Assembly: GCF_026151205.1 (NCBI RefSeq)
Contig: NC_087081.1
Span: 10,913,113-10,977,112 of the forward strand
Origin: Bolinopsis microptera
Lineage: Eukaryota; Ctenophora; Tentaculata; Lobata; Bolinopsidae
Length of the DNA: 64,000 nt
Reading direction: 5' to 3'
In this document: positions 1 to 64,000 of the stretch, piece after piece
Position numbering within the stretch: the stretch's first letter is position 1
Layout of the letters: every line of letters begins with the position of its first letter
The notes under the pieces: model-generated
Told to the model about the DNA's origin: nothing
The model's input: only the letters and a program-made list of their open reading frames with translations
Database searches by the model: none
Made by a program: the position numbers and the translations under genes

Positions 1-298
1 CGGCATACAGCAAATCTTGTATAAAAAACTGTGATAAACAATATGCTGTTAAAAAAATTTGTCAAAAAGTTTAAGAACACGATGTCCCGCCCAATTTTCT
101 GAAGTGACAATTTTTGGACTTTGACGGGCTATAACTTTCGCTAGGAGCAGTCATTTCCCCTATACTTGGTACCAAACGACTCTACTCAATGAGACCTTTC
201 CAATGATGTATAATATGTTGGGTTTTGAGACATAAAATCTCACCCGCAAGTTGACGCTCTTAGTACATACACTACTGTAATGTTTAATTTTGACAAAT

Positions 299-550
299 CA
301 GCGCATTACGGCGTATTATGGCGTATTCGTGGACGTATTATTAACAATCCATAGAAATTACTTGTATCACGTTGCGACCCCCACGGTCGTTTCACTATGG
401 TGACGATACAGGGGGGACGATACAGGGGAGCACCTCGTGCGCGGCGGGTCATACAAATCAACGTATGACAAGAAATTACCGTATTACGGCGTATTACGAC
501 GTATTCTTTATTGGAACCGAATACGTCGTATTATTTTACGAAAATTTGAC
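299..550. repeat. CGTATTA-rich repeat split by a short transposon
   Basis: Both flanks (about 299-345 and 475-550) are built from variants of GGCGTATTACG. The element at 362-471 sits between the two flanks. No gene is visible in 1-298, which is plain AT-rich sequence. Confidence 0.5.
362..471 (+). mobile_element. Short inverted-repeat element, family A, copy 1
   Basis: A 110-bp element starts TTGTATCACG and ends CGTATGACAA, an imperfect terminal inverted repeat. It is flanked by perfect 8-bp direct repeats GAAATTAC (354-361 and 472-479), which read as a target-site duplication. The middle holds a C-rich stretch and a hairpin (GCGC arms). The same termini recur at 6211-6313 and 20274-23213. 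It has no coding capacity, so it is a non-autonomous DNA-transposon-like element; the 8-bp duplication would fit hAT-like families but the superfamily is not proven. Confidence 0.75.
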
Positions 551-2290
551 GTATTTAACAACCTTGGTCCCCCCTTTTCTTTTTTTGTGGCTTTGCTGTT
601 TGGTCTGCACTGATCACCATTATTTAGGACTGGACATGATTTAGTGTTTTAAAGTGTGGGAGCTTGGCCGGGAGTAACTCTTTGAGGGAATATCTTCGAT
701 CAGATTTGCAAGGGTTTTGCTTGACTGTCCTTTTTTCCAGTTCCCGCTCTCATTAGCAATTCATCAAAAGCGTTTTTTCCATGGGATTTATTTTCGTTGA
801 CTTACACATTGCGTAGTCTGAACTCTGATATCATTGTGGTAATTTAATTTCCCGAAGCTGCAAAATTTTGCAGTTTTTAATTTCCGGGTGCAGATAATTA
901 CATAGACTTAAAATAGAATTAAAGATGTACCAAGCGCTTAAGGGCAGTTGCAATCTATAACATGTTCCAGTTTTGCAGTTTCCCGTGCATTGTAATTTTC
1001 AGCTCTCCTCTCTCTAATTGCAGCTCTCTCTATAATTAGAGAGAGAGAGAGCGCGACTTAGGGAGATTGATATTTTGGCTAGTTCAATAAAGTTATAGAC
1101 CCCGTCCCCTACACCTTGGATGGAAACGATATACCAGCATGCAGCAAGCAGCACACTCAAGGCAGCTCAGCTCTACTTCAACTCCGATTATACCGACGCA
1201 ACTTCGATTACACCAACGTAACGGAAACATCACGTTGTCAGATCAGGGTTTGGCGTATCACTTCATTAATAAACCCATCTGCTATTCCTTTTGCGCTTAA
1301 GTTTTAATATGTCTTTACTTACGTAAGTTTTAATATGACTTTACTACTTACGTAACGATCTATTATGACTTTACTTACGTCTTCACGTCTTATTGCAATC
1401 TAAAGCATTTCAACTAAGCATTTTCTCTAAAGCTGGTAACCTGCCACTCTTTAACTAATTATTAACCATGATCCTCTTCTAAGTTTTTAGCTTTTACTTT
1501 ATAAATTCATCTACTATTTCTCTGCGCTGACGTTTTATTATGACTTTACTCATGCCATCACCTTTCTTTTATCTGTCATCTTACATTTTCATCAGCACCC
1601 TTCTCATCAGCTGGTAACCTGCTAAGTTTTAACATATGGATATACTTCTATTTTAGATTCTGTTTTGGTCACTTATTTTACAACTTAAGTCGGCAGAGTC
1701 TTATTGCTCGCGCATTTGCTTGCTTAAATTTTAGCCCTCTTTACTCTCGCTTGCGCTCCCCTTAGTGTCACAAACACTAGTGTAGGGCTCCTTTTCGACT
1801 GAGTCCTGTTTCCCTTGCTCATGCTCGCTAGTTAGTGCCGTATTTTTGTTCACACACTCCCGCGCACGTAGCATTTTTTTTTACAGCTAGGCACTGGAAG
1901 ATGACTTCATTTTGCACAGTGTAAACATTCAATCGAATAACAGCACAACTACGGTGCACATTAAAAACAATGTTAATTTAGGCCTTCTTTCGGACTTCTT
2001 CTCAGTGATTAAAGTGCTGCTACCTAGCCCTGCCTACCATTGAACTGTAATTCAAAACGTTCTTTTGGTGTTGCCGTACTGCACTCTCCTCGTTCACTTG
2101 CCTGGCCAAGTGCAGTGTGGCGGCTCCTTAACCACTATTGTAGGCTTTGTGTGTATATTTTAGGCCATATAAAATTGGCTGGACAGCTCTTGACCACCCA
2201 TCACAGCATGCACCTCAACCTCTCCCACGTAACCTCCTTGTGGACCACTCTCTAGTAAACTCTTTACCACTATAATTATCCCACTATTAC
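551..2290. other. No gene recognised; low-complexity and repeat-derived sequence
   Basis: Only short unconvincing open frames are present. A CT/GA hairpin (about 1006-1055, GAGAGA arms around TATAATTA) and repeats of ATGACTTTACTTACG (about 1309-1385) are visible. The + strand is pyrimidine-rich from 1300 on, suggesting old repeat sequence. Confidence 0.4.
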
Positions 2291-2334
2291 TGTTTTCCCC
2301 ATTCTTCATTTTATTCGGATCTCATATTGTGCAC

Positions 2335-2765
2335 ACTCTTTTAGTGATATGTTTCAATCTCCATTGCGACATGTTTCAAGTTAATATCTTCAGCCCACTT
2401 ATTATCTTTAGTAGTTTAATTTCCCCTTACTCTGTGCCTAGCACTTCACTCTCATTAGTCTGCATTTAGTGTTTAAGCCATTAGTAACCCTTCTCTCCTT
2501 GTTTTCACTGTCCGTTTACCCAGCATCGTGATAATTACCTGCACTACTTTATTTATTCTACCTCCTCCTACACGAGGAATTCTTAACACGTGGCTACATC
2601 ACGAGTTACCCAGCATAGTGATCTTTACCGGATACTTTAATTTTTCTCGACAATTTGTCCCTCTTTGTTGTGATATGTTTCATTCTCTATTGCGACAAGT
2701 TAACCAGTTATTAGCTTCAGCCCACTTATTATCTTCTAGTAGTCTATATATACCCTCTTTACTTT
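2335..2765. repeat. Degenerate direct repeat, period about 320 bp
   Basis: An ~80-bp segment beginning GTGATATGTTTCA (about 2345-2425) recurs diverged at about 2670-2745, sharing the block TTCAGCCCACTTATTATCTT. The short block TTACCCAGCAT (about 2517 and 2605) is also repeated. This looks like two decayed units of a tandem or retroelement-derived repeat. Confidence 0.5.
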
Positions 2766-2999
2766 ATAACCTCATGGTTGTGGCACTTAATTCTAGGGTG
2801 TTTTAGTCATTAACAGTTAATCTTCCGATTTTACGGTCTGTCATACGTTCACTCAGCACCTGTACTGATTACCTGTATTAATCACTAATCTCCATCTCTT
2901 TGTTTTTCCCAGCCGCTAATCTGTAGCTCACTTTTAATCGACCCAGTTTAGACCTCATGTCATTTAGATCTTCTTTGTTGAGACAAGTTTTCAGATAAT

Positions 3000-4183
3000 G
3001 GTTTTATAATTACGGTACTGAGCAGTACTATTTATCACAACTACCTATTTATATAAGTATATAGCACACTTCACAATCGACCCATCTCTAGACCCAATCA
3101 TGCAAATGAGTTTATGTCACCATCACCTACAACAAGAGTTTGTTACCAGCATCACGGACAAAGGATAGGACAAAGAAGACACTATCTGCCACACTTATAG
3201 AGCCTGGCAAACTCTAATCAAAGGTAAGTCTGGCAGTGGTTCACACTCTGTTGATATCTCTTTAATGAGACTTGATTGAGGCCTCTCAACTTCCCTAGTT
3301 GAGTGTGTCCCACAACCAAGCTCATTGCCTAGAAGTCCTGCATTATTATAATGAACCTGGACATACGTGGCAAGTATAAGCTCTTGAAACCAAACCAACC
3401 AAACCAAATAACATGTATAAGTATATAGCAGTATATAGAGGCTAGTTCTCTATGAATCAGGAATCTCATGTCTACAGTATCGAATTATAATCAGTGCGCA
3501 GTTAATATATATTATACCATATTAGGAACCCATATACCATATATTTTTTTTGAAACGGAGAAAAGTGGTTTCCAGAAAACATTTTAGGAAACTAAAGGCA
3601 TGAAGCTTTCCTAGCACTGCTGTCTGTTTCATTACCTCCCCTGAGCTGAGTAATATGAACTATAACAACGTCAGACTGCAGACAATGTCCTTGGCAACAC
3701 GATTTACCGTAATATATTTAGAGGCTGGAACAAGTTTGTAATGTTGGCGGGGACTAGCTCATGAACTATGTTGTTGACAGTTGAGTGCCATAATTTCGTT
3801 GACTTTTTCCGCAAAGTGCCCCTTGAAAACATCATATACTAGTAGAGTTTTCTGTGCCTCCAGCAGACCAAGGAGAACCTTTCTGTCGTTAACTTACGGC
3901 ACAATAAAGTTCTCATAGTTGTCATATTCTGGACAAAAAGTTCGAATTTTTGAAAAAAATTTAACGGACTTTAACTTGGACGGACCTTAAATGAACGGAC
4001 TTTATTTGAACGGACATTAAGATGAACGTTAAGGCCTCCAGCGTTCAATTAATGTCCGTCGAAATAAGGTCCGATAAGGTAATTAAACAAAGATAAGCTA
4101 AGCTATAACAGAGATATAATTTAGCAACGAATGTAAAAGTGTGATTTTTGCACTGTAACCTAAACATTGCCTCTGATCCACAG
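3000..4183. other. Non-coding stretch upstream of the visible cytochrome b561 exons
   Basis: No exon could be recognised. A small inverted repeat built from GGACTTTA/ACGGACATTAA (about 3965-4070) resembles a decayed miniature element. The 5' exons of the cytochrome b561 gene should lie here or before the window but were not found. Confidence 0.35.
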
Positions 4184-5144
4184 GTACTACTAAGTTTAGG
4201 AGTGTTCCAAGACTTCACCCCCAACCTGAACATTCCTTTAAGAGTTCGCTACAAGCCCCTACATGTGGTGCTAGGAACCGTCCTACTTATTGCAGCAGGT
4301 TAGAATTAGATGGCAGCATAGTTTTAATAATTTCAACACTACTACATATATAACAAATAATTTGAGCCTGAAGATGGCGTTGACGCCGAAAATAAGCCTA
4401 CATTCCTAACTTCATGTTTCATTTGTCCTTGTCTCTTCCAACCGGATATTATCCAACTATCAGTAGATGGTAGCATGTTTAAAACTTACCCATGTTCGAA
4501 ATTGATAACTACAGGCTACTAGCTAGTAGCTGATGGAAAAATTATTAATTGTGTTACAGCCAATACATTGTAATTGTATGTATTATTTGTAATAGTTCAA
4601 TGATATGTATTATTCAGGTCTTACGATTGCCATGGGGGTGACGGAAAAGGCAGCTTATGCGTGAGAATAATTTTTAAAACTAAAGGCTGTGCTTATTTCA
4701 ACAACACGTGATGTAACAGTAACAAAAAACTAAAACATTTTCGGTCAAAGTTCTAGTCGATTCAAAACTTTTACAAAAGTTTCAAATCAACTAGACCTTT
4801 GACCGAAAATGTTTTTGTTTTTTTTGTTGTTTTTTTTTTCGGTCAAAATTCTAGTTATAAAGTTGCAATTTTTATCAATGTTATCACTGGTACGTGGTAC
4901 TCAACTGGTAGATCACCTTATAGTTCTAACAACTGTCCCTCCCAACAGAAACCTCCAATACGGATCATCCAGTCAGTGGTACCTAGTTCACGGTGTTATC
5001 ACTACTGTTTTCCTATCTCTAGCAGCTACCTTCACCATCATATCAGCAAAACCTGTCTCTGCACTACCCAATACAGCAGAACCACGCCCACCACAGATGG
5101 TTGAAGCAGAGACCACGTCCGACAAAGTTGCAGACAAAACTTAG
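4184..5144 (+). CDS. Cytochrome b561-like transmembrane oxidoreductase, last three exons
   Basis: Three consecutive exons with matching phases: 4184-4298, 4618-4660 and 4949-5144 (stop TAG). They encode the C-terminal half of a cytochrome b561 domain. Visible are the motif YKPLHVVLGTVLL with the expected haem-ligand histidine, then GLTIAMGVTEKAAYA, which matches the conserved loop ending in T-E-K, and a last hydrophobic helix (VHGVITTVFLSLAATFTIIS) before a polar tail. In this family six helices bind two haems and pass electrons from ascorbate across a membrane, often for iron or monodehydroascorbate reduction. The first helices and their histidines are not seen: they lie upstream outside the window, or the copy is truncated. 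The second intron contains a hairpin at about 4732-4812. Confidence 0.72.
4732..4812. repeat. Inverted repeat (hairpin) in b561 intron
   Basis: The arm ACATTTTCGGTCAAAG and its reverse complement CTTTGACCGAAAATGT enclose a short AT-rich loop, giving a near-perfect ~35-bp stem. A third fragment, CGGTCAAAATTCTAGT, follows at about 4840. It is likely a miniature transposon remnant. Confidence 0.6.
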
Positions 5145-6210
5145 ATCAAGAAACATATAGTATTATTTCTTTGTTTTAGGTTAGTTGTTGATTCGGAACA
5201 ATGATAATGTCATAACGAGGTAGCGGGAGTTGCTAGCTATCAGCTATGACAGTTCACAACTAGGACAGAAATAATCTATTGGTAGGTTACGTGCGAATGG
5301 GCTAAGTTACAATTCTTTGTCTACGTTGATTTTTGTGACAGATGTTAATTGACAGAAATCGTTCATGCTGAATGCTGATTGCAGATTGGTTTATTTTCTA
5401 TCATCTGGTGGATTGTCAGTTCAGCTCTAAGCTTCATTTGCAACATTAAAGGTGCCGATAACAAAGATTGCCGGCAGTACGCTTCCATAAATACTGAAAC
5501 TATTTTCTACATCGGCCGCTTTAAAATGTGTTCTTTAGCTAAGTTTTGTGTCAATTTAAAAATATGATTTGTAAAGTTCTATAGTTCGAAATGATAATCT
5601 AAGTTTTATCATGATAACCGTAAAGTTTGATTTTGTCAAAAATTATAAAAGTGAAAAATCCACTTTTTATGTGGTACACCCTGCACTGTGGCTGTAAATG
5701 TAGTACTAGTTCTACTACTACTAGCTGCGAACACATATTAATCATCATATTCTCCCAAAACCTCTCGCACTTACCACTTACAATCAGAGTCAATAATATG
5801 GTATTATTATAAGTATAGTTCAGCTAGTATTATAGTCTACTAAGTACTACTGCTAGTGCTCATGACGCATATTACTTTGTTAGTTTGTCAATCTGTTGCA
5901 TTTATTTGACTCCGTAGAAGCTTATATACTTGGCAGACTTTGCCTAGGACGTGTCCACACCATAGCCTGGCAGACATGCTCCTAATATGTTTCTTAATAG
6001 AGAAAACAGGCCTCTGCCAGATACTGGCTTTTGAGATATTTCCGACCATATAAGCAGTTGCTTTACGCCACTGAGTAAAAGCATGTGGAATACTCTAGTC
6101 TCTAGACTCTGCAGCAGAGAGTGAGACCTTCACAGAGAATGTTCTAGGGTTGTACAAACCGTACCCAGCTCAGAACCATTCGGTCAGTTTACTAGTTAAC
6201 TAATAAGTAA
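5145..6210. other. Intergenic, no gene recognised
   Basis: AT-rich sequence with only short open frames that lack recognisable motifs or splice context. Confidence 0.4.
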
Positions 6211-6313
6211 TTGTATCACGTTGCGACCCCCACGGTCGTTTCACTAAGGTGTCCTGACGATACAGGGGGAGCCGCGCACCTTCGTGCGCGGCGGGTCATA
6301 CAACGTATGACAA
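6211..6313 (+). mobile_element. Short inverted-repeat element, family A, copy 2
   Basis: 103 bp, same termini as the copy at 362-471 (TTGTATCACG ... CGTATGACAA), flanked by 8-bp direct repeats ATAAGTAA (6203-6210, 6314-6321). The internal hairpin CCGCGCACC-TTC-GTGCGCGG is intact. It lies just upstream of the small secreted-protein gene. Confidence 0.78.
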
Positions 6314-6368
6314 ATAAGTAATAAGTAATAAGTAATAACCCTCTACTTTGCTGCCCCCAGGAAACAGC

Positions 6369-7486
6369 ATGTTCCGACACTTCCTACTCACCCTCCTCCT
6401 AACCACGGTGGTCGCTACTGACCTCTACATTACCCGACTAAACAGCCCCAAGGGTCCAAACCCCTGTGCGCGTGTCTGTGCTGGCACCACCGGTAAAGGG
6501 TCAACTGTGTGGAACCAGTCGGGAGCACCGTACTACTTTGTGAACACACATGTGGATATCTCGGAGTGTGAATTTGTGGGAACTCCCGTTATAACTGCTC
6601 TTATCGACGGTTTGTGAATATTTTAATTGTGATCTCGGAGGGACTCACTCCTACCCCCAAAAATTTATTGGCAGATAATTTAGAGTTTAAATTTGATCCT
6701 GAGGAGAGAAAATGCACTTTTTTATACTTTTTAAAAGCAAAAGTGACTGTATCGGTCAAATTGAAACAGTGGTTGGGATATTTTATTTGAAAAAACCTTG
6801 AACCCACCGCTTAAAGTTAAACAGTAAAAAGAACCACAGTTAAAACAACAGTCGCAACAAGAGTTGATAATAAGATATACAATTTGAATTACAATATAAA
6901 TGCCTTAGCTTCTCACTTCTGGACGATTTTTTATAGGGCTGACAAATAAATGATAAAAATGACACACAACACAGGAAACGGCGCTAACTGGCACACGACG
7001 CTAAGTGGAACCTCAACATCTGGAGCGAACAAGTTAGTGGACCCCTGGCTGCTGATTAAATTTTCCTTATCGCCTGAACCAGCGTTTAAAAATTAAAGTA
7101 TCTGCATTTTCTCATACAGAAGATTACCTGGGGACCCCAGGCTATATATACATTATACATATTTTAATGTATATGTTCATTAACATTAAAATTTAAACAT
7201 ATGCCGCCGAATAGAGATTTAGCGGAATGACAGGATGAGCGCCGCCCAGTATTAGTAATAGTATTAGTAAGCATGAACAGTAATTTTAATCCCTAAAACT
7301 GATAAAAGACCAACTTTTCTCGCTCAAAAGAATTACCCCTTCGACCATCTCAGGAACGGTTTCAATGTCTACCTGTTCGGGTATGTGGGGGTACACTCTA
7401 ATCCGGGCCAGTCTGGACCTACAGCTGATATCGCTAGAGGGGGCCAATGGAACGTCAACTGGCAGGCTGTCGGCTACATCTGTTAG
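6369..7486 (+). CDS. Small secreted protein, three exons, complete
   Basis: Exons 6369-6609, 6975-7032 and 7309-7486 join in phase to 158 codons plus stop. The ATG lies 8 bases after a good acceptor (CTGCCCCCAG), so a 5' non-coding exon is likely. The protein starts with a signal peptide (MFRHFLLTLLLTTVVA), then two cysteines (CARVC), a D-I-S-E-C-x-F-x-x-T-P block, an N-W-H-T-T-L-S-G block, and a C-terminal F-N-V-Y-L-F-G ... W-N-V-N-W-Q-A-V-G pattern. That order (T-x-C-x-F-x-x-T-P, then F-x-V-Y, then W-x-x-x-W-x-x-x-G) resembles a family of small extracellular proteins I have seen in aquatic invertebrates, but I cannot name it. Function unknown. The third acceptor (GATAAAAG) is weak, so that boundary is the least sure. 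Confidence 0.65.
7124..7251 (-). mobile_element. Short element, family B (128 bp)
   Basis: Read on the - strand it starts TACTGGGCGGCGCTCATCC and ends GGGGTCCCCAGGTAA, with an AT-rich centre. Both ends match the two ends of the long insert at 20342-23167 in the same order, so this is a short non-autonomous or unfilled relative of it. It lies in the second intron of the small secreted-protein gene. No clean target duplication is seen here. Confidence 0.6.
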
Positions 7487-7512
7487 ACAGGCTGTCGGCT
7501 ACATCTGTTAGA
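7463..7512 (+). repeat. 25-bp tandem duplication over a stop codon
   Basis: CAGGCTGTCGGCTACATCTG plus TTAGA is present twice in a row. The first copy holds the last six codons and stop of the secreted-protein gene, so a readthrough would add the same residues followed by a second stop in a different phase. Confidence 0.85.
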
Positions 7513-9524
7513 CAGTCTCCCGCGCAGTGTTTAATCATATTTACCATTTATTTTTATCAACATTCACCACTTACTGACTTAGGAGTATGGGATTATTAGA
7601 TTTACTGACATTGTCAAAAACTTATCGTTCTTGTTTTTATTGCTCACTTCGTGGTTCTCACGTACCTGATTGTAGCGGTAATTTTTGTGCAAATTGAGAT
7701 AACAAATCGTGTTAAATTCAGCGTTTTCTCGTTATACTGATATGTGATACATCACGATAATTATCGTTCTGGACTAATTTTAAAATAAAAATAAAACAAG
7801 GGATTAAAGTTTATTATAATTGACTGAATAAGTGAAAATAACAAATAATTTTACGGGCACAAATAACAGTTCAAGACTATTTTTGCTGCGTCCGGGACAA
7901 AAGCAAACACACTTCCACAACAGCATGGTACAAAAGTACAAGAAAATGGTCCTAGTAACTAGAACAAACATATATTTATATGCGATGCTAAGTTTCAGTG
8001 ATTGGATATATAAATTTAAATAATCAATGTAGCTACCTAATGAGACAGGTCAGGTTTGTTTTGACACGTGATCAAATTCGTGTCACAGTGAAGGCTGTAA
8101 CTTTATTACTTTGCTGCTTGCTATGCACTTTTTGCTAGTAAAAATAAGGTTTATGATCATTAGTTGTTCTATCTGAATTCTGAGCATTGGACATTAGCTC
8201 TAAATATTCATAAATAGAGGCGAGCGATCTGGTAACCAATTATTTATTGTCTTGTGTCAAAACTAACCTGCCCGATGTACATTGTTTGTACGTCTAAACT
8301 TATCAAATCAAGATAATGTAGGGCGTAAACGTCTCTAACACTATACAAATATATTCAGCTACACGCAAATGTGCTCCAAGTAAAGCAATGGTACAACTTT
8401 TTACATGTCAGTCAAAGGTAAAACTAAAGATCATATTAAGAAGTTAATATATAACTGTATTTTAAACAACACGGTTTTCAGTTCAAGGTTATAAACTCAT
8501 CAGGGTTGGGCGAGATCATCGCTATCAACATTTTGTGATTTCTTGGATAGATAACGGCGATGATCCCTAAGATATCTAAACTTCAAGTGTAATATTACCT
8601 AATTAATCAACTGGTTATTACATTTGCCAAACTCAAATCGTTGTATCACAGCTTTCATTCACGGGTTGAACGAGTAAAAAGAACAATCTGGTAAATATTT
8701 CAAGGTGTAACGCCGCATTTCTGATTTAAGTAATCTATGCAATGTACTGTAATTTTTCTTGGTGCTTGCGAGATTTTAACAATTACACGAGTTAACTTGA
8801 AATTAAAAAAAAACAAAACAATTGTTCCCGGCAAGTGGCAACGCTGTATTATATCAAGTTAACGCCCTCTGCCCTTATAACACCATCCACATGTACTTAT
8901 TTAAATTACTAAGTTCTCATTTCCTGTAATGTTACGAATGCAATGTTAAAATCCCTTCTTGCTTACAAATTATGGAACACTAAAATATCTTTTTAAATTC
9001 CCTTTACCGCCAGCTAATTTAACAACTAATCTGAGTAATCGAGGTTACCACTCAAAGTTTGTAGTTGTAAGAGACAAACAATGAAGTCGCTTACTGCAAA
9101 CCGTGACTTGCGTCTTGCAGTGATTGAATGTCGTAACAATAAATGGAAACACCGCTGTAATGCAAATAAAAAACAATTATAAGTCAGTCGTTGGAATTAG
9201 CTCTGGTCTAGAGGTTCCGGAGTTCACTCAAGTTTTCACTCAGCGATCTTATCTCCCTGATGCCAAACTGTTTCTCAGTTCGACTGTCTTTAAGAAACAC
9301 GGCCAGCCGTACTCCAACCTATTTAGTTAACTACACATTAAATAGCATGTGATAATGTCACGTGATTTGATGACGCCACGTTAAGTCTCAAAATGAAGAG
9401 CACTGTTTTTGAAGATATCTTTTGGAGCTTGCGAGGAACTAATCTGCTTTGATCTAGTAGATTGTGAATTAATCCCATGACGCCACTTTGCTAATTTATG
9501 ACGTCACTTGGCAGAGTTATGACG
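7513..9524. other. Intergenic between convergent genes, no gene recognised
   Basis: AT-rich. It should hold the 3' UTRs of the + strand secreted-protein gene and the - strand KAT6 gene. Open frames at 7832-8023 and 9124-9330 show no motif or splice support. Confidence 0.4.

Positions 9525-9527
<3 letters not shown>
9499..9527. promoter_or_regulatory. Two palindromic TGACGTCA (CRE-type) sites at the KAT6 stop
   Basis: TATGACGTCACTTG occurs twice, 21 bp apart. The second overlaps the KAT6 stop codon. TGACGTCA is the full CREB/ATF consensus. Whether it acts as a regulatory site here is unknown; it may simply be a local duplication. Confidence 0.35.
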
Positions 9528-18114
<8,587 letters not shown>

Positions 18115-20273
18115 TAGTTACACAGGTGATATTTTCGTAATCCAACTGATTCCAGTGGAGCACATACCACAAGAAGCTTCATCTGCACAGTCACATTCTA
18201 CTGATTAGAGAGGTAGAAAACTGCCAGAAATTGATAACTTGCCATAAAAAACTTCATCTAGAGGTGCATTAACCTTGTTAGATGAAAATAGGTAACGAAC
18301 AATGGAGTATTAATTGGTAACATACAACAGTGAAACAGTTATGCAATTAACAGTTAAATCAGCCCTAATTCACTATACACTGAGCTGAGGAAAGAAAATT
18401 TTAATTCTAAAAGCATCATGTAATAAAGACTAAAGTTACAGTACACAAAAGTAAGTCAAAGAAATACTTGAAAGTCCAGTTAAATCCTTGGTTGGGCTAC
18501 TGTTAGTGGTCTTTGTGTGTTATTTGGATGTTTTTTGTTGTTGTTCATTTTATGATCTACCGGTGTTTGTTGTAAGGTTTTGATCTGACGAGGATAGAAA
18601 GGTTTTTGAGTATGGCCGCTAAGACATGGGCACTGTATTGAGTAGATTATTTAGTTACTAGTGTAACCCGGCCTACGGCCGGGATTTCACTGCCGCAGTT
18701 AAAAAGGGTAGGAGTAATTACCCGCTGAGTCAAAACCCGGATTAGGCGAGCAATTCTATTCGGAGTGCCCTCACGTATCCAATAGTATGCTTAAAAGATA
18801 GTAATTCTTAATCAATAATCAATAGAAATTAACCCTTAACACCATGCACCACACCAGCCTATCATATTTGTGAACATGCATTACATTGTCGTATGAAAGT
18901 ATGAACTCTCTCTACAGTCCAAACAGACCGTTTGAGCACTCCCTCCCCTAATAAGTTTATAGTATTATATGACCATGTAATATATACGCCATGTAATATA
19001 TACGCTACATATGCAGAGAGAGAGAGAGAGCTAGCCCCGTAACTCTTGCCGTTCTTCTCAAGCCATTTTATGTAACATATTTTGTGGTACAAAACCATCA
19101 ATTAAACCACTTACCACCGGCCGATTTTTATAAAATTTGCTTATTGGCTTCGTCAGAGTTTTGTCGGCACTATACCGAAAAAACCAGTCCCGTAACTATT
19201 ACCGTTTTTTTTGTATAACCGTTCGGAAATTACACACAGACACACACACAGACACACACACAGACACACACACATTCTGGTGTTATTAAGTTGATCTTAA
19301 ACGATACCTTAGCTGTATAGTAACTTGGCAATATTAATGCTGCGTTTAGTGTCGTTTTCGTTTTGTGTAGTGTAACAAAGTTACACTACACAAACCCGGA
19401 CCTTCAGGCTTCAACCTGTGACAAAACTTTGCGACTAAATAAAAAAAGGAAAGTTCAACAATTTCGAGAAAAAGCACCTCGAGTAGACTATACATTAGAA
19501 TTAGGATTAGAATTAGAATCAAATTTATATCCTGCTGCCTGATGATCTAACAGCACGCACAGCTCCAAAAATATGAATTACTGTATCTCCAATCTTAGTT
19601 GTCACTCTAGTCAGACCAACAGAGACCAAGCAATTTAAATCAAATCAGGTTAGATGAAATTAATTCAATATGTATTTATTTATTAACTAATTTAGTAATT
19701 TAACTGACATGGGATTTTTTAATTGCCTTTAAATAATTTAAGGGGGCCTTAATGTAGATATATTTAAAATGGTGCTTTTACTGTGTTGCAGGATGCTTCC
19801 CGTAATAAACCTGTGAATGTTAGGTGGGGCAACGTAGCCAAAACTTTTATCACAATTATATCTATATGGAACAACGGTCAACGAAATACAATCACTCAAT
19901 ATCATTATTAAACATCAAAGCCACCCTGTAGAAAACATGATGCGAAAAGCACCATTCTCATTGTCATTAAGTCAAATACAAGTTGGTTGATGTGAGTCAA
20001 TATACAGAATTAATTAAAAAGGGCATTTAAAGGGCATTTAAAGATGTAGTTGAACATGGCACAATTACACAAATATTCAAGCAACGACATGACAGCTTTT
20101 GCCTAATTTAAAGGCTACCAGTCAAAAAAGGCTCATGATACTAGCTGATACGATCTCGATGGGTTGACATCGTCAATCAATATCCAGAGCCGTTGCACTT
20201 GCAGTGGCGCACACCCGCGCACCCGGTGAAACAAGCGCGCCTGCAGTGGCGCGCGAAAGCACATATATGTGAC
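18115..20273. other. Intergenic upstream of KAT6: promoter region plus repeat debris
   Basis: No protein-coding exon recognised. The first few hundred bases should hold the KAT6 5' UTR and promoter. From about 18655 to 19410 the sequence looks repeat-derived: it opens with TAACCCGGCCTACGGCCGGG and ends near the palindrome AGTGTAACAAAGTTACACT. It includes a CA-rich microsatellite (ACACACAGAC units, about 19230-19275) and a GA tract at 19015-19031. Confidence 0.45.
18655..19410. repeat. Probable decayed mobile element with CA microsatellite
   Basis: It begins TAGTGTAACCCGGCC and ends in GTAGTGTAACAAAGTTACACTAC followed by AAACCCGGACC, so both ends share TAGTGTAAC and CCCGG blocks. The centre carries repeated phrases such as CCCGTAACT followed by CCGTT. 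Assignment to a class is not possible. Confidence 0.35.
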
Positions 20274-20341
20274 TTGTATCACGTCGTGACCCCCATCGTC
20301 GTTTCACTATAGTGGAAATTTTCCACGGTACAGGGGGAGCC

Positions 20342-23167
20342 TTACTGGGCCACGCTCAGCCTGTCATTCCGCCTAATCTCTATTCGGTTTATGTTTATTG
20401 AAACATTTTTCCAGGCTAAACACATTGAAAATAATATCGATAAATTCGATGATGCTTTCTTTCAGGATATAAACAAACTGTATGATGACATAAAATATAG
20501 AAACTTTCAACCCAGTGCAACTGAGGCAATGGCAGATAAGTTTACCAACAGCTCCACCCTTTATTGCCCTGTTACACCATGGGAGGTCTCTGCTACTCTG
20601 AAAGGCATTCAATCAACAGCCGCTAGTTTTGATAACCACGAAGTGCATCAGTCTATGCTAAAGAAACTAGGTCCGATTGCAATTCATGCACTAAGCAAGC
20701 TTTTTACGCTCTGCCTGCGAAATGGGCTCTGGCTGTGGAACGATTCTAAGATTGTGTTTCTCAAAAAAGACGGAAAGTCATCATACTCCCAAGCAGGTGC
20801 ATACAGGCCCATTTCAATATCTTCATATGTAGGGAAACTGTTTGAACGAATCCTGGCACGACGACTTGATATATATCTTATGAAAGTGGGACTTACGGAT
20901 GTAAATCAGGAAGGATTCTCAAAAGGCAAGAATACTATTAGATACCTCAATCGACTGACTGTTGGTATTAAAGGTGATATTATAAAGAAGCTTACGGTAC
21001 TTTGCTTGTTTATCGACTTCGAAAAGGCATTTGATTCCGTCTGGAAGAAAGGTCTAATTGTTAAGCTCTGGAGAGCTGGTGTTCATGGCTGTTACCTAAA
21101 AACTATAGACAGTTTTCTATTTGGTCGCACAGTGTGCCTATTAATAAATGGATTCCTTGGCCCTGTTAGGGACTGCTTGGACTATGGGTTACCACAAGGA
21201 TCTGTGCTGTCTCCTATTTTGTTCAAATTCTACATTATGGATATTGAGGCAGTCTGTTCAGTGTACCAACAAATAAGTGTGTTAAAATTCGCTGATGATG
21301 GTACTGTGAAAGTGGTTGGTAGAGACTTGGAAGAGTGCCTTTTCTATCTCAACCTGGCTATGGACAGCATTGAATATTGGACCTCCTGTTGGCGCATGGT
21401 TATTAACTGCAACAAAAATAAGACTGAAATTATATGCTTCAACTGCTATGATCATGCTGGAGTCCCGACTTCATTCAACCTTGGAGGGAAAACAATTCAG
21501 TTAACGGATCAGACAAGGGTTCTTGGTGTCATTTTGGACAGTAAGTTAACCTTCAAACAGCATAGCAAGTATGTATACAACAATCTAGTATACCGCTGGG
21601 TTTGTACGAGCCGTTATGCAAACAGAAACTGGGGCATGAACCAAGCAGTTATAGTGAGAGTGACCAAAACAATTCTGTTCTCGACCTTGTTTTATGGTTC
21701 TACAATATGGATGAACAATTCAAATATGTCAGACATAAACAAACTATGGTACAGAGTGTCTAAAGCTGCAGTTGGAGCTGTTTTCAACGTCCATGGGGCC
21801 ATTCTTGAAGTCATTCTGGGTGTGCCACCACTCCAAACTTTGGGAAGAATAATCTCGATCAAACACTACCTCAAGGTTCTCCATGACTCAAATGACATTC
21901 ACTATGACTTTGTGAAAACTCAGCTAAATGAAAAGAACCCAACAGTGCTCTGTCATCTCCGAGAGGTGCAGAAATTCCTACAATGGAAAGCAGAACATTT
22001 TAACACAGAAGTTCAGGCCTGTGACCTCGGTGAAATCAGCCACAGAAACCTGGACCACATTCTGCTACTATCCCCAAAGACTTACAAGTACACCAAGGGA
22101 ATGATACAGCAATTCACAGAGCTACTTTGGCAAGAAAGTCTACAAAACCTACTACTTATGGAAGGATGGTCTGATATTCCAAGAGTCTCCTGCAACCCCC
22201 TTCCCATCCCCTTTGGAGTGAGCCGCGAAGTGGAAGTATTGGTTATGAGTCTCATGTACAAGAACAATCTACTGAACTCGTTTCTCTTCAGAGTTGACAG
22301 AGCAGCGGCCTCTCCGCTGTGCATCTGTGGCTCGGATGAGCAAACAGCACTGCACCTACTATCAAGTTGTGAGCTTGTGGACACAAATCTACAATGTCAA
22401 GCGGAACGAATCATCACCCTGTGCAACAGCGGTAGGCCCATAGTCGATCTAGCAACTGAGCAGGGCTCCATCATATTGAACTGTTCAAGGGACGATATAT
22501 TTATAAGTGTGTGTGTTAAAATTGTAGAAAGCGAGGGGTTAAATCTTAAGCGGAAGATAAATCTTTCGAAAAGATAAGGCTTTATTATAGCATTTAATTT
22601 TGCTAATTTTGCTACTATTATGATAAAGGATTAAATACCAAGCATATTGAAGTGTAGTATAGTGTTATTGGACTATGTTTATTTGAAAACAATCACCTTT
22701 AAACTAAATATTGTTGTAATAACAAGGGAATGAGTTTTTCTATTTGAACTGTTCAGTTCACAGGAAAGCAGATATGGACTGCTTTAAAACTTGTATTTTG
22801 GATAACGTTTGTTTCAGTAACCATTAAGAACCAGTGGCCTTTTGTAACTGCATCTTCAACCTCAGTTTCATTGTGAAACGTCAAGAGACTGGTAAAGTCA
22901 AATATTTTGTTACATAAACATTTTTATCAATTCTTGAAGGGTAGTAATTGTTTAGATCATAATTTTCATACGAAACTATTAATGTTTTTTTTAATAGCTA
23001 TTAGCAGGGTAAAATTTGTTAGGTGTGTTTCTATAAATTTCTCTATTGGAAATTAAAGTTTTTGATCTCTACTATTTATTGTTATTAAAATGCTCATTGT
23101 AGCCAGTTATTTTTAAAAGATTTTCATCAATATGAACATAATAGCCTGAGGTCCCCAGGCCAGGTAA
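20342..23167 (+). mobile_element. Family B element carrying a reverse transcriptase insert
   Basis: Ends TTACTGGGCC ... GGCCAGGTAA form a ~10-bp imperfect inverted repeat and are bordered by the 8-bp duplication GGGGAGCC. The first ~50 bp and last ~30 bp match the short family B element at 7124-7251. The reverse transcriptase unit therefore lies inside B, which lies inside A. Confidence 0.65.
20391..22577 (+). CDS. Non-LTR retrotransposon reverse transcriptase, intact 728-codon frame, 5'-truncated element
   Basis: A single uninterrupted reading frame. The reverse transcriptase palm blocks are in order: AYRPISISSYVGKLFERI, LFIDFEKAFDSVWKKGL with the first catalytic Asp, GLPQGSVLSPILF, and KFADDGT (an F-A-D-D form of the catalytic box). 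Near the C terminus CICGSDEQTALHLLSSC matches the C-x-C-x-n-H-x-n-C zinc knuckle found in many non-LTR elements. No endonuclease domain precedes it, so the copy is 5'-truncated or belongs to an element whose first frame is missing. The lack of stops suggests a recent insertion. The start is the first ATG; the upstream frame may be part of the original protein. Confidence 0.85.
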   Translation: MFIETFFQAKHIENNIDKFDDAFFQDINKLYDDIKYRNFQPSATEAMADKFTNSSTLYCPVTPWEVSATLKGIQSTAASFDNHEVHQSMLKKLGPIAIHALSKLFTLCLRNGLWLWNDSKIVFLKKDGKSSYSQAGAYRPISISSYVGKLFERILARRLDIYLMKVGLTDVNQEGFSKGKNTIRYLNRLTVGIKGDIIKKLTVLCLFIDFEKAFDSVWKKGLIVKLWRAGVHGCYLKTIDSFLFGRTVCLLINGFLGPVRDCLDYGLPQGSVLSPILFKFYIMDIEAVCSVYQQISVLKFADDGTVKVVGRDLEECLFYLNLAMDSIEYWTSCWRMVINCNKNKTEIICFNCYDHAGVPTSFNLGGKTIQLTDQTRVLGVILDSKLTFKQHSKYVYNNLVYRWVCTSRYANRNWGMNQAVIVRVTKTILFSTLFYGSTIWMNNSNMSDINKLWYRVSKAAVGAVFNVHGAILEVILGVPPLQTLGRIISIKHYLKVLHDSNDIHYDFVKTQLNEKNPTVLCHLREVQKFLQWKAEHFNTEVQACDLGEISHRNLDHILLLSPKTYKYTKGMIQQFTELLWQESLQNLLLMEGWSDIPRVSCNPLPIPFGVSREVEVLVMSLMYKNNLLNSFLFRVDRAAASPLCICGSDEQTALHLLSSCELVDTNLQCQAERIITLCNSGRPIVDLATEQGSIILNCSRDDIFISVCVKIVESEGLNLKRKINLSKR

Positions 23168-23213
23168 GGGGAGCCGCGCACGTAACACGTGCGGGTCATA
23201 CAATGTATGACAA

Positions 23214-23750
23214 CATGTGACATTGTTAGGTGAAGATTCATGACACCTTTAACCTAGGCCTGACATGACACCTTTTTGCTTTTTAAATCTAAAAAAGTAG
23301 TTGCTATTAAAGCGCACATAAACACAATAGTAAAAGCCTTTGGCGGCGCAAGCTTCGCGCGCGAAAAGTGGCATGCAACGTATGCCACTTTGAAGTATGC
23401 CACTTTATGCCACTTATGTCAATAAAAGACGCAGTTATCTCCGCCAAAACTTGATTCACTATGTCAATCCTTTGCAGCTCGGTGAGGCACAGTGGTGCAT
23501 TTCCGCCATTTCGCCGATCTACCGAAGAGACGAATTATTTGATGCGCGGCGCGACCCAGTACACAGTAGTGCATCGCGCTACAACGCCAAAACACAATGC
23601 ATAAAAGCACACTAGCTCCTCAAATTGCGCGCATTGCTGTAACTTCTTTCAAACTTCATGAATCGAGTAAAATTCTTTTGCAATTTATTCAGAGTAGACC
23701 ACATCATGACAAGCGAAATAACTGATAACACACGCGGCGGAATAACATTT
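23214..23750. other. No gene recognised
   Basis: Short GC patches (GCGCGCGAAAAG at about 23355) in AT-rich sequence. ATGCCACTTT-type repeats occur at about 23380-23415. Nothing coding is supported. Confidence 0.35.
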
Positions 23751-23754
23751 TTTC

Positions 23755-24826
23755 ATCATTTGACGAATGTTACTCGTCTAAATTTGCGCGCTCCGCTTTT
23801 TAATTTCTTAAAAAGTAGCGCGCCGGCCGGCCAGACCATTAACAATGGTCAATGTCATCATATGATTTTCGGTTCCCAAAATGGGATCATTTTGAACATT
23901 TACAAGGAGCTTCTAATTGTACTTTAAAATTAAAAACTTTCCGAATAATAGTTGGTAGATATCAAAGTTGATGTTAACTTAACTGGTGATACTCGTAAAA
24001 TATTTGTTTCAAATATAATTTGTTTCCAAGAGCGCGTCGAAGAGTCCAACTCAGAGCGCATCTTGGTAAGTTATAAACTTGACCATTGTTAATAGGTAGT
24101 GCGCCATCGACAGTGAGCCGCGCGTGCCGACTGTAGGATGGTTTTTTAGCGCTGATTTCGGCCAGCACAATTTTCTTCAAACAAATAGATATTGAGTATC
24201 CTTCCCGACCTCCAATTACAACAAAAATTGGTAAGCTTACTCATAGACTTACAAGGAAAGTGTCCGAAAAATTTAAAGCATATCCAACCATCAGACATTA
24301 TGTTACAGCTAAAAGCAGCGTATTTTGCTCCATTTTGATCACTATATCAACTCCGATATCCACCAAATTTTTCGGACAGTTGTGAAAGCCCTATTGGAAG
24401 GTCGTCGCCAATTTCCAGAATGATCTCATGTAAGGAACTGAAGATATATCCGAATAATACGACAAAAATGGTCAAATTTGGACGAATTTGGTCAAATTAC
24501 GCGACTTTTACAGCTATGAGCTAATTTTGCTCCAAAAGCCGCGCACCATCAAATATGGCACTTAGGCAATACTCACTGATCTTTCCAAAAAGGTATGACA
24601 AATTTGGTATTGTGAAAATTCTCACAGTCTCTAGAAAACAGTGGTACAAAAAATTTTAAAATCCGAGCAAGTTTATTTTTATCGTGCACCCCCTATTGTT
24701 AATGGTCTGGCCCGGCGCGCGCTACTTCGTAGCACTTGCCGTCGGGCCATTTCGAGAAGAAAGCGGCGCGCGCTACTTCGAAGAAATTTATACCATAGAC
24801 GAGTAACATCCGTCAAGTTATAAACC
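23755..24826. mobile_element. Foldback element with long imperfect inverted ends
   Basis: The left arm (about 23755-23855: GACGAATGTTACTCGTCTA, GTAGCGCGCCGG, CCAGACCATTAACAATGG) is the reverse complement of the right arm (about 24683-24826: CATTGTTAATGG-like, CTGGCCCGGCGCGCGCTAC, TAGACGAGTAACATCCGTCA). The right arm holds an extra duplication of the GCGCGCGCTACTTCG block. The core has no transposase. The core also contains two TTTTTCGGACA/TGTCCGAAAAA blocks as an inner inverted repeat. Confidence 0.65.
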
Positions 24827-25798
24827 TACAAGTAAAAGGAATAACACAAGATATTTATTTTTATTCATGGTCTAAATAATGGAACCGTGAACTGAACGAA
24901 TTAAAATATTAGGAAATTACCAGTACATTCATTTGTAGCTAAACTTTCACCATAGTCTGATATGAAAAATCGATGGATTAATGTGTATGGTGTAGATGCC
25001 ACCGCAAGTCAGAGCATTATTGTTTAAAATGTGAAATCATGTGTAAATAAAAATTATTTACGCGCCGCGGGTCTGAATTTAAAGTGTCCCATCAATCACG
25101 AAAATAATACTGTCAAAATAAGTATGCATCTGATCAAATTCTGCATTAAAAAAATTATAAAATTAAAGGGGCTTCTCCAAGTCACAGCCCTTAATCGATG
25201 TAAAAGATAAAGCTCTTATCATTAAACTTAAAGCATTAAGCAACAGTAAAACCGTGTAAACTGTTTATTGTTGGACGATACCTTACATACAAATATTTTA
25301 GAAATTTCAAACTAGGTGAACTTCTTGAAAAAGGAGGCATCGTTACACAAATTTGAGTTTGTGAACAAAAATCCTTATAATTAGAAATATTTATTATCAG
25401 TCGTTTAAATTCGCTGGCAAGTGAGTCACTGAAGTGACATACCAAGTTTCTTAAAGTGGAAATTCTGTTAAATTACAGTAAATTTTAAGGCAGGCCAACT
25501 TTAATTCAGCTAAGTATCTGAATAGTTTAAAATAACAGATTAGCTTTTTTAAACACCATTTAATAAGATATCTGACATCATCATCAAGTCAAAAACACAT
25601 TCTTTTTACAGCGAAAATTTCACAAATTCAGTCTATCAGTTACTTTATAGTATGTACAATGTACAATATACGACATTTCTTCCCAACTTTACATTCCTTG
25701 TCCATTCTGCGGATTTCATATTCATTGACTCACATTGCTTTAACTAACTAATCTAGCAACACTCAACTATTTCATTCATTACACGAATACAATCCCTG
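24827..25798. other. Intergenic, probable 3' UTR region of the receptor gene
   Basis: AT-rich with no recognisable coding exon. On the - strand it lies just after the receptor stop codon. Confidence 0.35.
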
Positions 25799-28700
25799 TT
25801 AAAGATTTTCCTTGATATCTGTGATAGTAGCATAAACACCCTCGCTAGCGTTCTCTTTCGGTTTGGGGCGAGGAGGTTTTCGCTTGGATTTGGGAACAAA
25901 TTCAACCGTGGCGTAAGGGTCCTCATCTTCAAAGTCAGGAATGTCGGGTTCCTGAAATAATAAGAAGTTTAGGAATATGGTTATGAAACTGAAAAGTTCG
26001 TGGCTGATACATATTATTATTACATCACTATAGTATAAAACTTTAAAATGTTAGCAAGATGGGTATCGAACATGCCACCAGTATAAAGTATTATAGCCCA
26101 CCAGTCACCACCATAAAACTATTAAACAGCTTAACACTATAACTGGTGTACTGCACTCAGTAACAACAGACATCCTGGGATAATTGTTATCACGGAAGTT
26201 GCAGTTGATATAGTTGATAGTTGCGATAACATGCGCCACATCCGCATGTAGCATTACAAATGTAGAATGTATGCACCTGCAGAGTGCATTCCACGAGCGA
26301 ACTGCAACCTGTACAATTATATCGTATGCACTGTCACTATATAACCCGCGCGCCATGCAGCATTGCACATGCAGAGAGTACTGCACAGAGTACCAACTAT
26401 CTTTACCTAACGCAACATGTGGCTCACTCAAAAGCTGATTTATTATAATATGCACGTGCACAATATGCAAATGAAAGTGAACGCTATACCAAAGCTTAGT
26501 AGCAGCAATCCGATCTAGTTGGTCGATCACAGATATAATATATATCTACGTCCCTGAAATCGCGAGTAATATAAAAATGACGAGGGGGGGGGGGGGGGGG
26601 GGGGGGGGTTTCACCCGTCTCCAAATCCAAATTTCTCGTTGTTTTATGGGTGAAAGTGGGCAAAAATTTGAAGAATTTAAAAAAGGTTATATATAACTCA
26701 TCTAGTGCAAGACTTTTGATGGAAATGATGGGTAAGATATGACATCAAGAAAGTTACATAGATTTTACTCGCATAGATTTTTATAGCATACATCACAAAA
26801 ATTTTAGCCATCTATGGTAGATGGCTCAAATTTTTGTCCTAACTAAAATGTTTACCATTTTATGCAGCGGCTTGATAATGAGAAACAACAAAAGTCAAAA
26901 CGAGTGTCATAACTTCGTCAATAATTTCCACAATTTAAATTGATGATCTCCAGCTCGGCACTATCCGTCGCGGAGTAGAGTCCGCGGCGGAGCCGCCGGA
27001 CTCCGAGCGGACTCCGAGCGGACTCCGGCGGAGCCGCCGGACTCCGAGCGGACTCCGGCGGTGCTCCGCCAAAATGTATTTACACTGGACTCGAGTACAT
27101 TTTGGCGGACTCCGAGCGGAGCCGAGCGGACTCCGAGCGGACTTTAAAGTCCGCCGCGGACTCCGAGCGGCTCCGCGGCGGCTCGGCGGAGTGTCCGCCG
27201 CGGACTAAGCCACTAGGCGGACTCCGGTCCGCCGCGGACTCCGGCGGAGTGCTTGGCGGACTCCGCCGGACCTCTCCGCCAGACTTGAATCCGGCGGAGT
27301 CCGGCGGAGCTTGGCGGAGTCCGCCAGCTCGGCGGACTCCGCTCGGAGTCCGCCGGACTCCAACAGAGTCCACTGACTTCCGACCTCCGACTTCCGACCC
27401 TCGGCTAAATTTGTCACGTGACAGCCGCTCGGAGCCGCTCGGAGTCCGCGGCGGACTTTAAAGTCCGCTCGGAGTCCGCTCGGCTCCGCTCGGAGTCCGC
27501 CAAAATGTACTCGAGTCCAGTGTAAATACATTTTATTTTTGGCGGAGCACCGCCGGATACCGCTCGGAGTCCGGCGGCTCCGCCGCGGACTCTACTCCGC
27601 GACGGATAGTGCCAGATTCTTTCTGAAATAACCAATATCTGGTTTACAGAAATTCTGTGACCGAATATGTGAACGATCCCCCTGCCGGCTGCCTAGTCAC
27701 GGCAAATAGCAGTTAGCAATAGTACATCTGTATGTATATATACATACAGATATATAATATATACTCCGACCTTCGTGTTAGCTTCGTTTCAAGTGTTAGT
27801 CAGGCCCAGGTCATAGGGTCACCGATAAGAAATGATTTTAGTGGTGTAGTGTGTTCAGTGTTGAAACTGCAGCTATTCTCAAGAAAATACACGTGGCCAG
27901 AATTCGGGAATTTTCCTTTTCGGTCGCAAGTTAAGATAGGAAGTAAAAAAAAGACGCGCGCGTCTTATTAATATATGTTGACGAAACAGACCGCGTGCTC
28001 CGATTTGGTCTTTAAAATATCACCGCGCGTCACATAAACGTGACTCTATGTGCCAAAAGTTGCCCCACGCCACATGACTATCGTTCTTCTATGTTCCTAT
28101 ATCTATGTATTTATATATTTAAGTTCCGCATTACCCCGCCGCTTATATAACCGTATCCTTACGTAAAAACCGGAACAAACTTACCTATGGAGCTCGAACA
28201 AAGTGCTCAAAATCAGGGCCGTAATTCCGTTTTCGAACTTGGGGGGATAATTCAGGGACAAATCCCCCTGGACTTTTTGAGTTAAAATTTTGTACTAACG
28301 TATAGAAGCACTTCTAGATAGTAGATACCCGTGGAATTATTGGACACCGTTGATTGAATATATTTATTGTTACGCTGTATCAACTATTAGTGTCGTAACG
28401 TTGCCTGGCGGGCCCTTCGTTACGCCACTGTCAACTATCTGTCTGTTAACGTAATGGGTGCCAAATACCTAGCATGAAATATTTACCTACTTATTTGCAC
28501 TTGTGTAGGTCTGTACAAGCATTAGTATCGGGCGTTGCCTGATACAGGCTATCCCGAAACTAGAAGCTTGCTTTAATAAATAAATTTATCAACTATCAGG
28601 CACCTTGCAGATCAGTGATCTGTGATCAGTGCAATTATGGCCCTGCTCAAAACGTAATTTCAATTTTTGTTTTCTTGTACTCTTAATGATAGGGACCATA

Positions 28701-31700
28701 ACCAAAAATTACAAATATTTTGTTCATAGTGTGTCACAGTGTATCACAGTGTATCACAGTGTGTCACAGTGTATCACAGTGTATCACAGTGTGTCACAGT
28801 GTATCACAGTGTATCACAGTGTATCACAGTGCTATAAACTAACCGTTAGTTGTCCTATAGTTCCGTACACAGGGACATCAGGTGGTAGATCCTCCTCTTC
28901 TTCAACTCTCCGCTGCGGCTAAAAGCAATAAACATAAACTAAAATGTTTGCTACATTCCGGCGCGGTGGGGGGAAGATATCTTTGCGTTTTTGGATTGTT
29001 GAACAATGTCTCCTTAATTGTGGCTTCAACGACTTAATTATCTGATTTTGTCAATGTTTGGTGCTCAGGTAGTTTAAGGGTGTGTCATTAACGCAGAAAG
29101 TGAGATACTTGACAGCAAATTACATGCTGAGTCGCAGCTGCAGTAGCAGTACTGATTATATTCCCATGTGGAGGGTTCTGTTCAGGTCAGATAAGCTACC
29201 ATACTGTGCGGTAACACTTCAAGGTTCTAATCCCCCAACCCGTTGCTGACGTTAGTATTTCAGGATTTGTGCTACGGTATCTTATGAGAATAAAGAACAA
29301 AATGGTAAAAGAGCCGGATGATGTTGGCAGAACAAGACGGTAAAATGTATTTATCTACTAAAGCAAACAACTAAAATGTTATATTATCATGCCATATTAT
29401 CATACATGTTTATGTACTATGCTTTATTACTGGGATTACTCAGTGAACTTACCAATGTTCGGTTTTTCAGGTCAACTTGAGCGTACACTGGATCTTCCTC
29501 AGGGGTGTTGTCCTGTTGAAAATAAGGTCAGAATCAGATAATAAAAAGCTGTTTTGTGGGGTAGACTTTCAGCTATGATACAGAGGAGGGATCAAATTTG
29601 AGAGTTTATTATTCATGATGTTCATCAAAAAGGTAAAGTGTAACCTGTCTATTAGCCATGTTGCTGTATAGGACTTCAGGAGGCCCAGGTAATGTGACAT
29701 CCGCATACTCAGATAGAATCGGCCGCTGATGGGGGGCAAGCATTAACTGGTATCAAACCATTGTAGTAACCGTGAAAATCAAAGAGTTCACTGTATGGAA
29801 ATGTAGGCACTTGTGTTAATCGCTGTCACGTGCCAGAACCCTTGTCACGTGCCAGAACCCTTGTCACGTGCCAGAACCCTTGTCACGTGCCAGAACCCTT
29901 GTCACGTGCCAGAACCCTTGTCACGTGCCAGAACCCTTGTCACGTGCCAGAACCCTTGTCACGTGCCAGAAACCCTTGTCACGTGCCAGAACCCTTGTCA
30001 CGTGCCAGAACCCTTGTCACGTGCCAGAACCCTTGTCACGTGCCAGAACCCTTGTCACGTGCCAGAACCCTTGTCACGTGCCAGAACCCTTGTCACGTGC
30101 CAGAACCCTTGTCACGTGCCAGAACCCTTGTCACGTGCCAGAACCCTTGTCACGTGCCAGAACCCTTGTCACGTGCCAGAACCCTTGTCACGTGCCAGAA
30201 CCCTTGTCACGTGCCAGAACCCTTGTCACGTGCCAGAACCCTTGTCACGTGCCAGAACCCTTGTCACGTGCCAGAACCCTTGTCACGTGCCAGAACCCTT
30301 GTCACGTGCCAGAACCCTTGTCACGTGCCAGAACCCTTGTCACGTGCCAGAACCCTTGTCACGTGCCAGAACCCTTGTCACGTGCCAGAACCCTTGTCAC
30401 GTGCCAGAACCCTTGTCACGTGCCAGAACCCTTGTCACGTGCCAGAACCCTTGTCACGTGCCAGAACCCTTGTCACGTGCCAGAACCGGTGTATCCTAAT
30501 CCTGAAATGTTACCTGTCTGTCAGCCATGTTGTATGGGGTCTCTCATTAACTGGTATCAAACCATTGTAGTAACCGTGAAAATCAAAGAGTTCACTGTAT
30601 GGAAATGTGGGCACTTAGGTTAACCGCTGTCACGTGCCAGAACCCTTGTCACGTGTTAGAACCCTTGTCCCGTGCCAGAACCCTTGTCACGTGCCAGAAC
30701 CCTTGTCACGTGCCAGAACCCTTGTCACGTGCCAGAACCCTTGTCCCGTGCCAGAACCCTTGTCACGTGCCAGAACCCTTGTCACGTGCCAGAACCCTTG
30801 TCACGTGCCAGAACCCTTGTCACGTGCCAGAACCCTTGTCACGTGCCAGAACCCTTGTCACGTGCCAGAACCCTTGTCACGTGCCAGAACCCTTGTCACG
30901 TGCCAGAACCCTTGTCACGTGCCAGAACCCTTGTCACGTGCCAGAACCCTTGTCACGTGCCAGAACCGGTGTATCCTAATCCTGAAATGTTACCTGTCTG
31001 TCAGCCATGTTGTATGGGGTCTGAGGAGGTGCTACCGTTACATCAGCATACTCAGATGGTATCGGCCGCTGAAGGGGGAAGCGTTAACGGGCAATGGGCA
31101 TTAAAACTTTGTAGTTACCGTGAAAATGGATAAAACTTTAAATGCCGTTAGAACATTTGAATTGTACAGAGATCACATCGGGGGGAACTTCAACATATTT
31201 TTAGTTAAATCTTGTTGCAAATGGAATTATTTTCCATAATATGAAGATTTATCTTCACCATGGTCTGTTATGGGGTAGAATGAAGAATGCTTGACTACTC
31301 GGCCACTTGATGTATTTCTCGTGTTTGTTGTATTTATTTTTTCCTTTTCACCCTTTTGAAAAAAGGCAATAGTGAAAGGTTACGAATGGAGGTTTTTGCA
31401 GAAAAACGTGGATTTTGGAGATTGCAGTAGGTGGGTCTGAGTCGTATGTCGTGTTCCTTGCTTCCGTTCGTTACCAAGCAACGAAAAAGTTGCGCGCGCG
31501 CGAGGATTGCTTGCGGAGATGTGATGTATAGATAGCCTGTGATCTATGAATGCGCGGCGCGACTGTGTTTTAATGTATATGATGCATGTAATGTATAATA
31601 TTACTATTAGGTAATACGCCCAATTTGTACGTGGCACGCGTAGTGTATTGATGTGTACATGAGTATAGTTTACCTTTGCTGATAATTTCTTGAATTACAG

Positions 31701-34700
31701 ATATACAAGTTAAGTTCTACGGCATTTGAACTGAATTTTTTCCCGTATTTGATGCATAATTTATCAATATTATTTTCATGAAGATTGAAGTGAGCTGATT
31801 GGAGCTTATACTTGGAGCTGATTGGAGCTTATACTTAAATTTATAGTAAATGTGAAATGGAAATCTAGCGTCCGCCAAAACGAAACAACGGGCGCAATTC
31901 TTGTTATAATAATAATAATGGTCTGTTACCTGGATGAGAGAAGAGTTTCCGTATATCGGGACTTCAGGAGGAAGATCAGGTAACGTAACATCCGCATAAT
32001 TTGATGGTTTCATTTTCGACTGAAGGACAGGGAGCTATTTTTTACATATTATAACATTAGTAAAGTTTGGAATCTTAGAATAACATCATGTAAGTTATAT
32101 TATGCTAGCTTAAATATTTGTTCGTGTAACTGATCTGAAGTGACATTAGATGTGCCGATGTGGTGACTTTTGGTTTAATACGAAGTGAAAGATCAGCTAC
32201 AAGCTGTTAAATACGAAGAAAAAGATCAGCTACAAGCTGTTACCTTCAGTGTTTGTGGATTGACGGTAGCATATGTGGGGTCAGGCTGAAAGTAAAATAA
32301 GTGATGAAACAAAACACTAAGTTTTACTTATTTAACTTTTCTAGAAAAATCACAATCCTATGACTTATCTAAGAATTTAGACTGGATCCTACATACCTGA
32401 CCACCATGACTCGTTTCTCCCTGAAAATGTTGTAAATATTGGAGGGACTCAAACTTAATATTAATTTTTTTTAATGAGCTTCAGTATAGTAGAGAAAGAT
32501 TCATATAAACAATCCTTAGAAAACTCTTTGTGTCGGTAAATAGATTTTTTCATACGGATCTGTTTGTACTAGTAAGTGTAAAGTACTTGTAGCTTTATCA
32601 TCAGAATGCCCGCTCACCACAGCAAAATCATTGATAAGGTAATTTTCCAGTCATGGATTCGCATCAATCTAAAAAAAAATGAGTGTAATTTTTGTAGAGT
32701 ACCAATTATCATGGATGACGAAACAAAATGTTTGCACTAAGTAATTTTGTATCAAATTTCATGGGACCAGAAAACCAGCATTACTGTAATTCAAACCCTT
32801 GTCATGGTTTTCAAAAATGGGTAGTATTTTGGTTACGATAATAAGAATGTATTAAGAATATGATAGGATAAGACCTTCTTAACTAATGTTACGGAGTAAA
32901 TTATTTATGGTTGCCAAGTTTGATTCCTTACATCATCATTTCCAAAAGTAGAAAGCCATATATTTCACATTCTGTAACTTTCGGTGTTCTTCTGAGATAT
33001 TTTCATTATTTTCCTCATCGAATCAAGAGCTACAGTGTGTAGTATGTCACGAATTATTAATAGTCGTACAGCATGGATAAATAATTGTCGCGTGGCTTTC
33101 AAAACTCGAAATTCTTATTCGGAATATCAGGTATGACAAATAATATCGGTTGGGGTTTGGATATTTTAATTAGAGTTGGATGATTACATTATGAAATAAA
33201 AGGATTAATAAGGAACCTTAAAATATTACATTAACATTTTACATTCAATCCAATCCTCAGATCTGCAAAGTGATCAGCTGATAAGTGAAAGTGACTGACA
33301 AGTTCCCTGGTAATCTACAAGTGTGATCCAACAAGAACGTGTCATGTTTGATGGACCTGGTATATCCGTAGAGATCTAAAGATTTGATTGATAAATGACG
33401 ATCCGTTCAAATGAGTTCACAAGTTTTTAGTTCTGCTCCTGATTCCTGATGGCCTGAAGCACTTAGATACTCAGAACGATGAATCTGATTAGTTTACTAA
33501 TACCTAGATTGATTGGATGGTTCAAGTCACGTGATATAATTTCAAATTTTCACTGGCTGGAGAGGCGTGTTTGAATGGAAGAGCTCATTGAAAGTGCATG
33601 ATAAATACACAAAGTTAAATGACCTGACCATGTCATGTGATGTGTAAAGTAGGTGGCCACTAAGTGAGAGGAGAGATATAATAAAGTTTTAATCTAAAAC
33701 TCACCCCTTACCTCCTAAAACTCACCCCTTACCTCCTAAAATCACCCCTTACCTCCTAAAACTCACCCCTTACCTCCTAAAACTCACCCCTTACCTCCTA
33801 AAATCACCCCTTACCTCCTAAAACTCACCCCTTACCTCCTAAAATCACCCCTTACCTCCTAAAATCACCCCTTACCTCCTAAAATCACCCCTTACCTCCT
33901 AAAACTCACCCCTTACCTCCTAAAACTCACCCCTTACCTCCTAAAATCACCCCTTTCCTCCTAAAACTCACCCCTTACCTCCTAAAACTCACCCCTTACC
34001 TCCTAAAATCACCCCTTACCTCCTAAAATCACCCCTTACCTCCTAAAACTCACCCCTTACCTCCTAAAACTCACCCCTTACCTCCTAAAACTCACCCCTT
34101 ACCTCCTAAAACTCACCCTTACCTCCTAAAACTCATCCCTTACCTCCTAAAACTCACCCCTTACCTCCTAAAACTCACCCCTTACCTCCTTAAACTCACC
34201 CCTTACCTCCTAATAAGGATCGTTAATCTAAGAACTTAAAGAAATGTCAAGGGAGCTATCGGATGGTCAATAGACAGTGGTATGGGTAATAACCTGTCAT
34301 CTGTGATATTTGACATATTGTAGTAGTCGTTAAATACCACGCAAAATTGGAGGGAGTTTTAGCAAATTATAGTTGGATGAATTTCGATTAAACGACACCA
34401 TTAAGGTTCTTAAAGTTTCTTAAAATAGGATAAATACATTATAATATGGATTATTGCGTGCAAGTTAGCGGGACACGAGTCAAGATTGGATTAATAACTT
34501 ATAAAAGGAACATTAAAGACGGGGGCAGAAAGAAATTATAAAATTAAAACCTGTCATATTAACCAGATCTCTTGTAAACAGTTAAGTTGTAATGTGTAAT
34601 GTTGGCAGAATGCCACTGTAATGATGGCAAAGCGCCACATGATGACGTCACTGCGATCACATTCCATGAGTATTAATAGTACTAATACGAATGACCAGTT

Positions 34701-37700
34701 ATAACTGCCCACTAGAATTTATCAACAGAATCCAAAAAATATATAAAAACATACTATTTTGTTAATTTAATTTTTGTTCTGCCTGTGAGAGGCAAGATTT
34801 TGTTCGCAAAAAGCTTCTAATTCGGGGCTTTTGCCCCCTCTACTACTCATGCGAGAAAACGGAATAGCATTGTGAAAATGGTAAAATCTACCAAACTGAA
34901 ACAAATTCAGAACTTGAAGGCCAGGGCTATACATTTTATTTTTTTATATCGGGAGATAACAACGAACAATAAATCATTGTTAGCTACCCTATGTTAACCT
35001 TATATTAATACTGATAATACATTTCGAGAAGGAACAAGTAACTCACCATTTCAATGTCATCAGTAGCAGGTTTGTTGGGGGGCATACCAAAGGTTTTAGG
35101 CTTGTTGGACATCGGCTTATACTTGCTGATAACTCCTCGTTTCTGAAATAGTTCAGGCTCATAATAAATGACATAAAGGTCTAGAAAATGGCGGCTTAAA
35201 TATTAGTATTGTGAACCAAATACAGTGCAAATAGAGTGATTATAATTTCCACATCCATATTTCTAACCTAGTACAATAAGTCATGCTATGAAAATAATAT
35301 TATAATGCCGTTATTTAAACTACAGTCCCTACTCTCAAAATGACAGTTATTGGTACACTGAGATGGATGTGAATTGTGAAGTATATTATATTGGAGGTAT
35401 ATTAAATATTGGAAGAACTGCTATATTAACCTACAAAAAAGCCCTTACAGAAATGTACTGATGACACGTGACTCAATGCACGTTGTACTGAGCGAGTGAA
35501 AATTGTAAAATGGAAGTTGAGTACATTTATTAGAGTAAACTACTTGCAGGCAGTATAGTAGTGTATTGCCCTTTATGTGCAATCTTTATCTTCTGATGAC
35601 TTTAGCGGAGCCTGCAGATCTAATTGTTCAGTAAAACCCGCGTTTACTGGGAATGGGCTTCAGGGAGGATGGTGGGGTATCAGTTATCAGGGGTCTCATT
35701 TTACACTGAACACATTTTACACATTTTACACCGAACACATTTTACACTGAACACATTTTACACTGAACACCAGTAAATAACAAATATATTGTGTGGGAAC
35801 TTCGTGGTAAGATACGAGGTAAATTATAGATAGCATGTGATAATACAAGTTATGTAGTTGATAGTGTTATTAATAATCCGGTTATCAAGATAAGAATTCA
35901 TTTAAATTCCTTCCTGATAACAATTCCATACGACGTTAACTGTCTCATCGGTTGCTCGATAACATCTGAAGAAAATAACGACCGTTACGATCTTTACTTA
36001 TCAGCTGTCATCTCAGGATGTGACGTAACAGTAAGCTGTAAATATTTGTTACGAAGGTTTTTACTGTGATGTCTAAGCTCTCATTTTATGATATCATTAC
36101 AGCGTTCAATAATATTTTATAATCAAAGGGGTGGTTCATAGACAGCTTTTCCAAAACTTCGAGACTAGAACTTGTTATGATGATATCTTCTACAGTTAAC
36201 TATTCGTCACATGGAAAATATGCTTAAAGAACATTTATTTTACCAAATAACTTAATATTTACGGTGTGTTTTCTTATTTATATAATAGCACCACGGCATA
36301 TGAGCTGATTTACACTATGAGTGACAAAAGCGAAAGTATTGAACACTGTACTAGGAAGTAGAAAAGTCGTATTGGGGGCTACCCTCGTCCCTCATAAATA
36401 ACCATAAATAGCTATACCTATTTTGAAATCGAAGGGGGTAATTAACTAATATGTATTAATGGGGCTGCCCAATGCCCCCCAATACGTGATAAGTATGATA
36501 CTGTCTTGTATTGAGGAGAAAACGGGTCTCAACAGCTCGAAATCATAAATCTGTCCGAACGTGCTGTTGTCTTGGAAAACCTAAATACTTAAATGTTGAG
36601 CTTGAGGCGACATTAGAAACACTCTCAGGGACTATAATGGTATTTCTTACCCTATTTATTTAAGTCACGCATAGTATGTAGCACATATTATTCGGGAACA
36701 TGAATATAATGTTGTCAGTAAAATTGTTGACCTTACACTATAAATATACTTTTCCTTTATCCTATCTACATTCTACGTTACTACGAGAATTGTTGAACAC
36801 TTAATTATTAGCCACGCAGTAGTGACTGCTATTTAGGTAGGATATTATTGTTACCAGCTCTACATACACGTTCAGTACACTTACACAAACAATACACAAC
36901 CTACTATACAGTAAGGTGGTACTACCACGAAGTGGGTATAGACGTAAACATGGTAATTGGCTTGAACGAATACCTTAAACTAGATTATATGAAGTTATGT
37001 TTAGTACAGAAGTACTAGAGAATTAATACTAATCGTAATTGTGAATTTCGTTTACTATTTATTTCCACCATGTTTTTCAATGTCTTCTTATTGGATAAAC
37101 TAATTCCATAGACTAATATCATTGATTCTGATTTGGCCTAGTAAACAGAGACGTTTCCCATAAAAGTAAACTTGAGATTTATCTCGCGAATCCGTAGCAG
37201 AGGTGAGTACAACAAATCTTACAATCAGTGTATCAGCCAAATTAGGTGATTGTATAATAGTACAGTAGGAAATATAAATTTTGTGGTCGAAACATTACTT
37301 TCTACATTTCCCAAAACATCTCACTGTATCCCATCACACAGGACCATGCTCAGAAACACCAGAAGGAACAAGATAGCACAAAGCATCACCGAGACTGAGT
37401 AGCTCTGGATGTTTGGTCTGAGTAGCCAGACTGAAGGTATTTACCGGGTGACTATCGGCTCTGTTAGAAACATCCAGAACAAGACTTTGAGTAGATTATA
37501 CGGAAGAGGGATAAGGTTTTGGAGTGGTATTTTTCATTGTTACAGGGAGAATATACATCCTTATTAGCTTAACAGATAAATGTATTGTCGAGGTTGTGAT
37601 AGTTTAGGGTACTAAGCGAGTTGGTAATACATCTACCCATAAGCTGAGTTGAATGGTGATAACTTAATCTTGGGATATGAGTGTGAAATCAGCATCTAGA

Positions 37701-40700
37701 CATCATACCACATCTGTGTGTACCACTGGTCAGAAGAATGTAAAACTTAACGGATCTTATCAAAAAATGTGTAACATCACTATTTTGCTATTCTTTGTTA
37801 ATTAAGCTAATTGTTGGCTGTTTTAAAGCTAACTAATCAGTGAATTGCTAGATAGACTAGAAAGAAGTCCTTTTCTTTCTACAAGGATGTTGGTTAAAGT
37901 CTCAGTTACTATCCAACTTATAACTTAACTACTAATAACTTAATAACTTACTCTCTAGATATACATTTTGACGTTAAACATAATTTACGATATTAACTGT
38001 CGTATAGTTTTGTGTGTCAGAAAAAACAAAATAGAAATATGTGTGACAATGATTTAAGCAGAAAACTAAGTTGGTATTTCTAACCGCTTTCCCAGGAGCA
38101 GGACGGTTAAGGGCCGCGTATGTTTCGTTAGATCCTTGTCTTCTGAGTCCCTGTAGAACGAATTACGTATGAAATCATTTATTTATTCATTATTTATAAA
38201 GCTACCATTTAAATTTGGTCACAAATTAAGAAAAAAACTAAAGAAGTTAATGTAAGGATTTTCACCATCTGCAAACAGCGGTAATTAACTAACAATCCAG
38301 TCATTTTAAGCATTCCAAGTACGGTGTAACATTTACTTAGCATGATGAGCATGAGGTATCGCCCAGTAAACTTCTAACCTAATAATCCACACAACATGAG
38401 ATTTAGGTTCTAGGACACCCTTTGGCCTTTGTAACATGAGAGGTGCAGATGTATTAGATTAGGCTGATTGAAGTTGTGTAGGTATCGTAAGAAAGTCAAA
38501 ACTCGAAAGTCAGAATGTTAACACATTCTCATATTATTTGTTATCAAGTAGTAGATTGTTTACCAAATTTAGAGAACTGAACTTAAACCTTATAAGCTTA
38601 TACGTTGAAGGCAAGTGTAACAAATACAGAAATTACTCCTGCATCGTGATCGGTGGTCGACCGGGGGCAGGATTCTGACCGGGGCCGGGGAGCCCCAATA
38701 TAGCCGGGGCCCAGTGGCGTAACGGAGGGCCCTGCTGACCCCGCTGTGCAGGGGGGCGCCGTCTTAGGGGGGGCGCCAAATCGCCAACAGGCAACGTTAC
38801 GCCACTGCCGGGGCCGGGGCTGACCACTGAGAATTGGCCGGGGCCGGGAAATCTTCCATTTTGCCGGGGCCGGGGCCGGGGTAGTTTACCAAACTGAAGT
38901 CAGAACTTGAAACATGAATTTGATAATAATTAAGGCTGGTGTGATGCAATCGGGAAGGATTAAACTCAAGGCGCGGCTTCGTGCTGTGAACCAACTCAGG
39001 ATAATCCTCATTATCCTGAGATTCATACTTTATTTCTAATCCTCAACTCGGAACTGAGGATAACCCTCAGCTGCTACTTTATCTGGACCTCGGGATTTAA
39101 AAGTAATCCCACATCCAAATATGGCTCGGTTCACAAAAATTTACCATAAATGTTAGGCTCTGTAGTTTACGTTGAGCCGTAGTTTTAGCTGCAGTGCAGT
39201 ATTTTTACTTTCTAGATTCTACGTATGTTTTATCGCAAATTTCTCGGAGACGATTAATTGAAAAGTCTGATCATATTGAGGAAGAACCACGGTTTTTATG
39301 TTACTAGCCGTAGTCTAATTTAAGCCGTATGTTGTATTTTCTATATTTAAACGTACTCAACGTAGACAATACATTTTTCAACTTTGAAATCTCATAATTA
39401 CCATTAAAAATGTGCCAAAATCATTCATGAAATCCCCGGCTGTGCCCCCGGCAAATGCATGGTTTTTGGCCGGGGCCGGGGTTAAATTTATTGGCCGGGG
39501 CCGGGGTTTACCCTCGGCGATTTGCCAAATTTTGGCCGAGGCCGGGAAGGGCCGGGGGTTGTGATTTTGGCCGGGGCCCCGGTAGACCACTGATCGTGAT
39601 GCATTTCATTTGCCAAAAATCATTCTAGCATAATATGAAATTTAAATAAAAGAAGGAGGCATTATCTAAAACGATCCTTTGACCTAGTATTTTTTAACAT
39701 TCTCACTAAATTATTAATACTAATAATTCAGTGAGAATTATGAGTATTATTCACTGAATTATTATTCTGTAAGTTCTAAAACTTACCAACATCCCGTTAG
39801 AGGTAGTATCCAGGGTAGCGTAAGCATCCTCTCCGGTGGGATGTATATTTGCAGTGCCCTGAAAGGAGTTCGGTTAATCAATATAAGAATCAGATCTCAT
39901 TGATGATTTATTTAACTACTTGTATTTCGATTTTTGAAGTTTTTAGCATAAGTTATAATCACACATGTCTTCGAAAAATATCAGTAATTTGTATCGACTC
40001 TAATAAAAAAGTGTGGGGTTTCTTCCTTTTTCTGATAAAAAATTAAATCTAAGCGGGTAAGTACCGGTTTTAACTGGCCAATACAAGCGTAGCCCTCTTC
40101 ATCTGTTTCACCAGCTGGTCGGTTCAGATGAGAATACCCTCCTGTTGCACCAACCTGACAGTGGAGGTGGTAAAATCTCTACTTTATCATATTATTTCAT
40201 ATTTACCATAATATTATTATTATCTTACTATGAAATAGTTGTTATAAAGGATTTAAAGGAAAAAAAGTATCAAGTTGATATCATACATGCTCGACTATGT
40301 ATATTATATCAGGATCACATTAAAATGTCACATGTTAATCAGCACCTGGTTGTTGTCCCCGACTGTAGCGTAGGTAGGGTCAGCAACAAAGGTTGGATTC
40401 CTGAGAGTTTGGGGTTAAACAGATGCTTGTATATGTCTATAAGTTTGATATATTGGGCCAATTTTTCATTTTCGTTTATCTAGTCATCTTATGATATTAT
40501 GATGTTACAGGTATATAATATAGGTTTAAGATATCAGAGTATCAGCTCTGGATGGGACTTTCAACTTGGCCATCATCAAGCCTTGATGACCAAGGCGCAA
40601 AGTCCGTCCTTTAAACGAGCATTTGGTATTTTTTATAAAGCCGAAGAGTATAAAAAGACTCGAATCTCGATCAGATGGGGGAAAATCAGTGATCCAGCCA

Positions 40701-43700
40701 TGACCCACGCGAATATTTAGTTCATCGCGTCGGTAGAAAACTAAAAGGATAAGGTAAAAACAAAGGTTGAAGACATCGCTTTAATTACACTTTTGAAGCT
40801 CTTAACTGCCAATTAGTAAAGATGACCAGCTATTAGAACATAAAATAATCATCGAATCATGAAAAGTGCCGAATCATACGTATATTATTATATACCCAAT
40901 ATGCTCCTACTGCCTACAGTCTACACATCTTATCTACGCCGGACTGTGAACCCCAAAGTAAGATAAAAAACCGGATATATAGAAAGAGATCAGTTCAGGG
41001 AGATCTATTCCAACGACTACACCTACCTTGATCCGTGAGGTACATGTCTTGGTTGATCGTTATGAGATCTAGAGTGCGCACATTTTAATCGACCAATCAC
41101 AATTACATGAATTTCGAGTACCGATCTTGATTATAAGTTTGAATTATGACGTACACAAAAGCACAAACGCCGGACACAGAACGTCAAAAAGGACGTGATA
41201 TTTTTCTCGTGGACCTTTTAACTAAACATTGTTCTATCCTTGGAGCTTTATCTTCATTTAAAAAAATGCTTTTGTAATGAATGATATTGTTTACTGTATA
41301 AAAATTCAGACAGGTCTTCAGAAACTGAGAGTTTGTGGCAAGCAGGCAATTAGCCTGAACTAAAGACAAAGTTGTTGAATAACGATGGAGAGGTGGATTC
41401 TTAAATTCTGCGAAGCTTATCACTTGAATAACATATGATTCGAACAGATAAAGATGTATTTGGGCCAATATATATTGTTATATTATATAGTAATTAACAT
41501 AAAATACAGGGTGGGCCAAAAGTCAGTACCCATACGTTGGACTTTATAGCTCAGTCACTGAGTGCCCAATTTAAATACTTCCTTCTGGTATGACTTAGTA
41601 CCACCACTGGTTCGAGGAATTTGTCAACTCGAAAAATATTCGCGTTCATTTTTTTCAAATGGAAGTTCATTTTCACATTTATTTGATAGTTTGGATAGTC
41701 GGATCAAGCTAAATGTTATTGAATTGTGTTTGGTCATTCGAATTACGTTTGTCCTGAAAGAATTAGAACTGTAGCTTCTCAGATGACTGAGATATGAAGC
41801 ATAACGAGTTTATTCATTACGTGTGATCAGGTGATTGGTTTACCTAATCACGAGATAAGGTTACCCCGTTAACTACCCCGTTAAACATTATGGGAATTGT
41901 TAAGGGTGCTCAATTAAGGTGTCGTGTCACGGTGTCACATAATCACCCAGTCAATTTTGTTAACGAGATACAGAAAATGCTTGATAACTTCGTCATTTCT
42001 AATCCGTTTTGCCTCATGTTTTCAGATCATATGCAACATTTGGTAATCTACCGTCTCTGAAAACATTAGGCGTTCAGCATGTTCAGAGAAAACAATATAG
42101 GTGTTTTAATATTGAATGGGCGTGGTCTAAAATATTCGAATTTTCAAATTTTGACGACGGAATCCTCGAACCAGTAAGTACAGTATGCCATCTGCAAAGC
42201 AACAGCTCTCAAATATAAAACACGGCGGAGCTATTAAGGCCAACGTATGGGTACTGACTTTTGGCCCACCCTGTACATTGTGTGTAGTGAGATAAACACA
42301 GTTAATAATTAATACGTCTACTCACGGGAATTCAGCTCCATTCTTTGGAGTATAGGATTTGTCTTTATTAACTAAAAAACACAGTCATGTTAACATTCAG
42401 ATTTAAATAATTAAGTAGGTAAGGTAAAGTTTTCATTAAACAATTTTAAATAATAGGTATAGTAGTTGATTCACTAAAACTCAAAACTCATACGACATTT
42501 CTTGTCAACCTACCAACACTTAGTGCTATTTTACAAAATATTCATTACTGAACTCACCTTTGATTCTTCTGAGAATAAAGAAGACTACCACTGCGATGAG
42601 GACAATGAAGACAACTCCGCCTCCAATACCCCCTCCTAGTATAACTGGCAGGGGATCTGCAAAATATACAGTTTACTGTAACAAAATATGATATAATACA
42701 AAATAAAAGTGGTCCGGTATATTATTCGTCCAAATAAGCGGAACCTTTTCAGTTACACGTTTTTTATTGCTTTTATATGGACAGTACTAACATAATAGGT
42801 ATAGTTGGCTCAAACTTTCATTTGACTGCCTGAATGTATCTAGCAATCGATGGCAAATCGATGACAAAAAATAAGCCAAAAGCGCCGAAGAAAATCATGG
42901 GTTCTTAAACGTTAAAACTGGTAGAATAAACAAATACCAAACTGACAGAAAGTCTTAAATCAGCACACACCTCTTTCCTCATATCAGTGGAAAATGACGA
43001 ACACTACTATTACCAATCATTACCATATAATACATCATATAAAATAATAAATCATCGAATAGAAGCATGCATGATGAACTTACTTTCACACCCAGTAATA
43101 CTAGGACCAACTATTTGCGTAGACTCTTTCAATACTTCTGATGAAGTCGTAGTTTTGACGTTACAGGAGAAATTCAATTTAAGATAGTCGCATGTTGTTG
43201 TGACACTGAACACAAACTTCTGAAATAAATGGTGATTAATGATAATATGACAATTTAATCATTCACTAACAATAATAGACAGATCAGAACTGGGAGACCA
43301 GCCAGGTTTTGTTAGTTCCTTCATGTCATGACCAACCTGAAGAAATAAATTGCAAGATTCAAGGATTAACATTTAAAAACTAAAACTTATGAAAAGCTAA
43401 CCGTAGAAGTTATAGTTGGACGTTCAGTGGTTTCTAACATACTGTCTTGTCCTTCAGAGGTTAGACTTGCTGACGGTGCGGGAAATCCTAAAACATGTGA
43501 TGATGAGCAGTATGTTCAAATTTTGAAGCATCAGAAGACATGACTCTTGATTTCAACAAAAGATTATTTTTACTTTATGTGCATGAATCATAAAATATGA
43601 TAATACATATCAACTTATAAATACCTTGGACAAAACAAGTGATAAATATCTGAGAACCCGTCTCAATGAATTCCGCGTCATTGTAATTGACTTTTGGTGG

Positions 43701-46700
43701 TTCTAAGAATTCCCGGTCTGTAAAATTGGATTTAGTATGGTAACTTAAACATCTCAATAGTGAAATATACAACCTTAAAGCAGCAAAATATTTGATAACT
43801 AAACTTGAAAAAAGCTGAAATTGGCATGATAGATATTTTCTTGAGATGTTATCGGCAGTGCAATTTTCAAATACTTCTTATTTCTTACAAGTTTTAAAAA
43901 AATAATGAACTGAACGACGACAGACACTTAATACTTATTACTTTAATAAAGAAACCCATGTCTCAAAAATTATGAAATGAAAATTCTTTAAAAACTCACT
44001 ATTTATGAAAACATTTACTGCCTTTGATATATTTTCACCGTCATGATCTGCGACATTACAGTTAAAGGTTCCATTGTATTCTGCCACAAGTTTCGTCAAA
44101 GTGAGCTTAGAAATCAGTGTGAAGTTATCTTCAGTTCCATCAACAGTTTTTACATATTCATTAAAATCAAAATCTTTACTATGTGTCCAGGTGACAGAGG
44201 ACTTATCGACCAAGGGCTTTCCAACAATGATGCAATCTATTTCGATAACCCCATTAGTAAGTACTGATATTGTCTCTTTCGAGACATTCACCTGTGTTTG
44301 TCTCACTGAAATAGTAAATGTAGCGTCGTATACAATTAGGATCCTGTACTGCAGATTTTCAAAATGAGATAAATATTATGAATTTTAATGTAATTATGAT
44401 GTTTTTATTGTTAATGATTTAAACACAATATAAAACTTATCATAGCCTACAATTTTAAATAGTGGAAAGTAAATGTCATACCGGTTGTTAATTTGACCCC
44501 TGACTCGTTCTCTATCTGACCACTCCGGCCTTCATTGTATCCCTTACACATATAGTCACCGTCCGAGTCGTACTCAGGTGTAAAATTATGTGTACAAGTT
44601 AGTACATGTTCACCAGAACATGTGAGGGATTCCACTGATCCATCTTTTTTCCATGTTTTGGTTCCTGCTAATTCAAATTAGAGTTCCATCAAATGATAAT
44701 TCAAAAATATGACAACATTTTATAATTATCATGACTAATCAAGTATTCAAGCAATTAAAAGTGGATACCGGTGATAATAACGCCAGTTTGGTAATAAAGA
44801 AACACTCACCTAGATTAGGCAGGATAAGATCAACCTGGTGGGGTGACAGCCCACCTTCAACTTTACAGGTGATGATTTTATCCTCGTGGTAAGTAATAGT
44901 TTCTTCTGAACCTTGTTTTGTTGATTGTGTGAAGTTATCACCATTCATTAATGTCATAGCAGAGTTTGAAACAATTTGAAAGAGCAATTATAATCATATG
45001 AAATTCTTATCATTCGAAGATTCATCCTTTGGGATTGAGACCACGCAAAATGAACTTAACTTACATATTAGAGAATAAAAGTAATAATATCAACTAACTG
45101 GGTGTGATTGTAGCCACGACATCTTTGTACACTGTGACAGAAAATTCCATAGTATCAGTCATTACACCATTGTTCATTGCTCTGTTTTCGGCAGTAACCG
45201 TAAAAGTCCCATCATAGGCCCAATTTACATCTTTTGCTCCGATCGTTTTTGTGCACGTCAGTGTATTGGTCCCAGTGCACACGTTTGAATCACCTTCCCA
45301 ATGAAAAATGTTGATAGTTTCAATGTCCAACTTCACCAAGTGTGGTGACCGACCACCATTAAGTTGAAAGTTATAAACCAATGAGGTCCCAAAATCAACT
45401 TTGATATTGTCTATCTGATCAATCTTCACGTTTCTGACTGAAAGAAAATAATCATAATAAACTGTTTTCTTCATGTGCTGACTTTTTTTCCTAGCGGTAT
45501 AAAAACATAATATACTTAAATCAATAGAATCATAATGATGAAGATATTTGAGAATTTTAATTCATAATTCATATATAAGTAAACAAACAAGAAAAATAAA
45601 TCAAAGATCACAATTATATATACATAAAATACTTTGTTAAATGTTCACGTTCATAAAATGATGATTATGGGGCTCAATAAAAAGTCTCGAAAAATACCAG
45701 AATTACTCAAAATCAATCAAAGGATAAAAATTTCCCAAAAACGATCAAAGACATGCAAGCACCTACAACGTACCAATTCAATAATAGCAGACTAGCAGTA
45801 TCAGTATGCAGATTATAGTTCATTATCAGCTCTACAATATTTATTCCCATTTAAATAGACAATTTGCTTTATAGATTTAAAATAATATCTTTTATAAGTG
45901 AATACTATGGTTTCAACTTTAAAACAAATTTCAGAGCCAATCAAACAAGCATTCAGTCAGAAAATTTCATAGATGGATATGAATTTTTTCTTCGTGCCAA
46001 AAAGTAGAGGCAGAACAATCTTAATCAACAAATTATCAAATACCCAATCAAAAGGTATGCTGACAAACCCTGACAGTTCACAACACTGATTATAATCGTG
46101 GGTGATTTTATAAACTAAACATGTATCAGAATAATCAGACAGACACATCTGTTGTTGACCGGGCTATCTCCTTACCAACGACAGCACTTTTAGAAGATTC
46201 GTCTGCCCTTTCCTGATTTTCTAAAGCATTATTCTTCCCAGTACACTTGTAGGAGCCGTTGCTGTCATATGTTATGTTGTTTATTGTATGAACGTACTCA
46301 AGGGAACTTTTCCCTTGAATAACTTTGTCGGACTGATCTGTTTTGTCGTGCTGGATGATTTTAGAAGTGATATTAGCGCTATTAGTAAAGTACACCGACA
46401 GGAAGAAGGGAGTTCTACCACCTTCAACTTTACATGTTAACTTTAATTCAGTTCCAAAATCAACTTCGTCAGATCCAGCACTAGAAGTTATTGAAGCTTT
46501 GACATTTCTTACGATAACAACTGCCACGGTCTTACTCTCAGTGTAAACAGTGGTGGAGTCAGCTGGAATCGTATTGTATCCGGTGCAATTGTAGTCTCCT
46601 GAAGCATTACAGCTGTATGTGTATAGGAATATAGAAAAACCTTGAAATAATCAAAAATAAAAACAATTCAAAAGATAAATATAGATATTGTTAACGTATT

Positions 46701-49700
46701 TTAAACTTGACAAAATCTCCCCGGCAACAGCATAGAACAATAATGTACCGAATCACCCCAATGAGCTATTGGGGATTTATTTCGCATTAATAAAAAAACA
46801 GATAAATTCATTTTGTTAAGATTTTACCAGTATTGTCGAAGGTGGTAGACGCTACTTTGTGAACACATTCTATTTCATTGTCTCCGGTGCAAGTAAACGT
46901 ATTTTGTACACTTCCCCTGGTAATAATTATGAAATAGCCATGAGTTGATCGGGTCACATTAAATTGCTATTAATTCCAATACCGACATCTATCTAAATAC
47001 AGACTGTAACGTTATAATAAAGGACCGGCAATAGAATATATACGTGGTTCTTATCAAGGACTTGGTATAATACTTACGAAGTATCACGATTCCATATTAA
47101 TATGGAACCATCTGGAAGATTCATAGTAGCTTTGTGTGGTTGATTGCCACCTTCGATGTTACAGGTAATACGTAGTAAGGAACCATCCCATTCCAACTCA
47201 CTTTCACTGAAGTAAAATATAATATGAACATGGTTTGAATCTCAAATTCTCATCGTTAAGACAAAGGATCTACCCTATTAATCAAGAGACCAAATAAATA
47301 ATATTACTTAAGGAAATAAAATATAATTGTTTATATTTGATAATCAATGGGGCCTACCTGGGAGGGGAAAGTTGAGTCAACACAGTTTGCGATATTTGCA
47401 AAGTTTGGTTGACTTCTCTGATTACTTCCTTGCTTTCAAGAGCATAATTTTTACTGATGCACGTATATCGACCTCCATTTGTATACCCTAAAAATTATTT
47501 TTCAAACGACTTTACAAATTTGGTAATATTATCATGGAATAAAATATTTACTTTTCAACGTTTAACACAAAAAGAAAAAGAAATTTTACGGAACAAAATT
47601 AAAGTTTGGTCTTTATTAACAAATTAAATCACATTATATAGATAAGATTCGTAACACTGCAGATTTCACTTTAAAATACACATTATTCAAGCAAAGAAAG
47701 ATATTTCTAATGTAATAAATCTTGTGATTAAGACCTAATACTCACCGATATTAGTTACACTATGAACACATTCGAATTTGTAGAACGTCAAAGCGGTGCA
47801 ATCACTATCAGTAGCCTGATTGTCCCAATTTATCACCAAACTTCCATCCTTTTCCAGAGCAATATTATGAGGAGGTCGGTACCCTTCAGCAATGCAGGAG
47901 ATCGTCAACTGTGAACCTTTGTCCACTATATCAAAATTAGATATCGTACTCGTCACATCTCTAACTGAAAGAGCCATATTTCTATGGAGAAAGTTCTCCA
48001 ACTCAAGTACCTGTCACCTCAAATAAAATGTTATGATTTTGTAGAAGAGTACCTTATGAAACCAATTAGTTTGTAAGTTTGCCAATAACAAACTAACGCA
48101 ATAAGGGAATTTTACCTTCAGATACATTTAATTATTGACAAACAGCCGTTTTCTTTAACGACAAACGTTTTCAGTAACTTTGAATTATCATTATTAATAA
48201 TCTTCATCGTGAATTCTTATTATTTATGATCATCAAAAATAATATTAATTCCAGGATCACACCACACTAACCCACTATGACGTCCACCTCATCTTCAGCG
48301 TCTTGTTCTGCCATCAAAGCAGCTTTATTCTTGGACAAACACTTGTAGGTTCCAATATCATCATAACCGGAGTTTGTAACACTGCTAACATACGTCAAGG
48401 TATTTCCACCATCATCCACTGTTACAGAGTCTGGAGTCTTTGATGCTGTGGTGTCATATAAAACAAGGTCTTTAGGCGTTGAACTGTCGAAAGGAGTCTG
48501 AATTAGCTCAAGATAGAATGGAATCCTGCCACCTTCTGCGACACAAGTTATTTTGAATTCGTTTCCATAATAAACTTCGTTTAAATTCGAAGTTATGGTA
48601 TCTGTTAGCTGCAACTCCACGTTTTTAACAACAACTAAGGACCCAGTCGCCAAACTACTCCTCTCATTGGTTTCACCAGGGAGTTTATTATAACCGGTGC
48701 AACTGTACTGCCCTGCAATCAATATAACCAGTAATTTACCAACCAAATTTACACGTCAAAGATAAACTACATCCATTAATAAGTGGGATTGTATCAGATG
48801 ACATACCTTCAATAAATATAATTATTACAAACAGTGCTAAATTGATTCGCATCTAATCGAACAGCAAAAATAGTTCTTGAATGTTCAGTTATATCAAACC
48901 TTCGTTGGAATAGACTGGACTGGACATCTCATACTTGCAAACTAGATTAAATTCTCCAGTACACGTCAATGAATTTCCTGAACTGAAATTGTGTATTTTT
49001 GAAGGGTATTTCAGTCTTTTTAGTATACTTTGAAGCTCTGATATGAAAAATATTCCACTAGTTTAAATTGGATGATTTTATTTCGGATTAGCGGAAGTTA
49101 AATCAATATTTTTTCCTTTACCTGCCTCGCTGCCAAGTCATGTCGGTACTACTGTCCGGAATGTTGAGAGTTACTTTGTGAGGTTTATCGCCTCCTTCGA
49201 CATTACACGTAATAGTGTATGCAGACCCATAGGTTATTTCTGTTTCACTGCAAAAAGTATCAGTCTATCCAGTGCTATTATTTAAAACATCAGTTTTGTC
49301 TGGGTTACAGAAAATATTGTTATATTGGCGGCGTATGTCAATATATCTGTTTTGTAGCTTGATAGTTGACTAAAGACTACACATCTAACTCGCACGAGTT
49401 AACTTATAAATTAAACGACTAGTATCATGACATTGCAGTTTAATTAGTTTTAACCTCGCAGGAGTAAGGGACACCACAACAGTCTTAGATACAAATATTT
49501 GAACAGATTTGAAATCTGTTCGCACTGCATTTCCCGCTACTTTGTTCAATCCAGTGCAAGTGTATGTACCTCCAACAGAGTAATCTGAAGTTATTCATCA
49601 TGTTTTATCATTTTAAATAGGATTTAATTTTGTTTAACCTTAATGATATATTCAATACTACTGCAACTGATAACAGTTCTTAAATTCTGACGTTGCGTAC

Positions 49701-52700
49701 TTCACACAAAAACGTCTTATCTAGCAATTTATTGTTTCAACGGCGTTTAATGTACCGTTAACAGTGTGTGTATATGTGCACTTCTTGGAATAGTCTCCGT
49801 CATCAGTACAGGGGAACACTCCAGTAGAGATCGCAGTACCTTCATGTGCGAGAGTAACACTGTGGGGTTTTCGTCCTGTAAAGTGTAAAACATCAAGGAA
49901 TAAGTAACATGGTACCAAGCAAATAAATTCCATTTCTAATCTTAAGATTTAGAACAACTGGTGAAGTTTCTTTATTCCATAAAAGTTGTAACTCACACAC
50001 TCTCATAACTACCTCCAGTTGCTGTACAGGTTATAGTAAAGGCATTCCCAAAAGATGGTTCATCAGTACTGGCTGAGAGGGAGACAGTTACATCAGACAC
50101 TACGGTCAGAGTTTTGGTGTCATTATCTGTTTGTGTGCCGCCATTGTCATTTTCTCCTTCACAAGTATAGTCGCTTGTGTCAGTTAATTTCAAGGGATTG
50201 ATAGAGTACTCGTACGAGAGGTGGTACGTTTCTTTGCCTACAGTGGAGTCGCTGCCACCAGTATAAGATTTGACGACCTGAGTCCCCTTTTTGAAGATTA
50301 GTTTCGTTGGTAGAGGACTTCCTTCAACTTTGCATGTGAAAGTAACAGAGGATCCTTTTGGAAGTTCAGAATTAGCTGGTGACTGGATTATTGTAGCGTC
50401 CACATTTCCCACTGAAAATAATGCCTTTTATTTCTAGTCGAAAAATCAAGGTCTGAACAGATATTACTGAAAAGTGAAAGAGCCTAGTTCCTGCAACGTT
50501 ATGTGCCGATAATTTAAGGAATTGTGGTTTCTTTGATGAAGAATTATAATAAGGTTAACAAATTATTTTTGCTCACCAATCTCTAGGGTGAGAGAATCAG
50601 ATGATTTATAATATGGTTGAGCGACACCATTTTCCCCCTTACATGTATACACTCCAGAATTTGTATACAATGCAGAGGAAAACACTTTTATGCAAGTCTT
50701 AGTAGTAGTTCCAGAGCACGTCATCGCAATAGTTGAAGCTAAACTGTCGATTGTTTTTGATAATACAGGTTCACGGGGTTCAGGGTATCCTTTAACAACG
50801 CAGGTTAGCGTGACTGAATTTCCTTTGTCAGCAGGGTTTTTACTGACTGTAAGTTCTGTTGTACTTTCTGAAATGAACAAGACTATGAGTCAAGTAGGTG
50901 AAGAATTAAGGGAATTTAATATTTTCTCAATCTACAAAAAAAGTTGTTGCTTTAAATGATCTTATTTAATTTGAAAAACATAGTTGCTCCTACTAAAGTT
51001 GCTACAATCAGAATAACTGTCACCGTATGATAAGGTAGCGTCGTCAAAAGCTGAGTTCACTATAGCTGATGCACTAGCAGTAGTGCTTTTATACCACTTT
51101 GTTTCGACAGCGCATTTGTAATCCCCTGCATCTTCCAGTTTGAAGTTATTTACATTAACCACATAGTTTATCTTATCAGTAGAACTGCATGTAACATCCC
51201 CACTAGAGCTTGAAGTCAAACAATCAAAACTCAGAGAGTTCGGTCCGCTGATAGTTACAGATTTTATAGGATATCCACCCACAGTACATGTAATTGTAGC
51301 TGCAGTATCGCCTTGTACACTAACAGTTGTTGGAGTGAACCCAGCAGAAGGGAAAGCTGCAATGATATTATTAGACGGACGTCGACATTATATGATATTA
51401 TTAGTCAGCATCAATATGATTATTCTTTAAAAACTTTATAATAGTACAATACATAGATTGTACCGATGTTAGTATCATCAACTATAACATACGACTTATC
51501 ATCATAATATATCAGAACTGGCATTCTAAAGTTACTTTCTATCATGAAACTTACCAGCAATGACAACGTTTGTCGTCTTCTGATACCACAACATTTTGTT
51601 TGGATCATTAGACATCCCGCATTGGTAAACTCCACTTTTATCAGATGTAATACTTGGGCCGAAATCATATATTTCAGTGACTGATAAACCAGTCAATTGA
51701 TCGGGCATTTTATACACTGCATTTTGAAACACAGTGTTTCCAGAACTAAGGGACCCCTTACATCCTATTTCGAACGGAGTGTGAGACTTCGTGTTATCAA
51801 AAGTGTCATACCACATGTAGTCTGGAGGAGACTTTGAGAATGTGAATTTGAGCATCGGGTTAATCTCAGCAACTGAAAAATAATTAGAAAATAACAATGT
51901 CATACTTATACCAGTTCATGACCTTATAATAATCTTTCCACTTTTGAAATTTAAAATCGAAACAGACCTCATTATTAGCTATTTTTGAAATTTGATGAAA
52001 AGTGAATACATTTGATTCCTTAGTAATTAACTACTTTTACTTACGAGAGCTAGTAAACGTGACATCCTCCGACGAGACATCAGAATTACACTCTGAATCA
52101 AGAATCTCACACGTAAAAGTAGCTGTGCCAACAGAGTCGATTGTAACAATATGTTCCCTTGTGTCTGCTATAAGGTTTTTTATGCTGTCTTTCCACTGGT
52201 ATTGAGCATCGTAGCTACCACCGGACGTCCTACATGCAGCTCCACACATCAGTAACACCTTGTCACCAACATTGGGGTTAAGTTTGAGCTTCCCAGTATC
52301 ATCTACAGAAAGCACCATGTATCCTGTAATTATATCTAGTGGCTTGACCGGATAATCCTTCTCTGAAAGAATGATTTAACTATAATTTTACAGATCGTTT
52401 TAATTTATAACCTTCACTAAGGTCTAATATTGTCAGTGTTCATTGGATGTTCTGGAATAATTGAATTATACAAATTTCACAACTCACTAAACTCCGATTT
52501 TATTCTAAGTTTTATTAACTACAATCCTAGGACCCTACATTGTAAATCGAATTGTACATTCGTTTCCATGTAGCACTTCGCCTACCTATAGGAACTGTAA
52601 GGACTGTTGACCCTAAGAGAACTTCTTGTTTGTTGACTCTAGACACTGCCTTACACAAATATTTTCCTTTATCACTTGTTCGTACACTAACAATTACCAG

Positions 52701-54086
52701 ATCATACCGATCAACTGTGCTCAGTGTGACTTCATAATCCCCAGCAAATTCAAATTCATAATTGTCAAATTTAGTGGGATTGTAGTAAGTCCACATATTA
52801 TCATGGTTATCCTCCACTCTACCCGATTCTCCTTCTTTAAACCACTGTACATCGTAAGGTTCTCCATTTGTTATAGATGTATCAAAATCGGTTTCGTTTG
52901 CATTACATTGTATTCTGAGCATATAAACCCCTGCTTCAGTTTCTTCATCTGGTGTTGTTACCACCTGGTCTATGTAGCTCTTTCCAGTACTATCGTATTC
53001 GATATTGTCTGATAGAAAGGGCTAGTTACGAACAGAAGTTTTACCCTTCCAGGTATTTCGATATAACTCGACATTTATATAAAATACTGATTACATACGA
53101 TAATGAATCATAAAATTTATTGCCTCATTTTCTATATTAAACCAATTAGCAATGTTCCTAATTTACTTATATTAATGTGGTAATTTAAACTGTTTCAAAA
53201 AGAATGCAGACTAACTACTAAGCACTTTCCCATTTACTTACCTGTCAAGGCATATTTGACTGTTGCAACATCACTGAGAATAATATCGTCTCCATAAGTA
53301 GCTTTACACTGGAACAAATTATCCTCTCCACTCTCATCAACATCAGCTGCTTGTACTACATACTCTGTTCCTGTAGCTCCACTAATCAGGTCTGTGTTCT
53401 CAGGAGGTGTGTTGAAAGCTGTACCTAGCTTGTACCAGGAGTATGATATACCAGTTCTTCTCGTAGTTACACAGGACAAAGTAACAGTTCCACCAGAATT
53501 AACAGTTTTTGACACAGGTTGTGATGTGAACTTGAATATATCAGGTCCTGATAATAGAAACATATTACTATTGACTATTGAGTATTGAGATATTGGGTAT
53601 AATTTGGGATTAGCATTTAATGCAGGTATCGAATTTGATAAAACAATATAAAGACTATTTACCGCATTTTGATCTGATGATAAGAAGACACAGCACGAAT
53701 CTGAAATAATATTTTTCAGTTTTGAGAAAAAGATATTCGAATATTAACTTCACATTTTTCGGTATTCCATGGTCATGGTTCCAATTGCAGCAAAATCAGT
53801 TATATTGTTACATAGACAATTCAAGTTATCTGTGGTTCGATTTGATCTTGTTTATTATTCATCTTTATTTATTGTATTGAACATTTAATTGAGATAATTA
53901 TGAAGGTGGGACGCTTCTTTAAAAGACTTATTTTCGATAATATGTATTTTTCTCTGAAAAGAATATTCGATACGTCCGTCCAATAAAAATTATAGTAGCA
54001 CTACAATGTACTATCTTTGAAGTGTGACATACAGAAAGAATGATGAATTGTATAAACTTGACTTACAAAAGCAAGAAGTTGTTCAT
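25799..54086 (-). CDS. Multi-Ig single-pass receptor with long tyrosine-rich cytoplasmic tail (41 exons)
   Basis: All phases agree over 41 exons (2,232 codons plus stop). Order: signal peptide (54086-54067, 53700-53663); ectodomain exons 53547-53242, 53008-52586, 52362-52045, 51872-51555, 51356-51024, 50867-50577, 50411-50013, 49875-49756, 49584-49455, 49247-49122, 48982-48900, 48712-48272, 47964-47746, 47487-47358, 47206-47078, 46916-46828, 46598-46176, 45437-45099, 44905-44810, 44664-44482, 44305-44000, 43717-43625, 43487-43402, 43219-43084; transmembrane exon 42656-42558; then 14 tail exons to 25951-25799. I see about 17 Ig-like domains (C-x-V-x-G and Y-x-C core patterns), with first cysteines mostly in contexts such as TCKVEGG. 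Tail tyrosines sit in YATV, YADV, YGTI-type motifs. The architecture is that of a cell-surface recognition or signalling receptor, comparable in layout to invertebrate Ig allorecognition receptors such as Hydractinia Alr proteins; orthology is not claimed. The 44905 acceptor is the least certain boundary. Confidence 0.85.
26584..26608 (+). repeat. Poly(G) tract, 25 bases
   Basis: An uninterrupted G run in a receptor 1 intron; can form G-quadruplex structures on the + strand. Confidence 0.9.
26953..27615. mobile_element. GC-rich giant palindrome made of GGACTCCGAGCGG units
   Basis: The outer arms GGCACTATCCGTCGCGGAGT and ACTCCGCGACGGATAGTGCC lie about 620 bp apart. Inside, AAAATGTATTTACACTGGAC (about 27072) is mirrored by the reverse complement at about 27515-27536, and ACTTTAAAGT palindromes lie in both halves. 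Nearly all of the 660 bp is built from C/G-rich GGCGGACTCCGAGCG words in both orientations, in sharp contrast to the AT-rich intron around it. A foldback transposon is likely. Confidence 0.7.
28214..28430. mobile_element. Possible hAT-like miniature element remnant
   Basis: Starts CAGGGCCGTAA and ends TTACGCCACTG, inverted-repeat ends of the CAG-G-G-CGTA type common in hAT elements. The flanking 8-mers are not clearly identical. Confidence 0.4.
28728..28832. repeat. 10-bp tandem repeat next to a receptor 1 donor site
   Basis: About ten copies of GTGTATCACA / GTGTGTCACA directly on the intron side of the donor of exon 28918-28844. Confidence 0.85.
29824..30489. repeat. 19-bp minisatellite with 35 CACGTG boxes (array 1)
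   Basis: Unit TGTCACGTGCCAGAACCCT repeated 35 times, almost without variation (one unit has an extra A). Each unit has the palindromic E-box CACGTG. The array lies in a receptor 1 intron. The unit is open in all three + frames only because it lacks stop triplets; it is not a gene. Confidence 0.95.
30511..30541 (-). pseudogene. Truncated duplicate of a receptor tail exon
   Basis: The donor end of the 31068-30994 exon (coding for PYNMADRQ and the donor CAG|GTAAC) is repeated here, but the 5' part with its YADV motif and acceptor is missing. The flanking intron (TTAACTGGTATCAAACCATT) matches 29745-29822, so exon plus intron were duplicated with the minisatellite and then partly lost. Confidence 0.8.
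30628..30969. repeat. 19-bp minisatellite (array 2), 18 units
   Basis: Same unit as array 1; 16 of 18 units keep CACGTG and two have CCCGTG. The flanks on both sides match array 1, so the two arrays come from a duplication of about 480-690 bp. Confidence 0.93.
33693..34212. repeat. 20/21-bp minisatellite, about 25 units, with splice-site-like motifs
   Basis: Units ACCTCCTAAAACTCACCCCTT and a variant one base shorter alternate irregularly. On the gene (-) strand each reads AAGGGGTGAGTTTTAGGAGG followed by TAAGG, so it holds the donor-like sequences GGGGTGAGT and GAGGTAAGG and the acceptor-like TTTTAGG. It lies in the receptor 1 intron between tail exons 35142-35047 and 32420-32397. Confidence 0.9.
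35698..35771. repeat. 16-bp tandem repeat ACACTGAACACATTTT
   Basis: About four and a half copies in a receptor 1 intron. Confidence 0.8.
36368..36486. mobile_element. Miniature element, family E (119 bp)
   Basis: Ends CGTATTGGGGGCTACC and GGCTGCCCAATGCCCCCC-AATACG are inverted repeats. The interior (CTATACCTATTTTGAAATCG) matches 58270-58290 and 60525-60540, the two halves around the reverse transcriptase at 58.5-60.5 kb. Confidence 0.6.
38640..39603. mobile_element. GGCCGGGG-rich foldback element
   Basis: The left end TGCATCGTGATCGGTGGTC and right end GACCACTGATCGTGATGCA are imperfect inverted repeats. Both halves hold arrays of GGCCGGGGCCGGGG with AT-rich sequence between. It lies in a receptor 1 intron. 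Open frames rich in Pro/Ala/Gly here are by-products of the composition. Confidence 0.65.
38712..38807. mobile_element. hAT-type miniature element nested in the foldback
   Basis: 96 bp, starts CAGTGGCGTAACG and ends CGTTACGCCACTG, flanked by perfect 8-bp direct repeats CCGGGGCC (38704-38711, 38808-38815). The ends and the 8-bp duplication are the hAT signature. Confidence 0.8.
41507..42273. mobile_element. Tc1/mariner-like non-autonomous element, 767 bp
   Basis: Perfect 34-bp terminal inverted repeats (CAGGGTGGGCCAAAAGTCAG onward, reverse complement at 42240-42273), flanked on both sides by TA, the target of this superfamily. The interior open frames (41562-41774, 42009-42218) show no transposase motif. 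The perfect ends imply a recent insertion. It lies in the receptor 1 intron after the first tail exon. Confidence 0.85.
42558..42656 (-). other. Receptor 1 transmembrane exon
   Basis: Encodes VILGGGIGGGVVFIVLIAVV-VFFILRRIK: a glycine-zipper start (GGGIGGG), a hydrophobic helix, then a basic stop-transfer. There is no charged residue inside the helix, so pairing with a charged adaptor of the DAP12 kind is not suggested. Confidence 0.9.
43084..53547 (-). other. Receptor 1 ectodomain: about 17 Ig-like domains
   Basis: The first seven domains are each one exon, mostly phase 1-1, the classic shuffled-Ig arrangement. Later domains are spread over two or three exons, and 48712-48272 and 46598-46176 each fuse the end of one domain to the start of the next. 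Repeated linker phrases (VRNV, VKNV, VRDV) mark domain starts, and the phrase VEGG with a following P-H marks the B-C turn in several. This shows the membrane-proximal domains arose by internal duplication. The last, split domain includes a Ser/Thr-rich insert (ETTERPTITST). Confidence 0.8.
53663..54086 (-). CDS. Receptor 1 signal-peptide exons
   Basis: A 20-nt exon (54086-54067) gives MNNFLL, which joins in phase to 53700-53663 to give L-FVLCLLIIRSKCG and then PDIFKF of the first Ig domain. This is a short, clean hydrophobic signal sequence. Another ATG 12 bases upstream runs into a stop at once. Confidence 0.7.
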
Positions 54087-54469
54087 GTTGACATGGTCGT
54101 ATCTCCATTGAAGTTAGCTACACCATAGTAACACTATATAATTTAGTTTAAGTGTTATTTTAAAAACATTGTAGTATAATCATTTTGAAATGATTGCAAA
54201 ATAGTGCTTTTAAAAAATAACTTGTTTCATTAGATAAAGAAAGTTGACATGGCCTCTTACTATATTAGGATCAGCAAATAATTGTACATTTATATTACTT
54301 TAGTAGTAAACATCTAACATAGGTAGTATCCAAAAAGCATGATGTGAACTTATCTCGTAAGGTAGTTTAACAAGCTTACCACCGAGTGAAATTCGAGTGC
54401 AATTATGTGATTTATGAACCCTGCTTGCGAAAATGTGAACCATGTTTTCGATGATATGAACCCTTCTTG
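54087..54469. other. 5' flank of receptor 1
   Basis: Should hold the receptor 1 promoter and 5' UTR. AT-rich, no distinct element seen before the 8-bp duplication at 54470. Confidence 0.35.
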
Positions 54470-54946
54470 GGCTGTACGGGGGGGGGGGGGGGGGGGGGCC
54501 AATGACTACCAATGGAGACTAATGGGGACTAAAAATCATGGGGACTGGAGGTTAACTCGTTGACGTAATTCACCATTTGTCCCCATAAGTCCCCAGAATT
54601 TTTGACAGTTATTTATGGTTTCCAAGTTAGTTTAATAACGATACGATCGAGATGTTTTGTCCAAGATAAGAGTAGGATAAACCTGACTTAAAAGTAAAAT
54701 GATAAGCCCGGTTGTAATGTGTTCTACCACTGTACAAGTCAGTTCAGATTGAGGTAAATTGAAGTTTAGCTCTCGTGAAGGTAGAAGTAGCCGACTCGCT
54801 GAACTATCTGAATCTTATAATCGAATGAAAAATCATGAATTAACCCTTCGACTTACCCTCCTAATACACTTAAAGATGTTAGATGATGGGTGAATGAGTA
54901 TTTATAACAGCCGTTCTGTGAACAGACTTGGTGATCTTTATTTTAA

Positions 54947-57353
54947 GGGGGGGGGGGGGGGGGGGGGGGGGGTGACATGTCTCCAATGTCTCCAATGTCT
55001 TTTTTGAAAAGATAGGGTGCAGAGACATGTCCTGGAGACATTGAAAACATTGGAGACACAGCTTTTGGAGACATTGGAGACATTGGAGACATTGGGGACA
55101 TTTGAGACATTGGAGACAAAGCTTTTGGAGACATTGGAGACATTGGAGACACTGGAGACGTAGATGTATGATTGGAGAAAGAGGAGGATCTAGGAGGAGG
55201 TTGACCCAGGAGGAGGACTCAGGAGGAGAAGGAGGAGGATGAGGACTCAGGAAGAGGACTCAGGAGGACTGAGAAGGAGGAGGACTGAGGATGGTTGTGG
55301 AGGATGGCTGAGGAGGATGGCTGAGGAGGATGACTGAGGAGGAAGATCTAGGAGGATAAGGACCCAGGAGGAGGAGGACCCAGGAGGAGGACTCAGGAGG
55401 AGGAGGAGGAGGACTCAGGAGGAGGACTCAGGAAGAGGACTGAGGAGGACAGAGAAGGAGGAGGACTGAGGAGTACTGAGGAGGATGGCTGAGGAGGATG
55501 ACTGAGGAGGATGACTGAGAGGGAGGAGGAGGAGAAGAAGGACTGAGGAAAAGGAGAAGGAGGAGGACCTAGGAGGATGAGGACCCAGGAGGAGGACTCA
55601 GGAGGAAGAGGAAGAGGACTCAGGAGGACTGAAAAGGAAGAGGACTGAGGAGAACTGAGGTGGAGGAGGACTGAATAGGAGGAGGAGGGGGACTGGGGGA
55701 GGACTGAGGATGAAGAAGACTGACGAGAAGGATGAGGAGGAGGACTGAGGACTGAGGACTGAGGAGGATGAAGAGGAGGAAGACCCAGGAGGAGGAGGGA
55801 TGAGGACTGAGGAGGACTGAGGAGGATGACTGAGAGGGAGGAGGAGGAAGAGGACTGAGGAGGAGGAGTGGGACTGAGGAGGAGAAAGAGGAGGACCTAG
55901 GAGAAGGAGGACCCAGAAGGAGGACTCAGGAGGAGGAGGAGATCTCAGGAAGAGGACTGAGGAGGACTGAGAGGGAGGAGGACTCAGGAGTACTGAAGAG
56001 GATGACTGAGGAGGAGGAGGAGAATGAGAAAGACTGAGGAGGAGAAGGAGAAGGTGGAGGAACTAAGAGGAGGATGAACCAGGAGGAGGACTCAGGAGGA
56101 AGAGGAGGAGGACTCAGGAGGAGGACTTAGGAGGAATGAGAAGGAGAAGGACTGAGGAGAACTGAGGAGGAGGAGGAGGAGGACTGAATAGGAGGAGGAG
56201 GAGGGGGACTGGGGAGGACTGAGGAAGAGGAGGAGGATGAAGAGGACCCAGGAGGAGGAGGACTGAAGAGGAGGATGAGGATGAGGACTGAGGAGGAGGA
56301 GGAGGACTGAGGAGGTTGGCTGAGGAGGATGACTGAGAGGGAGGAGGAGGACTGAGGAGGAGGAGGAGAAGGACTGAGGAGGAGAAGGAGGAGGACCTAG
56401 GAGGAGGAGTACTGATGAGGAGGACTGATGAGGATGGCTGAGGAGGATGGCTGAGGAGGATGGCTGAGGAGGATGGCTGAGGAGAACGGCTGAGGAGGAT
56501 GACTGAGGAGGATGACTGAGAGGGAGGAGGAGGAGGAGGAGAAGGACTGAGGAGGTGGAGGAGAAGGAGGAGGACCTAGGAGGAGGAGGACTCAGGATTC
56601 AGGAAGAGGAGGAGGACTCAGGAGGAGGACTTACAAGGAGGAGGACTGAGGAGAACTGAGGAGGAGGAGGATGAGGACTGAATAGGAGGAGGATGGGGAC
56701 TGGGGGAGGACTGAGGAGGAGGGGGACTTGGGGAGGACTGATGAGGAGGAGGAAGACTGACGAGAAGGATGAGGAGGAGGACTGAGGAGGAGGACTGATG
56801 ATTGAGGAGGAAGAGGAGGATGATGAAGAGGAGTAGGAGGACCCAGGAGGAGGAGGACCCAGGAGGAACCAGGAGGAGGACCAAGGTCCCAGGAGGAAGA
56901 CTCAGGAGGAGGAGAACGACTGAGGAGGACTGAGGGGGAGGAGGAGGAGGAGGAGGAGGAGGAGGACTTACAAGGAGGAGGACTGAGGAGGACTGATGAG
57001 GAGGAGGAAGACTGACGAGAAGGATGAGGAGGAGGACTGAGGAGGAGGACTGATGATTGAGGAGGAAGAGGAGGATGATGAAGAGGAGTAGGAGGACCCA
57101 GGAGGAGGAGGACCCAGGAGGAACCAGGAGGAGGACCAAGGTCCCAGGAGGAAGACTCAGGAGGAGGAGAACGACTGAGGAGGACTGAGGGGGAGGAGGA
57201 GGAGGAGGAGGAGAAGGAGTCTCCAAAAGCTGTGTCTCCAATGTCTCCAATGTCTCCAAAAGCTGTGTCTCCAATGTCTCCAATGTCTTTGTCTTTTTCG
57301 AAAAGATAAGGTGCGGGAGACATTGGAGACATTGTCACCCCCCCCCCCCCCCC
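54947..57353. mobile_element. Inner poly(G)-ended foldback element with polypurine core
   Basis: The left end is 26 G then TGACATGTCTCCAATGTCTC. The right end is the inverse (GAGACATTGGAGACATTGTC then A and 16 C). TTTAA lies on both sides as a possible 5-bp duplication. AAAAGATAGGGTGC near the left end is mirrored by AAAAGATAAGGTGC near the right. A related end occurs at 63465. Confidence 0.65.
55160..57215. repeat. 2-kb polypurine (GGA)-rich tract
   Basis: Almost pure purine on the + strand, built from GGAGGA, GGACTGA and GGACTCA words. A ~210-bp block at 56738-56950 is repeated nearly exactly at 56992-57204. Long - strand open frames here (56618-57392) have only Ser/Pro/Leu and are composition artefacts. 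Such tracts can form triplex DNA. Confidence 0.9.
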
Positions 57354-58212
57354 TTTAAGCACTGGCAAGCACTCTTTTGTGAATATTCCCATAAATGATC
57401 GTCAAAAACAAAAGAAACCAATACAACGCCAATTTCAAATTACTGAGCATATCATTTCAGACAGATAAATACAAAAGTAATAAGAAAAATTGATAATGCG
57501 TTTATTTTCCTTGCGCTACAACTCGTGTTACTAGATCAATCTGATAAAATAAGCGTATATATGCAATATGTCTCCTCAATGTTGTCATTGGTAGTCGCCC
57601 CTGCCCCCTCCCTTAATTTACCTGAGGTACTCTAACAGCCCTCAAGTAGCTCCCAAGAAGTCAGGAATGTCCAGTGACCATTTATAAATATTCTAGACTT
57701 CAGTCTTGAGAAGTTTACGATCTGGTCTGGAGAAGCCAGATTTTTTGAAATCTAAATGGGGACTAATGGAGACTTTTGGGGACTAATGGGGACTAAAAAT
57801 CATGGGGACTCGGGGTAAAATCGTTGACGTAATTCCCCAAGTCCCCAAAAGTAGTCATTGGCCCCCCCCCCCCCCCCCCCGGCTGTACATAGTGCAAAGT
57901 ATTCCGCGGACTGGTATCAGGTATACGGACAGGACAATGGACATGTGATCTGCACCATCTGCCATCACGTAATAAAAAGTCCACGGACTTGGTTCACTGG
58001 GTTGCAGGGTTGGGCTTCTTAGATACTGCCTCGATATAAATAATGAATATCTATTATAATATTTCAAAGTGCACTAAAGAAAAATTACCCAAATTCGTAA
58101 TTTATGTATCCAATTATATTAGGATTCCCTGGAGGTATATGATCGTTGAATGCAAAATTCTTACATCCAAATTATATAACAGTATAATACAAAAATTACA
58201 ATCTGTGGGGGC

Positions 58213-58243
<31 letters not shown>

Positions 58244-58330
58244 ACCCCACAAATACCTATAAAAACCTATATCTATTACCTATTTTGAAATTGGAGGGGA
58301 TAATAGGTATTAATAATTTAAATCCAGTCT
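58213..58330. mobile_element. Left half of a split family E element, starting with poly(G)
   Basis: A run of 29 G followed by CAACCCCAC and ACCTATAAAAACC, CCTATTTTGAAATTGG. The matching right half (CATATTTTGAAATCGG ... TATTTATGGGGTTGACCCCC) is at about 60510-60585. Confidence 0.5.
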
Positions 58331-58470
58331 CCATGTAGATAATGCAGAATTCTGAATGGATTTTTGGCCCTATACTTGCATAATTTTATTAGTCGTTAAC
58401 AATAATACCTATAAATACCTATAAAAATAAAAACCTATAGATACCTTAATTATTAATACCTATAAAAATA

Positions 58471-60454
58471 ATTTATACTGAACTGTCACTTGAACGCAAG
58501 CAGCTGATGATTGCGAATATGCAGAACAAATTCCCGACCAACAGGAAGCATGTCAAGACCAACATCAACCAGCTAAGACGTAAGATCACAAAGAGACTCA
58601 GAGATATCAACAACCGCAGTGCTGACACACTCGTCGAAGAGATAAACAACACAGACGACGCCCGGAGATACTTTGGAGCCTCTAAGATACTCGCCAAAGG
58701 ATATGTTAGACCAGCTCTAACCGTCCACAACTCTGCTGGGAATATCGCAGGTACTAATGAGGAGAAAGCGAGAATTATTAAGGAGTACTTTGAAGCTGAG
58801 TTCAACGACGCTGATGAGCCTACCCTTCCTGCCTTCCTTGACCCCCCATCTAGCCTTAACAGTCCCATCACCGTTGCAGAGATAGAGAGAGCCATCAGTA
58901 AACTCAAGTCTGGTAAAGCAGTGGGTATTGATAAAGTTCCTGGCGAGGTCATGAAAGCCCTGAACAACCCCCTCCTTCATGAAGAGCTAGCTAAAGTGTT
59001 CAACGAGTCTTTCGAGAAAAACATTCACATTGAAGCAATAGGAGCAGGCATCCTCACACCACTGGCTAAGCCTGGTAAAACTCGTGGCCCAGTTAAGTCG
59101 ATACGACCATTGACCCTGCTGTGTGTTTCTAGAAAGATCCTGTCACTGATAGTGCTAAACAGAATAGAGAGAGCTGTGGAGTGTGGACAACTTCACCGGA
59201 CCGTTCCAAGCTGCCTACAAAGCTGGCAGGAGCTGTGCCGACCTAGTTTGGGCACAGAGCATGCTCATATCTGTAGTAATGAAGAAGGAGTTTGAATGGA
59301 ACAAAGTGAGTATCGACATGTCAGCTGCCTTCAATACCATCCGCAGAGGTACAACAATCAGACTACTAGAAGCTGCAGGATGCTCCAGAGACGACCTGAG
59401 GCTTGTACAATACCTCATGGCTAACACCACTCTAGTAGTCAGAGTGTGTTCTACTGACTCAGAGATGTTCTCTTTCAACATAGGAGCCTCTCAAGGAGAC
59501 AGCACAGCTGGTAAATTGTTTACCCTCAATCTAGCTGGAGCTGTAGTGCACATAAGAGCAGTCCTCCCCTCAAAACCCAACCCTCCGATAGCCGATAACC
59601 ACATGCCTCTTGAGTCCGGCTATTCAGACGATGTAGAGGAGATTGGTGAAAATATGGAGGAGTTACAGGATATCTTTCAGATCTCCAAGAATATTCTCAG
59701 TGAATGGAGTCTCTTTGTCAATGACACAAAGACAAAGTTTACCAGAGTGTATTTAGAAGAAGTTGGTGCCTGTGACGAGTGGGGTAATGAACTAAGAGGA
59801 AAAGAGGAGTGGAGAAACGAGACGCTTCTTGGTACTAAGCTTGGATCAGAGCAGGATGTTACTAATAGAATAAATAAAGCTAACTCTGCCTTCTGGTCAT
59901 TTGACAAGCTGTGGTGCCAGGGATCAGAGAGGAGTCAGATAACTGAGAAGAGAAAGATCAAACTCTACGACTCACTAGTAGTATCAGTGCTCCTGTACAA
60001 CTGCTGCTGCTGGGCCGTACCTCAGCATGTTCTAGAGTCTGTAGATGTTGTTCAGAGGAAGCACCTCAAGCGCATCCTACACATCTATTGGCCTAGCTCA
60101 ATATCTAACAAGGCCCTCTACGCTCGTACCCAGACCAGGCCCCTTTCCGAGAGAGTGGAAAAGGCACGGTGGACAATGTTAGGTCATGTTCTACGCAGTG
60201 ACAACGACACGCCTGCCTACCAGTCTCTGTTATTTGCGACACTAGGATGTCAAACACTAAAGGGACGAGTGGGTAGACACAGGACTAATTTGTATGATAT
60301 TATTGTGAAAAAGGACCTATTTAAGAGACAAATTTATTTGAAAAATGAAGATAATTTTACCAACTTAGTGAACTTAGCAAGAGATAGAGTAGGATGGAGG
60401 AGTTTATTTACTTTGAGACATATTGAACGAATGAGTCTTCGTAAGCGTAAATAG
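58471..60454 (+). pseudogene. Frameshifted non-LTR reverse transcriptase
   Basis: Two frames (to about 59180, then 59183-60454) give one continuous reverse transcriptase if one frameshift at about 59175-59190 is allowed. Blocks: GKAVGIDKVPGEVM, RPLTLLCVSRKILSLIVLNR, then after the shift GPFQAAYKAGRSCADLVW, SIDMSAAFNTIRR with the first catalytic Asp, GASQGDSTAGKLF, and GYSDDVEE with the catalytic Y-S-D-D. There is no endonuclease domain, so it is 5'-truncated and inactive as it stands. It is a different lineage from the copy at 20391 (different motifs throughout). It lies between the two receptor genes. Confidence 0.8.
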
Positions 60455-60499
60455 GCCAGCACTTTGCTGAGCCTCTTTAGGTGCTCTTTTGTTTATAGA

Positions 60500-60592
60500 T
60501 GTTATTATATATATAAAAACCTATACATATTTTGAAATCGGAACCGATAATATGTATTTATGGGGTTGACCCCCTCCCACTTCCAATCTATT
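60500..60592. mobile_element. Right half of the split family E element
   Basis: ACCTATACATATTTTGAAATCGG then TATTTATGGGGTTGACCCCC, mirroring the left end at 58213-58300 and resembling the intact copy at 36368-36486. Confidence 0.5.
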
Positions 60593-60953
60593 ACAATTCA
60601 CTCAATCAAAAAATAACAAACTATAAGAAAATATTATAAAATAACGAAGTAACTTTACCAAATGGGGTCCAATTCCTAGCAAAAAATATTAATTAAGCAA
60701 AATCACTTTCCTTCGAAAAGTAAGTTCCTTGTGTACATCAACAGTCGAATTATGAGTTACAAAAAGCTAAAAAGGCGACAAGCCAAAGCAACTATTAACA
60801 TCTAAATTGAAACTTTGATGTCTATTTTTGCTTAGGAACGGTAACATTTAAGATAACTGTGTAATACATGCCGTAGCGATATATGAATTACTCATAATAG
60901 GCATAAATCAACTTTAAATGTAAAGATATTTTATCTTAACTCGTGATTGTGAT

Positions 60954-63385
60954 TTATTTCAATTCATGATTGTGATAAATTGTAGGTTCTTTAATATTAT
61001 GTCTTATTATGTCTTCGTTTCGAGCATAATCATATGGTGTATCATCTGGTGCAGAAACAGTTCGGATCACAACGTCATTATACACATGACCAGTAGTGGG
61101 CGAGGTTCCAGCAATTGTGTTGACATAAGTAGCCTCTTCGGGGGTAACATGGAGAACAACATTATCATAGTTGTGTCCAGACAGGGTGATGACTTCAGCT
61201 TCCATCCTTTCCATCGTCAACTCCCCTCCTTTCAGTTTGGAAACAACAGCATTTGCATAGACCACATTTCCAGCAGATGAACTATTCTGATTGCGTCGTG
61301 AGCGTAGAATATAAACTCCAGCCACTATTGAAGTGATAAAGAAGAGCACTGCCACACCTGATGATATCAAGACTCCAATATTTTGTTTGGGGTTGCCTGA
61401 AAAATAGTGAATAATTACGATAACATGAATTACACAACTACAAGTGTGTCAGGAAACGCGAATTTACACTGTAAAACCACAAGAAATTCCTCAAATTTCT
61501 TGTAGAGATTGAAATACAAATAATGTTGAAACTTTGAAGGTGGTCGACTCACTTTCACACCCTGTAATACTAGGACCAACTATTTCCGTAGACGCTTTCA
61601 ATACTTCTGATGAAGTCGTAGTTTTGACGTTACAGGAGAAATTCAAGTTAAGATAGTCGCATGTTGTTGTGACACTGAACACAAGCTTCTGAAATAAATG
61701 GTGATTTATAATGTTAATATGACAATTTAATCATTCACTAACATTTATATACAGATCAGAACTGGCAGACGCCAGACAAGCCAGGTTTTTTGTTAGTACC
61801 TTCATGTCATGACCAACAAGAGGAAATATATTGCAAGATTCACGAATTAACATTTAAAAACTAAAACGTTATGAAAAGCTAACCGTAGAAGTTCTAGATT
61901 GACGTTCAGTGGTTTCTAACATACTATATTGTCCTTCATAGGTTAGACTTGCTGACGGTGCGGGAAATCCTAAAACATGTGATGTTCAGCAGTATGTTCA
62001 AATTTTGAAGCATCACAAGACATGACCCTTGATTTCAAAAAAACAGTCAAGGTAAGATTATTTTGTATTTTTACTTTAGGTGTATGAATCACTAAATATG
62101 ATATGTACGATATATAAACTTATAAATACCTTGGACAAGACAAGTGATAGATATCTGAGACCCCGTCTCAATGAATTCCGCGTCATTGTAAGTGACCTTT
62201 GGTGGTTCTAAGAATTCCCGGTCTGTAAAATTGGATTTAGTATGGTAGCTTAAACATCTCAATAATAAAATAAACAACCTTAAAGCAGCAAAATATTTGA
62301 TAGTTTGAAAAAAGCTGAATTTGGCATGTTAATTATTTTCTTGAGATGTAATCAGCAGTGCAATTTTCAAATACTCCTAATTTCTTACAAAGTTACAAGT
62401 TAAAAAAATAATGAACTGAACGACAACAGACACTTAATACAGAAACCCATGTCTCAAAAGTTATGAAATGAAAATTCTATAAAAACTCACTATTTATGTA
62501 CACATTCACTGCCTTTGAAATAGTTTCGCCGTCATGATCTACAACATTACAGTTAAATGTGCCAGTGTACGTTGTTAAGGGGTTTTTCACTCTTAGCGTT
62601 GAATTCAGTGTAAAGTCATCTTGCTTTCCCTTGACAATAGTCACAGATTTGCTCAAATCAAAATCCAAATCTTTACTATGTGTCCAGGTGACAGAGGTTA
62701 TGTCGACCAAGGGCTTTCCAACAATGATGCAATCTACTTCGATAACCCCATTATTAAGTACTGATATTGTCTCTTTCAAGACATTCACCTGTGTTTGTCT
62801 CACTGAAATAGTAACCTGTATTGCAGATTTTCAAAATGAGATAAATATTATAAATTTTAATGTAATTATGATGTTGTTATTGTTAATGATTTAAACACAA
62901 TAAAACTTATCATAGCCTACAATTTTAAATAGTGGGAAGTAAATCTCATACCGGTTGTTAATTTGATCTCTGACTTGTTTTCTCTCTGACCACTCCGGCC
63001 TTCATTGTATCCTTTACACTTATAGTCACCGTCCGAGTCGTACTCAGGTGTAAAAGTATGTATACAAGTTAGTACATGTTCACCAGAACATGAGAGGGAT
63101 TCCACTGACCCATCTTTTTTCCATGTTTTGGTTCCTGATAATTTAAATTATAGTTCCATCAAATGATAATTAAAGAATATGACAACATTTTATAATTATC
63201 ATGACTAATCAAGAATTCGAGCGATTAAATCGAATGTGGATACCGATGATGATAATATCATCAGCCAGTTTGGTAATAGAAACACTCACCTAGATTAGGC
63301 AGGATAAGATCAACCTGATGGGGTGACAGCCCACCTTCAACTTTACAGGTGATGGTTTTATCCTCGTGGTAAGTAATGGTTTCTT
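60954..63385 (-). CDS. Second multi-Ig receptor, 3' part (seven exons seen; 5' part outside window)
   Basis: Exons in phase: 63385-63290, 63134-62952, 62802-62491, 62222-62130, 61969-61884, 61688-61553 and the last 61396-60954. The first six are one-to-one copies of receptor 1 exons 44905 to 43084, introns included, and encode the last three Ig-like domains. The last exon is unrelated to receptor 1: it encodes the transmembrane helix (ISSGVAVLFFITSIVAGVYI, then RSRR) and a ~105-residue tail in one exon, with tyrosines in VYANA, NYDNVV, TYVNTI, VYNDVV and PYDYA. YAN, YDN and YVN fit the Y-x-N docking core of Grb2-type SH2 domains. No stop or frameshift is seen. The upstream exons are expected beyond the poly(G) element at 63465. 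Confidence 0.85.
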
Positions 63386-63464
63386 CTGAACCTTGTTTTG
63401 ATTGTTTAAAGTTATCACCATTCATTAATGTCATAGCAGAGTTTGAAACAATTTGAAAGAGCAA

Positions 63465-64000
63465 GGGGGGGGGGGGGGGGGGGGAGGGGGGGAGGGGGTG
63501 ACATGTCCGCTAATGTCCGCCTATGTCTTGCCCTTTTTGGATTCTATGAGACAAACGGTCGTGTTTTTGGGATATTAGCGGAGTCATCCTCGATACGTAC
63601 CTCTGAAGGCAGGGCTCCCGCTTCCGAGCTCGCACTGCAAAAGGGAGGCCTGCCTTCAGGGATCGCATTACAAGAGGAAACCCTCGAGTCCAAAAATCGT
63701 ACATCGAAGGGTAGTTCCGGACTCCGGATTTCGAAAATCGAACAAATATTTTTGGCTAATAATGATCAGGGTAGCTAGCATGAATCGTGAACAAAAATAG
63801 TTTCAAGAAAAACTTTGAATTAAACTTTTACTTAGAAAATGTTCGGTCCGAGCCATTCTCGATACGTACCTCTGAAGCCTGAAGGCAGGGCTCCAGCTTC
63901 TCGAGTCCACAATCTTATATCGTAGGGTAGGTCCGGACTTCGAGAACCGAAAAAATATTTGACTCACAAAATTTTCGGCCCGAGTTTTTTCTTAAAATTT
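63465..64000. mobile_element. Poly(G)-ended element interrupting receptor 2 intron
   Basis: Similarity to receptor 1 stops abruptly at 63464 (GAGCAA) and is replaced by a G run and GGGTGACATGTCCGC, the same kind of end as at 54947-54990. Inside, CTCGATACGTACCTCTGAAG occurs twice (about 63589 and 63861), followed each time by GGCAGGGCTCC. The element runs off the window. Confidence 0.6.

Follow-up and report, generated by a model that had tools for sequence, protein, structure and literature searches.

The window, a stretch of 64,000 nucleotides on contig C10 of the ctenophore Bolinopsis microptera, probably covers part of a polymorphic paired-receptor locus, in which two receptors with different tyrosine-motif tails are kept matched by recombination. 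This recombination appears to copy the ectodomain between both genes and to stop at the tail. If this reading is correct, the pair offers one specific candidate locus for immune or self/non-self recognition in ctenophores, and it makes testable how two linked receptors keep one target while the target-binding part diversifies. Among the open-licence papers listed in literature searches, none was found to describe a receptor of this kind in ctenophores.

Two linked receptor genes

The genes encoding receptor 1 (A1) and receptor 2 (A2) have the following features in the window:

25799..54086, minus strand: receptor 1 gene (A1), intact, 41 exons, 2,239 codons
53663..54086 (54086-54067, 53700-53663), minus strand: A1 exons 1-2, signal peptide, MNNFLLLFVLCLLIIRSKC
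43084..53547, minus strand: A1 ectodomain exons 3-26, common to receptor 2, hyperdivergent between haplotypes
43084..44911, minus strand: A1 membrane-proximal exons 21-26, duplicate of 63391-61553
44911-44810, 44664-44482, 44305-44000, 43717-43625, 43487-43402, 43219-43084, minus strand: A1 side of the six-exon match
43078..43083 (also 61552-61547), minus strand: 3' border of the shared tract, 6 bases into intron 26
42558..42656, minus strand: A1 transmembrane (TM) exon 27
25799..42371, minus strand: A1 cytoplasmic tail exons 28-41, 13 YxxΦ motifs, 11 of these YAx[VLI]
30994..31068, minus strand: tail-1 exon 37, RPIPSEYADV..., resembles exon 38
29645..29725, minus strand: tail-1 exon 38, RPILSEYADV...
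60954..64000, minus strand: receptor 2 gene (A2), 3' part, runs past the window end
63465..64000, minus strand: insertion before A2 exon 21 (intron), poly-C edge, repeat DNA, extends past the window
61553..63391, minus strand: A2 ectodomain exons matching A1 exons 21-26, AG/GT borders
63391-63290, 63134-62952, 62802-62491, 62222-62130, 61969-61884, 61688-61553, minus strand: A2 side of the six-exon match
62491..62802, minus strand: A2 exon 23, mosaic patch
60954..61396, minus strand: A2 single TM/tail exon, four YxN motifs; related exons lie behind DSL-domain ORFs on C7

A1 encodes a signal peptide, ~17 Ig-like units (counted by eye), a TM segment and a tail; its start codon is a predicted one. 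The model of A2 reaches G000:C10:10988744 (75632 in the frame of the window) and is likewise intact, with 27 exons and 2,241 codons. The first-pass annotation had advised looking past base 64000 and had regarded a receptor 2 devoid of upstream exons as a dead fragment; 20 of the 27 modelled exons were found there, and with these upstream exons present and the frame open, this interpretation was dropped. The insertion at 63465-64000 parts these exons from the 3' portion within the window. A2 is devoid of exons 15-19 and carries an extra block, which consists of second copies of exons 3-7. It also contains a remnant of the signal-peptide exon of receptor 1 (exon 2), which, judged from its sequence, is the footprint of an unequal exchange. 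An open stretch at ~43336-43270, between A1 exons 25 and 26, could be an alternative exon; it was kept out of the A1 model because its acceptor is not conserved in receptor 2.

A second version of the pair on an unplaced contig

Both genes recur in unchanged order (tail-2 gene, then tail-1 gene) on the unplaced 82-kb contig C21, which most plausibly represents the other haplotype of the C10 pair. This assignment comes from synteny in one animal with two haplotypes. The flank C21:6-1863 is collinear with 40064-42689 of the window at 90-91%, barring an insertion at 41502-42279; C21:56700-60051 is collinear with 74603-77075 in the frame of the window (pieces of 86-93%), and C21:74755-81734 with C10:11015035-11018052 (pieces of 72-94%), the weakest piece of 269 bases being just 72% alike. 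Importin-alpha-type exons, with 98-100% protein identity, are located next to the pair on both contigs. C21 stops inside the tail-1 gene. In the following, B1 and B2 denote the tail-1 and tail-2 genes on C21. Several exons were chosen by eye: exons 1-2 in the tail-2 gene of either contig, exon 18 in B1 and B2, and exon 25 in B1. For the tail exon of B2, the first acceptor giving a long frame was taken, and exon 30 of B1, which is absent from the gene model, was found by tblastn.

The shared ectodomain and its border

A comparison of the window with itself aligned 61547-63464 to 43078-44987 with 87% identity in an alignment of 1,970 bases that spans introns as well, and six exons pair one-to-one between the receptors, each with AG/GT borders. 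The exon-by-exon match with conserved introns claimed in the first-pass annotation was thus recovered; the 5' ends it had given (44905 and 63385), however, were off by six bases and lie at 44911 and 63391. The similarity ends with the donor-site consensus of intron 26, and the same border is present on C21. The shared tract thus closes at the last ectodomain exon, the border between the ectodomain and the TM part, in both haplotypes. Fast intron evolution was rejected as the sole reason why the similarity stops at the tail: pieces spanning ectodomain introns align with 87-94% (A) and 89-98% (B) identity, whereas intron 26 does not align past its donor.

The ectodomains of both receptors are long Ig arrays with ~17-19 Ig-like units (by eye). 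Profile searches found Ig_3 in seven stretches (E 9.2e-58), and V-set, I-set and Ig_2 also scored above the cut-off; the ORFs holding exons 6 and 20, taken alone, gave no Pfam match. When domains 1-4 of receptor 1 were used as a query, 20 of the 22 matches listed were located at C10 or C21, and the remaining two (C10:11698750 and C1:10801500) were weak. Among the matches listed for two ectodomain queries in the genome search, there was no third close locus. As far as close relatives among these best-scoring candidates are concerned, membership of the ectodomain in a large dispersed family is therefore not supported.

Two unrelated signalling tails

The TM and tail parts had been described as sharing nothing, and this description holds: the similarity is lost after the first six bases of the following intron, the self-comparison of the window lists no DNA match between the tail regions, and genome searches with either tail protein did not retrieve the other. 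As had also been noted, receptor 1 has a TM/tail part of 15 exons (exons 27-41, 42656-25799) with YATV/YADV-type motifs, and receptor 2 a single TM/tail exon (61396-60954) with YxN motifs. Tail 1 contains 13 YxxΦ motifs (2.75 expected) and 11 YAx[VLI] motifs (0.20 expected), and neither number was reached in any of 2,000 shuffles. The strict ITIM consensus is present at 3 of the 18 tail-1 tyrosines (SNYADV, and SEYADV twice; P = 0.019 against shuffles), and one ITAM-like spacing was found, in tail 1 (P = 0.057). Tail 2 has four YxN motifs (0.63 expected, P = 0.001) and lacks ITAM spacing; inspection by eye showed only uncharged residues inside its TM segment (NIGVLISSGVAVLFFITSIVAGVYILR).

All 16 matches listed for tail 1 lie at C10 or C21. 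A single-exon TM/tail resembling tail 2 (56-66% identical) is located behind DSL-domain ORFs on C7, a link based on two of the 16 listed tail-2 matches that lie neither at C10:10974069 nor on C21; the remaining ones are located on C7, C1, C2, C5, C8 and C11. The C7 ORF encodes a Delta/Serrate-type DSL domain and gave no Ig match in the profile search. Its tail ends earlier than tail 2, before the last YxN motif, and in one C7 case, compared at the DNA level, the exon has the identical phase-1 acceptor. A tail exon common to DSL proteins would illustrate how a signalling partner can be gained in one step. On C8, an SH2 match is located directly 5' of tyrosine-phosphatase matches.

Divergence within and between haplotypes

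For the count of informative sites, the four genes were compared over the 19 exons common to all of them (3-14 and 20-26), leaving out exons 15-19 and the extra block of A2. Of 1,273 informative sites, 1,267 group both receptors by haplotype, and the two other groupings are favoured by three sites each (support 100/100). The amino acid identity of the ectodomain exons is 71-97% between A1 and A2 and 79-100% between B1 and B2, but 42-81% between haplotypes. For exons 1 and 2, the values are 83/75% for A1-B1 and 100/83% for A2-B2, compared to 33-50% between genes, and the tail exons are 79-97% identical between A and B (tail-1 exons 27-29, 93-97%; tail 2, 79%). Signal peptides and tails hence sort by gene position, and ectodomains by haplotype. 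Exon 23 is the exception at the protein level (A2-B2 74%, A1-A2 71%); in alignment columns 120-239 of this exon, A2 is 83-92% identical to the C21 haplotype and 63-72% to receptor 1.

At the nucleotide level, most ectodomain exons differ by ~25% between haplotypes, tail-1 exons 27-29 by 1-2% and the larger flank pieces mostly by 6-14%; the corresponding dS is ~1.0 for the ectodomain, 0 for tail-1 exons 27-29 (64 codons) and 0.30 for tail 2. The excess of divergence is concentrated in the ectodomain, as tail-1 exons 27-29 and the flanks differ far less. Provided that C21 is an allele, extreme divergence of the ectodomain with lower values in tails and flanks resembles a polymorphic allorecognition locus, and the pattern would be that expected of a recognition locus. 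Positive selection over the whole ectodomain was not found, since dN/dS between haplotypes is ~0.35; it is 0.5 for A1-A2 and 0.92 for B1-B2, and within haplotypes it exceeds 1 for single exons such as 23, 25 and 26, with few changes each.

Proposed function and alternative explanations

The two genes would encode tandem type I membrane receptors with one polymorphic Ig ectodomain outside and two different tyrosine-motif tails inside. Exchange between both genes would keep the ectodomains matched, and balancing selection could maintain the divergent haplotypes, thereby giving each haplotype its own specificity. Both receptors may bind a common ligand, which could be this very ectodomain displayed by another cell. 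The many YxxΦ docking sites of tail 1 could recruit SH2 proteins, e.g., an SHP-like phosphatase, and thereby set a threshold, and tail 2 could recruit Grb2-type SH2 adaptors and promote the response. The net output would be the balance of both tails, an arrangement also known from paired immune receptors and from NK-like missing-self systems. The first-pass annotation had proposed an immune or self/non-self recognition cluster with possibly opposing outputs. The paired-receptor anatomy, the intact genes and the haplotype divergence agree with a recognition cluster. Opposing outputs are the more tentative part of the proposal, as strict ITIMs are few (3/18), tail 2 has neither ITAM spacing nor, by eye, a charged TM residue, and the one ITAM-like spacing is located in tail 1.

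It is quite unlikely that C21 is instead a paralogous second cluster, i.e., a segmental duplication or a missed tandem copy, so that one haploid genome has two diverged pairs. C21 is not among the 13 large scaffolds, flank pieces are as low as 81% and 72%, and an ectodomain dS of ~1 is very high for alleles; the query stretches from C22 and C20 were mostly repeats and gave no background haplotype estimate for comparison with this value. However, collinearity with C10 extends to either side of the pair and takes in the nearly identical importin-alpha-type exons, one flank piece of 1.8 kb is 94% alike, and C21 is not simply an extra cassette because it ends within the tail-1 gene. Furthermore, assemblies of this kind are known to yield haplotigs, and a report on the published Bolinopsis assembly describes their purging (PMC10232365). 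If C21 is allelic, the genes might still encode ordinary Ig cell-adhesion proteins, located where recombination is suppressed or where introgression has occurred; the divergence would then be a neutral relic, and exon shuffling would have given rise to the two tails as a side effect. The dN/dS of ~0.35 and the resemblance of tail 2 to a cassette that also follows DSL domains suit this explanation, which we nevertheless regard as unlikely: neither the contrast between ~25% divergence in the ectodomain and the much lower values in tail-1 exons 27-29 and the flanks nor the halt of exchange, in both haplotypes, precisely where the TM part begins fits it.

More difficult to set apart are receptors facing pathogens, in which microbial or parasite ligands and host-pathogen selection, rather than self/non-self matching, would account for the paired layout and the haplotype divergence. 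Lobate ctenophores are reported to fuse without rejection, and rejection of fused animals is not known, which counts against a role in tissue fusion and favours a pathogen-facing function. Mammalian paired receptors of such a layout share ligands with opposing effects (CD300A/C, PMC12447643). Still, we consider this alternative somewhat unlikely, as divergence of the whole ectodomain, very old lineages and two genes only are more like a balanced recognition locus than an expanding immune family, and no third close locus was among the matches listed for the ectodomain queries. Haplotype-matched, linked and hyperdivergent pairs are a hallmark of self-incompatibility loci, and the receptors could serve hermaphrodites to tell own from foreign gametes. 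The authors of a study on Mnemiopsis suggest a cost of self-fertilisation (PMC4811168); however, the same study describes self-fertilisation in Mnemiopsis, so that a gamete barrier would be weak, and somatic signalling fits the tyrosine-motif tails at least equally, which makes this role very unlikely.

Returning to the polymorphic paired-receptor locus, we tentatively raise the possibility, at less than even chances, that it is the first allorecognition-type locus of ctenophores: a haplotype-locked pair with one hyperpolymorphic, possibly homophilic ectodomain, exchange that stops at the membrane, and a tail exon shuffled from or lent to DSL-type proteins. Ctenophores have been proposed as the sister lineage to all other animals. 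If true, the inhibitory/activating logic of paired receptors on balanced haplotypes would be as old as animals, or would have arisen again independently.

Comparison with known recognition systems

Mammalian SIRP, LILR, KIR and Siglec pairs are linked, have near-identical Ig ectodomains and different tails, and exchange sequence between partners. The C10 and C21 pairs resemble them in the clustering of highly similar Ig ectodomains (A1-A2 71-97%, B1-B2 79-100%) with different TM/tail parts. However, an activating partner with a charged TM residue or an ITAM of its own was not found, as tail 2 has its own YxN motifs and an uncharged TM segment; the ITIM -2 residue is mostly missing in tail 1, ~17-19 Ig-like units (by eye) are present instead of a few, and whole ectodomains differ between haplotypes. 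For CD300A/C, near-identical ectodomains, different tails and partner-to-partner sequence exchange by gene conversion have been described (PMC12447643).

The Alr proteins of Hydractinia are also cell-surface IgSF receptors and serve allorecognition. ITIM and hemITAM-type motifs have been reported for candidate genes (PMC12065747), and the family comprises 41 genes (PMC11999971). In contrast, the ctenophore locus, from a different phylum, is a pair of genes that have a common ectodomain within each haplotype. The fester family and FcoR of the Botryllus fuhc locus are linked receptor pairs on polymorphic haplotypes as well. Fester has Ig and sushi domains and three TM domains, and FcoR is a type I protein with several Ig domains, a sushi domain and a tail with ITIM, hemITAM or core Y-x-x-I/L/V motifs (PMC12065747). 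The members of the Botryllus pair thus differ in architecture, whereas here the ectodomain is common and the signal peptide and tail differ.

Plant S-locus type pairs consist of two linked genes, for a ligand and a receptor, which are co-inherited as divergent haplotypes. The ctenophore genes share the linkage and the divergent haplotypes, but encode two receptors with the same ectodomain. Within the same genome, the DSL-domain ORFs on C7 have a TM/tail related to tail 2, with a DSL instead of an Ig ectodomain.

Receptor 1 and receptor 2 on scaffold C10

The window lies at C10:10913113-10977112 of an assembly totalling 264.65 Mb, C10 being the scaffold that holds it. Thirteen large scaffolds (C1 to C13, 15-26 Mb each) account for 97.5% of the assembled bases. 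A glutamate-receptor locus with an open frame of 970 residues is in keeping with a ctenophore genome, probably that of the lobate Bolinopsis: the C-terminal half of its ligand-binding region has its best PDB match in ML032222a of Mnemiopsis leidyi (E 1.7e-32). With a longer query of 888 residues, vertebrate kainate receptors came first and ML032222a lower, and a second such locus had no PDB match at E <= 1e-70. Comparison of the window with itself revealed a single long match (61547-63464 against 43078-44987; 87%, 1,970 aligned bases, introns included), within which splice borders define six exon pairs between receptors 1 and 2. The claim of the first-pass annotation that two matching exon sets lead into non-matching tails was thus borne out. 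Receptor 1 (A1) could be modelled completely, with AG/GT at all internal exon borders:

54086 to 25799, minus strand: receptor 1, 41 exons, 2,239 codons

By reading, exons 1-2 encode a signal peptide, exon 27 the transmembrane segment and exons 28-41 the tail; exons 3-26 encode about 17 Ig-like units, counted by eye. Pfam finds Ig_3 in seven stretches of this ectodomain (E 9.2e-58), and V-set and I-set also exceed the cut-off. It had also been suggested that the sequence be extended past the window end, and the remainder of receptor 2 (A2) was indeed located in the next 20 kb, upstream of its window part. The resulting model has 27 exons, 2,241 codons, zero stops and about 19 Ig-like units (by eye). 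Compared with receptor 1, whose exon numbers are used throughout, exons 15-19 have no counterparts and exons 3-7 are present twice. A poly-C-edged insertion in the intron before exon 21 of receptor 2 separates the upstream exons from the window part.

Further features of the window are:

59168-60454, plus strand: reverse-transcriptase ORF (RVT_1) between both receptor genes
20313-22577, plus strand: reverse-transcriptase ORF (RVT_1)
29824-30967: two arrays of a tandem repeat (57-base step) inside introns of the receptor 1 tail (tail 1), parted by a stretch like the 3' end of exon 37
12294-13397, minus strand: PHD-finger ORF running into a tandem repeat with an 84-base step, open on both strands

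A second version of the pair on contig C21

Searching the genome with the single-exon transmembrane/tail part of receptor 2 (tail 2) and the duplicated DNA yielded one further place with both parts, the contig C21 (81,740 bases), in which gene order and orientation are the same as on C10, the tail-2 gene being followed by the tail-1 gene:

C21:57810-21992: B2, tail-2 gene, 27 exons, 2,007 codons, open
C21:18491-301: B1, tail-1 gene, 29 exons modelled, open; the contig stops within its tail-1 exons

The flanks are collinear: window 40064-42689 aligns with C21:6-1863 at 90-91%, except for an insertion at 41502-42279, and 74603-77075 in the window numbering extended beyond its end aligns with C21:56700-60051 in pieces at 86-93%. 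In the farther flank, C21 agrees with C10 at C21:74755-76546 (94%), 76474-76738 (72%), 76740-77249 (87%) and 81508-81734 (81%), in a comparison that covers C10 up to 10996800 and from 11010000 on; C21 60051-74755 consists largely of repeats without collinear alignment to C10. Both flanks contain two exons of a gene with Arm_3 (E 1.6e-13) and Arm (E 1.5e-6) domains, which we take to be of the importin-alpha type, and their protein identity is 98-100%:

L036:6171-6666 (a stretch of C10): importin-alpha-type exons, adjoining the receptor pair
C21:75889-76382: importin-alpha-type exons, adjoining the receptor pair

With receptor-1 domains 1-4 as query, 20 of the 22 matches listed fall on C10 and C21, the other two being weak and elsewhere, and all 16 matches listed for tail 1 fall on these two. 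Because of the collinear flanks, the importin-alpha-type exons and the confinement of most matches to C10 and C21, C21 is probably the other haplotype, assembled apart owing to its strong difference from C10.

C21 also carries two large repeat structures. The ends of the first are inverted, 396 bases long and 95% identical, and the three ORFs scanned, out of four of at least 150 amino acids within C21:26000-35999 in this region, had no Pfam match. Parts of the second recur on many scaffolds.

C21:23228-38212 (stretches L006, L009 and L010): insertion of about 15 kb in intron 24 of the tail-2 gene
C21:62595-68713 (stretches L012 and L013): 6.1-kb inverted palindrome, near-perfect (98.8%)

Ectodomains group by probable haplotype, gene ends by position

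Signal-peptide exons and tails group by gene position across the haplotypes. Amino-acid identity in exon 1 is 100% for A2-B2 and 83% for A1-B1, compared to 40% between genes; in exon 2, it is 75% for A1-B1 and 83% for A2-B2, compared to 33% for A1-A2 and 50% for B1-B2. Between haplotypes, identity is 93-97% in tail-1 exons 27-29 and 79% in tail 2. The ectodomain exons, however, group by haplotype and not by gene position: amino-acid identity is 71-97% for A1-A2 and 79-100% for B1-B2 (98-100% in exons 4, 5 and 7-19), and 42-81% between haplotypes. Of the informative sites in the 19 exons common to A1, A2, B1 and B2, 1,267 favour the A1A2/B1B2 grouping and three each the alternatives (support 100/100).

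Between haplotypes, synonymous divergence of the ectodomain amounts to 1.03-1.05, compared to 0.15 between A1 and A2 and 0.02 between B1 and B2; outside the ectodomain, the value between haplotypes is 0.30 in tail 2 and 0 in the 64 codons of tail-1 exons 27-29. Among the Ig exons, the first diverges least between haplotypes (dS 0.18-0.24). The ectodomain dN/dS ratio is about 0.35 between haplotypes, 0.5 within A and 0.92 within B, and within a haplotype it exceeds 1 only in individual exons that have few changes and in one B1-B2 block that has hardly any.

Probable exchange between genes and haplotypes

The simplest account of this pattern is gene conversion or unequal crossing-over restricted to the ectodomain, and selection may hold both receptors matched. 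The tract shared by the two genes stops at the same point on C10 and C21, after the first six bases of intron 26 (the donor consensus) and ahead of the transmembrane exon; on C21, it starts ten bases ahead of exon 3. A remnant of receptor 1 exon 2 precedes the second block of domains 1-5 in A2 (A1 53686, extended window position 72356), which indicates that unequal exchange carried receptor-1 DNA into receptor 2. Only the exon 23 protein departs from the haplotype grouping (A2-B2 74%, A1-A2 71%), because a patch of A2 (alignment columns 120-239) resembles the C21 genes (83-92%) more than A1 (63-72%), which suggests that sequence was also exchanged between haplotypes.

Relatives of tail 2 are present at other sites in the genome. 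Two of them were inspected, both on scaffold C7; each is a tail-2-like single exon preceded by an ORF that encodes a DSL (Delta/Serrate) domain (E 1.9e-7 and 1.1e-15):

L040:8303-9898 = C7:17740702-17742297: DSL-domain ORF, then tail-2-like transmembrane/tail exon
L041:6711-9868 = C7:6584710-6587867: DSL-domain ORF, then tail-2-like transmembrane/tail exon

These exons are 56-66% identical to tail 2 and stop before its last YxN. At the DNA level, the relative that was read has a phase-1 acceptor as in tail 2 and a donor site near the end of the DSL ORF, and the two parts are presumably spliced together. Since related exons also occur behind DSL ORFs, tail 2 has the look of a cassette moved by exon shuffling. 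Receptor 2 may owe its origin to the arrival of a tail-2-type exon behind the Ig ectodomain, or to the reverse. More tail-2-like matches are found at C7:6.23-6.84 Mb.

Tails and signalling motifs

The cytoplasmic part of tail 1 is 348 residues long and contains 18 tyrosines. Of these, 13 are in YxxΦ, the core of ITIM-type motifs, against an expectation of 2.75, and no shuffle out of 2,000 reached that count; 11 are in YAx[VLI], against an expectation of 0.20. A strict ITIM is present at only three tyrosines (P = 0.019), and ITAM-like spacing is seen in one pair (P = 0.057). Four of the seven tyrosines of tail 2 are in YxN, a Grb2-type docking motif (P = 0.001 in A2, 0.0035 in B2), and the motif scan found neither ITIM nor ITAM spacing there. 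A core Y-x-x-I/L/V motif is described for Botryllus tails (PMC12065747).

Searches of the genome gave 33 SH2 matches (0 of 14 control genomes) and 73 tyrosine phosphatase matches (3 of 14). On scaffold C8, an SH2 match (5782310-5782498) lies directly upstream of phosphatase matches (5781365-5780009) on the same strand, which is an SHP-like order as judged by coordinates only. Each of the contigs C102 (25555-26089) and C107 (10984-11517), which are not among the 13 large scaffolds, carries a pair of SH2 matches separated by about 40 bases; the two contigs may hold alleles of a single tandem-SH2 gene.

Likely role of the receptor pair

Like mammalian CD300A/C, receptors that share ligands and act in opposite directions (PMC12447643), the two genes form a receptor pair, which is here matched within each haplotype. 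Like the polymorphic receptors with tyrosine motifs that are allorecognition candidates in Hydractinia and Botryllus (PMC12065747 and PMC11999971), they appear to be polymorphic, here with an extreme difference between haplotypes. Taken as a whole, the analysis leans towards both receptors reading one polymorphic ligand, with the balance of the tails setting the response. The ligand may come from the cells of another individual, from microbes or from gametes. Mnemiopsis individuals reportedly fuse without rejection, which weakens a role in tissue allorecognition; Mnemiopsis also self-fertilises (PMC4811168), which weakens a strictly gametic role.

In the mostly open-licence literature searched, no such locus was found for ctenophores under allorecognition (judged by title), ITIM or polymorphic histocompatibility or, among the matches listed, for Mnemiopsis under fusion and self-recognition. 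In the available text of a Mnemiopsis immune-repertoire paper, ITIM and allorecognition are absent as terms and immunoglobulin has two matches (PMC11797021); immunoglobulin and balancing selection are absent from that of a population-genomics paper (PMC13231562). The single elements each have precedents, and their combination appears to be new in ctenophores, in other species of which the importin-alpha-type exons beside the pair would be a handy anchor for finding the locus.
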